Positions 1 through 46,819 of a DNA stretch of 46,819 nucleotides are shown here, in pieces. The notes under the pieces were generated by a model. That model had not been told where the DNA came from. It was given only the letters and a program-made list of their open reading frames with translations, and did not search any database. Location of the stretch: positions 1-46,819 of the IMG/VR virus record IMGVR_UViG_3300032893_000090. The stretch is one strand, 5' to 3'. The translations under genes and the position numbers were made by a program. Within the stretch, counting starts at the first letter, position 1, and every line of letters begins with the position of its first letter. The stretch comes from a virus.

Positions 1-31
1 GGCTCGGCAGCAGCGCGTCCGGCCGCAACCC

Positions 32-457
32 CTACTCCAGCGCCAGCCGCCGCGCATACTCCTCCAACTGCGCCAGGTCCGCCGTGTGCTCAACCGTCAC
101 CTTGTGCTCGGTCTTTGCGCTGAAACCCGTCCGGTCGAGAATGCTCTCAGCCATCCGCGCATGTGCCGGATGCTTCGGATCTTCAAGTATCCGCTTCGCC
201 GCACGGATCGCCAGCGGAACCAACCCACCCAACACCTTCCCAGCAACCTCGCGGACCGCCTCGATAATCTCAGGCTTCTGCATCATCCGCGATGCCTGAA
301 CCCGCGCCGCATCCATATGATCCGAATACCCAGCCTGCCGAGCAGCCTCCGCACCCGAAACCTCCGCAAGCCCCATCAGGTACGCAAAATGCCGGTGCTT
401 CGGGTTCGATAGCCCAAGCATCGCCGGACCCAGGAATTCATCAGGAATATCAACCAT
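32..457 (-). CDS. terS: Terminase small subunit, left copy, ended early by TAG
   Basis: 141 aa. The N-terminal half has the helix-turn-helix layout of phage small terminases (YLMG...AEAARQAGYSD). The C-terminal half carries a conserved block (ILDRTGFSAKTEHKVTVEHT) shared with the copy at 46138-46641. Small terminases recognise the packaging site and load the large subunit. Compared with the right-hand copy, the CAG codon after RRLAxE is TAG here. The frame then continues in homologous sequence (GLRPDALLPS) to the window edge, so the gene is a C-terminally shortened form of a 167-aa protein. The start matches the MIEVPDEF start of the other copy. A GTACGTT-type promoter lies about 30 bases upstream. 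No strong Shine-Dalgarno is seen. Confidence 0.8.
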   Translation of the reverse strand: MVDIPDEFLGPAMLGLSNPKHRHFAYLMGLAEVSGAEAARQAGYSDHMDAARVQASRMMQKPEIIEAVREVAGKVLGGLVPLAIRAAKRILEDPKHPAHARMAESILDRTGFSAKTEHKVTVEHTADLAQLEEYARRLALE

Positions 458-485
458 GCCGCCAAATAGGCGGATAACAGGCAGC

Positions 486-507
486 TCAAAACGTACGCCC
501 TCAAAAT
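486..507 (-). promoter_or_regulatory. GTACGTT-family promoter motif of left terS
   Basis: Read on the minus strand this is TTTTGAGGGCGTACGTTTTG, with the invariant GTACGTT core found upstream of other late units. It is about 30 bases from the terS start and is repeated almost exactly in the right-hand copy (46674-46695). Confidence 0.6.
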
Positions 508-622
508 CCGCAGAAAATCCGAAAATCCAGCAAAATCACCAGAGAGGTATCAAGATAATCAACCTCCCAGAAAAAAGCCGCGAAAGAGAGGGGGGAGGTC
601 GGAAATCCGGTGCTCGAGTTTG

Positions 623-642
623 CCCTCCCCCCTCCCCCTCCC
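623..642 (-). other. Polypyrimidine tract / G-quadruplex motif beside terS
   Basis: The plus strand is pure C/T. The minus strand reads GGGAGGGGGAGGGGGGAGGG: four G-runs of at least three with one-base loops, a canonical G-quadruplex pattern. It begins two bases after the end of the terminal repeat, in the otherwise gene-free stretch 508-891 upstream of the terminase, a region where packaging sites are often found. Function is unknown. Confidence 0.55.
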
Positions 643-711
643 GGCCGGGTCTTTTGATCGATTTGCCTATGGATTTCGCTCAAGTCTCAGGTTTCGCCCG
701 GCTAAGTCATT

Positions 712-760
712 GAAATCATTGAGAGGTAACGCATTGATCGAGTGCGTTACCCTTATGCTC
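712..760. other. CATTGA-repeat site sharing GGTAACGCATTGATC with the integrase side
   Basis: In the gene-free stretch 508-891 there are four CATTGA elements plus a 15-base word (725-739) also found at 12745-12759, just downstream of the integrase. An inverted repeat GTAACGCA...TGCGTTAC (727-751) surrounds part of it. These could be integrase core or arm sites, or att remnants. This is inference from the repeat and its position. Confidence 0.35.
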
Positions 761-891
761 ACATTGAGCATAGTTAGCGGCATCGCTTGTTGAATGTGCT
801 CGCCCTGCTGTCGCCCTGTCTTGCTCGCCTGATTGCTGGTCTGTGTGCTTGTGAGCCTGCCCGTTATGCCGAAATGGCGTAGGCTGGCGAG

Positions 892-1014
892 CTACCAGAT
901 CAGGTGCGTTGAGGTGAGGACAGCGGCGACGATTGCGGCCTTGATCCACCATGGAATGTCGAGGGTGCAGACCACGAATAGGCCGAGCAGGGTAGGCAGG
1001 AGCGGGAGAGACAT
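892..1014 (-). CDS. Small two-helix membrane protein
   Basis: 40 aa. Two hydrophobic segments (about residues 4-18 and 24-39) are separated by a short polar turn (TLDIPWW). It has the size and topology of small holin-like or antiholin-like proteins but no diagnostic motif. It stands alone on the minus strand between terS and the left plus operon. No Shine-Dalgarno is visible, so the start (ATG at 1014) is provisional. The stretches around it (643-891 and 1015-1099) show nothing else beyond the CATTGA site. Confidence 0.45.
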   Translation of the reverse strand: MSLPLLPTLLGLFVVCTLDIPWWIKAAIVAAVLTSTHLIW

Positions 1015-1099
1015 TGGGGCGACTGCCGAGGGATTGCGCCGCGCGAGGGCAAACTAGCTATTAGAAATTGTGGCAGGTCAAATCACATTTTTTTATTGA

Positions 1100-1120
1100 G
1101 TCCAGTCAGTACGTTGGCTG
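1100..1120 (+). promoter_or_regulatory. Weak GTACGTT-family motif before the left plus operon
   Basis: The plus strand contains TCAGTACGTTGGC (1106-1118). It shares CAGTACGTT with the late-unit motif and points toward the gene at 1179. The CTAG half is missing. A TTGACA hexamer (1141-1146) lies nearer the gene, without a good -10 box. Either could drive the operon. Confidence 0.35.
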
Positions 1121-1178
1121 GTGATTTGCGTGCACGTAATTTGACAAAAGCGAATAGTCTATCCGGTAGGTAGACATT

Positions 1179-1397
1179 ATGGGATTAAATTGGCGTAACG
1201 CTCGGCAGCGCGAGATCGCACAGTTGATCAAACAACAGGCGCGCGATGACGCCGCTTACACTCGCGATTTGAAAAGGACGCAAGGGCATCGCGTGACGCT
1301 GCAATGCTTCAAATGCGCTCATATCGGTACGGTCTTCGTGCGCGAGGGTAGCAAGCTGTGGCGCTTCAAATGCTCCAAATGCGGCGCGTCAGTGTGA
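1179..1397 (+). CDS. Small zinc-ribbon protein
   Basis: 72 aa. A basic, helical N-terminus (residues 1-36) is followed by a zinc ribbon with two cysteine knuckles, CFKC (about 43-46) and CSKC (about 65-68). Such proteins usually bind DNA or another protein. It is the first gene of the left plus cluster, about 65 bases after a GTACGTT motif. The specific role is unknown. Confidence 0.75.
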   Translation: MGLNWRNARQREIAQLIKQQARDDAAYTRDLKRTQGHRVTLQCFKCAHIGTVFVREGSKLWRFKCSKCGASV

Positions 1398-1446
1398 CTC
1401 GAAAAGCACAGCGCCAGTCATCTTGAAAATAATTTCATGCGCCATG

Positions 1447-1475
1447 TTGACGTATGCCGATTTGTCGTACATATT
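1447..1475 (+). promoter_or_regulatory. Possible host-type promoter
   Basis: TTGACG (1447-1452) is followed after 17 bases by CATATT (1470-1475), in the 130-base gap between 1397 and 1528. It would serve the gene at 1528. Only the hexamers support it. Confidence 0.3.
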
Positions 1476-1527
1476 CGCGTCATGGCAACGTTGCAGCGTT
1501 GCTCAACACAAACCGCGAGGACAAGCA

Positions 1528-1815
1528 ATGGCTACGAAGCGATATTGCGTTCCTTGGAACGCTGGTCTCGATAGTGAGACTTCTGCCGTCTGCCGGCGCA
1601 TTGGTCGCCTGATGACTGCGCTTGATACCGAGATTTCGTCGCATGTTGTGCAGGGCGCAATCTGTGACGACGTTCGCGAGTTTCGCTTGGATTTGTTGCA
1701 CAAGCTGGAGCTTGACGGGTGGAGCTTGTCGTATGACGGCGGAAACCGGATGAAGGTCCGCGCGCCAGGTCACAAGCGCCCTTTCCTGCGTCGCACGTTG
1801 AAGGCGGGAGAGTGA
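1528..1815 (+). CDS. Hypothetical phage protein
   Basis: 95 aa, not recognised. An ATG at 1528 preceded by GCGAGG at good distance was chosen over the in-frame upstream ATG at 1423, which has no ribosome site. Mixed alpha/beta composition, with a basic C-terminus (APGHKRPFLRRTLKAGE). The stop codon overlaps a GTG that could start the next gene, so translation is probably coupled. Confidence 0.65.
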   Translation: MATKRYCVPWNAGLDSETSAVCRRIGRLMTALDTEISSHVVQGAICDDVREFRLDLLHKLELDGWSLSYDGGNRMKVRAPGHKRPFLRRTLKAGE

Positions 1816-1817
1816 AC

Positions 1818-2066
1818 ATGGCCCGCATTTTCGACATTCGCGAGCCGTCGATGGATGCGCTGCGCTCGGCGCCAGTCTATTTCCGCTACGGAAACAACAA
1901 GCGCCGCATTTTAGTTGATCGCCTTACCGCAAATGCGGTGTTGGCTTGTTACGATGCGCTCAACGCTGACAACAAAGCGAAATTCGAGCGCATGGTTAGC
2001 GGCTCTCCGGGCCAATTAGAACGCGTGGTTTCCTTCTGCTGGAAACACGTGCGGATCGGAGGCTGA
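1818..2066 (+). CDS. Hypothetical phage protein
   Basis: 82 aa, not recognised, without cysteine clusters or membrane segments beyond short aromatic stretches. The start is the ATG at 1818, seven bases after GGGAG. A GTG at 1812 overlapping the upstream stop is an alternative. It lies in a tight same-strand run with the genes on both sides. Confidence 0.6.
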   Translation: MARIFDIREPSMDALRSAPVYFRYGNNKRRILVDRLTANAVLACYDALNADNKAKFERMVSGSPGQLERVVSFCWKHVRIGG

Positions 2067-2067
2067 T

Positions 2068-2217
2068 ATGTGGCGCGATCATAAATCCGATTTCGTCGCC
2101 GTGTGGCAATCGCTGCGCGATCTCGACTGGGAAGACGCAATCAGCATGGTGGCAATCGTCTCGTTTGTCGCGATTGTGCTCACCTATTCGGCCTACGCGT
2201 GTTCTGGATTGCGATGA
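2068..2217 (+). CDS. Single-pass membrane microprotein
   Basis: 49 aa. A charged N-terminus (MWRDHKSDF) is followed by one hydrophobic helix (about residues 26-45) and a short tail. GGAGG lies eight bases before the ATG. The start follows the upstream stop directly, and its own stop overlaps the next ATG. Function unknown. Confidence 0.6.
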   Translation: MWRDHKSDFVAVWQSLRDLDWEDAISMVAIVSFVAIVLTYSAYACSGLR

Positions 2218-2405
2218 TGAAACACCGCATCACAATCCATCATCCCGGCCTAGTTGGTTGCGAGCCAGACGTAAAGGGAATGCTCGAGAGGCGCGCAAAT
2301 GCGCCTCTTAAACCCGCAAAGGACCAGCGCCCGTGTGACGCTGGTCTATTCAGCGACGATGCACGCCAGCTTGATTTGGTGACGCTATGTCAATCCAAGC
2401 GCTAG
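2214..2405 (+). CDS. Hypothetical small protein
   Basis: 63 aa, unrecognised. It starts at the first of two ATG codons that overlap the upstream stop (ATGATGA), which implies coupled translation. The 3' end overlaps the following gene by 19 bases. Confidence 0.5.
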   Translation: MMKHRITIHHPGLVGCEPDVKGMLERRANAPLKPAKDQRPCDAGLFSDDARQLDLVTLCQSKR

Positions 2406-2992
2406 AGACGTATACGTCACCACGGCGTACGGTCAAACCGAGATCGCTGTTCCAATTCCTGACTTGGGCAGGCGGTTTGAAACCAGACCCGGATCTGCGC
2501 GCGATACTCGACGGCCGATATGGCTGGATGGTTCGCCGCAAGGGAATGTCGCTGGATGACGCGCGCATTGCCTGCATTGAGGAGGGATTTCTACAGGACC
2601 ATGAGGAGCGCGACGAACCGTCGATAAACGATCTGCTGGAATTGATCGCAGCGGAGGCGGCCGGCCACAAGCAATATCGCATTTGCGAGGCATTGGACGC
2701 GCACGAGATCGAGGCGGCCAGGGGATTGCAGTCCCCTGGCCATGACCCCGAGCCCAATAAACCGCGAGGTAAATTTGGAGCCCGAGATCAGAAGGAAAGT
2801 AAATCGATGACGAAGGACGAATACAAGCGGCTTCGAAAGCGCACCGGGTTGTCGAATTACGCGATTGCGCCCAAGATCGGCGTTTCGCTACGGGCTGCGC
2901 AGCGGTACGAAAGCGGGGAACAAGATATACCCGAAACCGTTGCCAAGCTGTTGCGCATGTTCGTGAAATTCGGCATTCCCGACGAATTCTAG
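2387..2992 (+). CDS. Two-part protein with C-terminal XRE-type HTH
   Basis: 201 aa. Residues 1-130 form an unrecognised helical region. Residues 141-201 form a compact helix-turn-helix (YKRLRKRTGLSNYAIAPKIG, then SLRAAQRYESG) like XRE/Cro regulators. An internal ATG at the HTH boundary (residue 141) could give a separate small regulator, so this may be a fusion or a dual-product gene. Its stop overlaps that of the converging minus gene by four bases. Confidence 0.7.
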   Translation: MSIQALETYTSPRRTVKPRSLFQFLTWAGGLKPDPDLRAILDGRYGWMVRRKGMSLDDARIACIEEGFLQDHEERDEPSINDLLELIAAEAAGHKQYRICEALDAHEIEAARGLQSPGHDPEPNKPRGKFGARDQKESKSMTKDEYKRLRKRTGLSNYAIAPKIGVSLRAAQRYESGEQDIPETVAKLLRMFVKFGIPDEF

Positions 2993-3534
2993 GCGCCGGT
3001 TTTCATCTTCTCAGCGCGCAGCCGTTGCCATCCCTTTAGGGCATTGGCGCGGTTGCGCGCTGTTATGCGTGCCAGTCGCTCTTGATTTTTGCGCCTGACT
3101 TCATGCGATTTTTTGGCGATTTCACGGGCTTTTTCGCTATCCAGAAGCCATGGCGCATTGCGCCGTCGTGCGATCGCAATGTCAGGCAAAGACCACCGCC
3201 TTTTGCGCGCCGGCCGCTTGATTTTCTGCCATTCGTAATGCCGCTGGTTGCGCGCGAGCGCTGCGGGGTCTTCGACCAAATGGATCGCATACCCGAGCGC
3301 GCGCAAGATCAGCCACATGGTCAAGGCTCCCATTGCGCGCGGGCTGGTCGGCGAGAGCAATTTGCTCGCGTACCCGCGCGGCATGTCGCACAGCGCCTCG
3401 ATCGTTTCGTACCCGATTTGCAGTTCTTCGCGCCGAGCTCGGAGCGCTGCCAGGAACTCCCGTTCGCACGTGATGGCGCTAGGAGCCTCAGGGAAGCTCG
3501 CTGGTGCGATTTGCGTCTCGCCCGCTGTCATCAT
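2989..3534 (-). CDS. HTH-type DNA-binding protein
   Basis: 181 aa. The N-terminal part (about residues 24-85) resembles a Cro-type helix-turn-helix (LQIGYETIEALCDMPRGYAS, then KLLSP). The C-terminal 80 residues are highly basic and helical, as in nucleic-acid-binding tails. It is the last gene of the early minus operon, end to end with the plus-strand HTH gene. Probably a phage regulator; target unknown. Confidence 0.65.
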   Translation of the reverse strand: MMTAGETQIAPASFPEAPSAITCEREFLAALRARREELQIGYETIEALCDMPRGYASKLLSPTSPRAMGALTMWLILRALGYAIHLVEDPAALARNQRHYEWQKIKRPARKRRWSLPDIAIARRRNAPWLLDSEKAREIAKKSHEVRRKNQERLARITARNRANALKGWQRLRAEKMKTGA

Positions 3535-3556
3535 GGCCCATCCCCGTTTTAGCTAA

Positions 3557-3778
3557 TCAGCGACGCTGTATTGGCTCGCGTTCGGCAAGCAAATCGAGAT
3601 ACGCGACCGTGAGTGCGTCATAGGCCGCTGCCCGCCGGCGCAATTTGGCGCCGCCATCGGCGTCCTTTTTGAGCATCCGATCGGCGTCATCCCTGCCGAG
3701 CCGGACCTTGTAGACCGCGACGGAAATATCCCGCACGGTTTCGGGATCATATTTTGGTGGTGGTGGAAATCCAGGCAT
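3557..3778 (-). CDS. Hypothetical small protein
   Basis: 73 aa. A proline-rich start (MPGFPPPPKYDP) is followed by one long amphipathic helical region. The start ATG at 3778 overlaps the stop of the upstream gene (ATGA), which decides it over the longer frame. Function not recognised. Confidence 0.6.
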   Translation of the reverse strand: MPGFPPPPKYDPETVRDISVAVYKVRLGRDDADRMLKKDADGGAKLRRRAAAYDALTVAYLDLLAEREPIQRR

Positions 3779-3987
3779 CAGACCCTCCGTCCGTTGAGGC
3801 ATTCGATCTTCGCGTATTCTTCGCCCTCGTGGATCATGTCGGCGAGTCTGCCGAGCAATTCCTCGGGCGCCGGCAATGAGCAGACCGCCGGGTGCTCGGG
3901 AAGCGCGATCACGCGCACGGCCGTCTTTTCGGTGCAGTCGTCGTGCGCCGTGGCCATGCTGCAAATCAGGATGATGACAGTCAGCAT
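3778..3987 (-). CDS. Small protein with N-terminal signal-like segment
   Basis: 69 aa. A short hydrophobic leader (MLTVIILICSMATA) is followed by a soluble part with cysteines at about residues 18, 41 and 63, so it is probably periplasmic or membrane-associated. GGAGG sits about nine bases before the ATG. Function unknown. Confidence 0.6.
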   Translation of the reverse strand: MLTVIILICSMATAHDDCTEKTAVRVIALPEHPAVCSLPAPEELLGRLADMIHEGEEYAKIECLNGRRV

Positions 3988-4003
3988 CAGATCAGCCCTC
4001 CGC

Positions 4004-4303
4004 TCATAGCTGGCTCATTGTGTTGCCTTCACATTCGAAATCCGAGCAGTGAAACAATCGCGGCTCGGACCACGTTTTGCTGAAACGGTTCCAGCGCTCG
4101 CCGTAGCCGATCCATTGTTTGATCGCTTCATTCCACTGCCAGCGTCCGACCTTGGTGACGCGAATGCGGTTGTCGAGAATGAGGTTCGGCGCACCGCGGC
4201 GCTGGTTGTGGTAATCCTGTTCAGGACGCGCGGCGCATCGATAGTCGAAACACCGCGGTCGGTAGGGCGGATCATCCGAGCCTCGCGTCAACAAACGGGC
4301 CAA
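4004..4303 (-). CDS. Hypothetical tryptophan-rich protein
   Basis: Up to 99 aa. The centre is rich in tryptophan and basic residues (KVGRWQWNEAIKQW), and the sequence looks protein-like, unlike the ATG-initiated frame over the same bases. No ATG occurs near the 5' end. TTG codons at 4303, 4294 or 4291 are the candidates, which makes the gene overlap the upstream one by up to 32 bases. Function unknown. Confidence 0.5.
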   Translation of the reverse strand: MARLLTRGSDDPPYRPRCFDYRCAARPEQDYHNQRRGAPNLILDNRIRVTKVGRWQWNEAIKQWIGYGERWNRFSKTWSEPRLFHCSDFECEGNTMSQL

Positions 4304-4823
4304 ATTGGAATTTCACCGGGCCGAAAAAGCGCACGATGTAGTTCATGAAGAACTGGAATTCGGCCCACACGTCAGCGCCACCGCGCACGCCGATGCAGCC
4401 GAGCGTTCCGTCCGTATGTCCAAATCCGTGCATTGTGTGGATTTGGAGCCAGGTCCGCATTGCGCCGATGCGCGGATCGAATGCGCTGCGGCCTTCGTCG
4501 CCGGGCTCGACGCCTACCTGATGGATTTCCCAGCGGCCGCCGATCCAACCGTCATCGCGATATGCGCCGATCTCATACTCGCCGAATGGCGCGCTACCAC
4601 GCCCAAAGCCACCGCTGACAAACTCGTAGGTTCCCAGCACGTCATCAGTCAGGGGATCACGCAGCACAATCCAGCCCGTGTTGCGCTCGAGATTTGCCTG
4701 CTCCCGAACGAATACCTCGACCGGCTGCGCGTCCGCGTCCTCACTCAAGGCCGCGATGAAGCACAGCGCTGCAATCGCCCACATCGCCGCGATCACCAGC
4801 CAGAAGATCCGCGAGCCGGTCAT
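4272..4823 (-). CDS. Membrane-anchored YkuD-like (L,D-transpeptidase-type) protein
   Basis: 183 aa. An uncleaved-looking signal anchor (residues 6-27) points the rest into the periplasm. Residues 128-148 carry IHTMHGFGHTDGTLGCIGV, which has the spacing of the YkuD/Tlde-like catalytic block: a histidine, then T/S-x-G-C with cysteine nucleophile near residue 143. YkuD enzymes act on peptidoglycan peptides. This copy sits in the early operon, not the lysis cassette, so wall modification or exclusion of other phages is possible. The family call rests on one motif. Confidence 0.5.
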   Translation of the reverse strand: MTGSRIFWLVIAAMWAIAALCFIAALSEDADAQPVEVFVREQANLERNTGWIVLRDPLTDDVLGTYEFVSGGFGRGSAPFGEYEIGAYRDDGWIGGRWEIHQVGVEPGDEGRSAFDPRIGAMRTWLQIHTMHGFGHTDGTLGCIGVRGGADVWAEFQFFMNYIVRFFGPVKFQFGPFVDARLG

Positions 4824-5317
4824 TCCGCGGCTTCCGGTTGCCTGCGGTAGCGCGCGCGCAATTCGTCGTCCGTCGGCGAGCGCCACGCACGCCGCGAGCG
4901 CTTTTCCTCGTGCGTCAGCTTGAGCCCCCAATTTGGTCCGAACCTCGCACGCAATTCGGTGAGAGTTTCGTGCGTCAGTCGCTCCGAAATCCGTTTTGGT
5001 GGTGGAGGCGCCCAACCCTCCTGCTCGCGGAACGTTCCATCGAGCATTTGCGGAAAGTCGCATGGCACGGTCATGCCATCCTTCGGTGCATCCGGCGCCC
5101 GGTCGATGATTTTGCGCATCGCGACCGGCGTCCAACGCAGATGGCGTTCGAAGTATTCGCGCCAAACATTCCAGCTTTCCGAGCCAGGATTGATTGCAAC
5201 CCATTTGGTTTGGTTTTTTTCAATCCAGTGGAGCGCGCGGCGAAAGAAGGTCTTGCTGTTGATTGGCGCTTCGAGCTCCGCTTGCGTCAGCGCCGTAGAG
5301 TTTTTCTCCTGCTTCAA
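4820..5317 (-). CDS. Hypothetical phage protein following the replication gene
   Basis: 165 aa from a TTG at 5317, chosen because GGAAGG lies six bases upstream. A GTG at 5356 is an alternative. The central region (NVWREYFERHLRWTPVAM) is aromatic and basic. The C-terminus is strongly charged. The gene overlaps the end of the replication-like gene by about 98 bases in another frame and its stop overlaps the next ATG. It may be a replication accessory protein, judged by position only. Confidence 0.55.
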   Translation of the reverse strand: MKQEKNSTALTQAELEAPINSKTFFRRALHWIEKNQTKWVAINPGSESWNVWREYFERHLRWTPVAMRKIIDRAPDAPKDGMTVPCDFPQMLDGTFREQEGWAPPPPKRISERLTHETLTELRARFGPNWGLKLTHEEKRSRRAWRSPTDDELRARYRRQPEAAE

Positions 5318-5888
5318 GGCGAGCCTTCCTTTCCGCGCGGATGCGATCCGCTTCACGTTGGATGTGTTCGGGTTGAGCGTTGATGGCCGTGTGGCCGTTC
5401 GATCGCGGATTGCGTTCGAGGAATGTGCGGCACCAATTGCGCCAGGTAGCGAGCCAGTCGGTCTTGCTGCCATCTTTGCCGGGCTTGCCCAGCCAATAAT
5501 CGCGGAAGCGAGCAAACTGGCCGTCGATCTCGCCGAGCGTCATGCCCTGCGATGCTGACCACTCACGCCAATCGAGGGGGATTGTGTCCACGGACAGACG
5601 TGAACCACGAATAGAAACTTTATCTTTCTTTCTTTCTTCTATTATATGCGTTTCCGCGGACTCCGCGGATGTCGGCGGATGTCCGCGGATTTCCCGCTCT
5701 TTTTCACGCCTTTCGCGTGCACGGATGCGATCATATTCACGCCGACGTTGCGTGGTTTCGTCCGCGGACAGTCCGCGGATTTCCACCGGACGCGACACCG
5801 CCTCGCACGTCGAAACGGCGAGCGCGATCATGTCCGGCGCGACGCCGGCCGCGATCATCTTGGTCACCATGTCGGCGATCGGCGTCAT
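5220..5888 (-). CDS. Replication initiation / DnaT-like protein
   Basis: 222 aa. A charged, coiled linker (residues 45-75, RRREYDRIRARERREKEREI) precedes a domain at about 107-155 with the layout IPLDWREW...ARFRDYWLGK...WLATWRNWCRTF. This tryptophan pattern is seen in the DnaT/phage replication protein O-like C-terminal domain, which helps load helicase at the phage origin. No polymerase or helicase gene is seen, so host machinery would be recruited. The assignment is from pattern only. ATGA overlap with the upstream gene. Confidence 0.6.
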   Translation of the reverse strand: MTPIADMVTKMIAAGVAPDMIALAVSTCEAVSRPVEIRGLSADETTQRRREYDRIRARERREKEREIRGHPPTSAESAETHIIEERKKDKVSIRGSRLSVDTIPLDWREWSASQGMTLGEIDGQFARFRDYWLGKPGKDGSKTDWLATWRNWCRTFLERNPRSNGHTAINAQPEHIQREADRIRAERKARLEAGEKLYGADASGARSANQQQDLLSPRAPLD

Positions 5889-6184
5889 GCGAAATCGCGC
5901 TCACGTTGGAGTAGAATTCCAAGACTTTCGATCGCCGCATCACATGACAGGTCAAACCATTCCCCGACTGTGCGCTTGTGTTCCCACGCGTCCCGGAACA
6001 GCGCCTCATGTTTGAGGGCATGAGAACGGTCCCGCATGGCGACCTGATGCAAAAGTCTGAGGGGAAATGGGCATCCGGTTTGAAGTTGAGCGAGGCGCCC
6101 GTTTGGGAACGCGGAAACACCAACTTTCACCGGGCCGTCACGATGGCCGATGACATACACGTAGGTTGTGTGTTCGCCGATCAT
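5885..6184 (-). CDS. GIY-YIG / T5orf172-like protein
   Basis: 99 aa. YVYVIGHRDGPVKVGVSAFP followed by a basic GRLAQLQTGCPFPLRL matches the opening of the T5orf172/MUG113 branch of the GIY-YIG fold: two strands, then a K-G-S/T turn and a helix. The later EALFRDAWEHKRTVGEWFDL fits the rest of the domain. Members are small phage nucleases or DNA-binding proteins. ATGA overlaps on both sides tie it into the early operon. Confidence 0.65.
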   Translation of the reverse strand: MIGEHTTYVYVIGHRDGPVKVGVSAFPNGRLAQLQTGCPFPLRLLHQVAMRDRSHALKHEALFRDAWEHKRTVGEWFDLSCDAAIESLGILLQRERDFA

Positions 6185-6267
6185 TGCCCGGCCGCCACCA
6201 TGAGCATGACGACGCCGAAGCCCCACGTGATTGCGAGGTAGAGCACGTAGATTTGGATCGGGGTCAT
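6181..6267 (-). CDS. 28-residue membrane microprotein
   Basis: MTPIQIYVLYLAITWGFGVV and eight more residues form one transmembrane helix covering nearly the whole product. Its ATG overlaps the preceding stop and its stop overlaps the following start, the same coupling used throughout this operon. Role unknown. Confidence 0.5.
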   Translation of the reverse strand: MTPIQIYVLYLAITWGFGVVMLMVAAGQ

Positions 6268-6449
6268 AGCGGCAAGCTCATCTGGTCGACGGCCATTTCG
6301 TAGTCGCGAACGATTTCGCGCATGACCGCGATTTCGAGGTTCATTTTCTCGATGGACATTCGGCCGCGCGTAACCCATTCGGGATAAACGCGCTCGCGCA
6401 TTCGGAGCTCGCGCTTGACGCACGCGAGTTTGTCGGCGGTGCTGATCAT
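6264..6449 (-). CDS. Small helical phage protein
   Basis: 61 aa, predicted to be entirely helical and charged (ADKLACVKRELRMRERVYP). It has the size of small phage accessory proteins but no recognised family. The start ATG at 6449 overlaps the stop of the upstream membrane peptide. Confidence 0.55.
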   Translation of the reverse strand: MISTADKLACVKRELRMRERVYPEWVTRGRMSIEKMNLEIAVMREIVRDYEMAVDQMSLPL

Positions 6450-6550
6450 CGCTTTGCCCTCACGACCAGGATGATTTGACCGATGGCGCCGGCGATGTAG
6501 GCCGCGCCCAGGATCACCAGCGGGTGGAATGCGAGGCCCCATTCGATCAT
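6446..6550 (-). CDS. 34-residue membrane microprotein
   Basis: The product is almost wholly one hydrophobic helix (ALVILG...IGQIILVV pattern) with a basic C-terminus (RAKR). Start and stop both overlap neighbours (ATGA), giving strong support that it is translated as part of the operon. Function unknown. Confidence 0.5.
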   Translation of the reverse strand: MIEWGLAFHPLVILGAAYIAGAIGQIILVVRAKR

Positions 6551-6915
6551 TGGACCTTTGCCTCCCTGATGAGACCCCAGGCCGTCAGACACGCGAGCGC
6601 GCGATCGAGGCCGTAACAAATCGCGGTGTAGGCGCCGGCTTTCTCGAGCCGGCTGATGACCTCGAGTTGCTTCTCGGTCGGCTTGCCTTCCTCGGTTTTG
6701 AGCTCAAGGAAGTAGGCGCGCTCCCTGTGGATAAACACGAGATCGGGCACGCCGGGCAGCACGCCGGTTGCTTTGAGGATTGCGCCCTCGACCGGCGATC
6801 GCCAGCCGCCGTTCGGGACCGCAAACCAAACAACGTCGGGCCACGCGCGCAGCCGCAAGTGTTGGACCAGCGCGCGTTGAATTACCTGCTCGGCGTTGCC
6901 GCGCCGGCGCGGCAT
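6547..6915 (-). CDS. VRR-NUC domain nuclease
   Basis: 122 aa, a typical stand-alone phage VRR-NUC. Motifs in order: an N-terminal EQVIQRALVQHLR helix, PNGGWR (about 36-41), GVPDLVF (about 55-61) with the catalytic aspartate, and ELKTEEGK (about 71-78) as the E-x-K of the PD-(D/E)XK fold, then the KQLEVISRL helix. The family includes Holliday-junction and structure-specific nucleases. It probably processes replication or recombination intermediates. Confidence 0.85.
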   Translation of the reverse strand: MPRRRGNAEQVIQRALVQHLRLRAWPDVVWFAVPNGGWRSPVEGAILKATGVLPGVPDLVFIHRERAYFLELKTEEGKPTEKQLEVISRLEKAGAYTAICYGLDRALACLTAWGLIREAKVQ

Positions 6916-7214
6916 TAGGCGCCCCCGAACTCGAATGCCAGTTGATATGCCTCGACCGCATGTTCAAACTCGCGGCGCGCGTCCGATTGCATCGCGCGGA
7001 GCTTGACTAGGTGGCGCATCGCCTTGTTGTCGAAACCGGACTCGCCGGCCGACTTGTAGATTTCGGAAATGTCCTGTGAAATGACGCGCTTCTGCGCTTC
7101 CAGGCGCTCAATCTCGGTGACGAAACCGTTCAGCTTGCGCTTTTCGTCATCGTTAAGATTGCTGTTGTGGCCGATCTTTACGTCCGCGATGTCTTTCTGC
7201 TTTCGACGCGCCAT
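6915..7214 (-). CDS. GapR-like DUF2312 protein
   Basis: 99 aa. The core (residues 27-93) has the DUF2312 pattern: GFVTEIERLEAQKRVISQDI, then a conserved SGFDNKAMRHLVKLR, then a second coiled segment. The cellular member GapR is a nucleoid-associated protein of Alphaproteobacteria that binds overtwisted DNA ahead of polymerases. The phage copy has an extra N-terminal tail (about 20 residues). GGAGGG lies at ideal distance before the ATG at 7214. It may help phage replication or imitate the host protein (inference). Confidence 0.85.
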   Translation of the reverse strand: MARRKQKDIADVKIGHNSNLNDDEKRKLNGFVTEIERLEAQKRVISQDISEIYKSAGESGFDNKAMRHLVKLRAMQSDARREFEHAVEAYQLAFEFGGA

Positions 7215-7437
7215 TTGGCCCTCCGTTTTCCTTCCACATTTCGGGAAACAGGCTAATGTCCGGCGCCATGCCGAGCTTCGCGAGCTCGCGGCTCAGAAAC
7301 AGGTAAGCCGCCGAGGGGAAGTAGCCGCGGGCTTTGAAATTACCGATGGCGCTTGGATTGATGCCTACGCGGCCCGCGACGGCCTTGTTGCCGCCGAGAG
7401 CTTCGATCGCTCGATATGCGTCGCGAATGATTTGCAT
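7153..7437 (-). CDS. Cro-like HTH regulator
   Basis: 94 aa. Residues 8-45 contain a YdaS/Cro-type helix-turn-helix (EALGGNKAVAGRVGINPSAI, then a basic recognition end). It is the first gene of the early minus operon and is divergent from the CI-like repressor at 7588, the arrangement of a lysis-lysogeny switch. The 3' end overlaps the GapR-like gene by 62 bases. Operator half-sites lie directly upstream. Confidence 0.75.
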   Translation of the reverse strand: MQIIRDAYRAIEALGGNKAVAGRVGINPSAIGNFKARGYFPSAAYLFLSRELAKLGMAPDISLFPEMWKENGGPNGASKAERHRGRKDRPQQQS

Positions 7438-7448
7438 ACCGCTAATAG

Positions 7449-7479
7449 ATCACTCTGCGTGAACTACCGCAAGTGATAT
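7449..7479. promoter_or_regulatory. Operator sites before the Cro-like gene
   Basis: ATCAC-TCTGC-GTGAA (7449-7463) is a near match to the AATCAC-N5-GTGATT operator seen at three other places. A second half-site (7465-7479, minus strand ATCACTTGCGG) follows. They lie just upstream of the Cro-like start, where repressor binding would block the early minus operon. Confidence 0.5.
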
Positions 7480-7553
7480 GAGCGGCTGCTGTGCAAAATT
7501 TTAAACGGTTCGCCTATACCTATAACTTTCGATCAGGTAGACAGATGGGCAAA

Positions 7554-7570
7554 AATCACTTATGGTGATT
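7554..7570. promoter_or_regulatory. Perfect operator upstream of the repressor
   Basis: AATCAC-TTATG-GTGATT, a perfect 6+6 inverted repeat with five-base centre. It ends two bases before the Shine-Dalgarno of the repressor gene, so it is placed for autoregulation. Confidence 0.6.
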
Positions 7571-7587
7571 GTCGGGGGAGTAAAACA

Positions 7588-7929
7588 GTGCGGAAGGTAA
7601 AGACGCGAAGCGGCAAATCGCGAGAGGATCAGATGTTGCAGATCGGGATTGGGCAACGAATTCGATATTTGAGAATTGCCAAAGGCTTAGAGCAGAAGGA
7701 TTTAGCTCAAGAGCTCGGCGTCTCTCCAAATACTGTCTCCACATGGGAGACAGGCCAGCGCTTAATTCCGGTCGATAAATTCGGACGCCTCGCCTCCTTT
7801 TTCAATGTCGGCTGGAATTTTCTTGGGGAAGCTGATGAAAGCGGCCTCCCTGAATGGCTCAAAGAACCGGTCAAGGAGGCCGAAAAGGCCGGCGATTTCT
7901 CGCCTAAACGTGCGCGCCGACGCCATTAG
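7588..7929 (+). CDS. CI-like XRE repressor
   Basis: 113 aa. Residues 16-75 form a classical XRE helix-turn-helix (IGQRIRYLRIAKGLEQKDLA, then GVSPNTVSTWETGQRLIP). The rest is a short acidic then basic tail. There is no LexA/S24 peptidase domain, so induction by RecA-stimulated self-cleavage is unlikely. The GTG at 7588 is supported by GGGGGAG seven to eight bases upstream. It is divergent from the Cro-like gene and overlaps the 3' end of the minus gene at 7904. Confidence 0.8.
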   Translation: MRKVKTRSGKSREDQMLQIGIGQRIRYLRIAKGLEQKDLAQELGVSPNTVSTWETGQRLIPVDKFGRLASFFNVGWNFLGEADESGLPEWLKEPVKEAEKAGDFSPKRARRRH

Positions 7930-8077
7930 AGCGCGGCTTTTTCCAAGGTTTATCAATCTTATCCATCAGCCGCTCGGCCAACTCGAGGACGCGCTTCGCG
8001 TCCTTCGTGTTACCGGGCAGTTGAGCGACGATCTGTATTGCGACCCGCTTTAGCGTTTCGTCTTTCAGTTTGGTCAT
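7904..8077 (-). CDS. Small helical protein converging on the repressor
   Basis: 57 aa. A charged helical body (ETLKRVAIQIVAQLPG...AKRVLELAERLMDKI) with a basic tail. GGAAGG precedes the ATG. Its 3' end overlaps the repressor 3' end by 26 bases on the opposite strand, so transcription here could interfere with repressor expression. No family recognised. Confidence 0.6.
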   Translation of the reverse strand: MTKLKDETLKRVAIQIVAQLPGNTKDAKRVLELAERLMDKIDKPWKKPRSNGVGAHV

Positions 8078-8181
8078 GGCCTTCCAAATTCCCCGTGATA
8101 GCCTTTGGTTATTTACATTCCGATCTGTTGCATATCCAACCGCGCGCGTGCAACCCCTCTTTACACAAAACTAACATAAAA

Positions 8182-8198
8182 AATCACATAGCGTGATT
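8182..8198. promoter_or_regulatory. Perfect operator of the early plus operon
   Basis: AATCAC-ATAGC-GTGATT, the same operator as at 7554-7570. It lies eight bases upstream of a TTGACA -35 hexamer (8206-8211) that leads to the gene at 8242. Confidence 0.6.
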
Positions 8199-8205
8199 TT
8201 GCGTC

Positions 8206-8227
8206 TTGACACGTCACTTTGCGTGAT
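8206..8227 (+). promoter_or_regulatory. Early plus promoter with overlapping operator
   Basis: TTGACA (8206-8211) is followed at once by GTCAC-TTTGC-GTGAT (8213-8227), a slightly shortened operator. No clear -10 box is seen. The first gene starts at 8242, so the transcript would be nearly leaderless. The -35 box between two operators suggests a promoter silenced in the lysogen. Confidence 0.45.
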
Positions 8228-8241
8228 GCACGCTCCGTGAC

Positions 8242-8442
8242 ATGAGCGCATCACAAATCGTCGCCATCTGGCGGATCGAAAAGATCGAGACGCTACAGAA
8301 GGCCCTCATCGCCCAGGTCGAATACACCCACGGGCTCATTCAGCGAGAGCTCGAAACCCTCAAGGCACAGGCCCAAGAGGACGTGCGGCGAGGAGACGCC
8401 GCGATCGAGCTTGTGAAGAAGATCGCGGAGGGCGCGGCATGA
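8242..8442 (+). CDS. Small helical phage protein
   Basis: 66 aa, an almost continuous charged helix likely to form a coiled coil (IEKIETLQKALIAQVEYTHG...ELETLKAQ). First gene of the plus recombination operon, directly behind the operator-flanked promoter. Function unknown. Confidence 0.6.
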   Translation: MSASQIVAIWRIEKIETLQKALIAQVEYTHGLIQRELETLKAQAQEDVRRGDAAIELVKKIAEGAA

Positions 8443-8642
8443 GCGCGATCAGGCAACTGCTCGAGGAAATCTGGCAAAGCCGCAGCGTGATCTGCGCGAA
8501 CCACATCGTTTGGTGGAACCGAGATCACGGGCACCGCATGACCGGCCCGCTCGCCGATGCGCTGTACGCCGCAAAGGGCAAGCGGGTGAACCCCGACAAC
8601 CCGGCGAAGAAGCAGCAAAAGAAACGATTGGAGCACCCATGA
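8439..8642 (+). CDS. Hypothetical small protein
   Basis: 67 aa, unrecognised. A helical N-terminus, then a tryptophan- and histidine-rich middle (ANHIVWWNRDHGHRM) and a very basic C-terminus (KKQQKKRLEHP). ATGA overlaps join it to both neighbours. Confidence 0.55.
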   Translation: MSAIRQLLEEIWQSRSVICANHIVWWNRDHGHRMTGPLADALYAAKGKRVNPDNPAKKQQKKRLEHP

Positions 8643-8938
8643 TGTCTGCGCCTCGACTGAGCAGAGAACGCAAGCACGAGATCATCAACGCGTATCTGGC
8701 CGGCGAGAAGGTCGATCTGATCGCTGCACAGTTTGGTGTTCATCACACCTATCCCGGAATTCTGGCCAAACGCTACGGGAAAACGTTGCGAGGAAACTTG
8801 AAGCCCTCGCGCAAGATCGCGATCGAGCAGCATCCCGAAATCAAGAAGATGTTCAAGCTCGGAGTGCCGCGAACGCTGATCGCCAGGCTCTACGGCGTCG
8901 ATCGAACGCAAATCTATCGAATAGCAAAAGCGACGTGA
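8639..8938 (+). CDS. Double HTH small DNA-binding protein
   Basis: 99 aa. Two helix-turn-helix-like stretches: LSRERKHEIINAYLAGEKVD with LIAAQFGVHHTY, and IKKMFKLGVPRTLIARLYGV with DRTQIYRIAKA, as in resolvase/transposase-type HTH domains. No catalytic domain. The start is the first of two ATG codons overlapping the upstream stop. Possibly a regulator of the operon. Confidence 0.6.
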   Translation: MMSAPRLSRERKHEIINAYLAGEKVDLIAAQFGVHHTYPGILAKRYGKTLRGNLKPSRKIAIEQHPEIKKMFKLGVPRTLIARLYGVDRTQIYRIAKAT

Positions 8939-9177
8939 TCCTGATCCGCGACAAGTGGCACGCGCCGCTGTGGTTCTGGCAATGGCCGCCGACGTACACC
9001 GAACACAAGGAATGGCCTCGTGAATATCAATCGCCCAGGCATCTACCCCGACATCGATCCAGCGGCATATTATGCCGACCCATGCGCAACGCCGAGCCTG
9101 ACGCAATCGCTCGCGAAGATCCTGCTCGAGCGCTCGCCGCTGCACGCGTGGCACGCCCACCCGAGGCTCAATCCTGA
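8935..9177 (+). CDS. Short hypothetical gene overlapping the nuclease
   Basis: 80 aa from a GTG overlapping the upstream stop (GTGA). The first 30 residues are tryptophan-rich (KWHAPLWFWQWPPTYTEHKE) and lie in sequence not covered by another gene. The remainder overlaps the nuclease in another frame for 158 bases and looks like a shadow. Possibly only the first part matters, as a coupling leader. Confidence 0.35.
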   Translation: MILIRDKWHAPLWFWQWPPTYTEHKEWPREYQSPRHLPRHRSSGILCRPMRNAEPDAIAREDPARALAAARVARPPEAQS

Positions 9178-9931
9178 CTATCGGGAGCGCGACGGCCGCG
9201 AGGCGCATCTTGATCTCGGGACAATTGCGCACGCCATGTTGCTCGGCCGCAGCAAGACAATTGTCGTGCTCGATTACGACGACTGGCGCACGAAAGCCGC
9301 CCAGGAGGCTCGCAAGAACGCGGCTGCTTCCGGCGATCTGGCCGTGCTCGCGAAGCACCACGCCAAGGCGAAGCGCATGGTCGATGCCGCGCGCGAGCAG
9401 TTAGAGCTCCGCAATCTCGGCTGGCTATTCGGCGAGCTCAACGGCGACGCCGAATGCTGCCTCGCTTGGAAGGAAGACGGGATCTGGCTTCGTCAGCTTG
9501 TTGATTGGGTCAACGCCGCACGCACAATCGTCGCTGACTACAAGACGACCGGCGAGAGTGCCGCGCCCGAAGCACTACCACGTAAGGCGGTCGATTGGGG
9601 GTGGCACATTCAAGCCGCCATGGCCGAGCGCGGGCTGGATAATCTCGGCCTCAGTGTCGGCCGGCGCGAGTATCTATGGGTCGTTCAAGAAAGTACCGAG
9701 CCATACCAACTAACAATCTGCTCGCTTGGCGAGGCGTATCTCACGCTCGGTCGCTGGCAACTCAACAACGCGATTGAAATCTGGAAGCGCTGCATGGAGG
9801 CGAACCATTTCCCCGGCTATCCGCTGCGCGTGGAGAGCCCCGAGCTCCCGCCGTGGCACGCGGGCCAGATGTTCGAGCAGCAAATCGAGCGCGATAACGG
9901 CATCCCGAGCGACATCCTGGCGGCGGGATGA
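9020..9931 (+). CDS. PD-(D/E)XK exonuclease (DUF3799/RecE-like)
   Basis: 303 aa. The sequence has the layout of the RecE/DUF3799-like phage exonuclease domain: an N-terminal SLTQSLAKILLERSPLHAW helix, HLDLGTIAHAML (about 68-79), the catalytic V-x-DYKTT (D and K, about 168-175), and QAAMAERGL followed by a beta strand (YLWVVQE). GTG start with AAGGA nine bases upstream. It sits directly before a Sak4-like ATPase, forming a recombination module that would resect ends for strand annealing. Confidence 0.8.
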   Translation: MNINRPGIYPDIDPAAYYADPCATPSLTQSLAKILLERSPLHAWHAHPRLNPDYRERDGREAHLDLGTIAHAMLLGRSKTIVVLDYDDWRTKAAQEARKNAAASGDLAVLAKHHAKAKRMVDAAREQLELRNLGWLFGELNGDAECCLAWKEDGIWLRQLVDWVNAARTIVADYKTTGESAAPEALPRKAVDWGWHIQAAMAERGLDNLGLSVGRREYLWVVQESTEPYQLTICSLGEAYLTLGRWQLNNAIEIWKRCMEANHFPGYPLRVESPELPPWHAGQMFEQQIERDNGIPSDILAAG

Positions 9932-9934
9932 GCA

Positions 9935-10417
9935 ATGAGCGACGACATTCGTATAAAGTTAGATTGGAGTGAAATTCTTGTCGCTTCGTCGGTTGGTTGC
10001 ATGAGGAATGTCCAGAGTTTGAGAAATAGATGCAAGCCGGGCAATTCAATCGGGCTTGATGATACATGGACGATCAACATCGAGGGCGCCGCGGGGGAAA
10101 TGGCCGTCGCAAAATACCTGCAAATGTACTGGTCCGGGAACGTTGGAAATTATAATGCCGATGACGTTGGCTCGTACAACATTAAAACAAATACAAGCCG
10201 CAAATTTGATGATCTAATTTTGCGGCCAACGGATTATGATGATAAGTACTACATCTTGGTGTTGAGCTTCCTTCCAGAGTTTGTAATTTGCGGGTGGATC
10301 AAGGGCGCAGACGGAAAGTCTCCTTCTTGGGCGCGCGAGGGAACCCCGGGCCGGCCAGCTTTTTTTGTTCCTCGCTCAAAACTCAACCCCATGGCAACTC
10401 TGCCGGTGGAATTTTAG
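9935..10417 (+). CDS. Putative PD-(D/E)XK-like phage nuclease, AT-rich
   Basis: 160 aa. INIEGAAGEMAVAKYLQMYW followed by ADDVGSYNIKTN gives the E...D...x-x-K order of PD-(D/E)XK nucleases, then beta-rich YYILVLSFLPEFVICGWIKG. This looks like a known small phage family found beside recombination genes; the family name is not certain. The base composition is visibly richer in A and T than its neighbours, suggesting separate acquisition. It lies between the exonuclease and the ATPase genes. Confidence 0.6.
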   Translation: MSDDIRIKLDWSEILVASSVGCMRNVQSLRNRCKPGNSIGLDDTWTINIEGAAGEMAVAKYLQMYWSGNVGNYNADDVGSYNIKTNTSRKFDDLILRPTDYDDKYYILVLSFLPEFVICGWIKGADGKSPSWAREGTPGRPAFFVPRSKLNPMATLPVEF

Positions 10418-10420
10418 CTT

Positions 10421-11482
10421 ATGAACACGCCAGCCAGAACGTTTGAAGCCAAGCCGGCCGTCCGCGATCACGTCCCGCTCCTAATCGGTCTGATCGGGCC
10501 GAGCGGGAGCGGCAAGACCTACAGCGCGTTGCGTCTCGCGACGGGTATTCAGCGAGTAACAGGAGGCGACATTGTTGGGATCGATACGGAAGCAAGGCGA
10601 ATGCTGCATTACTCTGACGGGTTCCGCTTCAAACATATTGAGTTTGCTGCGCCTTTTGGATCGGACGATTACCTTGCCGCCTTGCGATACGCGGTTTCGT
10701 TGGGAGCCAAGATTATCGTCGTGGATAGCATGTCGCACGAGCACGATGGGCCGGGCGGAATGCTTGACGCTCACGATAGTGAACTGGACCGTCTGGCCGG
10801 CAACGACTACGCAAAGCGCGAGCGCGTCAAGATGCTCGCCTGGCAGAAGCCAAAGGCTGCTCGCCGCCGCCTGATCACCGGAATGCTGCAACTCAATGCC
10901 AACTTCATATTCTGCTTCCGCGCGCGCGAGACGGTGAAGCCGATCAAGGGGCAGATCGTTCCGATGGGGTTCATGCCGATCGCCGGCGAGGAATTCCTGT
11001 TCGAGCAAACCATAAATTGCCTGTTGCTTCCGGCCGCCGGCGGGGTTCCGTCCTGGCAATCGGACAACGTTGGCGAGAAGATGATGATTAAGCTCCCCAA
11101 ACAATTCGAGAAGCTATTTGCAGATCGCAAGCCGCTTGATGAGAACACCGGCGAGGTCCTTGCGCGTTGGGCCGCCGGCAGCAATCCGCCGTCCCCAGCA
11201 ACCAGCCCCCCTGGCCCGGCTGCGGCGGATACGGCCCCCTCGCAGACGATGGAGCCCACCTCCGATGCGAGCGAGGGGGCCAACCCTAAACCACCATTGG
11301 ACGAGCTCACTCGCCTCGATCACTTGCTTGACGAGGCGGCGCAGCGCGGCTCGGAAGTCCTGAAAGTCGCCTGGAAGAACCTGACGCCGGCGCAGCAGAA
11401 AGCATTGAAGGCGGCACTCGACCGCCGGCACAAGGAAACCGCGGAGAAGGCGGACAAGCAATTGAACGAGGCCGAGTCGTGA
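10421..11482 (+). CDS. Sak4-like RecA-fold ATPase
   Basis: 353 aa. Walker A GPSGSGKT (26-33), Walker B-type IIVVDSMSHEHDG (98-110) and a RecA-like core to about residue 240, then a proline-rich linker (250-285) and a helical C-terminal domain (290-353). This is the architecture of phage AAA_24/Sak4 single-strand annealing or recombination ATPases. Neighbouring exonuclease genes support that role. The stop overlaps the GTG of the next gene. Confidence 0.8.
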   Translation: MNTPARTFEAKPAVRDHVPLLIGLIGPSGSGKTYSALRLATGIQRVTGGDIVGIDTEARRMLHYSDGFRFKHIEFAAPFGSDDYLAALRYAVSLGAKIIVVDSMSHEHDGPGGMLDAHDSELDRLAGNDYAKRERVKMLAWQKPKAARRRLITGMLQLNANFIFCFRARETVKPIKGQIVPMGFMPIAGEEFLFEQTINCLLLPAAGGVPSWQSDNVGEKMMIKLPKQFEKLFADRKPLDENTGEVLARWAAGSNPPSPATSPPGPAAADTAPSQTMEPTSDASEGANPKPPLDELTRLDHLLDEAAQRGSEVLKVAWKNLTPAQQKALKAALDRRHKETAEKADKQLNEAES

Positions 11483-11727
11483 CGGCCAGGATCTCAAAGC
11501 TGGTCGCCCACGTCCCGCCCGAGATCCGGGACGCGGTTGAAATGCGGGCCGCGGCCGATGGTCGATCGGTGTCCAACTGGCTTTATCGCCTGATCTGTGA
11601 AAGCGTAGCGTCATCCGAGGGAGTGGAACATGCCGTCCGTTCGATACGATCTGACGTTCGGCCAGGTCGTCCAAGAGTACATCGCGAGCCCGCACTTTCG
11701 GAGCCTCGCTCCGAGCACGAAGGCTAG
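11479..11727 (+). CDS. Arc-like ribbon-helix-helix protein
   Basis: 82 aa from a GTG overlapping the upstream stop (GTGA). Residues 4-45 match the Arc/RHH fold: a short strand (SKLVAHVPPE), helix (IRDAVEMRAAADGRS) and second helix (VSNWLYRLICESV). The last 30 residues overlap the integrase in another frame. Directly before the integrase it could act as an excisionase-like or integrase-controlling factor (inference from position). Confidence 0.65.
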   Translation: MTARISKLVAHVPPEIRDAVEMRAAADGRSVSNWLYRLICESVASSEGVEHAVRSIRSDVRPGRPRVHREPALSEPRSEHEG

Positions 11728-12538
11728 TTATTCCAAGCTATTGCAGGTCGCGGTCGCGGCGCTCGAGCGCTTTCCGATCGCCGTCCTGCGCCCGAAGCTG
11801 ATCCAGGGATTTCTCAACGGGTTTGCCGATCGTCCCGGCCAACAGCGTTGCGCCAAGGTGGCACTCCTGGCGCTGCACAAATGGGCCGTCGTGGAGGACT
11901 ATCTGCCGCCCGGCATCATGCATGGGGTCAAGACGATCCCTACGGACGGCGCCCATGAGCCCTGGACGGACGCGCAGATTGAGACGGCCGAGCGCGTTCT
12001 GGCTCACCAGCGGCCGGATCTGGCCCGCCTGATCACCCTCGGCGCAAATACCGGGCAGCGCGCATCGGATCTGATCAAGATGCGCTGGCAGGACATTGAG
12101 ACGGTCGATGGGATACCGGGCATTAACGTGCGCCAGAAGAAGACCGGCAAGATCCTTTGGATCCCCATGACCGATGAGCTCGAGGCCGCGATCGCGTCGT
12201 GGCCCAGGTCGGCCGGCTTCCTTGTGACCAAGCGCGACGGCGAACAGTACACGCGCAACCAGCTATCGGTGCAATGGTACAAGGTGCGCGCCGCCGTCCC
12301 GGAGTTCTCCGAGCACGAGCGGCTCGGCCTATCGTTCCACGGGCTGCGCTCGACCGCCGTCATCCGCCTGCGCCGCAAGAACCTGCGCGAGCCGCTGATC
12401 GCCGATATGGTCGGCATGAGCCCGCTGATGGTGCATCGCTATTGCCGGCGCGCCGAGCAGAGGGAGAACGCCCTCGAGGCGGTCCGCACGCTGCGCAAGG
12501 CTGACGTTGTGCAGTTCAGGAAGGGGGAGGCACAATGA
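11630..12538 (+). CDS. int: Tyrosine integrase
   Basis: 302 aa. An N-terminal SAM-like core-binding domain (about 10-100) is followed by a catalytic domain with R144 (GQRASDLIKMRW), the H-x-x-R box HGLR (237-240) and the nucleophile Y271 (HRYCRR). It would catalyse site-specific integration of the phage. AGGGAG precedes the ATG. The attachment-site candidate lies about 190 bases downstream. A short membrane protein is translationally coupled to its end. Confidence 0.9.
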   Translation: MPSVRYDLTFGQVVQEYIASPHFRSLAPSTKASYSKLLQVAVAALERFPIAVLRPKLIQGFLNGFADRPGQQRCAKVALLALHKWAVVEDYLPPGIMHGVKTIPTDGAHEPWTDAQIETAERVLAHQRPDLARLITLGANTGQRASDLIKMRWQDIETVDGIPGINVRQKKTGKILWIPMTDELEAAIASWPRSAGFLVTKRDGEQYTRNQLSVQWYKVRAAVPEFSEHERLGLSFHGLRSTAVIRLRRKNLREPLIADMVGMSPLMVHRYCRRAEQRENALEAVRTLRKADVVQFRKGEAQ

Positions 12539-12687
12539 TCTGCTGGGAGACGGAAATGATAATTGGCTTTGTCCTTGTGTGGATATTTATCGCATTTGTC
12601 TCGTTCGTTTCGTTTTCCTCCGGCTACAAAGCGGGCTGGCGAGAAGGCCAAGAGGCGTTCAACCAATTTCTCAAGAACAAGGCGTAA
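12535..12687 (+). CDS. Single-pass membrane microprotein after int
   Basis: 50 aa. One strong transmembrane helix (about residues 8-28, IIGFVLVWIFIAFVSFVSF) is followed by a soluble tail (SGYKAGWREGQEAFNQFLKN). The ATG overlaps the integrase stop (ATGA). The single-helix layout with a GYKAGWxEG-like turn resembles small phage membrane proteins. Function unknown. Confidence 0.6.
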   Translation: MICWETEMIIGFVLVWIFIAFVSFVSFSSGYKAGWREGQEAFNQFLKNKA

Positions 12688-12727
12688 ACATTCTTTCAGT
12701 GGATTTCCGTCATAATTGCCGCTAACC

Positions 12728-12762
12728 CATTGATATTGCTCAATGGTAACGCATTGATCAGA
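12728..12762. other. Candidate attP near integrase
   Basis: Within the gene-free 12688-12870 lie CATTGAT, CTCAATG and GGTAACGCATTGATC (12745-12759). The last word is shared with 725-739. Location just downstream of int fits attP or integrase arm sites. No tRNA-like sequence is seen here. The rest of the gap shows nothing I recognise. Confidence 0.4.
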
Positions 12763-12870
12763 TGTGTTTTTTGATCTCGTAACCAATTGTTTTTATTAGA
12801 TAATTTTCATTTGGCCCCGGCGTAGTGGCGGCCCATTCCGGCACAGAATTTAATGCTGGCGGATCGCGCT

Positions 12871-12981
12871 TTAAGTTAACCGCATGAACAGGACTCCGAC
12901 GAAAAAGCCTACGCCTGATCCTATCAGGAACCCCTCCCACCAGCGCGTGAACCGGAACCAAGTAAACATGATGCGCATCAT
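12871..12981 (-). CDS. Last gene of minus array: 36-residue membrane protein
   Basis: A basic, aromatic N-terminus (MMRIMFTWFRFTRWWEG) leads into one hydrophobic helix (FLIGSGVGFFVGVLF). AGGA lies close to the first ATG; the second ATG at 12978 has better spacing. Function unknown. Confidence 0.5.
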   Translation of the reverse strand: MMRIMFTWFRFTRWWEGFLIGSGVGFFVGVLFMRLT

Positions 12982-12984
12982 GTC

Positions 12985-13185
12985 CTATTTCCCATCATCA
13001 TCTTTGGGTGGATGCGTCTTATTCCACAGATCCCAATCAGCATTACTCGCCAAATCGGCGGCGATCTCTTGGAGCCTCCATCCAATTTGATCTAGCCACA
13101 TCGCCAGCCTGCACCTGATTTTCCACATGACTAGCTGTTGCACCTGTCCAGCGTAGGCGCGGTCAACCTTTGACGACTGACACAT
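12985..13185 (-). CDS. Minus-array small helical protein
   Basis: 66 aa. AAAGGAGCC lies at good distance from the ATG at 13185, matching the linker of this array. Amphipathic helix with several tryptophans (MWKIRCRLAMWLDQIGWRLQ) and an acidic-basic end. The 87 bases upstream to 13272 are GC-rich and show only a small hairpin. Function unknown. Confidence 0.6.
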   Translation of the reverse strand: MCQSSKVDRAYAGQVQQLVMWKIRCRLAMWLDQIGWRLQEIAADLASNADWDLWNKTHPPKDDDGK

Positions 13186-13272
13186 GACGGGCTCCTTTGG
13201 GCGCGGGGCCGAGGCCCAGTGGACCGGAGCGCGCCGACTTTCGTCTATTCCCGGTCAATTGAATCGCTCCTT

Positions 13273-13467
13273 TTAACTCTCAGTGAGGTTCCAGCCCCGG
13301 CATACAAGCTCTAGGGCGTCCATCAGACCTTGCTTGTCGGTGAAGTCATCGAATGGGCCGATGACCGCGAACACCTTGCCTTGATGCTCTGGCATGGTTT
13401 GGCCAGGGGCGTCCGTGAACACGAGACGGACTTGCTGGTCCTTTGGCTTGAACTTTAGAGCGGACAC
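13273..13467 (-). CDS. Minus-array hypothetical protein
   Basis: 64 aa from a GTG preceded by AGGAGGGG. Mixed alpha/beta sequence with VRLVFTDAPGQTMPEH and KVFAVIGPFDDF strands, soluble. A longer frame upstream lacks a ribosome site and overlaps the preceding gene. No family recognised. Confidence 0.6.
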   Translation of the reverse strand: MSALKFKPKDQQVRLVFTDAPGQTMPEHQGKVFAVIGPFDDFTDKQGLMDALELVCRGWNLTES

Positions 13468-13475
13468 GTCCCCTC

Positions 13476-13661
13476 CTATTTCACACTCTTGGGCCAGCAG
13501 GTGCAGCTTTCCCATTCTGGCGTCGTTTCGTCTACCGGGAGCATGTCCCAATCATTACACCAATGGGCGAAATCTCCGGTCAGAACTTTGCCGCGCCACT
13601 TGAGGCAATCTTCTTCCCAGTCGTCAGATGCTGGCGGCAGCAACTCCGTTTCCTCTGCCAT
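13476..13661 (-). CDS. Minus-array small acidic protein
   Basis: 61 aa, rich in acidic residues, tryptophan and cysteine (WEEDCLKWRGKVL, HWCNDWD, CTCWP). GGGAGCGCG precedes the ATG. The TAG stop merges with the Shine-Dalgarno of the next gene (TAGGAGG). Function unknown. Confidence 0.6.
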   Translation of the reverse strand: MAEETELLPPASDDWEEDCLKWRGKVLTGDFAHWCNDWDMLPVDETTPEWESCTCWPKSVK

Positions 13662-13672
13662 TACGCGCTCCC

Positions 13673-13834
13673 TTAGCTGAAGTCATCCGTCTGGATGAAA
13701 ATCCTGTCGCCGCCATCGGCCCATAACAAGCCGGTCACGTCCTCATATTCTTCGCTATCGACATCCCACGCCACGACTCGGGCATCGGGAGACTTGAGCT
13801 GTTCAAGCCGTTCGATCAGTTCCTTGACCGTCAC
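13673..13834 (-). CDS. Minus-array small acidic protein
   Basis: 53 aa from a GTG following TAAAGGAGCACATCG, the array linker. A helical start (VKELIERLEQLKS) is followed by a beta-rich acidic part (VVAWDVDSEEYEDVTGL). The general layout recalls small phage proteins that read as one helix plus a beta hairpin. No family named. Confidence 0.6.
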   Translation of the reverse strand: MTVKELIERLEQLKSPDARVVAWDVDSEEYEDVTGLLWADGGDRIFIQTDDFS

Positions 13835-13846
13835 CGATGTGCTCCT

Positions 13847-14026
13847 TTAGTCGAATAGTACGAACTTAGCTTTCGCCATCGCCATACGACTATTGTTCTC
13901 GATTTCCTCAATCTGCCTTATGGTCTCGTCGCTGAGCTTCCAGCCGAGTCCAGGCGCGTCCTTATCGCAGACGGAACACACGGCATCTTCGCTCAATGGT
14001 CCGTGGCAACAAACGCACCCCTTCAT
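13847..14026 (-). CDS. Minus-array zinc-ribbon microprotein
   Basis: 59 aa. CVCC (4-7) and CSVC (17-20) form a zinc ribbon at the N-terminus. The rest is a helical tail (DETIRQIEEIENNSRMAMAK). TAAAGGAGCC lies at ideal distance. Possibly binds nucleic acid or a host protein. Confidence 0.65.
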   Translation of the reverse strand: MKGCVCCHGPLSEDAVCSVCDKDAPGLGWKLSDETIRQIEEIENNSRMAMAKAKFVLFD

Positions 14027-14037
14027 CGTTGGCTCCT

Positions 14038-14196
14038 TTAACTTTTCGAATTATTGGTGGACCCTCGTGGTGCCCGCCTCACAGTTAGGGCAACATCTCG
14101 CCGCGCCGGTGAGATGGCTGTTCCCGAGGGTCCGCTAATGATCCAAAAGTGGGGAGCCGTAGACTTGCCCAATGTCTGACCCTTGAGAATAATCAC
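14038..14196 (-). CDS. Minus-array gene over an inverted repeat, doubtful
   Basis: 52 aa from a GTG preceded by GGAGCGCACC. Composition is less protein-like toward the end. The DNA carries nested inverted repeats (GGACCCTCG 14059-14067 with CGAGGGTCC 14125-14133; CATCTC 14094-14099 with GAGATG 14111-14116). Another frame encodes a CCPNC knuckle but has no start codon. The segment may be structured RNA, a frameshifted zinc gene, or this product. Confidence 0.35.
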   Translation of the reverse strand: MIILKGQTLGKSTAPHFWIISGPSGTAISPARRDVALTVRRAPRGSTNNSKS

Positions 14197-14205
14197 GGTG
14201 CGCTC

Positions 14206-14358
14206 CTATTGCTTGGCCAGCTTGGCGAGGACTTCCCGATCATCCTCCATAACTTTGCGCGCGACGGCGATCTGCCACATCTCGTTGCACTGACGACAAC
14301 CGCATGTTGGCGGACGCCTCGCTTGATACCGATCGGCGTATGTGCATTTCTCGCGCAT
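14206..14358 (-). CDS. Minus-array zinc-finger-like microprotein
   Basis: 50 aa. Cysteines at 5, 20, 22 and 25 (CTYA...TCGCRQC) could bind zinc. The C-terminal half is a charged helix. AAAAGGAGCGC precedes the ATG at 14358. Function unknown. Confidence 0.6.
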   Translation of the reverse strand: MREKCTYADRYQARRPPTCGCRQCNEMWQIAVARKVMEDDREVLAKLAKQ

Positions 14359-14370
14359 CACGCGCTCCTT

Positions 14371-14463
14371 TTACATTGGGCCAAGGATCAGACGCGCGCC
14401 AAGGCCGAGACCACCGCAGGATAACCCGATCAGAACCAAGCCTAACCAGACATTCCAGGGCAC
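14371..14463 (-). CDS. Minus-array 30-residue membrane peptide
   Basis: Starts at a GTG after TAGGAGCCCGTC. One hydrophobic helix with a lipobox-like LSCG (residues 14-17) and a small glycine-rich region. The stop TAA merges into the next Shine-Dalgarno (TAAAAGGAG). Too short for family assignment. Confidence 0.45.
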   Translation of the reverse strand: MPWNVWLGLVLIGLSCGGLGLGARLILGPM

Positions 14464-14472
14464 GACGGGCTC

Positions 14473-14565
14473 CTATTCTACACCCCAAAACCACAGCCCA
14501 ACTTTGAGACAGTAGCAGGCGGGATGAGGACAGTTTCGTTTTGCGCAAAATGGGTGACCCATCAT
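14473..14565 (-). CDS. Minus-array cysteine-rich 30-residue peptide
   Basis: HPFCAKRNCPHPACYCLKVG contains four cysteines and two histidines in 20 residues, a likely metal-binding knot. It is followed by a short aromatic end (GLWFWGVE). TAGGAGCCG precedes the double ATG start. Function unknown. Confidence 0.5.
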   Translation of the reverse strand: MMGHPFCAKRNCPHPACYCLKVGLWFWGVE

Positions 14566-14571
14566 CGGCTC

Positions 14572-14715
14572 CTATTGCTCCGGGTGACGGTTTTCAGGTG
14601 TGATCTTGGAAACGAGATCGTCTAGTCCCTTGTCGTTTCGCGTCATCCACGCCGCAACCGCCATCGCCAGTAGCGGCGTTCCAAGTAGGAGAGGAATTAC
14701 TAGCCAATCTGACAT
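14572..14715 (-). CDS. Minus-array small membrane protein
   Basis: 47 aa. One transmembrane helix near the N-terminus (DWLVIPLLLGTPLLAMAVAA) is followed by a polar tail. TAAAAGGAGCGCATCA immediately precedes the ATG, the best example of this array's linker. Function unknown. Confidence 0.6.
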   Translation of the reverse strand: MSDWLVIPLLLGTPLLAMAVAAWMTRNDKGLDDLVSKITPENRHPEQ

Positions 14716-14728
14716 TGATGCGCTCCTT

Positions 14729-14944
14729 TTACATCATATCGCCAGACTCAGTCCGACCCTTGCGCCAATCGTCCGGCAATAACCTATCCGGGATCGTATC
14801 GTGCGCCACCTTATCGGCAAAGAAATAGAGATCACAGCAGATCGTCTCGCCGTCACAGCCTTTGTGTAGATACCAGGAAATAAGTTCGCTCAATGCTTCA
14901 TCGAAATGGAGCAACGGCCTCCCCACGCAGTCAGTCTTGAACAT
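14729..14944 (-). CDS. Minus-array hypothetical protein
   Basis: 71 aa, acidic. The middle has two adjacent cysteines (CDGETICCDLYFFADK). ATAGGAG lies six bases before the ATG at 14944, and the upstream gene's TAG is part of that Shine-Dalgarno. No family recognised. Confidence 0.6.
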   Translation of the reverse strand: MFKTDCVGRPLLHFDEALSELISWYLHKGCDGETICCDLYFFADKVAHDTIPDRLLPDDWRKGRTESGDMM

Positions 14945-14953
14945 CACGGTCTC

Positions 14954-15223
14954 CTATCGATCTGCCTTGCGCTTACGGTGGGCCGCGCGCTTGGCGATAA
15001 CTTGTTCATTGTGACGCGCTTCGGCAAGGATTTCGTTGTCAGGTCGGCGCGCTTTTCCGAGACGCAAGGCTTCTTCCGCCTCCGGCAATACCGATTCAAG
15101 GCCCCACGCAACGAGTTCCGAGATTGTGAAGCGCGGGCGCAGGCCGGGAGCCGTTACCTTATCCACGCGGGCCGCCAGCTTAGGTGATATCCTAGCCGCG
15201 ACAATTCGTAATTTATCTGCCAT
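14954..15223 (-). CDS. Ribbon-helix-helix regulator heading the minus array
   Basis: 89 aa. Residues 4-52 read as an RHH fold: strand (LRIVAARISP), helix (KLAARVDKVTA), strand-helix (RFTISELVAWGLESVLPEAE). The tail is strongly basic (AAHRKRKADR). It is the first gene of the minus array and shares its start region with a 13-base palindrome next to the plus-array promoter, so it may control both arrays. The ATG at 15223 is preferred because the longer frame runs through the promoter region. Confidence 0.65.
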   Translation of the reverse strand: MADKLRIVAARISPKLAARVDKVTAPGLRPRFTISELVAWGLESVLPEAEEALRLGKARRPDNEILAEARHNEQVIAKRAAHRKRKADR

Positions 15224-15228
15224 GCAAA

Positions 15229-15241
15229 CGTGTTTAACACG
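15229..15241. promoter_or_regulatory. Palindromic operator candidate between the arrays
   Basis: CGTGTT-T-AACACG, perfect 6+6 dyad. It lies six bases from the start of the RHH gene and two bases from the -35 box of the plus-array promoter, so a protein bound here would affect both directions. Confidence 0.5.
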
Positions 15242-15242
15242 C

Positions 15243-15270
15243 TTGACAAAAGGATGCAATAGGGTATAGT
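15243..15270 (+). promoter_or_regulatory. Strong host-type promoter of the plus array
   Basis: TTGACA (15243-15248), 16-base spacer, TATAGT (15265-15270): close to the sigma-70 consensus. Transcription would run into the plus array after a leader with a small stem-loop: GGCGCG (15294-15299) pairs with CGCGCC (15323-15328), with an inner GGGC-GGAA-GCCC hairpin. Confidence 0.65.
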
Positions 15271-15348
15271 TAGTCAATTGCTAGGGAATGAACGGCGCGC
15301 TCCTAGCCTTGGGCGGAAGCCCCGCGCCAAACGCTAAAGGCCCGTCAT

Positions 15349-15432
15349 ATGAACCTGCTTGACCTGTCAGCAGAGTGCCACACAGTACAGACAGGTAGCT
15401 TCGGCCGAAGCTATGCTGTGTGGCCGATATAA
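15349..15432 (+). CDS. 27-residue leader peptide of the plus array
   Basis: First open frame behind the linker CGCTAAAGGCCCGTCATATG. The product (MNLLDLSAECHTVQTGSFGR and seven more) matches nothing I know. The DNA under it is so rich in inverted repeats that the translation may serve a leader or attenuation function rather than make a working protein. Confidence 0.4.
   Translation: MNLLDLSAECHTVQTGSFGRSYAVWPI
15361..15423 (+). ncRNA. Structured RNA / possible pseudoknot in plus-array leader
   Basis: Three pairings overlap: ACCTGTC (15362-15368) with GACAGGT (15390-15396); CCACACAG (15378-15385) with CTGTGTGG (15416-15423); and an 18-base perfect palindrome TAGCTTCGG-CCGAAGCTA (15396-15413). 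The first two interlock, so they form a pseudoknot or exclude one another, as in a switch. Confidence 0.4.
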
Positions 15433-15450
15433 CGCGAAAGGCCCGGTTCA

Positions 15451-15651
15451 ATGGATGACCTGCATAACAAGATCGAGCACGAGCTAGACGAGTTGATGCT
15501 CGGCGCAGAGAACTACTTTGGTGCGGTCAACCCAAAACGGCAAGGTCACATACGATGCGCGCTAGACCGGATCATGAGCCATGTCCGTACTGCGGAGGCG
15601 ACGAGTCAGGCTGCGACTTCGACTGGCGCATCGATGAATGCTCGCAAATGA
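15451..15651 (+). CDS. Plus-array hypothetical protein
   Basis: 66 aa. GCGAAAGGCCCGGTTCA precedes the ATG, a variant of the plus-array linker. The N-terminal half is helical and acidic (LHNKIEHELDELMLGAENYF). The last 32 codons overlap the zinc-ribbon gene in another frame and look less constrained. Confidence 0.55.
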   Translation: MDDLHNKIEHELDELMLGAENYFGAVNPKRQGHIRCALDRIMSHVRTAEATSQAATSTGASMNARK

Positions 15652-15746
15652 ACAGGAGCGGGTACCAGCTCCCTAGGACGGCGGTCGCCAAGAAATCAGG
15701 ACGGCCTGATGTACCGCGACCGTCGTTCGCTACCCCCAAACGCTAA
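15555..15746 (+). CDS. Plus-array zinc-ribbon microprotein, overlapping frame
   Basis: 63 aa. EPCPYCGGDESGCDFDWRID carries a CPYC knuckle and further cysteines, a recognisable small phage zinc ribbon. Starts inside the preceding gene (97-base overlap). AAGG is about ten bases before the ATG. It ends in ...TPKR-stop followed by the standard array linker. Confidence 0.55.
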   Translation: MRARPDHEPCPYCGGDESGCDFDWRIDECSQMNRSGYQLPRTAVAKKSGRPDVPRPSFATPKR

Positions 15747-15756
15747 AGGCCCGTCA

Positions 15757-15948
15757 ATGGCGACAGACCATGAAATGAGAATGGAAGCCTTGCGGCTCTA
15801 TGAAAAAAACGAAAAACTGCGCGCCGAGGTCGAGCACTTGCGCGAAAATCTAAACGAAATTCACCGGCTATCGCAGGTATCAAATCAAGATGCGTGGCAT
15901 ACTTTAGACGCCATTCGTGTCTTAGCTGAATATGCACTCAAACGCTAA
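15757..15948 (+). CDS. Plus-array coiled-coil protein
   Basis: 63 aa. A continuous heptad-like helix (MRMEALRLYEKNEKLRAEVE...LRENLNEIHRL) suggests a dimeric coiled coil. The start is the ATG directly behind CGCTAAAGGCCCGTCA; a longer frame upstream overlaps the zinc gene. Its C-terminal KR-stop is itself part of the next linker. Confidence 0.65.
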   Translation: MATDHEMRMEALRLYEKNEKLRAEVEHLRENLNEIHRLSQVSNQDAWHTLDAIRVLAEYALKR

Positions 15949-15960
15949 AGGCCCCTACAA

Positions 15961-16137
15961 ATGAAAACTTATCGGTTGCGCAAGGGTGGCTGGCTCTATG
16001 ATGAAACCGGGGTCCGAGTTTCTTACTATGGCCGCGAATTGCGTTTTGAGACAGCTCAAGAAGCCGAATCCTTCCTGGTAAAAATTCCAGAATTGGACGG
16101 GAAGGTTGTTGACGCTAGGCGCACCCAACCGAGCTAG
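15961..16137 (+). CDS. Plus-array small beta-rich protein
   Basis: 58 aa. CGCTAAAGGCCCCTACAA precedes the ATG. Residues 1-30 read as beta hairpins (YRLRKGGWLYDETGVRVSYY) and 33-42 as a helix (TAQEAESFLV). No family recognised. Confidence 0.6.
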   Translation: MKTYRLRKGGWLYDETGVRVSYYGRELRFETAQEAESFLVKIPELDGKVVDARRTQPS

Positions 16138-16147
16138 GTGTTTTCCG

Positions 16148-16300
16148 ATGGTCGGATATATGACGGCGCTCGAAATGGATCAACAGCGAGCCAAGGTGCG
16201 GAGGCTGGAAACTGAGATCGAACGACTGCGCGCCGAGCTAGAACAGGTCAAGAAGGAACGTCAAATGTACTACAATGCCCTGTACCAAGGTAAGTGCTAA
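16148..16300 (+). CDS. Plus-array coiled-coil protein
   Basis: 50 aa. A leucine-zipper-like helix (KVRRLETEIERLRAELEQVK) fills most of the product. The upstream linker is degenerate here (CTAGGTGTTTTCCG). MTALEMDQQ, starting six codons later... an in-frame ATG at 16160, is an alternative start. Confidence 0.6.
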   Translation: MVGYMTALEMDQQRAKVRRLETEIERLRAELEQVKKERQMYYNALYQGKC

Positions 16301-16311
16301 AGGCCCCCCTG

Positions 16312-16503
16312 ATGGACCCGGAAACCAGACTTGAGTTGATCTCGGCCCTAGCCTCTGACAAGGCATGGGATGCCGTCGTGCTGGTCGGACAGTCCTTGTT
16401 GGACGAATACTACCCGGCAACGGTGTTCGATGGCTCATCTGGCGATAGCGGTCCTGAATACGTGGTTGCGCTACGAAACGCGCTAAAGCGCATCAAGGAA
16501 TAG
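16312..16503 (+). CDS. Plus-array hypothetical protein
   Basis: 63 aa. TGCTAAAGGCCCCCCTG precedes the ATG. Helical N-terminus (RLELISALASDKAWDAVVLV), then a more polar loop and a basic C-terminal helix. No family recognised. Confidence 0.6.
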   Translation: MDPETRLELISALASDKAWDAVVLVGQSLLDEYYPATVFDGSSGDSGPEYVVALRNALKRIKE

Positions 16504-16512
16504 GCCCCGATC

Positions 16513-16659
16513 ATGTCCAAGCAGGACGACGAATATAACCGCTGGTGGAATTCGCTGTCAGAAGCTGACCGCAAGATGATCAGCGCGGCGTGGGAGCGCC
16601 ACAAGGCCGCCGAGCCAAAGGGTGGGCAAGATCGGCCAAAAGATCGGCCAACGGATTAG
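16513..16659 (+). CDS. Plus-array small tryptophan-rich protein
   Basis: 48 aa. The linker is AGGAATAGGCCCCGATC. A helical core with paired tryptophans (YNRWWNSLSEADRKMISAAW) is followed by a repeated DRPKDRP tail. Function unknown. Confidence 0.55.
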   Translation: MSKQDDEYNRWWNSLSEADRKMISAAWERHKAAEPKGGQDRPKDRPTD

Positions 16660-16674
16660 CAAAAGGCCCGTCAT

Positions 16675-16872
16675 ATGATCTGGAACCAGATATCGAGCGC
16701 ACCTGCACGCCAAGAGGTTCTTGTATTTGACGACGGCATAATTTGCGTGGCCAGAATGGAGCCGGATATTTGGGATGAAAATGATGAGCCGATATGGATC
16801 GTTGGCTATGGTGCCGAATACGGCCCCAAGCCGTCTCATTGGATGCCGCTACCCGATCCGCCCGAACGCTAA
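16675..16872 (+). CDS. DUF551-like small phage protein
   Basis: 65 aa. The pattern of a tryptophan start (MIWNQISSAPARQEVLVFDD), a central strand (IICVARME) and the terminal HWMPLPDPPE matches the DUF551 family, common in phages and of unknown function. AAAAGGCCCGTCAT lies before the ATG. The C-terminal ER-stop merges into the next linker. Confidence 0.65.
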   Translation: MIWNQISSAPARQEVLVFDDGIICVARMEPDIWDENDEPIWIVGYGAEYGPKPSHWMPLPDPPER

Positions 16873-16880
16873 AGGCCCGC

Positions 16881-17051
16881 ATGTCTTACCCAACGACACT
16901 CGATGAGGTTCTGGCACTGCGCTCTGAAATCCGGGAGCTACGCGCTAAGAACGAACGGCTGAGCCGCGAGAACAAGATGTTGCGGGCCGCCTTGGATGAA
17001 CTACACGCAGATACCCTAATCGCGATTGACCGAGAACTCGGAAAGCAATAA
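16881..17051 (+). CDS. Plus-array leucine-zipper protein
   Basis: 56 aa. LRSEIRELRAKNERLSRENK with leucine/asparagine spacing is a strong coiled coil. CGCTAAAGGCCCGC precedes the ATG. It could pair with the other coiled-coil products of this array (inference). Confidence 0.6.
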   Translation: MSYPTTLDEVLALRSEIRELRAKNERLSRENKMLRAALDELHADTLIAIDRELGKQ

Positions 17052-17058
17052 GCCCGTC

Positions 17059-17142
17059 ATGTCCGAGGCGTGGCGATGGAACATGATGTGTCTAGTGGTG
17101 GCGGCAGTCGAAGTCATCATCGTGTGTGGCTTAATCAGGTGA
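17059..17142 (+). CDS. 27-residue membrane peptide ending the plus array
   Basis: SEAWRWNMMCLVVAAVEVII forms one hydrophobic helix with a short end. AATAAGCCCGTC precedes the ATG, a weak version of the linker. It ends one base before a hairpin terminator. Confidence 0.45.
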   Translation: MSEAWRWNMMCLVVAAVEVIIVCGLIR

Positions 17143-17158
17143 ACGAGTCGGTACTCGT
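17143..17158. terminator. Compact bidirectional terminator hairpin
   Basis: ACGAGT-CGGT-ACTCGT, a perfect six-base-pair stem, exactly fills the 16 bases between the stop of the plus array and the stop of the minus late operon. The downstream T content is low, so it may only punctuate the converging transcripts. Confidence 0.4.
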
Positions 17159-17416
17159 CTATTTGCACGCGTCGGATGCGAGCTTGGCATAGCCGGCGAC
17201 ATCATCCCAATGATCTTTGAAATTTGCCTGCCCCGAAAGGATGCGGGACAATTTTAATGCAATCTGGTCTAGTGCCTCGCGATGCTCGGCTTTCATGGTC
17301 GCGTATCCGGCCCCATCCGACTGCATAATTGACTTAAGCGCCTGCGAGAAATGTGCATTCATAGCAAATGAACCGTGGGTTTTTCCTCGCTCATTGAGCA
17401 GCGCCTCAGTCGTCAT
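17159..17416 (-). CDS. DUF6378-like phage protein
   Basis: 85 aa. NERGKTHGSFAMNAHFSQAL (about 7-26), REALDQIALKLSRILSG (about 46-62) and DHWDDVAGYAKLA (about 68-80) follow the pattern of the DUF6378 phage family (function unknown). It is the last gene of the late operon. Its start overlaps the end of the preceding gene by 11 bases. Confidence 0.65.
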   Translation of the reverse strand: MTTEALLNERGKTHGSFAMNAHFSQALKSIMQSDGAGYATMKAEHREALDQIALKLSRILSGQANFKDHWDDVAGYAKLASDACK

Positions 17417-17615
17417 ATCGGTCCCTCGGGATGGTCGGCTCGCAGCCGCATTGCCACTCCATCAACACAGCATGTTCTCCGTGATGCGTGTGTATCAATG
17501 CCCTGGTCGGAACCCAGCCTAACCTCAAGTAGTTTTCAACCGCGAATTTCGGCGCGTAGCAGTAGACAAGCGCGTATCGCGACGGCGCCGGTTTTTCGGT
17601 CTTTTCTTCTTGCAT
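17406..17615 (-). CDS. DUF1737-like small protein
   Basis: 69 aa. RYALVYCYAPKFAVENYLRL followed by GWVPTRALIHTHHGEHAVLM resembles the strand-helix-strand-strand layout of DUF1737-type proteins, whose function is unknown. The ATG at 17615 lacks a strong Shine-Dalgarno. It lies at the end of the late operon. Confidence 0.5.
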   Translation of the reverse strand: MQEEKTEKPAPSRYALVYCYAPKFAVENYLRLGWVPTRALIHTHHGEHAVLMEWQCGCEPTIPRDRYDD

Positions 17616-17686
17616 CGCGACTTTTCATCCTGGGAACCGCCACCGCCACTCAAATTAAGTAGATCGTCATCATCCAGCTTATGCAT
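17525..17686 (-). CDS. Small basic protein overlapping two genes, doubtful
   Basis: 53 aa. Acidic start (MHKLDDDDLLNLSGGGGSQD) and a very basic tail (RCKKKRPKNRRRR). Its ATG overlaps the phosphoesterase stop, which favours coupling, but the second half overlaps the DUF1737-like gene in another frame. It is either a real microprotein or the displaced N-terminus of its neighbour. Confidence 0.3.
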   Translation of the reverse strand: MHKLDDDDLLNLSGGGGSQDEKSRCKKKRPKNRRRRDTRLSTATRRNSRLKTT

Positions 17687-18731
17687 CGTCTTTGCCCTCG
17701 GCTCGCCGACCGCGCTTCCACGTCAGGAATTCGGCCGCCTCTGCCAGATCGGAAAAGCAACGAATGTAAGTCGGCCCTTCGGCGGAAGGATCAACGATAG
17801 CCGCCACAGTTGCCCCGTGGCGCTGGCTACCGTATCCCAATCGATCAGCGTAACTATCAATGAACTTGTAGCCTCGGACGCGCACGAGCCAATAGTTGAA
17901 GCCGCGTTGCGCATTCTCGCCCTCCACGATCTCCCATTCATGACGATGCCCGGCCACAAATATATCGGCCTGGTCCCAAAGCATTGCCGCCTTTGTTGGA
18001 CCGTGCGATTTGTTCCAGATCGATCGGCCAGGGAAATCATGCGCGGCATGTATGCGGACGCGGCGGCCATTCGGAAAGCTGACTTGAAAGCGCGCCTGCC
18101 AATCCAACACGGGGACAAGGGGCCGGGCATTCGCCTTGATCAGATACGGCCCGTCGCCCCATGCATCGTGATTGCCAAGAATGTGACACAACCATCTAAT
18201 GTCGCAATCTTTGAGCAAATACTTGGCGAGCTTCCAGGCTTGCTTTTTGCTCATTTCCTGATCGGCGTAGAGCCGTTCTAGCCGGCCGATCCAATTGTCC
18301 GTAAGATCGCCCATGTTTGTCGCGTAGAGACCGGGCGTTGTCTCGAGCAATCCGATGTGCTCACGCAGGAGTGGCCAGTTGCAGCCATTGTTGTCGATGT
18401 GCGGATCTCCGACAAACGCGATGCCGATCGGCAGATTTGACTTGATCTTGATATTGAACCACTGCTGCGCTTCCCGTGCGGCCAGGTGCGTCTGAAAGCG
18501 CGCGCTTGCCTGCTCGATTAACTGTTCGGCGGGTAGTTCGCTCGACGGCAGATCGGGGTATTGTATTTCGGGCGAATGAATTCCGCGCTGGACTGCTAAT
18601 TTCAAACGATGGCGCAGTGTGGCCGGTTCAATGCCAAGCTCCCTGGCCGTGGACAATATTTTTTTGTCTAAGCGATTGAGCGTAGCAATCGTTTTGCGGA
18701 GCTCATCGTCGGAAAGCGGTCGTGGCGACAT
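17679..18731 (-). CDS. Calcineurin-like metallophosphoesterase with N-terminal HTH
   Basis: 350 aa. Residues 5-50 are a helix-turn-helix (LSTARELGIEPATLRHRLKL). The phosphoesterase core follows with D-x-H at 109-111 (GDPHID), GD at 141-142, GNHD at 186-189, a later histidine (AAHDF, about 231) and GHRHEW at 261-266: the full metal-binding set of calcineurin-like enzymes. It probably cleaves phosphodiesters in nucleic acid or nucleotides. In the late operon after the lysis genes, a DNA-related role is likely but unproven. Confidence 0.8.
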   Translation of the reverse strand: MSPRPLSDDELRKTIATLNRLDKKILSTARELGIEPATLRHRLKLAVQRGIHSPEIQYPDLPSSELPAEQLIEQASARFQTHLAAREAQQWFNIKIKSNLPIGIAFVGDPHIDNNGCNWPLLREHIGLLETTPGLYATNMGDLTDNWIGRLERLYADQEMSKKQAWKLAKYLLKDCDIRWLCHILGNHDAWGDGPYLIKANARPLVPVLDWQARFQVSFPNGRRVRIHAAHDFPGRSIWNKSHGPTKAAMLWDQADIFVAGHRHEWEIVEGENAQRGFNYWLVRVRGYKFIDSYADRLGYGSQRHGATVAAIVDPSAEGPTYIRCFSDLAEAAEFLTWKRGRRAEGKDDA

Positions 18732-18738
18732 GCCCGCC

Positions 18739-19056
18739 TCAGTGCAGCAATTTGGCGATCACCGCACCGATGGCGCCGCTCATCATTCCGACGAGCGCCA
18801 TCAACGCAGCGTGTATTGCACCAATGCCGCCCTGCTGGCGGTTCTTTGTCTGCTCAAGTTCTCGGATTGCTTCCCATGCGCGGCGCTGATCCTCCGCAAG
18901 ACGATCATTTGCTTTGCGGAGATCGGCAATCTGTTCGCGTTTGAGATCCGTGATTTCCTCTTTGATCAGGTTCTCGAGCCGGGCAACGCTCTGCACAAGC
19001 GTCTCGATCGCCAATTCCATCCGCTGCACGCGGCCTGGCTCCGCGTGGTCTGTCAT
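18739..19056 (-). CDS. Coiled-coil protein with C-terminal membrane helix
   Basis: 105 aa. Residues 12-72 form a long coiled coil (ENLIKEEITDLKREQIADLR). Residues 78-105 are a hydrophobic tail anchor (AALMALVGMMSGAIGAVIAK). It follows the holin-like gene by four bases. Such proteins in lysis cassettes may be inner-membrane lysis factors or spanin-like parts, though spanins anchor N-terminally. Role inferred from position. Confidence 0.6.
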   Translation of the reverse strand: MTDHAEPGRVQRMELAIETLVQSVARLENLIKEEITDLKREQIADLRKANDRLAEDQRRAWEAIRELEQTKNRQQGGIGAIHAALMALVGMMSGAIGAVIAKLLH

Positions 19057-19060
19057 GTGC

Positions 19061-19228
19061 CTATTCCGGGACGAAAACAGCGAGCAGGCCGCCCAGCGCA
19101 ATGCAGCCCGCAACGATTGCCGCGGATTGATCGGCGCTGACATGATACGCGGCCAGCAACGCGGCCAGGCCGGCGTATGAGCTCGGCTCTTTCAGCCGAG
19201 CAATGAGGTAGTGGATGAGGGGTTTCAT
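19061..19228 (-). CDS. Holin-like small membrane protein
   Basis: 55 aa. Two hydrophobic segments (about 19-28 and 34-53, SYAGLAALLAAYHVSADQSA, then IVAGCIALGGLLAVFVPE) with a basic N-terminus. The size, topology and place next to the endolysin genes fit a holin. The start ATG overlaps the preceding stop. Confidence 0.6.
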   Translation of the reverse strand: MKPLIHYLIARLKEPSSYAGLAALLAAYHVSADQSAAIVAGCIALGGLLAVFVPE

Positions 19229-19614
19229 TTGATCCCCAATGCATTGAGAACGGTTGTCAGGCGAGTGCCCCAAACCTGGGTCAGTTGAGTGAAGCCTGCC
19301 TCGAGCTCCGCAACGGCACTATTCCCGGCGAGGCCGGAATTGACCATGACGGTCACGATACCAAGCGCAGCCTGCAACGCCAAAACACCGGCGGCCGGAA
19401 TACCAAGCTGGGGCGCGATTTGGATCAGCGTCGAAAGAATACCTTCCTCGACGGCCGCGTTCGAGTTGATGTATGTGGCCAATGCCTGCGCATCAGCCTC
19501 AATGATAGGAACCTGCGCCTTGATGTCGGCAACGATCTTCGATGCGGTGCCAAAGTTGATACCACCTTGAAAATCCTGCTCGATATGGTGGATAAAGTCC
19601 GTTAGCTGGCTCAT
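19225..19614 (-). CDS. Hypothetical lysis-region protein
   Basis: 129 aa. An acidic helical N-terminal half and a hydrophobic C-terminal half (LSTLIQIAPQLGIPAAGVLA, then ALGIVTVMVN) that may insert in membranes. ATGA-type overlaps on both sides place it firmly in the lysis operon. It could assist the holin. No family recognised. Confidence 0.65.
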   Translation of the reverse strand: MSQLTDFIHHIEQDFQGGINFGTASKIVADIKAQVPIIEADAQALATYINSNAAVEEGILSTLIQIAPQLGIPAAGVLALQAALGIVTVMVNSGLAGNSAVAELEAGFTQLTQVWGTRLTTVLNALGIK

Positions 19615-19826
19615 TGCTGTGCCTCCTTGATGATCTTTTGCAGAACGGGGAAAAACCGCGGCCACGCCGCGATCAGCCTGGCCTGGTGCTTGTTCCAGAT
19701 CGGCGTAATCGCTGCCGTAAGCTCGGCGAAGAAAGCGGCGTACTCCGGCACGTCGCGCTCGAGCTCGCCTTGATATTGAAGCGCCACACCTGTAACCCGA
19801 CAGATCTTCCCGAGGATCGACCACAT
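19611..19826 (-). CDS. Hypothetical small lysis-region protein
   Basis: 71 aa. Amphipathic helices (AAFFAELTAAITPIWNKHQA). The ATG at 19826 overlaps the endolysin TGA (TGATG), which decides the start over a longer upstream frame. Function unknown. Confidence 0.6.
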   Translation of the reverse strand: MWSILGKICRVTGVALQYQGELERDVPEYAAFFAELTAAITPIWNKHQARLIAAWPRFFPVLQKIIKEAQQ

Positions 19827-20278
19827 CAGGGCGCCACCGGCTTGAGAAACAACGCCCCCTCTGCCTTGCGCCGCCGCACGAGCCCGAGCATGACGTGACC
19901 GCCGCCATGCGTCCAAGCCATCAATGCATCCGGAACTTGAGCAAAGTGGCCGGCATTGACGGCATGAAGCACGTTAGACCGAGCCAGCGCGCCGGCGCCG
20001 CAGTTGAACGTGAAGCTGACAAGCGCATCAAACTGATTTTGATTGATCGGAACCTTGACCAGCCGATTGACATCGGCCTCGACACTGGCGAGATCGGCCG
20101 CAAGGATTTCATCGGCTTGCGGTTGCGTGATCGTCATGCCGTAATGCACCTGGGGCGGCCCGGCGGCAGTCGTGTGCCCGTATCCGATCGTCAGCACCCC
20201 AACACCGTCATTGTAGGTGTGGAGGAATAGACCCTCCCATTGCTCAATGAAGTGCCGGCCGTTTGCGCTGGTTTTCAT
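19826..20278 (-). CDS. Endolysin, T4-lysozyme type (GH24 muramidase)
   Basis: 150 aa. The catalytic triad of GH24 lysozymes is present with exact spacing: E15, D24, T30 (E-x8-D-x5-T, in WEGLFLHTYNDGVGVLTIGY). The later FDALVSFTFNCGAGAL block is also typical. It cleaves the glycan strand of peptidoglycan. There is no signal or SAR helix, so it needs the holin encoded downstream. ATGA overlap with the upstream gene. Confidence 0.9.
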   Translation of the reverse strand: MKTSANGRHFIEQWEGLFLHTYNDGVGVLTIGYGHTTAAGPPQVHYGMTITQPQADEILAADLASVEADVNRLVKVPINQNQFDALVSFTFNCGAGALARSNVLHAVNAGHFAQVPDALMAWTHGGGHVMLGLVRRRKAEGALFLKPVAP

Positions 20279-20775
20279 TTGATCCCCAATGCGAGTTTGG
20301 TCTGCTCGATTGCGTCGTCAGAGATTTGCTGATCGAAATCGATCGTTAGGTGCGGGTTGTTCGAAAACTTAACCCGGTCGAACCCCTTCACCAGCGCGTC
20401 GGACAGGATGCCAGGACCACGCCAGAGCGTTGAGTTTTTAGTGTTGCGCTTGCTGATCGGCTCGTTGTTGTGTCCCGCGAGCTCGCTCATTGCGATGCAG
20501 AACACCAGCCGAAACGGGATGCGCGATTGATAGTAGGTAAGCGCGGTGTTGCCGAGCGAATAGGCATAGCCGAGCAATGGCCGCCGCTGATTGAAGGCAA
20601 GCACGAGATCGCCATAGACCGAACGATCATCAAAACTGTAACAGCGCGCCTCGATCCCCATGGCCCGGAGCCGTCGCGCCAGCAACCAAATGCCCAGCGA
20701 CGTGATCCAGCCGCCCCAGCCGAAAAAGAACGTCGGGCCGGCGCCGTAGAACAGGACAGCGAGAGGCTTGTTCAT
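20275..20775 (-). CDS. Possible alpha/beta-hydrolase-like lysis-region protein
   Basis: 166 aa. AVLFYGAGPTFFFGWGG near the N-terminus and LLGYAYSLGNTA (about 66-77) with an x-S-x-G nucleophile-elbow-like turn recall small alpha/beta hydrolases; a late NPHLTIDF could supply the histidine. It is the first gene of the lysis cassette, 31 bases behind a GTACGTT promoter. An esterase acting on cell-envelope material is one possibility. The fold call is tentative. Confidence 0.45.
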   Translation of the reverse strand: MNKPLAVLFYGAGPTFFFGWGGWITSLGIWLLARRLRAMGIEARCYSFDDRSVYGDLVLAFNQRRPLLGYAYSLGNTALTYYQSRIPFRLVFCIAMSELAGHNNEPISKRNTKNSTLWRGPGILSDALVKGFDRVKFSNNPHLTIDFDQQISDDAIEQTKLALGIK

Positions 20776-20805
20776 GCCCGCTGGTTTGGAGATCGGGCCT
20801 CAACT

Positions 20806-20823
20806 CAGAAACGTACGGCCTAG
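20806..20823 (-). promoter_or_regulatory. GTACGTT-family promoter of the lysis cassette
   Basis: Minus strand CTAGGCCGTACGTTTCTG, two differences from... one base off the capsid copy (C for A before GTACGTT). The CTAG overlaps the stop codon of the 1194-residue gene. It is 31 bases from the start of the next gene. Confidence 0.65.
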
Positions 20824-23800
20824 TATTTCAGTTTGACCGGCTTCTCGCCGTTGATCCGGCGCTGTTTGTTTTCGATTTGTGTTTGCAGAATGTCGGGCCG
20901 GGATGCCTGCAACATGGCGGCGGCGGCCTTGCGGGATTGTCGAATAGTCTGGCGAAAGACTTCCTCCCGCACGCCAACGGGCAGATTTTGCCAGCCAGGT
21001 TGCTCGAGCAGTTTTTCCAGCGACGTGCGCGTGAGCGAGCCGGCCACGGTCTGATAGCGGTCGTAGAGCTCGGGCGGCAATTGCACGCCGTTGATCCGGT
21101 TCTCGGGCGGCGCCGGCTTGAGGTTCAGGTTTTGCATTTCCAGGGCGACCGGATCGAGCGTTGCCGAGCGATGCTGCATGATGGCTGACAGGCCGGGCAG
21201 TTGCGGAATATCAAACCCATATCCCGGATTGGGGATCGGCGAGCCCGCCCAATCCCGTCGCGGTAGGAGGGTCTGACGTTCGCCGGGAATGTAATAGCGC
21301 AGTCCGTCAACGACGGTCTTTGCCTCGCGCATATCCGGGTCCATAGCGCTCGCCGTTTGCCGCAAAAACGACGAATAGGGCAGCAGGCTCCCCGCAAAGC
21401 TGGACACGACGCGCGGGCCATTGCGCTGCGGGTCCTCGATCGCCTGCATGATGTTGGCGAGGCCCTGCATTCCGACCTCATCCTCGAGCAGTCGGCCGAA
21501 GCTATGAACAGTCATGGCAACGGCCTTGTTCAATTCCTCGGCGTCAGGTTTCAGGTGCGGGATGGCCTCGCCGATATTGGCGTGCAGGCCGAGCATGGTC
21601 CCGAGCGGGCCGAACCGATTAAGGCTGATCCATTCATCGCCGATCCGAACCGAATAAGGCTGATGGCCAGTCGCGTACCATTGCGCGCGCTCCTTCGGGT
21701 CGGTCGGCCCGTAGCCAGTCATCCGGTCTTGTCCGACCAGGCTGACGGCCCAGGCGCCCGCGGTCGCGCCGACCACCATGCGCGCGATCGCCATGTCCTG
21801 CTTTACCGCGCCGTTCTTGCCGGAAAGATTGTCGCGAACTTCTTTCTGTAGAAATCCGATGCCCGCCGCCTCCGTGCCCTCTTTGAGCAGGTTCGCCGGG
21901 ATGTGGGTAAACGGCAGCACCAGGCGCGCCGCCGGGAATTGGTTCAGCGCGTTCGTCAACGCCTTACCCTTCGGCCCGAGCTCCTTAATGAACGTCAGCC
22001 GGTAGCCGTCATCGATGGCCTCCCGCATCATTTCTTCGGTTGGCTGATCAGCGATCTCCTGCTGCCGGCGGAAAAAATCCCCGCCGCGATGGCCCTCCGC
22101 TTCCGCAATCCGGGCCGCCTGCTTCTCGATTGACGCGCGGTAGCCCAGGAAATTGAAAAACGAGTGAATGGCCGATGCGGATTTCATCGGTAGGCCGAGC
22201 ACCTGGCCGGGCACCCCGCCGATCGCCTGCTGCTGAAAGAACACGTTCTTGTTGCGCTTGGGCACAATGCCGAGCGCCGTCTCGCCGGGCAGCGGAACCT
22301 GCATATTCTTCTTGAACGCAGTCACGGCCGCCCGCATTGAGTCCGGCACGCCCTTTAGAAGCCCGTACAGCGCGTATCCGCCTTCGGATAGGCGCACCCC
22401 CTCGGTGCTTCCAGTCAGCGCACGCCTGGCCGTCCCTACGCCGCCGGCGACCATCCCAACGCCAGCGTCGTAGACGCCAAAGGTTCCGTTCGCGACGATG
22501 TACTTCCCATGTGTCACCAGCCCCGAGATCAGGGCGTTGACCCAATACCACATGAATTTGTCGAAGAAGCCGGGAGTGCGCGCGTCGTTGAGCAGTTTGG
22601 CCGCTTGGGTGCTGTCGAGGCTTTCCAGCCCGTTCGCGATGTCCCGCAGCCCGTCCGTAGTCTTGCCTTTGTCCTTGAGCCAATTCGATAGCGTCTCCTG
22701 ATCCTTCACGTCCCGGAGAAATTCCTGAAACACATTGCCGGTGCGGCCCCACTCGGCCCGCAGCCCGACGATCTGTTCAACCGCGAGATCGCGGCGCATG
22801 ACCGCCTCTTGGAGCTTGATCAGGTTCTCCGGCTTGTCCTCGGCCTTGAGCTCGCGCGCCGCCGCCTTCACCTGCTCGGTCGCCTCGAGCATGGCGTTCA
22901 TGCCGACGCGCACCTGCCGATCGTTCTGCAATAGCCTGCCGAGCCCGGCCCGATTGATCTCGGTCGGATCGACACCGGCGGCCTGGGCCACCTGCTCGAC
23001 CTGGGAAAGCGGGATCTCGCCGGCCCGCGCCGCGGTGAAATCCTTGTCCTTCGCGCCCTCGAGGATCAGGTTTCGCACGTCCTCGGGCTTGTTGATCTTG
23101 CCGACAAAGCCCTTCCAGCGCTCGGTCCAGGGATCATTCTCGCCCTCGAGCGGTTCCTGCTTGACCGGCGGCGGCTCATCGCCAACCGCGCCGAGCTTCT
23201 TCGCTTCGTCCAGATCGATCACCGGCGGCTCGAGCTGGTCGGCGCGGTCCTCAACGATCTGATGCGCGCGCGCGATCTCATCCGGCGTCGCCGGCGCCTC
23301 GGTCACGGCTTCGTGCTGCGCCGCGCCTACGCTGTCATGGGGATACGGCTTCTTGTACAGGTTCGGCGGCGGGTTCTCCGGGTTCTCATGCTGGATCTGC
23401 GGCAACCATGATTGCTGCTCGGCCTCCGCGGCCTCCTGATCGATCCCGTGCGCGCGATACCATGCCTGCTCTGCTTTCTCGGCAAACTCGAAATGCGCCA
23501 CCCGGTAGGCTTCCTGGGCGTCCATCCCGCCCTTGATCAGCATTTCCATTGTGTGCTGTTCGACGTTCTCGTGAACGATCCATGGGTCTGCCGGGTCGAA
23601 TGTGATGCCGCCAACGGTCTGCTTCTCGGGCACGTGGCGGTCGATGTAGACCGTCGGGTCCTCGAGCGGCACGGAACCGCCGGCCATGTACGGCACATCA
23701 TGCGAGCGATCGACCACGGGATTGTCGATCACTTCCTTTGTGGTCGGGCTGTTCAGGACGGCATCGACATGCGGCAGGCCGGTCTGTGCGGCGACCGTGC

Positions 23801-24404
23801 GCGCCATCGGCGGCGCCGGCGAGCTATCGATCGGCCGGAGCGGCGAGGGGCGCACCGTCTCAATCGGCCGCGCGATCTTCGGTGGCTCGAAATGGGCGCC
23901 TGGCGATCCAAAGAACGCATCGGGCAATGAGGCTACGTCGCGGCCGAGCGCAGGCTGCTCGAGCACTTCGCCGGTCTTGACCGCCGCCTCCTGATAGCCC
24001 GAATAGATGCCGGAGCCAATGCGGTAGGCGACTTGCGCCCCCTCGGTCACGAGTTGCGCCAAGAGCCTATTCGCGCCCTTGAACGGGTTTGAGTAATTCT
24101 CGTTCTCCGGGAATATGCCGGCCTTCGTGAGCGCCTGTGTAGCTTCTGGCGAGAGGCCGAGCGGTTCATGCCACGGTTCGGAGAGACCATGGCCGAATGC
24201 CTTGGCGATCTGCCATACGTGATCGTTTTTCCCGGTCGGCAGAAAATCGGTGAAGGATGGCGCAGATGGCCCAGGTGGCCCAGATGGCCCAGATGGCGCG
24301 GCGCTCGGCGCCTCATCGACCGGCGTACCGGGCCATTCATCAGAGTGTGGCGCTGCGTCGGCTACAACGGTGCCGGGCCACTCATCGGATGCGGGTTCGG
24401 CCAT
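20820..24404 (-). CDS. Large internal virion / DNA-ejection protein
   Basis: 1194 aa. The N-terminus carries two SDEWPGT repeats, then a proline/glycine-rich linker. Residues from about 60 on are mostly helical, with a glycine-rich hydrophobic stretch (about 600-670) that could insert in a membrane. Size and position after tail-tube genes match the large ejection proteins of podoviruses (T7 gp15/gp16-like, or a large polyvalent protein). No transglycosylase motif was found by eye. It overlaps the upstream gene by 23 bases. Confidence 0.65.
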   Translation of the reverse strand: MAEPASDEWPGTVVADAAPHSDEWPGTPVDEAPSAAPSGPSGPPGPSAPSFTDFLPTGKNDHVWQIAKAFGHGLSEPWHEPLGLSPEATQALTKAGIFPENENYSNPFKGANRLLAQLVTEGAQVAYRIGSGIYSGYQEAAVKTGEVLEQPALGRDVASLPDAFFGSPGAHFEPPKIARPIETVRPSPLRPIDSSPAPPMARTVAAQTGLPHVDAVLNSPTTKEVIDNPVVDRSHDVPYMAGGSVPLEDPTVYIDRHVPEKQTVGGITFDPADPWIVHENVEQHTMEMLIKGGMDAQEAYRVAHFEFAEKAEQAWYRAHGIDQEAAEAEQQSWLPQIQHENPENPPPNLYKKPYPHDSVGAAQHEAVTEAPATPDEIARAHQIVEDRADQLEPPVIDLDEAKKLGAVGDEPPPVKQEPLEGENDPWTERWKGFVGKINKPEDVRNLILEGAKDKDFTAARAGEIPLSQVEQVAQAAGVDPTEINRAGLGRLLQNDRQVRVGMNAMLEATEQVKAAARELKAEDKPENLIKLQEAVMRRDLAVEQIVGLRAEWGRTGNVFQEFLRDVKDQETLSNWLKDKGKTTDGLRDIANGLESLDSTQAAKLLNDARTPGFFDKFMWYWVNALISGLVTHGKYIVANGTFGVYDAGVGMVAGGVGTARRALTGSTEGVRLSEGGYALYGLLKGVPDSMRAAVTAFKKNMQVPLPGETALGIVPKRNKNVFFQQQAIGGVPGQVLGLPMKSASAIHSFFNFLGYRASIEKQAARIAEAEGHRGGDFFRRQQEIADQPTEEMMREAIDDGYRLTFIKELGPKGKALTNALNQFPAARLVLPFTHIPANLLKEGTEAAGIGFLQKEVRDNLSGKNGAVKQDMAIARMVVGATAGAWAVSLVGQDRMTGYGPTDPKERAQWYATGHQPYSVRIGDEWISLNRFGPLGTMLGLHANIGEAIPHLKPDAEELNKAVAMTVHSFGRLLEDEVGMQGLANIMQAIEDPQRNGPRVVSSFAGSLLPYSSFLRQTASAMDPDMREAKTVVDGLRYYIPGERQTLLPRRDWAGSPIPNPGYGFDIPQLPGLSAIMQHRSATLDPVALEMQNLNLKPAPPENRINGVQLPPELYDRYQTVAGSLTRTSLEKLLEQPGWQNLPVGVREEVFRQTIRQSRKAAAAMLQASRPDILQTQIENKQRRINGEKPVKLKY

Positions 24405-25953
24405 CGGGTCCTACATATCGGGTGCCAGGTGTGAGCGCTTGCGCTTCGGCGGGAGTTGTGACGCGCACGGGCGCCATTCCCGCGGGCGCTGATTGTGGGG
24501 CGCTCGGTGCGCGCAGCGCGCGTTCGGTCATGATCTGCAAGGCGTCTCGCTGATACGGCGCCATAACTTGCGAGATCAGCGACTTCGGATCTTTGATGTC
24601 CAGCGCATTCGGCGGCAATGTGTTCTTGCGCTTGGCGTCGAGATATTGCGGGATGAAATCCTGCATGAAGGAGGCATACTTGCCGGCGCCGACCGGATCG
24701 GTCCCGAGCAATTGTTTCACCCCGGCGAGCGTGCTTTTCATTACCGGATCTTTGAGCGGCGACTTCTCGAGCTCATCGTACAGCCGGCGCAGCGACGCGC
24801 CGTCCCGCGAGCTCAGTTTGCCCTGCGTCTCGGCCTCGAGGATCTGCACGCGCGATGTCGGATTATCCGGGTCCGTCATTCGCGTCAGAAGATCGCCCTT
24901 CACGATCTGATCGGTCGGCACGGTCTTCGGATTGAGCTTGTGCTCGGCCCAATCGAGCGTCGCCCGTTGGGTGCGCGCATCGGCGCCGGGCATCTTAGCG
25001 ATGTCGATCGCATTCTTGGTGAACTTCGGATCGACAATCACCTGACCGCTGTCCTCGTCAAACTTCACGTTGTCAGTGAAGTTCTTATTGTTCGCGTTGG
25101 TGACCGCTTCCTCATTCTGCTGCTTTTGCAATTGCTGGTATTGCTTGTCCTGTATCTGCATCGCGCGCGACTGAACATGAGCGGCCTTTTCAAACTGCCG
25201 GATCTCGGCGACGTTGATGTACTTGGAATACTGCGGATCGCTCGCCCAATCTGGAACCTTGCCGTTCTTGTCGATTGATCCGAGCACTGCCGACTTGACG
25301 AGCGCGGCCTTGCCTTCCTCGACAAGCCTGCTCTTTACCCCGGCCTTGTCATTCAGGTTCGGACTTGTGGCAACCACACCGCCCGTCGCGTGATCGAGCG
25401 CGTCCAGCGCGTTCGGAAGGCTCGACGGATCGGTATAGACCTCGTTTGAAAGACCGTTGACGGTCTGCGCATGATTGATCGCCACCGCATGACCCGCGGC
25501 AGATGACATATCCGCCGCCGTCTTCGTTTCCATGTGATCGCGAAAATGCGCGATCTGCTGATCTGCCCACGCCTGCCCTTTGTCCGTCAGGAAGCCATTG
25601 CGGAACTGCTCGAGCGAGGGATTGAGACTATTGTCGATGAAATTCTGAGCGACGGTCGTGTCGTTCGGATCGGCGTTCGCCGAAATGTCCGCCCATTCTT
25701 TTGTCTTTGCTGCCCGCAAGCCGGCAATCGCCCCCGAGGCGCGGCTGATTTCCTGATGGGAAACGTAGTCCGATGCCGCCTCTTGACCGACCTGAATATC
25801 GTTCCCAAGCCGCCGGCCAGTCTCGCGCTTGAGATCGGCCGCCTCATTGTACGCCGCGTTGATACGGCGCGCGGCGCCGGCAACCGACTCGATGCCAGTT
25901 TCGCTGGGACGTATCCCGAGGTCACCCGCGTTGTATTCAGTGATCTGAGGCAT
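24382..25953 (-). CDS. Internal virion (ejection) protein
   Basis: 523 aa from MPQITEYNAGDLGIRPSETG. Predominantly helical and glutamine-rich with long amphipathic segments (MQIQDKQYQQLQKQQNEEAV), like the second ejection protein of T7-type phages. The start overlaps the stop of a 27-residue membrane peptide (TAATG), so the long upstream extension of the frame is rejected. It lies between the gp14-like and the largest ejection protein. Confidence 0.65.
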   Translation of the reverse strand: MPQITEYNAGDLGIRPSETGIESVAGAARRINAAYNEAADLKRETGRRLGNDIQVGQEAASDYVSHQEISRASGAIAGLRAAKTKEWADISANADPNDTTVAQNFIDNSLNPSLEQFRNGFLTDKGQAWADQQIAHFRDHMETKTAADMSSAAGHAVAINHAQTVNGLSNEVYTDPSSLPNALDALDHATGGVVATSPNLNDKAGVKSRLVEEGKAALVKSAVLGSIDKNGKVPDWASDPQYSKYINVAEIRQFEKAAHVQSRAMQIQDKQYQQLQKQQNEEAVTNANNKNFTDNVKFDEDSGQVIVDPKFTKNAIDIAKMPGADARTQRATLDWAEHKLNPKTVPTDQIVKGDLLTRMTDPDNPTSRVQILEAETQGKLSSRDGASLRRLYDELEKSPLKDPVMKSTLAGVKQLLGTDPVGAGKYASFMQDFIPQYLDAKRKNTLPPNALDIKDPKSLISQVMAPYQRDALQIMTERALRAPSAPQSAPAGMAPVRVTTPAEAQALTPGTRYVGPDGRTRIR

Positions 25954-26036
25954 TAGGACGGCCCCCACCAATTGCAGTAAACGCCGATTGCCCAAATGAT
26001 CAGGGCGACGAAAATAAGGATGCCGACGGTATCCAT
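25953..26036 (-). CDS. 27-residue membrane peptide in the ejection operon
   Basis: MDTVGILIFVALIIWAIGVY and seven more residues form one transmembrane helix. It is overlapped by one base by its neighbours on each side (TGATG and TAATG), the coupling seen all along this operon, so it is probably translated. Perhaps part of the ejection apparatus. Confidence 0.5.
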   Translation of the reverse strand: MDTVGILIFVALIIWAIGVYCNWWGPS

Positions 26037-26527
26037 CAGAACAACGCCGCGATGCCGGCGACGGCTTTGATGCCGGCGCTGATGTCCGCACCTTGCGCCG
26101 CCTTGTCCGCCGCGCTTGCGGCCTGGTTGGCCGCCTGGCTCATCAATTGATAGGACTGCGCTTGTTCTTCGTAGCCGGCTTCCGTGATCAGCCCTTGCTG
26201 GGCCAGCGTCGCCTTTGCAAGCGCGCCCTGGTTCGCGCTATCGCGCAGCAGATCGAGCGCAGAACCGGATGCAGCAAACCCGCTCGCCGCTACGTCCGCC
26301 TGCTGCTTGCCGATCGTTTGCATGATGTCGCGCGATTTCTGCGCTTCCTGAATGGCGGTCGATTGCTCGGTGTATTGCTCGTTCTGTTGTGATAGCCCCG
26401 CAGCCAGCGTGTACTCTTGCGACTCGGCGCGGAGGCCCGCGGCCTTGGACTTATCAGCGTCCGCGGCAAAGAGATCGGACACCGCGCCGCCAAAATCCGA
26501 GAATGCTGTCCCGCTCAAGAGTGGCAC
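26036..26527 (-). CDS. Internal virion protein, gp14-like
   Basis: 163 aa, alanine- and glutamine-rich amphipathic helices (SKAAGLRAESQEYTLAAGLS, ASGFAASGSALDLLRDSA). The composition and place right after tail tube B match the small ejection-core protein (T7 gp14 / internal virion protein B). Confidence 0.7.
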   Translation of the reverse strand: MPLLSGTAFSDFGGAVSDLFAADADKSKAAGLRAESQEYTLAAGLSQQNEQYTEQSTAIQEAQKSRDIMQTIGKQQADVAASGFAASGSALDLLRDSANQGALAKATLAQQGLITEAGYEEQAQSYQLMSQAANQAASAADKAAQGADISAGIKAVAGIAALF

Positions 26528-26528
26528 G

Positions 26529-29500
26529 TCATTCGTCCTGTGTTTGGAGGAAGGACTCGACCGCCGAAATGATCGCCGGGAATGGGCGCGTCGTCTGCCA
26601 GCACGTCATTCCGTCATAGCTAAAATCATCCTTAATCGTGTCGTGATAGACGCCAGTGAAAAACTGCCCGGCCTGCTGGGCAACGTTGGCAACAGACTTG
26701 AACAAGACCGGAAACAGTTTTGAGAAATTCGACCCGATCGATAGCCCGGCAGTGTTTGACACGAGCAGCGAGTATTTGTGTACGCGGCGCTTCTTGCCGA
26801 GCGCCGGCCCGTTGCGCGCGCCGCTTTCGGCCGGCAGGAGCGCGCGCACGATTTGACCCTGTGACGTATAGGTGAAGCCAACCACGATCTGCGGATTGGC
26901 GCTAAAGTATGCGAGTGTGAACAGACCGCCTCCCGTGCCCGCTGCAACACCGTCGCCAAATGGAACCGTGACGCTACCATTGCTGACGGTGTAATCGCCG
27001 CAATCGAGCCCGCTGGCGTAGACCGAAACTGTCTTGCCGTTGAGATACCACAGGCCCGTGAGTTGCAGGCCCCCGTAGGGTGGCAGTGTGGCGGCCGACA
27101 CCACAATCGTTCCCGGTATTACCGCGTCATCGAGAAACCACGCATTCATCGGGTTGTCTGTCTCGAGGAAAATGTTTGAGAGCAATTCGACGTGGTAGAC
27201 CGTATTCGCATCTACGGTCACGAGCGAGATCGTTGAAAGCGAACCATCGGCCGTTGAGGCCGCGCACAAGCTGACTATGGTTCGCCCCGAGCCGAGCACA
27301 TGCTGATGCGCGGCGGCAAAGTTTGGCTCTTGCGAGCTCATCAGGTTTTCGCGCTTGTACGTGACACCGATCAGGGTGCCGTCGGCGCATCGCGCCCAAA
27401 CGATCGGCGCGCGCTCAGCCTGGAATGCAAGCTCTTGCATCTTGCGCGCTGTCAGATGCGGCGCTTTCCAAGCGATGTTCTGCGCGCCAAGCCGGCCCGA
27501 GTATACGTCGGGGAAATACTCGAGCAGCTTTTGCTGATAGTATTGCACGACGGCAAGCGGTCCCGGCGTGCGCCGCGGCTCAATGTTTGCCGATCTATTC
27601 TTCGCAAAGCGCTTCGCTTGCATGTTTGTCGGACTGATCGGATTGTTGAGATTGCTCGCCTGGATCAGCCACTCGCCGCCCTGCGTACCGCAGACAATGC
27701 CGACCTGATCCGATGTCATCCAGAAAATCGGGTTCACTTCATCAGCATTGAACACGTAGGAAATGCCATTGTCATCCGACACCGATCCGTCAGGATTAGT
27801 TGGCGCAAAGTTGATCTGCCCATTCGCCAACAGGCCGTTGGAAACTGACGAGTCGATCCGATTGCCGACCACGCCAGACAACCATATTCGGCCTTCGTGG
27901 TAGCACCCGCACTTGGGCCAGCCAGTCGTGTTGCTGTAGAGACCGAGGCGCCACGTCGATATCGGCGTGGTGTAGAGCAGCGGTTGCCCGAGGATTTCGA
28001 CATTGGCTGCGTTGCCAACGCTGGACGCCACGGCGCTGAAATATTCGACCTGGGCGATGGCGACGGTCTGTGACAGAGCCAATCCGCTGATCGCAACAAA
28101 TGAAACTACCTCGATCCAGAGATAGGGATAGGCCGTAACTTTATCCGTCGAGTTGATCGTGATGGCCTCGTGCACGTTTGCAATAAAGCCCGTCCCGCCC
28201 AACAACGTGCCTGCATTCGCCGAGGCTGGCGCCGAAAAACTTCCGCGCAAGTTTAGTTGCACCTGCGGTATTGCGTAGAAACCACCACCACCGGAATATT
28301 CCACAAAGGAAAGGGCAAATCCGATGTCAGATGACGGATAGACACTAGCCGACGTGATTGCCTGCGGCGAGGCCACCTGCAACCCGACAAATGCATCAAT
28401 GGTGCTGGCGTTGCTTATAACTTCCGCGCAAGCGCCTGCGCTCTTGCCTGGATTGCCATCGAATGCCGCCGAGGAATTGCTCATCGAGCCAATGACGGTC
28501 GAGCCGGTCGGATTGATGAAATTCGCGAGCCCGACGATCTTGCCCCACGTCCAAAGAGCGCCATTCGGATCGATCGCCCAATCCGTCGCGTTCGTGCCGG
28601 GCACCACGCCGGTACTGTTCGCCAGCGCTCGCCAATACGTCACGCCGCCGTTCACGCCGTTGGGATAGCTGACCTCGTTGCCAGTCACGTACGCCTGCGT
28701 CGAATTCCATGCCGGCGGCTGTGAGAACAGACGCACGAGGCGGCCGACGTCCGTCCCGGTAAAACCGTTCGGCCCCACGGCGACGCCCGAGCTCACGACT
28801 TGCCAGAAGCTCGGAGATCCAGCCGGGCTATTGTTGACATTCGCATCAACCAAAGACTCGTAATTGATGCCCCCGCTCGAGACAAAACTGCCGACTGTGT
28901 ATGCGGTCGTTGCGCTCCACGCTGGGAATGTGACCGTCAATGTGACGACGCCGCTTGTCGCGTTCGGCGTGACTTGCGCGCCGCCTGGCACGGGATCGAG
29001 ATATGGGCCATCGAGAAACACAGCAGAGCCGAGCTCAAAGCCGGCCGTGATTGGCTGGCCGAGACTGTCCAACACGGTTCCCGGTTCTGCCGTCACCTGC
29101 AATAGTTGCGGCTGAATTGCCCCCGTCAGCAGCAGCGCTGCTTGTTCTGCCTGCACTGACCGGATGGAGGGCAAGAGGGCAAGCCCAAACGGTGTCGAGA
29201 AATCAACAACCCGATACATCATCAGGCCGTTGAAATTCATGCCGACGATCACGCCGCCGGTGATGGGATCAGTGAGGCTAAGGACGTTCTGACTGATGAC
29301 CGTCACACGAAAGAGCCGGTTCTTGATCAGGGGATCATTCGAGCCGGGGAAATAAACGTCGTCGCCATTGATGAAGGGCACAGCCGTTGTCGGCGAGAAC
29401 CCAACGCGTGTTGTTCCCCCAACTGTCGTTTGGCTAGAGATCAGCCGCGTCTCGACCTGGGGCACAAGCAGATTGCCAATACGAAAGCGCAGATGGTTGG

Positions 29501-29750
29501 TCGTGAATTCCATTCGGTACGGCGCGGCGCTTTCAAACTCGAAAGGGATCTCGCGTCCGAAGGTTCCGCTGCGCGTTGTCTGCGCAAACTGCGTGCCCGG
29601 CCGGCGCACCCAAGCACCCTGCTCGAGCGGCAGGCCATTCAGGCTCACGTTCATGAACGTGCGATAGTCGGGGCGATCCATGCGCCCCTGCGTCGAGACC
29701 GAGACCTCGCCGCCCAAAAAACTGTGTTGAAGGAAAGAAGCGTCGCCCAT
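26529..29750 (-). CDS. Tail tubular protein B-like (T7 gp12 type)
   Basis: 1073 aa. The N-terminus (FLGGEVSVSTQGRMDRPDYR, then CxLNGLPLEQGAWVRRPGTQF) is the typical opening of gp12-like tail nozzle proteins, and later GTQGGEWLI, then SANIEPRRTPG, also fit. Around residues 270-400 two inserted carbohydrate-binding-like modules (WSATTAYTVGSFV, WNSTQAYVTGNEV) are seen, making it longer than T7 gp12 (about 800). It would form the distal tail. Confidence 0.8.
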   Translation of the reverse strand: MGDASFLQHSFLGGEVSVSTQGRMDRPDYRTFMNVSLNGLPLEQGAWVRRPGTQFAQTTRSGTFGREIPFEFESAAPYRMEFTTNHLRFRIGNLLVPQVETRLISSQTTVGGTTRVGFSPTTAVPFINGDDVYFPGSNDPLIKNRLFRVTVISQNVLSLTDPITGGVIVGMNFNGLMMYRVVDFSTPFGLALLPSIRSVQAEQAALLLTGAIQPQLLQVTAEPGTVLDSLGQPITAGFELGSAVFLDGPYLDPVPGGAQVTPNATSGVVTLTVTFPAWSATTAYTVGSFVSSGGINYESLVDANVNNSPAGSPSFWQVVSSGVAVGPNGFTGTDVGRLVRLFSQPPAWNSTQAYVTGNEVSYPNGVNGGVTYWRALANSTGVVPGTNATDWAIDPNGALWTWGKIVGLANFINPTGSTVIGSMSNSSAAFDGNPGKSAGACAEVISNASTIDAFVGLQVASPQAITSASVYPSSDIGFALSFVEYSGGGGFYAIPQVQLNLRGSFSAPASANAGTLLGGTGFIANVHEAITINSTDKVTAYPYLWIEVVSFVAISGLALSQTVAIAQVEYFSAVASSVGNAANVEILGQPLLYTTPISTWRLGLYSNTTGWPKCGCYHEGRIWLSGVVGNRIDSSVSNGLLANGQINFAPTNPDGSVSDDNGISYVFNADEVNPIFWMTSDQVGIVCGTQGGEWLIQASNLNNPISPTNMQAKRFAKNRSANIEPRRTPGPLAVVQYYQQKLLEYFPDVYSGRLGAQNIAWKAPHLTARKMQELAFQAERAPIVWARCADGTLIGVTYKRENLMSSQEPNFAAAHQHVLGSGRTIVSLCAASTADGSLSTISLVTVDANTVYHVELLSNIFLETDNPMNAWFLDDAVIPGTIVVSAATLPPYGGLQLTGLWYLNGKTVSVYASGLDCGDYTVSNGSVTVPFGDGVAAGTGGGLFTLAYFSANPQIVVGFTYTSQGQIVRALLPAESGARNGPALGKKRRVHKYSLLVSNTAGLSIGSNFSKLFPVLFKSVANVAQQAGQFFTGVYHDTIKDDFSYDGMTCWQTTRPFPAIISAVESFLQTQDE

Positions 29751-29751
29751 G

Positions 29752-31404
29752 TCAATACCGGGTCGCTATGTAGTCATCCAAAGGCGGCTCGGTTGCTCCC
29801 TGGACAATCGCATCATTGAGGCGCGCGGTCGTCGCGTGCTCCTGATAGACGCTGATGATGCGCTTGGTCTTTTCTTCTGATTGCGTCAGCCGCGGGCAGA
29901 TTTCATATCCGATGCGCGCGGCGATCGCCTCGCACAGCATCGGTCCCATTTTCGAAACATCGGTGATGTCGGCGACGAACCGAAAGGCGATCGGCCCGAC
30001 TTCAATCGAGCGAAAGAATTCGCCCTCATATTCCCAATCATCATATTGGAGGTTGGTCGGCGAGCCGAGATAGGACGATTGCCCGGCCTTCGGATCGCGC
30101 GGTGCTGTGCGCAGAAAACCCGCTGGCAAGCGGTAGACGCTGCGCGGGTACGATGCGGAGAGCGGGCCGATCGCTACCGGATAGGTGATCGTGACCGGGA
30201 CAAGGTTCACGCCATTGGGGAATAGCGAGCTATCGCCAACGAGCAGCCAGAGTGAGTTGCCGCCGCCGAGCGTGAAAACCGTTGTCCATGGATTGAGAAC
30301 GCCCGTGTTCGTCCAGAAGCCCGTTGTCTTGGTCGGATCATTGCCCAGGTTGCCGCTGCCGATCGAGGAATAGATCGAGCCATCAGAGCCGCCAACGAGT
30401 TGCCCGGCCGAGTATGTGGTGAGTGCGCTCCACAGCGCCGGCGCACTTGCCGGGCTATTGTTCACGTTGAAATTGATCAGCGACATATAGATTGTGCCGC
30501 CGGTAATGGCCACCCAAAATGTCGATGCAGCCGCGTTCGGATAGTTGTCCGAATTGTTGTTCTGGATCGAAAGATACTGCACCGCGTTGAACATGACCAC
30601 GTTGCCGAGCGCATACACCGTGCTCGAGGACCATTCGACCACCGGGCTGGTCTGTATCGGCGGGATGGGCGTGGTGGACGGGACCGGCTGTGATTGCAGG
30701 ATCAGCGTCGGGACGAGCGCCCATTTGCTCGGATTGGAAATCGGCGCGTTGTTGAGATTGCTGTTCACCAGCGAGGCGTAGACATTCCCATCGGTGTAGA
30801 GAACGCCCTGGCCCTGGCTGTAGGTCGTGAGGCTGCTCCATGCCGGGAACTGCTGCACCACATCGTTGACCTTGTAGGTCGTCGTCGCAATCCACTGGTT
30901 CGAGAGTGACGGATCGACCGCGTTCGAATTGGCCAGCGAGCGGTAGACCTTGAATGTGCCGTCACCCGCCTGAATGTAAACGAGCTCGCCGTTGAAATAG
31001 GTCGTGCTGCTGTCGTAGAGCGGGACCGTCATCGGGCCGAAATATTCGTCCCAGGTATTCGAAAGCAGCGGATTGTTTCCGAGGTTGGTCGGCTGGTTCG
31101 ACTGCCAGAGCGTGCCATACTGATCTTGGACGATCGAGCCTTTGAAGTAAGTCACCGTCGAAACCCACATCGTCGGGCTCAACAGCGCCGTGTTGCTGTC
31201 GATCGGCCGCAGGATCGCCTCTTTGATCGCCACGCGCCACGTGTTGCGTTGGAGCTCGGCCATCCGCAATTTGTCGTAGCAGGACGAAATTTCGAAGGCG
31301 TTAGTGCTCTGTTCGGCAAAGCCCTGCGTCGCGTCAATCTGCGTCGCCCCGCAATGCTGCAAAGCGCGATTTGCGATGTCTACGGGGGTCAAATATCCGG
31401 CCAT
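29752..31404 (-). CDS. Tail tubular protein A-like with CBM-like repeats
   Basis: 550 aa. The N-terminal VDIANRALQHCGATQI and the C-terminal helices (ICPRLTQSEEKTKRIISVYQ) are those of gp11-like tail adaptor proteins, which are normally near 200 residues. Between them lie about five repeated modules with the pattern W/x-x-x-TY-x-x-G-x-x-V ... W (WVSTVTYFKGSIV, STTYFNGELV, LTTYSQGQGV, STVYALGNVV, LTTYSAGQLV), like CBM5/12 chitin-binding folds. The insert may bind host surface sugar. Confidence 0.75.
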   Translation of the reverse strand: MAGYLTPVDIANRALQHCGATQIDATQGFAEQSTNAFEISSCYDKLRMAELQRNTWRVAIKEAILRPIDSNTALLSPTMWVSTVTYFKGSIVQDQYGTLWQSNQPTNLGNNPLLSNTWDEYFGPMTVPLYDSSTTYFNGELVYIQAGDGTFKVYRSLANSNAVDPSLSNQWIATTTYKVNDVVQQFPAWSSLTTYSQGQGVLYTDGNVYASLVNSNLNNAPISNPSKWALVPTLILQSQPVPSTTPIPPIQTSPVVEWSSSTVYALGNVVMFNAVQYLSIQNNNSDNYPNAAASTFWVAITGGTIYMSLINFNVNNSPASAPALWSALTTYSAGQLVGGSDGSIYSSIGSGNLGNDPTKTTGFWTNTGVLNPWTTVFTLGGGNSLWLLVGDSSLFPNGVNLVPVTITYPVAIGPLSASYPRSVYRLPAGFLRTAPRDPKAGQSSYLGSPTNLQYDDWEYEGEFFRSIEVGPIAFRFVADITDVSKMGPMLCEAIAARIGYEICPRLTQSEEKTKRIISVYQEHATTARLNDAIVQGATEPPLDDYIATRY

Positions 31405-31436
31405 GCCGCAACGTGCGGATCGGGCGCCAGTGTCTC

Positions 31437-31464
31437 AACGTACTGCCTAGCAGGTACGTTTCTG
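31437..31464. promoter_or_regulatory. Back-to-back GTACGTT promoters between tail tube A and the spike
   Basis: Two motif copies overlap head to head. The minus copy is CTAGGCAGTACGTT (31450-31437), 33 bases from the start of tail tube A. The plus copy is CTAGCAGGTACGTTTCTG (31447-31464), 30 bases from the spike start. They share the central CTAG, forming an almost perfect palindrome. Confidence 0.7.
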
Positions 31465-31474
31465 ACCGACTCGG

Positions 31475-31490
31475 GGCAGGGTCACCTGCC
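31475..31490 (+). promoter_or_regulatory. Hairpin over the spike ribosome-binding site
   Basis: GGCAGG-GTCA-CCTGCC, perfect six-pair stem, ends three bases before the ATG at 31494. It contains the only purine-rich stretch available as Shine-Dalgarno, so translation may be restrained. Confidence 0.4.
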
Positions 31491-31493
31491 GCC

Positions 31494-33257
31494 ATGCACA
31501 AGATACTCGCAGCCATGATGGCTTGGGTGTGCCTGGCGATCGCCGCCTACGCACAGACCCCGAATTTTCCGCAGACCCTTCCATCGAACACGGTCGTCGG
31601 CCGGCTCGGGATCTCAGCAGGCCCGACTGAGGCAATTCCGTTTCAGAGCCTTGCCTCGCAATTGGCCCCCTACCTGACGAACCAAACGTTGCTCACGAAA
31701 TGCAACGTGGTCGCGCAGGGAGCGGTCTATTCGGCCGCGGGCGCCACCAATGCCGCGGCGAACACCACCATCATCCAGAGCGTCATCAATACGTGCGGCG
31801 CGATCTACGTGCCCGGCCCGCAGGGTGGCCAGACCTACGACTCAAATGGCGAGCCTACTCAATGCCTCAACGTCAACGCGACACTGGTCTGGACCGCGAC
31901 GCTGGCGGGTGGGGCGGTCGGAGACGGCCCGAGCGTGTCCTGCATCAATAGCAACAACGGCGCTTCGTGCGTCGTGAGCCCGCATGGGGTGATCAAAGGC
32001 TTCTTCGCAAACCTGACGCTGCGCCATTCGCCCAGCCTGAGCCTCACGGCGCACTCGACCTCATCGACCGGCGCCTGCGGCTTCGATGGCGGCTTTCTGC
32101 AATCCGCCGGCTTCATCGAAACGTACAATCTCAACGTTGTGTATAACTACGATAATGCCATTCTCGGGCATGTCGCCATCGGCAATTGGCGCGGCGGTTG
32201 GTCCGGGTATGCAAGCCAAAACGGGTTCTATTGGGCCTGCTCGTTTTCCGCCTGCACTCCCCAATGGAACATGGTCGGCGGAACGCTAGTCAATAACAAC
32301 AATAATGACGGGATTTTGATCCAGTGTCTTTCGACGGTCGGCGGCTCGATCGCCCCGAATGACATTGCCAACGTGAACAGCGTCCTCAACGGTAATTACA
32401 CCGTCGAGGTTGACGGGACCGCATGTAGCGTCGCCAACTTCCGCATTCACGATAGCTTTCTCGGCGAGGGTGCGACCGGACACATTCGCCTAAATTCGGC
32501 GGCCACGAACACCTACGACATCCACGACGTGCTGCTCGAGAGCCCCGGCTTTGCCTGTACGAGCGGATCACCAAACACCAACTGCGGCGGCAATCTCACC
32601 AATTCCGGCTGCGTGTCGGGCGTCGGGATCGGTATCTCGGCAGTCGGAACGGCTCCCGTCGAAATCTCGCACGTGATTTCATACGGGTGCGGCGGCCTCG
32701 CGACCAACGGGATATGGCTCAACGGCCCCACCCGCTGGTCGATCATGAACAGCGAAATGGTGAGCTACGGCGGGCCTGGCTATCGCCTGACAACCGGGAC
32801 CGGAACCTTCATCGGGAATAAGGCGGTCAACAATATCACCAACGGCGGCAGCGCCGGGGTGGGCGTGTTCGTTGACAGCACCGTGACCCTGGTCACGACG
32901 GAAGGCAACATTATCACCGGCAACACAACGGACGTGAGCGCGAGCGGCGCGCAATTCAGCGGGACCACAGTCACGGGTGCCTCCGTGAGCACCGGCGGAT
33001 CTGGCTGCACGAACGGCGCGCAATCGTTCGTCATCGCGGGCGGTGTTGGCGTCGTGAACTTGACCGCCTCATTTAGCGGAACCGTAACCGGCAATGCACT
33101 GAGCGGCACACTGACTATGACAGGCGGCGGCAATTATAACTGGACGCCCAAGATCGGCGCGACTGCTGTCGGCGGTAGCTGTTCGGTTGCCCCGACGGTC
33201 AACATCCGCCGGAACAACACCGATCTCTGCACCGGCAACACGACCTGCTTTTGGTGA
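31494..33257 (+). CDS. Secreted beta-helix spike-like protein on the opposite strand
   Basis: 587 aa from MHKI. A clear Sec signal peptide (MHKILAAMMAWVCLAIAAYA, cleavage after AYA) is followed by a segment typical of phage tail proteins (NTVVGRLGISAGPTEAIPFQ) and a long repetitive beta-helix of the pectate-lyase type (NGIWLNGPTRWSIMNSEMVS and similar turns). About eighteen cysteines suit an oxidising compartment. It has its own promoter and runs against the late operon, so it could be a spike or a lysogenic-conversion exoprotein. The upstream in-frame ATG at 31371 lies before the promoter and is rejected. Confidence 0.75.
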   Translation: MHKILAAMMAWVCLAIAAYAQTPNFPQTLPSNTVVGRLGISAGPTEAIPFQSLASQLAPYLTNQTLLTKCNVVAQGAVYSAAGATNAAANTTIIQSVINTCGAIYVPGPQGGQTYDSNGEPTQCLNVNATLVWTATLAGGAVGDGPSVSCINSNNGASCVVSPHGVIKGFFANLTLRHSPSLSLTAHSTSSTGACGFDGGFLQSAGFIETYNLNVVYNYDNAILGHVAIGNWRGGWSGYASQNGFYWACSFSACTPQWNMVGGTLVNNNNNDGILIQCLSTVGGSIAPNDIANVNSVLNGNYTVEVDGTACSVANFRIHDSFLGEGATGHIRLNSAATNTYDIHDVLLESPGFACTSGSPNTNCGGNLTNSGCVSGVGIGISAVGTAPVEISHVISYGCGGLATNGIWLNGPTRWSIMNSEMVSYGGPGYRLTTGTGTFIGNKAVNNITNGGSAGVGVFVDSTVTLVTTEGNIITGNTTDVSASGAQFSGTTVTGASVSTGGSGCTNGAQSFVIAGGVGVVNLTASFSGTVTGNALSGTLTMTGGGNYNWTPKIGATAVGGSCSVAPTVNIRRNNTDLCTGNTTCFW

Positions 33258-34544
33258 TCACCAGCTTTTAAGCTGACCAAACGAGGCGAAGAACGGCATA
33301 AAGTGTATGTCGGTACTCACAACGATCGGCACCGGATTGCCGATCCCGGGATCGTTCCACCACAAATTGAACCGCGCCTGCGCGTGGGTCTGCCGCGGCT
33401 GAATATCGAACCACGGCAGCGGGACCGTTCCAGCAAGCGGCGGGAGCGCAGCCAGGTCTACTTGCGTCCAAGCCAGATCGCGGCGCTGCCATCGCGCGGG
33501 CACGCTGAAAGGCGCATCGGGCGCCGGCTGTGAGAATGTGGTCGGGACCGGCGGCGGCGGCGTAAATGACCAATCATTCGGCTGGAGTCGCACCGCCTTG
33601 TTGATGTGGAATGGAGGATCGAGCGGCGTTGGCGTGGGTTGCTGTGTCGAGATCGCGTCCATCTGCCCCCAATCGGGCAGTGCGCGCTTGACCGGCTTGA
33701 CCACCCAATCGGCGAATGGGAAGCCGACGAATGGTGTGGTCACCTGCGGGAAATTCTCAAGCTGGTTCCACTGATCGACGCGCGCCGCCTTCCTGGGCGC
33801 AATGTCGAATGAATTTCCGACGAAGGGCGTCGGCGGTTGGAGCCCAGGCGAGTCCCATCCCGGAACAATCTGCCGCTGGCGCGGGATGATGTCGAATGGT
33901 TGATCAATTTCATAAACAGTCGCAGCAGCCGCAGCCGCCTTGATCGAAACGCCAAGCGCGTCCCAGGCACCAGATAAACTGAGAGCAGCCGTCATCGTCA
34001 CGGACGACGCGCCGGCCGCGCGATTGCCGGCGTAGTTAGCTGCTCCGCTGATAAATGTTTGTGTCTGATTGGTGCTGGAAATACGACGAAGGCCGTTATA
34101 GAACTCTCCGACCACCATATCGTTAGTAGCACTGGTAACAGAAACCGAGGCAGTGGTGCTGGAGCCGTTGGCCGTCGTTAGATTATAAAATGTAGTCGTG
34201 CCACCAGTTTGATCGGCCCCGGTGACCGATAGGCAGTCTACTTCAAGAGAAGCCGCGCCACTGGCGCCGGTAAAGGTGAGGGCCAAAGTTTTGGCCCCGC
34301 TGGTAGGAGCAACCAGACCCAGCAATTGGGTATAAAGCTGGCCGTCATTATAGATCGAGCCAATGGCAGTTAGAGACGTGCCGTTCCAGGTCCCGCTGAT
34401 GGCGGTGACAGTAGTGGAGCTTAGAGCAGTGGCCCAAACCAGCAGCGCCATATTGCTGCCGGAACCAACGGTGATTGGCGTGCCGCTGTAGGAGGAACCA
34501 GTGCCGGAGCTATCTTCCCCATGGTTGTCAAAGGCGACTGCCAT
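33258..34544 (-). CDS. Virion protein with beta-sandwich N-terminus
   Basis: 428 aa. Residues 1-210 are serine/threonine/glycine-rich beta strands (SGTPITVGSGSNMALLVWAT), like receptor-binding or decoration jelly rolls. Residues 215-420 contain repeated units with proline, tryptophan and aromatic residues (PFDIIPRQRQIVPGWD, FDIAPRKAARVDQW, FHINKAVRLQPNDW, FDIQPRQTHAQARF). Probably a minor virion or tail-fibre protein. Its stop codon touches that of the converging spike gene (TGATCA). Confidence 0.65.
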   Translation of the reverse strand: MAVAFDNHGEDSSGTGSSYSGTPITVGSGSNMALLVWATALSSTTVTAISGTWNGTSLTAIGSIYNDGQLYTQLLGLVAPTSGAKTLALTFTGASGAASLEVDCLSVTGADQTGGTTTFYNLTTANGSSTTASVSVTSATNDMVVGEFYNGLRRISSTNQTQTFISGAANYAGNRAAGASSVTMTAALSLSGAWDALGVSIKAAAAAATVYEIDQPFDIIPRQRQIVPGWDSPGLQPPTPFVGNSFDIAPRKAARVDQWNQLENFPQVTTPFVGFPFADWVVKPVKRALPDWGQMDAISTQQPTPTPLDPPFHINKAVRLQPNDWSFTPPPPVPTTFSQPAPDAPFSVPARWQRRDLAWTQVDLAALPPLAGTVPLPWFDIQPRQTHAQARFNLWWNDPGIGNPVPIVVSTDIHFMPFFASFGQLKSW

Positions 34545-34552
34545 GGGCGGCC

Positions 34553-35005
34553 TCAGTTAATTGTCGCGATGAAAGCCTGTATCGCTGATTGGAGTCCGGC
34601 GGTCTGAGCGGGCGTGAATTGCGTCGCCGCGCGCGTTCCATCCGCATTGAACGAAAATGCCTGAATGAAATTCCCGGTGTCTTTCGGGAAGTTGGCAACG
34701 ATCCAATTGACGATCGCACGAGCGGCGTTGACCGCGGTCGTGATGTCAGTCGTCAACGTGCCGGAGTAGCCTGGAAGCTCCTGGGAAGCAAAGGCATTAA
34801 GCCCCTGCGTCGTCGCCCAGGAATTAAGGGCGGTCGTGCAATTGTTGATCGCGTCGATGATCGAGAATGCATAGTTGCTGTCGATGTTGTTCGACTGCAT
34901 GAAGGTTAGAGAATTCTGTGCTGCGGCCTTCGTCTGCTGGCAGAGCGCGAGAATTTCAAAGACCACCATCGAGAGCGGAGTTTGTGAGCTCGCCGGGATT
35001 GCCAT
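34553..35005 (-). CDS. Hypothetical virion-region protein
   Basis: 150 aa, helical, alanine/threonine-rich (TAVNAARAIVNWIVANFPKD). The ATG at 35005 overlaps the upstream stop (TGATG). It lies in the run of small late genes between capsid and tail tube A; a structural or chaperone role is likely. Confidence 0.6.
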   Translation of the reverse strand: MAIPASSQTPLSMVVFEILALCQQTKAAAQNSLTFMQSNNIDSNYAFSIIDAINNCTTALNSWATTQGLNAFASQELPGYSGTLTTDITTAVNAARAIVNWIVANFPKDTGNFIQAFSFNADGTRAATQFTPAQTAGLQSAIQAFIATIN

Positions 35006-35367
35006 CACACGCCTTCCATTTCCTTACGCTTTGCTTCCAGCTTCTCGGCGATAATCTGTTCGACCAGCTTGAACACACGCGCGCTATTGGCAATCTCGAG
35101 CTCGCGCATCGCGCGGACTTTCTGCTGCTCGGAGCTCATATTTTCAGGGGGCGTCTGTAAGTCGGCGAGGAAGGGCCAAACTCCGGCATTCGGCTGCGGG
35201 GGAAGGCCAAAGTCGATCGAGCGCTCGCAGATCGCCTCATCGGTTGCGACTATGCGCAGGATGAACGCCCGATTTGTCTGCGCACTCTTGGCGTGGATCA
35301 ACGATAGCTCGAGCGCTTCGATTTCATGCGCGAGCTCGCCGATGCGTTTGGCACGGCTCAAGTCCAT
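35005..35367 (-). CDS. Helical late-region protein
   Basis: 120 aa. Two charged helical parts (AKRIGELAHEIEALELSLIH; MRELEIANSARVFKLVEQII) flank a proline-rich loop. ATG overlaps the stop of the zinc-finger gene upstream. Function unknown. Confidence 0.6.
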   Translation of the reverse strand: MDLSRAKRIGELAHEIEALELSLIHAKSAQTNRAFILRIVATDEAICERSIDFGLPPQPNAGVWPFLADLQTPPENMSSEQQKVRAMRELEIANSARVFKLVEQIIAEKLEAKRKEMEGV

Positions 35368-35732
35368 CAGTAGAACCTATTTGTCTGGAAGCCATCGGGC
35401 GCGCGCATCGGTTGCCACTTCCCTTCCATCGCATCGACCATTTTGACAAACAGGTCGCGGTCGGCCTTTTCCTCATCATCCAAGCGCTTCTCAATGTGAT
35501 AGCAGCCCTTGCCGACACAATTCTTGCAGATCAGGTTGTTGCAGACGGTGCAACGGCCACCCAGGTCCTCCGGGGCGGCCGGCTTGAACGTGACAGGATC
35601 GCAGCAGAACGTGACGGCGTTACAGTGCTGGCACGTAAAGGTCTGTGCCTCCATGACCGGGCGGTCGTGGTTGTAGTCCGCCCGGATGGTGTAGCCGCCA
35701 AGGTCCCCGCGGTTCGTGATGATGCCGATCAT
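35367..35732 (-). CDS. Zinc-finger late-region protein
   Basis: 121 aa. Eight or more cysteines and histidines form two treble-clef-like knuckles: CQHC (34-37) and CC (43-44), then CTVC (61-64), CKNC (69-72) and GCYH. The C-terminus is a charged helix. This size and spacing are seen in phage zinc-binding proteins of virion regions. Role unknown. ATGA overlap with the upstream gene. Confidence 0.65.
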   Translation of the reverse strand: MIGIITNRGDLGGYTIRADYNHDRPVMEAQTFTCQHCNAVTFCCDPVTFKPAAPEDLGGRCTVCNNLICKNCVGKGCYHIEKRLDDEEKADRDLFVKMVDAMEGKWQPMRAPDGFQTNRFY

Positions 35733-36217
35733 TCAATGCAATATTCCTGCATCTGCGCGGTGGAGACGTATGTCGGCGACTTGGCGCGGCCAACGATGCC
35801 GGCCAGGTTCGTCGCCGGGATCACAAGCGGCTGGGTCTGGTTGGGCGACTGGTTGGCAAACCAGCGCTGGGATTGCTGTTGGTTGGTCGGGAACGCAAGC
35901 AGCGTCGAGGCCGCGGTAACAGTCGGTTCGGCCGTATAGTTCACGGTGTAGGTAAGCAGTGCGGCCGCGTCGGCCTCCGGTGAGGTCGGGGTTGCTGACG
36001 TGCCCGTGCCGGCCGCCGTCATCTTCGACCAATCCCAAAGGATCTGGCAGTTGGTCGCATTGAGCGATCCATCCGCGCCCACGAAGATTTCGTCAATCCA
36101 GCCGCGGCGCAACGTGGTGGCGCCGGTCGCCGCATTGATGCCGATCAGCGTCTTGAACGAGCTCGTAAGGCTTTGCTCGGTGCCGGCGAGGGTATTGCTA
36201 ACTGCGTATCGCGGCAT
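35729..36217 (-). CDS. Small virion protein
   Basis: 162 aa, beta-rich and threonine/alanine-rich (LLTYTVNYTAEPTVTAASTL). Contains RRGWIDEIFVGADGSLNATN. Looks like a head decoration or tail structural protein in composition and place. No family recognised. Confidence 0.6.
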   Translation of the reverse strand: MPRYAVSNTLAGTEQSLTSSFKTLIGINAATGATTLRRGWIDEIFVGADGSLNATNCQILWDWSKMTAAGTGTSATPTSPEADAAALLTYTVNYTAEPTVTAASTLLAFPTNQQQSQRWFANQSPNQTQPLVIPATNLAGIVGRAKSPTYVSTAQMQEYCIE

Positions 36218-36226
36218 TTCGTTCTC

Positions 36227-36742
36227 CTATCCGGCCAGCGCTTTGAGCTTGCTCATCCGATCGTGGTAATCGTTCCACTTGTCGTTGAGCTCGCCCTCAC
36301 GATTGTTCAGCGCCTCGACGCGGGCCGCCATGGCAACCTCGGCCTGCGTTGTTGCTTTCTCGCGCTGCTTCATGTGCTCATCGCGCGCGTCGAGTTCTTT
36401 CTCGCGCGTCCCGATGGCGTACTCGCGGCGGGCGAGATCGGTGTCCCGATCGGTCAATTCCTTGACGCGGCTGGCGTGCGCCTGATGCTGCTTGCTGAGC
36501 TCATCCTGCGCCTGCTGCATTTCATAGCGACGGGCCGCGGTGTTCTTCTCGAAATCGGCGCGCTCTTTCTCGAGAGCGGTGCTGGCCGCAACCAGCTTCT
36601 CGTAGCGCGCCTGGATGTCGTCGGCCTGCGCCTTGAGATCGGCGAGCCGCTTCGCACAGGCGTCCTTGTCCGCAATCAACGCGATCAGCGCGAAGACGGC
36701 GCTTGTCTCTGAGGGCGGGAGTGGAGGGGTCATGGTCATCAT
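36227..36742 (-). CDS. Long coiled-coil late protein
   Basis: 171 aa. A short hydrophobic segment (about 14-24, VFALIALIADK) is followed by continuous coiled coil to the end (ARREYAIGTREKELDARDEH). The ATG at 36742 overlaps the upstream stop (TGATGATG). It may be an internal scaffold or adaptor. Confidence 0.65.
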   Translation of the reverse strand: MMTMTPPLPPSETSAVFALIALIADKDACAKRLADLKAQADDIQARYEKLVAASTALEKERADFEKNTAARRYEMQQAQDELSKQHQAHASRVKELTDRDTDLARREYAIGTREKELDARDEHMKQREKATTQAEVAMAARVEALNNREGELNDKWNDYHDRMSKLKALAG

Positions 36743-37053
36743 CAAACGTTGTCCACTGCTGCAACTTTGTAACTCTGCCCCTGCGGGATCGCGACATACT
36801 CGGTCTGGTTCTGGGCGAGCCGATGCTCGGACGTCGTTGCGGTCGGGTTGGTCCCAAACGCCACCGACATGCCGTTGGTCTGTGCATGAAGCCGCACAAA
36901 CTTGGTGTTGGCATTGAATGCGGCCGATTGCGCGCCCGTGCCAATTGTCTGCTCGGCGATCGGCGGCTCGGCCGGCATTTGCCCGGCCTGGCCGTTGGCG
37001 CCGACGAACACTGACATCGCAGCGTATTCGGTGATGTAGAGCGTGCCGGCCAT
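36742..37053 (-). CDS. Small beta-rich virion protein
   Basis: 103 aa. Short beta strands (GTLYITEYAAMSVFVGANGQ; TKFVRLHAQTNGMSVAFGTN) typical of small phage head-decoration or completion proteins. One-base overlaps with both neighbours. No family recognised. Confidence 0.65.
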   Translation of the reverse strand: MAGTLYITEYAAMSVFVGANGQAGQMPAEPPIAEQTIGTGAQSAAFNANTKFVRLHAQTNGMSVAFGTNPTATTSEHRLAQNQTEYVAIPQGQSYKVAAVDNV

Positions 37054-37268
37054 TAGGACTGTACCCCGAGCGATTTAAGCGCGGTCGTGAAGCATTCGGT
37101 GCCGACGCCATTCGCCTTAGCCGAGGCGAGGCACGTCCGATAGAAAGCGATCTCGGCAGCGTTCACAGTCGCCTGCGATGCGCCAGGCACGACGGCAGTC
37201 TGGCGCACCGCTTCCGCAGCGTTCACCACCGCATCGTGTGCCGCCTTGCCCGTCTGGCTCGTACTCAT
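37053..37268 (-). CDS. Small alanine-rich late protein
   Basis: 71 aa, helical (AHDAVVNAAEAVRQTAVVPG), with two cysteines. One-base overlaps on both sides show it belongs to the late operon. Function unknown. Its composition resembles the next gene upstream, so the two may be paralogues. Confidence 0.6.
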   Translation of the reverse strand: MSTSQTGKAAHDAVVNAAEAVRQTAVVPGASQATVNAAEIAFYRTCLASAKANGVGTECFTTALKSLGVQS

Positions 37269-37540
37269 CAGTACCCGATCAAAAGGTTTCCGATTTGACC
37301 CTGTATCGGCCCGTAGTTGCCGAGCGTCCCAAGCGTCTCGCCTTCGGTGTTGCGCGCCGTATTGACCGCAGTCAGATAGGCCACGTCAGCCGCGGCGAGC
37401 GCAGACTGATAAGTCGCAAGCGCGGAAGCGGCATAGCCGGCCGCCGCAAAGGTCGCGAGTGCCGCTGCCTTACTGGTCTGGCGCGTGCCTTCCGCTGCGG
37501 CGACCGCCAGAATGAACGTTCGTTGTGCCGCTGTTGCCAT
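37268..37540 (-). CDS. Small alanine-rich late protein
   Basis: 90 aa. Helical, with AAALATFAAAGYAASALATY and a glycine-rich end. No membrane motif clear enough to call. Starts ten bases after the preceding stop. Function unknown. Confidence 0.6.
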   Translation of the reverse strand: MATAAQRTFILAVAAAEGTRQTSKAAALATFAAAGYAASALATYQSALAAADVAYLTAVNTARNTEGETLGTLGNYGPIQGQIGNLLIGY

Positions 37541-37550
37541 GCGAGAGCAC

Positions 37551-37763
37551 CTATGGAGATAGCCGGGCCGCGATCTGTGCTCGGATCGAAGCCAAGCAGG
37601 AGTCGAGTTGCGTCAGAGTTGTGATCACGGCGCTGTCATACGCCACGGTCACGTTTCCACCATCAGCCGTCGCCGGGGTGGCCTGATTGTGATGATCAGC
37701 CCGATCAGGGATTTTGGCCGCGTTCGGATTGAGGATCGCCGTGAACCACGTGTTGATTGCCAT
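37551..37763 (-). CDS. Small late-region protein
   Basis: 70 aa. NTWFTAILNPNAAKIPDRAD then a beta and helical end (VTVAYDSAVITTLTQLDSCL). The ATG overlaps the stop of the upstream 193-residue gene (TAATG), so the longer frame is not used. Function unknown. Confidence 0.6.
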   Translation of the reverse strand: MAINTWFTAILNPNAAKIPDRADHHNQATPATADGGNVTVAYDSAVITTLTQLDSCLASIRAQIAARLSP

Positions 37764-38344
37764 TAGTCGGCTCCGACGTAATACACTTCTCCCGACACCA
37801 CACCGCCGGCGGTCGCGATCGCGGTCGTCAACTTGATGCCGAGATCGAAGAACCCGCCGGGATCGGTCGTGAACTGCGTTGCGCCGAGGGCGACAAGAAC
37901 CTGCCAAACCGGAAGGTTCTGATAAGCCGGCAAAAACGACGACGTATTCTTGAAAGTGACATCCTGACGGGCAGCGCTGGCCGCCAACGTCACGGCAGAA
38001 CCAAACATCTTGTTGTCCGCCGGGCCGCTGATCTGCACCACCGGGTTCGCAAGCGCATTAAGCGCTTGCTGGGTGCCATCCGTCAGACTGTCCGAGAACA
38101 TGAGCTCGATGTCGCCGGCGCCGGTGGTGATGCTCGGCGAATACAGATACACGCTCTTGATCTTGGCGGTAGTCGGGATACGGCAGAGGCGATAGATCGA
38201 ACCGATCGAGTCGCCGACCACAGCCGTGATCGAGTCCATGACCACGCGAGTGATGCCAGGAGCGCCTTCGCCAACCGCGTTTGCGACAATCGGGCTCGCA
38301 TCGAGGTTGGTGATCGAGAGTGACTTGGTAGTGACGACAGCCAT
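37763..38344 (-). CDS. Head decoration-like virion protein
   Basis: 193 aa, beta-rich with few charged residues (IKSVYLYSPSITTGAGDIEL, GVVSGEVYYVGAD). Together with the 75-residue gene upstream it immediately follows the capsid gene, the usual place of decoration or head-completion proteins. Confidence 0.65.
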   Translation of the reverse strand: MAVVTTKSLSITNLDASPIVANAVGEGAPGITRVVMDSITAVVGDSIGSIYRLCRIPTTAKIKSVYLYSPSITTGAGDIELMFSDSLTDGTQQALNALANPVVQISGPADNKMFGSAVTLAASAARQDVTFKNTSSFLPAYQNLPVWQVLVALGATQFTTDPGGFFDLGIKLTTAIATAGGVVSGEVYYVGAD

Positions 38345-38356
38345 GGCTGTGCTCCG

Positions 38357-38584
38357 TTATGGCCCTGCCGGGGTGATAAAGATTGCATCGCTCTGGATGG
38401 CGCGGGTGATTGCCTCAAGAGCGATCAGAAGGTCTTTCTTCGTGAGGACGTTCGAGTTCTGGTCTGATGTGTTGAACCGGAACTCCATATCCGTGCCGCC
38501 CGTTGGCGTCGCGGTGCCGATCGTGAAATCGGAAACGCGAAACCCGTCCAGGCCGTGATTGATCGCGAGCGAGATCCCAGCCAT
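38357..38584 (-). CDS. Small protein after capsid
   Basis: 75 aa. A beta-rich first half (DGFRVSDFTIGTATPTGGTD) and a helix (KKDLLIALEAITRAI). Located nine bases after the capsid stop. Function unknown; head-related by position. Confidence 0.65.
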   Translation of the reverse strand: MAGISLAINHGLDGFRVSDFTIGTATPTGGTDMEFRFNTSDQNSNVLTKKDLLIALEAITRAIQSDAIFITPAGP

Positions 38585-38593
38585 AGCTACTCC

Positions 38594-39535
38594 TTACGGG
38601 GTCACGTCACTAGCGGCCGACTGATCGGCACACAGGACTTGCAGCAAGCGGCCCGGCTCGAGGCGGGTCGCGCCCGAGCTCATCTGCGTGTAAAGCTGAT
38701 AGGGCAGCGAGCTCAAATCCTTGCGCTGCGTCACGTCGTTGCGCATGTCGAGCCAGATGCCGAGATAGGCGCCGGACTTCACGAGCGCGATGTTCTGACG
38801 GGTGTTACTGGTCGAGAGCAAGCGCTCCGAATAAACGATGTCGAAGCCCATGAACCGGGTTACCTTGCCCTCAACGAGGGTCGGCCGATCGTTGCCGGTG
38901 AAGTCGGTCGAAACCACCTGCACCTGATTGAGCAGATCGCTTTCGCCCTGGCTGTTGGTGATCCAAGTCAGGGCCTCGGCGTCCACATCAACCTGCAATT
39001 TGCGGAAGGCGCGCTTGGCCTCGATCATCTTCGCGACGGTCAAGCCGACGGCGGCCGAAGCCGAGAACGCGGCCGGAACTTGGAAACCGGAACTGGTGAC
39101 GGTCGAGCCGGTGTTGAACACTTCGCTCGAGAGCGAACCGGCGTCCTGGCCGATCGATGCGGTCGCAAACGCGGCGCCGATAATGCGGTCATCCCATTCG
39201 CGGGCGACGGCGGCGGCGGCCACATCGGCATATTGGCTGGTCGGATCGCTGATCAGCTTGAGCTTGTCGAACGTGTCGATAAGCTGGCTGGCTTCCTTGT
39301 CCACCGGGAAAACCCAGCGGCGAGTGAAATCAACGTCCTGTCGGTTCAGCGGGGCAAACTTGCCGGCCGGCGCCTGCATCTGAATGGCGCCGATGTACTG
39401 GATCGGGCTGGCCTGCTTGCCGTAATGATTGCCCTCCATGACCTTGCCGCGCAGCTTCGACGTGCGCTGTTGCAGCTTCAGGTGCAGGAGTGCGCTGAAT
39501 TCTTCGACATACAGCTTGAAAAGGTTCTCAGACAC
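38594..39535 (-). CDS. Major capsid protein
   Basis: 313 aa. N-terminal LYVEEFSALLHLKLQQRTSK, then DFTRRWVFPVDKEASQLIDT, internal helices (AAAAVAREWDDRIIGAAFAT) and a late YLGIWLDMRNDVTQR strand resemble the HK97-fold 'Phage_capsid_2' family found in many alphaproteobacterial podoviruses. The start is a GTG at 39535 with GGAG about nine bases upstream; that GTG lies in a sequence complementary to two upstream repeats. Scaffold and portal genes lie just upstream. Confidence 0.8.
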   Translation of the reverse strand: MSENLFKLYVEEFSALLHLKLQQRTSKLRGKVMEGNHYGKQASPIQYIGAIQMQAPAGKFAPLNRQDVDFTRRWVFPVDKEASQLIDTFDKLKLISDPTSQYADVAAAAVAREWDDRIIGAAFATASIGQDAGSLSSEVFNTGSTVTSSGFQVPAAFSASAAVGLTVAKMIEAKRAFRKLQVDVDAEALTWITNSQGESDLLNQVQVVSTDFTGNDRPTLVEGKVTRFMGFDIVYSERLLSTSNTRQNIALVKSGAYLGIWLDMRNDVTQRKDLSSLPYQLYTQMSSGATRLEPGRLLQVLCADQSAASDVTP

Positions 39536-39611
39536 GGCTCTCTCCGGTCGGATGGATCGAACGTTTGCTGCCGTGTCCGCTGATGCGGGGGCGCGAATGT
39601 TCGGCCGTGTC
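39531..39611 (-). promoter_or_regulatory. Start-codon-sequestering repeats of the capsid gene
   Basis: On the minus strand GACACGGC occurs twice (39611-39604 and 39577-39570) and its exact complement GCCGTGTC covers the GTG start (39538-39531). Either upstream copy could pair with the start codon over eight bases, with the Shine-Dalgarno in the loop for the nearer one. Confidence 0.5.
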
Positions 39612-39638
39612 CTTTCGGGGGCCGTCTCAGTCAGGCTT

Positions 39639-39725
39639 CTGATCCCTGCTCACCGTACCCTTGCGGGGGTGAGGACCGGCGGCGTGGGGGCGGGCTGGTA
39701 GGCCGCCGGTCTCAGGAGGGATCAG
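39639..39725 (-). ncRNA. Predicted three-way-junction RNA in the capsid leader
   Basis: Perfect stems nest inside one another: outer CTGATCCCT (39639-39647) with AGGGATCAG (39717-39725); inner hairpin CTCACC/GGTGAG (39649-39654 with 39668-39673); inner hairpin GACCGGCGGC (39674-39683) with GCCGCCGGTC (39702-39711). It lies between the capsid promoter and the capsid start, so on the minus transcript it is a 5' leader element. Folding was read by eye. Confidence 0.6.
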
Positions 39726-39765
39726 GTCGCCATCACGTGCGGACCGTAATGGCTAGGCTAGGAAG

Positions 39766-39784
39766 CCAGAAACGTACTGCCTAG
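39766..39784 (-). promoter_or_regulatory. GTACGTT-family promoter of the capsid unit
   Basis: Minus strand CTAGGCAGTACGTTTCTGG, the best match to the consensus. It comes right after a terminator for the upstream unit and starts a leader of about 230 bases before the capsid. Confidence 0.7.
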
Positions 39785-39809
39785 AAAAGTCCCGATTTTC
39801 CGGGGCTTA
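39785..39809 (-). terminator. Rho-independent terminator before the capsid unit
   Basis: Minus strand AGCCCCG-GAAAAT-CGGGACT followed by TTTTC. It overlaps the stop codon of the 49-residue gene and directly precedes the capsid promoter, separating packaging/portal/scaffold transcripts from the capsid transcript. Confidence 0.65.
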
Positions 39810-39956
39810 TTTCTTCTTCGCGTGCTTTTTCAGGCGGGACTTTCCGGCCTGATGTAACGCGATGGCAACCGCCTGCTTCTGCGGATAGTCATGTGCCTTG
39901 AGCTCTTTGATATTCGAGCTCACAACGGCTTGGGATTTGCCCTTGCGTAGTGGCAT
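39807..39956 (-). CDS. DUF6496-like small basic protein
   Basis: 49 aa. MPLRKGKSQAVVSSNIKELK and KQAVAIALHQAGKSR with a lysine-rich tail (KKHAKKK) match the small basic phage family DUF6496 (function unknown). Such genes are common near head genes. Its stop lies in the terminator stem. Confidence 0.65.
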   Translation of the reverse strand: MPLRKGKSQAVVSSNIKELKAHDYPQKQAVAIALHQAGKSRLKKHAKKK

Positions 39957-39963
39957 GTTGGCC

Positions 39964-40320
39964 TCACGAGGCTTTGGCCTGCTGCATTCGATACCAGCGC
40001 ATTACGCGGTTAAAGCGCACCTGCACCTTCGGATTGTTCTTGTGCCGGGCGTGCAGGCCGGTCGTCAGCGGATTGACGCAGCAATCCTCCTGGCTGATCC
40101 AGCAGCACGGCTTGCCCTCCGCGGCGGCCTCGATGCACGCGGCGAGGCATGTGTTCTTCGACAGACCCCAAAACAATTCATCGTCGGATTGCTGATCTGT
40201 CTTTGGCTCGGACCGGGCTGCGCGCCGGGCCGGCACGATGCGGCGCTTGTACTTGCGGCGCGGGCGCGGGCTCTCTGGAGCCTCGGCGGTCTCAACCTCG
40301 TTTTCCATCGTCTCGTCCAT
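39964..40320 (-). CDS. Cysteine-rich late protein
   Basis: 118 aa. An acidic, proline-containing start (MDETMENEVETAEAPESPRP), a basic stretch (RRKYKRRIVPARRAAR) and a C-terminal domain with five cysteines (CLAACIEAAAEGKPCC, then EDCC). GGGAGAACACC precedes the ATG. Longer frames begin inside the scaffold gene. Function unknown. Confidence 0.6.
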   Translation of the reverse strand: MDETMENEVETAEAPESPRPRRKYKRRIVPARRAARSEPKTDQQSDDELFWGLSKNTCLAACIEAAAEGKPCCWISQEDCCVNPLTTGLHARHKNNPKVQVRFNRVMRWYRMQQAKAS

Positions 40321-40330
40321 GGTGTTCTCC

Positions 40331-41209
40331 CTACATGCTCGCCAGTTCGCGGGCTTCACTGATGCCGTGGATTTGCTCCATCAGCGCGCGGAACTCGCGC
40401 TTTTCGACAGCACCGCCAGCCGTGAAGCGCTTTGCCCATCCGTCCTTGTCGGACATCAGGTCGTTGAGGCGCGAGCGCGCCTGCTCGGATGTGGTCGGGC
40501 TATTTGTGCGATTGCCGCCCTCAACAAACGATGTTTCTGTGGTGCCGACGCCAATGCGGTGAAACAGCTTGGCAGCGGTGTCCGCGCCGAGCGCGTCCTC
40601 GAGGGAACGCACCTGCTCTTGAGACAGCCCGAGCCGGCGAGCGCCGTTGAGCGCCACCAGCATGTTTGCGTCCTTGTTGGTGCCCCACTCCCGGTCCAGC
40701 GCGGCAAGTTGCTCGGTACGCTTCTGCGTCGCGATCACGCTTTCCGACTTGTCCGCGTCCTCGATGAACTTGACGATCGCCTTGCTGACCTCGCTCGCCG
40801 CCTCTTTGGGCAGGTGCGCTTTGGCGAACGTGTTGCGCAGCGTGTCAACCAGGCCGGCCTCGACATCAGTGTTGTCGGAGAACTTCGTCGGGATTTCGTA
40901 GTCCTTCGCCTCCTTCGGGGCGCCGAGCTTTTCCCACACGGACGCCCAGGCGTTCGGATCATTGTTGTTGTCGGGCAGGCGCACGATGCGGTCCGCGGGT
41001 GCGCCGATGTGACGCTCGGCGGCCTTCCAAGACTTCGTGACCTCTTGCACGAGCTTGGCGGGATCGGAAATGTCCCATCCCTTATTCTGCCAGGAGCCGA
41101 TCACGTCGGCCTCGATACCCTGATGCCAGGGCGGTGCGGCCGGCGGTGTTGCCGGCGGGGAAGCCGGCGGCGTGCCGGCTGGGGGTGTCGCGGGTGCGGC
41201 CTCAGCCAT
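40331..41209 (-). CDS. Scaffolding protein
   Basis: 292 aa. Alanine/proline-rich N-terminus (residues 1-27), a helical middle (KEAASEVSKAIVKFIEDADK), a disordered polar stretch (about 230-250) and a C-terminal helix-turn (GWAKRFTAGGAVEKREFRAL) that would bind the capsid protein. Gene order portal - small protein - scaffold - capsid matches T7-like phages. It overlaps the upstream gene by eight bases. Confidence 0.75.
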   Translation of the reverse strand: MAEAAPATPPAGTPPASPPATPPAAPPWHQGIEADVIGSWQNKGWDISDPAKLVQEVTKSWKAAERHIGAPADRIVRLPDNNNDPNAWASVWEKLGAPKEAKDYEIPTKFSDNTDVEAGLVDTLRNTFAKAHLPKEAASEVSKAIVKFIEDADKSESVIATQKRTEQLAALDREWGTNKDANMLVALNGARRLGLSQEQVRSLEDALGADTAAKLFHRIGVGTTETSFVEGGNRTNSPTTSEQARSRLNDLMSDKDGWAKRFTAGGAVEKREFRALMEQIHGISEARELASM

Positions 41210-41441
41210 AGTAGGACTCCAATGTTGGGAATAGTTCGCGTAGTTGCTCGCGCGATAGCTCCTGATGTTGCAGGATACGCAGGTACACCTGGCGCCGGCC
41301 CTCGAGCAGCGGGTCGGCGTTGGTCGTCATGAGCGCTCGGCAAAACCGTTTCAGATCGTTGAAAACCATCTTGCCAGCAGGCGAGTCGAACACCTGCTGA
41401 TAGGCGCGCTTCATTTCCTCATACTCAGTAAGCGGGATCAT
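41202..41441 (-). CDS. Bbp19-like small phage protein
   Basis: 79 aa. YQQVFDSPAGKMVFNDLKRF (about 14-33) followed by ADPLLEGRRQVYLRILQHQE fits the Bbp19-like family of small podovirus proteins found between portal and scaffold. Function unknown. ATGA overlap with the portal stop. Confidence 0.65.
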   Translation of the reverse strand: MIPLTEYEEMKRAYQQVFDSPAGKMVFNDLKRFCRALMTTNADPLLEGRRQVYLRILQHQELSREQLRELFPTLESYYG

Positions 41442-43162
41442 GCGGCGGGCGGTTGTCCTGGGTTGATGCCAGCCTTGGCATAGGCGTTGATGAGCGCAGC
41501 CTGTGCCGGCGCGGCCTCAACCTGCTGCTGGCGTGCCTGCTGCCGCGCACGGTTCTGGCGCTTCGCAGCAACCTTGTCTGGCGCAGACATCCAGCGCTCG
41601 GGCACGTTCTGGATTTGCGAGATCTCGGGGATCGCCGTGTCGAAATCGAACGGATCGAATAGGCTCGGATCTTGCGTGATATTGGCAATCTCCCGCACGC
41701 CCTCGAGGGTGCGAAAGAAGCCGGCCGCCTCGCCCTGGCGCGCGGCCATCGCCAGCGGCGAGGTATCGACAACCTCATACTCGCCACTGGCCTCGCGCAG
41801 CCGCGGCGGCATTGGCCCGAGCATTCCCATGGACACGGCAAGGTCGAGCTCGCGCTCCACCAGGCCGCCCACGTATTCGTCATGCTGGCGACCGAGCGTC
41901 GGAGCGACCAACATGCCCTTTTCGTTGACGAGCTCGATGACTTGCGTCGCCGTCATGTCGGGATGCTCAGTCAGCACCTTGAACAGCGAGACGAGGAACG
42001 TGTCATCGATCAGGCCGCGTTCTTCGGCCATCATCTTCTCTGTGATGGCAATGTCGCCGGTCGGCAGCGTAGTGACCAGCGGCTTGCCATCCATGTTGAC
42101 CGCGCCCTTGTTCATCGCGCCAGGCGTCAGATTGAAATCGATCAGCCCGTCGTCCGCCGTCAGCAACACCGGGTCGCCCGCGCGATGTCCCTGCTTGAGA
42201 AACACGGTCTTCTCGGCGTTGAGGGTTTTCATTGCCGGCAGGATGATCTGCGCCGGTCCGCGGCCGTAGACCTCGCCAGGCGTCTGATCGTAACGCGACA
42301 CGGCAAACGGAAACTTGCGATAGCCGCCTTCCGGCTGCATCAGGCATTGGCCTTCGACCGAGATATAGTAGGACTCGAAAGGCATGGCCTTCGCGTCGAG
42401 CCGCCGCGGGTCGTAGTCCGCGCGCGGGCGCACGCAATGCAGGAATTGGAATGGCCATTTGCTTTGCTGTTGCAGCGGCGCGTGCAGCGCGCCAGGCAAC
42501 CACTCGATGCCCCACTTCTGCACCGCCTGATAGGCCGTCAGGCGGAACCATCGGATCATTCGATCGACTTTGCCTTGATGGTTTTCGCCAAAGAACGTTT
42601 CGCCGAGCGGTACAGCTTTGTAGCGTAGTCCGCGGGTGCCGCCGTAATGCCGGCCATCGAACGCATCGCAATACATAGTCGAATTGCCGAACGCTCCCAG
42701 GCTTTGCCAGTTGTTGTAATTCTGGCCGGCAAAGTTCGCATTCGGCGCATAGCGTAGACGGAATAGAGTACGAGTAGCATCCTCGAACCACAGCCGCGTC
42801 GCGCGGTCCTTCATGATGTAGTCGGCATTCGGACCACCGGCGCGCAACCCGTGCCAGCGCAGGTTCTTTGGCGTCACCAACGAGTCGGCGATCGCGCAGA
42901 ACCGATGCAGCGCGAGCGCGCTTGTGCCATCGATCTGCTCGCGGGTCTTTTTCCAGCCGGGCCAGGTGAAGTTCTGATAGTAAAACGTGTTGCGCGACGT
43001 GGGCAGGATCAGCCGCGCGGCTTCCTCCCACTGCTCGGCAAAATTCCAGCGCCAGATCTGATATTGCGAGAACTCGGCCATCACGTCTTGAACGATCTCA
43101 CTCTCATCGAGCGTGATCTGGCGCGACTTGGGCAGAGCGGTTGTTGCAATGATCTCGGCCAT
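41438..43162 (-). CDS. Portal (head-to-tail connecting) protein
   Basis: 574 aa, close to the family length. The N-terminus (LILPTSRNTFYYQNFTWPGW; IDGTSALALHRFCAIADSLV; TPKNLRWHGLRA) follows the Head-tail_con pattern of T7-type portals, and the region ending with YDQTPGEVYGRGPAQIILPA agrees. The last 50 residues are glutamine/alanine-rich. Forms the dodecameric ring for DNA entry. The ATG overlaps the upstream stop (TGATG). Confidence 0.85.
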   Translation of the reverse strand: MAEIIATTALPKSRQITLDESEIVQDVMAEFSQYQIWRWNFAEQWEEAARLILPTSRNTFYYQNFTWPGWKKTREQIDGTSALALHRFCAIADSLVTPKNLRWHGLRAGGPNADYIMKDRATRLWFEDATRTLFRLRYAPNANFAGQNYNNWQSLGAFGNSTMYCDAFDGRHYGGTRGLRYKAVPLGETFFGENHQGKVDRMIRWFRLTAYQAVQKWGIEWLPGALHAPLQQQSKWPFQFLHCVRPRADYDPRRLDAKAMPFESYYISVEGQCLMQPEGGYRKFPFAVSRYDQTPGEVYGRGPAQIILPAMKTLNAEKTVFLKQGHRAGDPVLLTADDGLIDFNLTPGAMNKGAVNMDGKPLVTTLPTGDIAITEKMMAEERGLIDDTFLVSLFKVLTEHPDMTATQVIELVNEKGMLVAPTLGRQHDEYVGGLVERELDLAVSMGMLGPMPPRLREASGEYEVVDTSPLAMAARQGEAAGFFRTLEGVREIANITQDPSLFDPFDFDTAIPEISQIQNVPERWMSAPDKVAAKRQNRARQQARQQQVEAAPAQAALINAYAKAGINPGQPPAA

Positions 43163-43686
43163 CAGGCTTCCACCAATCTCTTAGCGTCGGGATCTGCGGG
43201 GTCCATGGTCGGATCGCGGCGCATGTCGGCAGCGAGCCATCGACGTGCCACCGTGAAAAACTCGAGCCGTTCCTGATCGGTGAACTTCATGCGATCAGCA
43301 AATTGGCGCAGGCTCGATCTGTAATCGGCCTCGCGCCTGAACAGGACTGTTCGCTTCGGTTTGACGCCGCCGGGTCGGGCTACGTCCGCAACCACTCGGC
43401 CCGCTTTATCGATGCGACCAGTGCTGCATACAATCGTGCCCGTGAGCGCTTTGAAGTAGGGATGAATACAATGCAGAAGTACAATCCAAGCATCGTTGCT
43501 GTCAAAGCTATGGGCCATGATCGAGAGCAGGATGGCGCCGAATTCGTCTCGTGCTCGCACGAACGCCATACTCTGGCGCCAAGTTGCCGCAGCGATGACG
43601 CGCCCCTGCCAACTTTCGAGCAAGTCTTGAGGCAGGCGGCGCGTATCGAGCTCACCGACATCAACCAGGTCCGCGCTAGTATGCAC
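43162..43686 (-). CDS. Hypothetical protein before portal
   Basis: 174 aa from a GTG at 43686, overlapping the upstream stop by eleven bases. Helical, with FGAILLSIMAHSFDSNDAWI and a basic RRLPQDLL region; FRREADYRSSLRQFADRMKF near the end. Located directly upstream of the portal gene. Unrecognised, perhaps a packaging accessory. Confidence 0.55.
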   Translation of the reverse strand: MHTSADLVDVGELDTRRLPQDLLESWQGRVIAAATWRQSMAFVRARDEFGAILLSIMAHSFDSNDAWIVLLHCIHPYFKALTGTIVCSTGRIDKAGRVVADVARPGGVKPKRTVLFRREADYRSSLRQFADRMKFTDQERLEFFTVARRWLAADMRRDPTMDPADPDAKRLVEA

Positions 43687-43861
43687 CGCCGTACACCGAT
43701 GAGAGGGCGCCCGGCCGCGTGTTGGTCATGTAGCTCGAGAGCGGGCTCATCTGCTGCTGCTGCTGTTGCAGCCGCTTGCGCCGCTGTTCCTCAGTCTCGG
43801 TCTGCGTCTGCTGCTGTAGCAGATCGCCGAGACCGAGACCCATGCCGGGTGCGGTTGCCAT
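43676..43861 (-). CDS. Glutamine-rich small protein
   Basis: 61 aa. MATAPGMGLGLGDLLQQQTQ followed by a tract of seven glutamines encoded by mixed CAG/CAA repeats, and a tyrosine-rich end. The repeat may be length-variable. Start ATG chosen because the longer frame runs into the upstream gene. Function unknown. Confidence 0.5.
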   Translation of the reverse strand: MATAPGMGLGLGDLLQQQTQTETEEQRRKRLQQQQQQMSPLSSYMTNTRPGALSSVYGGAY

Positions 43862-43863
43862 CG

Positions 43864-44451
43864 TTACCCCGTGTGTGTGAAGGTGTATTGCGTGCTGCCG
43901 TTGCTCGTGGCGTTGCTCAGACTGCTGGTCATGCCGCAAGTATCCGTGTCGCCCTTGCTCCAACTCACCGAGCCGCTTCCGTCATTCAATGTCATGCTCT
44001 TGAAGGCGCCCGACAGAAATTGGATGTCAGAGCAGGATGACTCGGTGAAAACCTCATCCGCAGCGATAGCGATCGACATCGACGAACCCAACGTATAACT
44101 GCCGATACTCGTCACAGACAATTGCGAACCGTTGCTGTAACACTCGATGAACCAATTCGATCCGGTCCATTCAATCAGAAAGTCAACCGTCGAGCCGGTG
44201 GTTACAGTAGACCCCCAGGCCGGACTTCCAGTCGGCTGCTGTCCAGTGTTGTCGTCTACAGCTTCACAAAATGGCGTCCATTGCGTGCCTCCCCACCAAA
44301 GTCCGGTCTGGATAACATGGTTCCCGTCCGACAGCCCAATCCATAGAGCAAAAGACCCGCTGTCTGTGCCGGGATTGCTTGGCACGTCCATGGTGGCAAA
44401 AAATTTGGTAAAGGTGCCGCTTGTAGTTGCTTGGCAAATACGTGTTCCCAT
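43864..44451 (-). CDS. Jelly-roll-like virion protein
   Basis: 195 aa, almost entirely beta strands with many glycine, serine and tryptophan residues (GSTVDFLIEWTGSNWFIECY; GSYTLGSSMSIAIAADEVFT), like concanavalin/jelly-roll modules of phage head fibres. Located after a GTACGTT promoter and a leader terminator. GGGGAAA precedes the ATG. A surface protein of the capsid is plausible. Confidence 0.6.
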   Translation of the reverse strand: MGTRICQATTSGTFTKFFATMDVPSNPGTDSGSFALWIGLSDGNHVIQTGLWWGGTQWTPFCEAVDDNTGQQPTGSPAWGSTVTTGSTVDFLIEWTGSNWFIECYSNGSQLSVTSIGSYTLGSSMSIAIAADEVFTESSCSDIQFLSGAFKSMTLNDGSGSVSWSKGDTDTCGMTSSLSNATSNGSTQYTFTHTG

Positions 44452-44471
44452 GATTTTCCCCGCTGTTGCCC

Positions 44472-44507
44472 TAGAAAAGGCCGGCGGGGCTATCCGCCGG
44501 CAAGTCT
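44472..44507 (-). terminator. Leader terminator / attenuator before the jelly-roll gene
   Basis: Minus strand GCCGGCGG-ATAGCC-CCGCCGGC followed by CTTTTC: an eight-pair hairpin with U-run, an intrinsic terminator. It lies after the promoter at 44568-44586 and before the gene at 44451, so it would stop most transcripts of its own unit unless read through. Confidence 0.6.
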
Positions 44508-44567
44508 AGGGAGGAAGCGCCCAAGAAGGGTGCTTGGAACGCGGGGAATGTGGGGGAGGCTCAAAAT

Positions 44568-44586
44568 GCCAGAAACGTACTGCCTG
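44568..44586 (-). promoter_or_regulatory. GTACGTT-family promoter after the large terminase
   Basis: Minus strand CAGGCAGTACGTTTCTGGC, identical to the capsid copy over GGCAGTACGTTTCTGG. It begins one base past the large-terminase stop and reads toward the jelly-roll gene, 117 bases away. Confidence 0.65.
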
Positions 44587-44587
44587 T

Positions 44588-46027
44588 CTAAAACAGATCG
44601 AAATCCACGCCTTTCGCGAGCCCGCTCGGCGACACCATCTTGCGCCGGTCCGCGGTGCCGAGTGTCACGGCCTTCGCGTAGCGCTTCATCATTATTCCGA
44701 CGCGCGTCGCGGAAAGCAAATCGTCGTTGATCTTGACGATTTGGCCGTCCTTCACGTGATAGTTCCGGTATTCCTCGAACCAGTCAGATAGATGCTTGGC
44801 AACGCGCAGGCGCGCCGTATTGAACCGGCCTTCCATTTCCTTCACGCCCGCCCAGGTCGAGTTGCCGCCCTCCGGCCACTGAGCGTGCTCGTGAAGCATT
44901 GCCAGGCCCTCCTGGCGATAGAGGGTTTGCAGGACTACGCCGGTTCCGGGATCTCGGTTGGTTCCGTCTTTCGGCCAAGCAACGGGCACCAGGCCGCCCA
45001 CGTGTCGCATCGAGCTTGCGTGCTGAATAGGGAGGGCGTCCCTGATCCGAAGGCAATGGTGGAGGTGCAGAACGTCGTTGTCACGGTCCCACAGTAGGAG
45101 CACGGCCGCGAAAGGATGTCCGATGCCAAAATCAATTCCCCAAATCTTGGCCCAATGTGCCGGGACATAGGTGATCGGTTCCTCCATGATTGCTTCCTCG
45201 GGCGTCGTGAACACACGCCCCTGCCCGAGCATGATGCCGCCGTGAATGCGCGAAACCCGCTCGTACGGCAGATATTGCGCCTCGAGCTCCGCGTGCTTCT
45301 CGGGCGGAATGTGCAGCGCGTGCTTGAGCCCGATCGTCACCATCGCCCGGTTCGGTGCTTCCTCGCGCCAGAACCGATCCGTCAAAGCCGTATTGCCCAG
45401 CAGCGAGGTAAACGTCGTGTAGATCATCCCCTCGGTCGCGGTGACGCGCGCCAATTCCTCCGAGTAGATCTCCATCGGGCATTCTTCGTCGTTCCAGATG
45501 AAATCCAGCGTCTCGCCCTGGAACTTCGTCCGCCCCTGCTCGTACGACTTGAACCGGAACACCGACACCCCGCCCGTCACGTGGCGCACCTGCACCGTGT
45601 CGATCGCGTCCGTCACTCGGCGCGCCAGTGACTTGTCGAGAATGCACTCCCGCGGGACCATCCCCGTCCCGAGCTCGGCCTCAACGCCCGGCTCGCCCAG
45701 CAGCTTCTTCTGCGTCGTATCGCGCACCGACAGCGATGTCGGCCCGCAGATCCAGCCGCGCACAGGCCGATCCCAGCGCCGCCCCCTCCACCAATCAGGA
45801 TACCGCCCCGTCAGATGGCACGTCGCCTCGAACGCGCCCGCCTCCGTCTTGCCAAGCTGATTGCCGGCCGTCAGCAACCGTTCTTTCTTGTCCTTCCCGA
45901 GCGCGAAAAACTCAGCCTGCTTCGGATACGGATTGAAAAACCGCATCCGGTTAAACCGATGCTGATCCTGAATGTACGCCAGCGCGCGCCGGCGCTGATC
46001 AGGCGTCAGGGGAACAGCTTCGTTCAT
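44588..46027 (-). CDS. terL: Terminase large subunit
   Basis: 479 aa. Walker A AGNQLGKT (54-61), Walker B DFIWNDEE (175-182) with catalytic glutamate, coupling motif TTFTSLL (about 204-210), then an RNase H-like nuclease domain beginning WGIDFGIGHPFAAVL (D299) with further acidic residues downstream. It is the packaging motor and DNA-cutting enzyme. Both small-terminase copies are on the same strand and the right-hand one lies upstream, separated by a short coiled-coil gene. Confidence 0.9.
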   Translation of the reverse strand: MNEAVPLTPDQRRRALAYIQDQHRFNRMRFFNPYPKQAEFFALGKDKKERLLTAGNQLGKTEAGAFEATCHLTGRYPDWWRGRRWDRPVRGWICGPTSLSVRDTTQKKLLGEPGVEAELGTGMVPRECILDKSLARRVTDAIDTVQVRHVTGGVSVFRFKSYEQGRTKFQGETLDFIWNDEECPMEIYSEELARVTATEGMIYTTFTSLLGNTALTDRFWREEAPNRAMVTIGLKHALHIPPEKHAELEAQYLPYERVSRIHGGIMLGQGRVFTTPEEAIMEEPITYVPAHWAKIWGIDFGIGHPFAAVLLLWDRDNDVLHLHHCLRIRDALPIQHASSMRHVGGLVPVAWPKDGTNRDPGTGVVLQTLYRQEGLAMLHEHAQWPEGGNSTWAGVKEMEGRFNTARLRVAKHLSDWFEEYRNYHVKDGQIVKINDDLLSATRVGIMMKRYAKAVTLGTADRRKMVSPSGLAKGVDFDLF

Positions 46028-46157
46028 CGCGCACCTTCAATGCCGCCAACTCAGCCTCGAGCTCGCCGACCCTGCGCGTCAACTCCCCCGCCTCCGCGAT
46101 GTACTTCTCGCTGACGATCTCGTACGCGCGCTTCCAGTCAGTCTGGGTCTGTTCCAC
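45999..46157 (-). CDS. Small coiled-coil protein between terS and terL
   Basis: 52 aa from a GTG overlapping the terS end by 20 bases. A charged helix (WKRAYEIVSEKYIAEAGELT then RRVGELEAELAAL) fills most of the product. The 3' end overlaps the terL start in another frame. The GTG lacks a strong Shine-Dalgarno, so only the coding pattern and coupling support it. Confidence 0.5.
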   Translation of the reverse strand: MEQTQTDWKRAYEIVSEKYIAEAGELTRRVGELEAELAALKVRDERSCSPDA

Positions 46158-46641
46158 GTGCAACAACCTCCCCTTCGATCACCTTCGGGCTCGGCAGCAG
46201 CGCATCCTCCCGCAACCCCTGCTCAACCGCCAGCCGCCGAGCATATTCCTCCAACTGCGCCATGTCCGCAGTGTGCTCAACCGTCACCTTGTGCTCAGTC
46301 TTCGCCGAGAAACCCGTCCGATCGAGGATCGTCTCAACAATCCGCGCGTGCGCTGGATGCTTCGGATCCTCGAGGATCTTCTTCGCCGCCCCAATCGCCG
46401 TCGGCGCCAAATGCTGCAACGCCTTCGACGAGACTTCCTTGATCGCCGCCTGCACCCCCGCGTGCAGCATCAGGTGATGCGCCGTCACTCGATCCGCGCC
46501 AGAACTGTCCGAATACCCCGCTTCCCTAGCAGCCTTCGCCGCATTCGACTCCCCGCACCCCATCAAATACGCAAACGCCCGCCGCCGAGCGCTCAACGCC
46601 AGCATCGCCGGGCCACAGAACTCGTCAGGGACCTCAATCAT
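46138..46641 (-). CDS. terS: Terminase small subunit, right copy
   Basis: 167 aa from MIEVPDEF. N-terminal helix-turn-helix (FAYLMGCGESNAAKAAREAG), a middle helical part and the conserved ILDRTGFSAKTEHKVTVEHT block. Compared with the left copy (32-457) it carries an uninterrupted C-terminus (EQGLREDALLPSPKVIEGEV). Upstream in-frame ATG at 46752 lies before the promoter motif and is rejected. Expected to bind the packaging site and partner the large terminase gene downstream. Confidence 0.85.
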   Translation of the reverse strand: MIEVPDEFCGPAMLALSARRRAFAYLMGCGESNAAKAAREAGYSDSSGADRVTAHHLMLHAGVQAAIKEVSSKALQHLAPTAIGAAKKILEDPKHPAHARIVETILDRTGFSAKTEHKVTVEHTADMAQLEEYARRLAVEQGLREDALLPSPKVIEGEVVARGTDPD

Positions 46642-46819
46642 GCGGAAAGTCAGATCGCCTATACGGCCGTTAGCAAAAACGTACGCCCTCAAAATCCGCA
46701 TAACCACCTCAAAATGCTTACAAGCGGTTGTAACGACCAATAAGTCGTCCAAAAAGCGAAGCCTCCGGAAAAAAGCCGCGAAAGAGAGGGGGTAGGTCGG
46801 AAATCCGGTGCTCGAGTTT
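46188..46819. repeat. Right copy of divergent terminal direct repeat
   Basis: Same orientation and gene content as 1-621. The last 50 bases are nearly identical to 570-621, and the window stops at the base matching 621, two bases before the polypyrimidine tract begins in the left copy. The stretch 46696-46819 contains no gene that I see. Confidence 0.85.
46674..46695 (-). promoter_or_regulatory. GTACGTT-family promoter of right terS
   Basis: Minus strand TTTTGAGGGCGTACGTTTTT, the same variant as at 486-507, about 32 bases upstream of the terS start. The conservation of the motif, while bases around it differ between the two copies, supports function. Confidence 0.65.

Follow-up and report, generated by a model that had tools for sequence, protein, structure and literature searches.

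How might a phage that encodes no visible RNA polymerase of its own use one promoter-like word in front of nearly all of its late genes? The DNA that raises this question, referred to here as the window, is a stretch of 46,819 bases (an IMG/VR virus record, described as an uncultured soil phage) that carries most of its late genes on the minus strand and whose late half has no near DNA match among 50,697 phage records. By capsid protein, its nearest cultured phages are the HTVC010P-type pelagiphages (~30–34% identity, mostly 31–34%), with homology at ~34% identity extending across 97% of the protein. Closer capsid relatives are encoded on 122 viral contig stretches; we took 28 relative contigs, most of them whole and several of them fragments, and called genes by cross-genome similarity using our own scripts. 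The landmarks of the window that matter here are:

11630–12538, phage integrase
38594–39535, minus strand, major capsid gene
41438–43162, portal, podovirus-type
44588–46027, large terminase (terL)
1–621 and 46188–46819, contig ends, imperfect copies of one another (77–96%), each with a terS gene; explained either by tandem duplication within a circular genome or by the assembler having joined two strain variants

An earlier note on this DNA had described GTACGTT as the core of a motif heading late units, and the word is indeed over-represented, with 9 copies in the window against 1.9 expected (s.d. 1.5), a count that none of 100 shuffles reached; an 18-base consensus had 4 matches at no more than 3 mismatches, compared with 0.02 expected. 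The copies lie at 490, 20810, 31437, 32120, 39771, 44574 and 46678 on the minus strand and at 1109 and 31454 on the plus strand; the coordinates given in the note are correct to within a few bases. Eight of the nine are situated upstream of a gene and in the orientation of that gene. The exception, at 32120, is antisense within the spike gene and is probably a chance occurrence. That the motif flips with gene direction can be seen at 31437 and 31454, where the tail-gene site (31410..31443) and the spike site (31454..31487) stand back to back. A weaker form had been proposed upstream of position 1179, and there is a site there, weak and with its ATG well removed. The eight putative promoters are:

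463..496, minus strand, putative late promoter of the left terS copy (ORF 32–457); box GTACGTTTTGA at 496–486, –10 TATTTG at 468–463, ATG at 457, 39 nt away
1109..1142, plus strand, weak promoter-like site before ORF 1179–1397; box GTACGTTGGCT, –10 TAATTT at 1137–1142, ATG at 70 nt, not leaderless
20783..20816, minus strand, putative late promoter of the lysis unit (ORF 20275–20775, endolysin next); box GTACGTTTCTG at 20816–20806, –10 CAAACC at 20788–20783, ATG at 20775, 41 nt away
31410..31443, minus strand, putative late promoter of the tail gene 29752–31404 (tail family match); box GTACGTTGAGA, –10 CACGTT at 31415–31410, ATG at 31404, 39 nt away
31454..31487, plus strand, putative late promoter of the spike gene; box GTACGTTTCTG, –10 TCACCT at 31482–31487, ATG at 31494, 40 nt away
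39744..39777, minus strand, putative late promoter of the major capsid gene; box GTACGTTTCTG at 39777–39767, weak –10 region at 39749–39744, 242 nt from site to gene (a 242-nt leader), homologous sites in relatives
44547..44580, minus strand, putative late promoter after terL, before ORF 43864–44451; box GTACGTTTCTG at 44580–44570, –10 CACATT at 44552–44547, 129 nt from site to gene (a leader of ~129 nt), homologous sites in relatives
46651..46684, minus strand, putative late promoter of the right terS copy; box GTACGTTTTTG at 46684–46674, –10 GATCTG at 46656–46651, ATG at 46641, 43 nt away

At five of these sites (490, 20810, 31437, 31454 and 46678) an ATG-initiated ORF begins 39, 41, 39, 40 and 43 nt, respectively, from the first G of the box; the chance that at least five of nine sites would have such spacing is 1.6e-5. 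Measured from beyond the box the interval is ~32–36 nt, in keeping with the ~30 bases noted previously. The two terS sites diverge from the long consensus past GTACGTT(T), and are not independent of one another because both fall within the imperfect end repeat (1–621 and 46188–46819).

Comparison with related phages indicated that the window motif is one version of a box, usually GGTGCGTTGCTG, that is common to a large family of uncultured HTVC010P-type podovirus relatives and that occupies homologous places in them. In particular, word statistics revealed that GTGCGTTG(C/T) is enriched in many related contigs, where, as in the window, it precedes terS, the capsid gene and the tail gene and follows terL. 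In 24 genomes, 148 box sites lay outside gene bodies and 25 inside. A logo of 141 aligned sites from box-bearing genomes reads G-GT(G/A)CGTTG(C/T)TG, ~17 nt, (C/A)AnnTT; that is, a general box GTxCGTTGnnG with a degenerate –10 element, nAnnTT, 17 bp past the TTGnnG part. The conservation of the box itself is partly circular, because GTxCGTT served to pick the sites, but the –10 element was not selected for. Moreover, the –10 signal was retained among the 66 sites that lack an ATG at 38–44 nt (A, 0.59; T, 0.65), and is therefore not an effect of start-codon context. In the window, A is found at the second position in 6 of the 8 sites and T at the sixth in 4. The arrangement is thus of the σ70 type, with two elements, a 17-bp spacer and a degenerate –10 bearing A2 and T6, except that the –35 place holds TTGCTG or TTTCTG, inside the box, instead of consensus TTGACA. 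These findings make it highly likely that in the phage late promoters the motif serves as the box of the –35 region, a reading that, as a computational one, we regard as strong. On this reading, host RNAP with its housekeeping σ would read the nAnnTT element 17 bp from TTGnnG, and the box, which would stand in for a canonical –35, would be recognized by an activator of phage origin, most probably the product of the gene that we call f13 (described below).

Relatives that lack the box provide a natural control. Two relatives with neither the box nor f13 have, when read by eye, TTGACA-type promoters upstream of the capsid gene (TTGACA-N18-TATATT in G021 and TTGACA-N17-CATAGT in G001), whereas no consensus σ70 promoter was found in positions 38000–46819 of the window. 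This is the pattern expected if an activator box had replaced the –35 element. Nor are the box-less genomes simply the most distant ones, since their capsids are 56–57% identical to that of the window, compared with 47–50% for those of box-bearing G023, G026 and G027. Repeats in G021 (GTTCACGCTG) were considered as equivalent sites and set aside, as they form a single clustered run and are not spread. G001 carries palindromic GCGCAATATTATTGCGC-type repeats before terS (flipped coordinates 3550–3760), with a similar repeat preceding its capsid gene; these may belong to an unrelated operator.

The fixed position of the start codon bears on how these genes would be expressed. Across the 24 genomes, the first ATG-initiated ORF lies 36–46 nt from the box at 78 of the 148 sites, 69 of them at 39–41 nt, and a Shine–Dalgarno (SD)-like word is absent from 75 of the 78 short-leader genes, whereas 81 of 144 other late genes have one (counts that include both of the near-duplicates G023 and G027). 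Because the –10 element ends at +33, an ATG at +39 to +41 coincides with the expected start of transcription. Together, the fixed box-to-ATG distance and the missing SD lead us to expect leaderless mRNAs from much of the late regulon. For roughly half of the family's sites, and for 5 of the 8 in the window, we would place the first transcribed base on the A of the ATG or only a few bases from it, and we predict that the late mRNAs at the short-leader sites are very likely leaderless. At the capsid and post-terL sites, transcription would instead start ~90–200 nt upstream of the gene and yield a long leader. The sharpness of the box-to-ATG distance could also be accounted for if the box were an RNA-level element, such as a translation enhancer fixed before the start codon, and not a promoter. 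However, for the capsid and post-terL genes this combination of box and –10 is found a long way from the coding sequence, ordinary promoters precede the capsid gene in box-less relatives, and the late segment of the window would otherwise have no consensus promoter, all of which render an RNA-level element very improbable. No description of the box, or of a leaderless late regulon in such phages, turned up in the open literature searched, which takes in only a minority of subscription papers.

Several potential RNA structures occur near these promoters. In 79 of 83 cases, leaders of the capsid gene (~39535–39770, minus strand, in the window, and those of relatives) contain 1–4 hairpins in tandem, each built as stem-CCC-loop-GG(A/G)(C/T)A(A/C)-stem. 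When 173 such elements were selected solely on their core, pairing at outer-stem positions was seen in 109–160, mostly well above slid registers and with several compensatory pair types; no match to the hairpins was found in Rfam. The post-terL leader (window 44440–44540, minus strand) has a conserved TTCCTCCCTnGACTTGCCGGC-like stretch. Terminator-like hairpins are present at 44501–44480, between the post-terL promoter and its gene, and at 39804–39791 (minus strand), just upstream of the capsid promoter box. At relatives' capsid sites a GC-rich inverted repeat surrounds the –10 element (mean stem 4.4, versus 2.45 in shuffled sequence); as a general feature of the promoters this dyad was discarded, being strong at capsid sites only and hardly seen elsewhere.

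The variants of the box point to a factor acting in trans. Besides the type seen in the window (GTACGTTTCTG), the family includes boxes of types GTGCGTTGCTG and GCCGTGAATTTTG, with individual examples being GTACGTTGCTG in G029, GTGCGTTGAG in G024, GTGTGTTG in G012 and ATACGTTGCC in G018. Likeness at box-flank positions was 0.661 within a phage and 0.502 between phages (shuffle s.d. 0.009, a difference of ~18 s.d.), whereas within-phage coherence of control flanks was near zero. That the sites of a phage change together implies a trans-acting, co-evolving reader; gene conversion between sites is disfavored because the flanks would then have moved too. A different host for each phage could also give rise to such coherence.

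As for what this reader might be, the earlier note saw no single-subunit RNAP in the window, and our searches bear this out: PF00940 was found in none of 30 records, while the T7 positive control was recovered at an E value of 1e-110, and such a polymerase was thereby dismissed as the reader. A shared phage σ factor was dismissed likewise, since σ region 4 scored above the cut-off in one genome and no such family was common to the box-bearing genomes. A zinc-ribbon ORF near terS, the counterpart of a P2 Ogr-type activator, was present in 4 genomes only. The proposal that the motif is recognized by either a small phage activator or an alternative host σ factor therefore stands as regards the need for a trans-acting reader, and between the two the evidence leans, short of proof, towards the activator. 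A host alternative σ factor or host regulator, with box variants reflecting different hosts, would fit the bacterial type of the promoter layout and the lack of a phage σ common to the group. Against this, the closest relatives, with capsids 88% identical, carry a different box (some have GCCGTGAATTTTG at both homologous places that can be read, with no such box detected upstream of their terS), the box-less relatives use TTGACA-type promoters, the box tracks the presence of f13, and the 141-site logo has no conserved GC at the distance expected of the σ54 core GG-N10-GC. We consider a host reader improbable, and think it likely that the box is read by a phage-encoded factor. A phage activator working with host σ70 RNAP is favored by the within-phage coherence, the distribution of f13 and the canonical promoters of the box-less relatives.

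The best candidate for this activator is:

2989..3534, minus strand, f13, a 181-residue helix-turn-helix (HTH) protein of the Xre fold whose C-terminal helix is long and basic; its gene lies upstream of the late operon

The f13 family is found in 20 of 20 near-complete box-bearing genomes and in none of the four box-less ones (two of which are partial sequence), and is the sole non-structural family with that pattern. An AlphaFold model of the protein (pLDDT 86) shows an HTH followed by the long C-terminal helix, and structural matches to HipB and the restriction-controller protein C.Esp1396I (TM to target 0.6–0.88, best E 0.025) identify the fold as Xre-type; f13 reached no family in Pfam. 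Distances between f13 HTH domains did not correlate with those between boxes in a Mantel test (rho 0.02, p 0.40). In a nearest-neighbor test devised after that result, the boxes of nearest neighbors were more alike when neighbors were defined by f13 than by terminase, terS or portal (p 0.0003–0.0007); the tail gene f5 equaled f13 at k=1, and f13 ranked first of 16 families at k=3. The same promoters could be served by another phage reader, either a small unrecognized ORF or the product of f15, with f13 acting in lysogeny or replication. The negative Mantel test, the ability of tail genes to track the box about equally at k=1 and the presence pattern of f15 (encoded just before the capsid promoter; in 19 of 20 box-bearing and 0 of 4 box-less genomes, two of the latter partial) would all accord with this. 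Nevertheless, f13 alone among non-structural families is in every box-bearing genome and missing from the box-less ones, it folds as a DNA-binding HTH protein and leads at k=3, and the zinc-ribbon ORF is confined to its 4 genomes, so that a different phage reader seems unlikely, if less so than a host one.

With moderate confidence, resting on computation and a structural model, we suggest that f13 is the reader, the odds being slightly in its favor. Taken as a whole, the explanation comprising an activator box at –35, host σ70 RNAP, f13 as the reader and leaderless starts at about half of the sites appears fairly probable. More tentatively, f13 may belong to a class of HTH activators not described before, reading a box at the –35 position and driving leaderless late mRNAs, reader and boxes co-evolving into a code private to each phage. 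The earlier note had remarked on neither the –10 element with its 17-bp spacer nor the predicted leaderless starts, and it had not pointed to co-evolution of the box across the family or to a candidate reader gene.

Several known systems come close. In T4 middle promoters a MotA box takes the –35 place and host RNAP uses a σ70 –10 element. Those promoters resemble the ones described here in pairing a phage-specific box at –35 with a –10 retained for host RNAP; they differ in the box, in having a good TATAAT where the –10 here is degenerate, and in that here late genes with predicted leaderless starts are concerned. Small phage DNA-binding proteins of the P2 Ogr and Mu C types activate late genes with host RNAP. 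The Ogr site, however, is near –55, whereas the box here lies over –35, and Ogr is a zinc finger, whereas f13 has an Xre fold. HTVC010P-type phages are reported to rely on host RNAP; for one of them, Skadi, the absence of an RNA polymerase and the presence of genes for transcriptional regulators have been reported, in common with others of the type (PMC10504331). The HTVC010P pelagiphages share with the window phage a homologous capsid and, as reported, the lack of an RNA polymerase; unlike them, the box family is high-GC, and both the window and its relatives are known from uncultured contigs. Inspection by eye of six HTVC010P upstream regions revealed no such box. Leaderless mRNAs are common in Caulobacter (375, with 171 in Sinorhizobium) and are translated there as efficiently as others (PMC4117421). 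As in our prediction, their start codons are at or next to the transcript start; what differs is that the prediction here extends to a large part of a coordinated late regulon in a phage, and that an alphaproteobacterial host is only hinted at. The start-associated sequences of Cluster K mycobacteriophages are situated a few bases before the start codon, whereas the box described here is ~40 nt upstream with a –10 element in between. Like the box, these sequences recur within the phage and are associated with the starts of translation (PMC4351075).

For relatives of the HTVC010P group, our results yield a promoter code specific enough to test, together with a candidate activator. If correct, they would take leaderless expression beyond isolated genes to a large part of a phage late regulon, and the natural variety among pairs of box and f13 would offer a ready set for studying activator–promoter co-evolution.

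Regarding the host, a search by capsid returned distant MAG matches only (38–41% identity), and a search of alphaproteobacterial genomes with aligned f13 sequences was set aside, the matches being mainly to the repetitive basic C-terminus of the protein. The relative G004 encodes a homologue of GcrA (L163:6300–6725; PF07750, E 2.9e-15), which hints at an alphaproteobacterial host. Finally, the early region of the window (15319–16879) contains at least 4 copies of AACGCTAAAGGCCCG.
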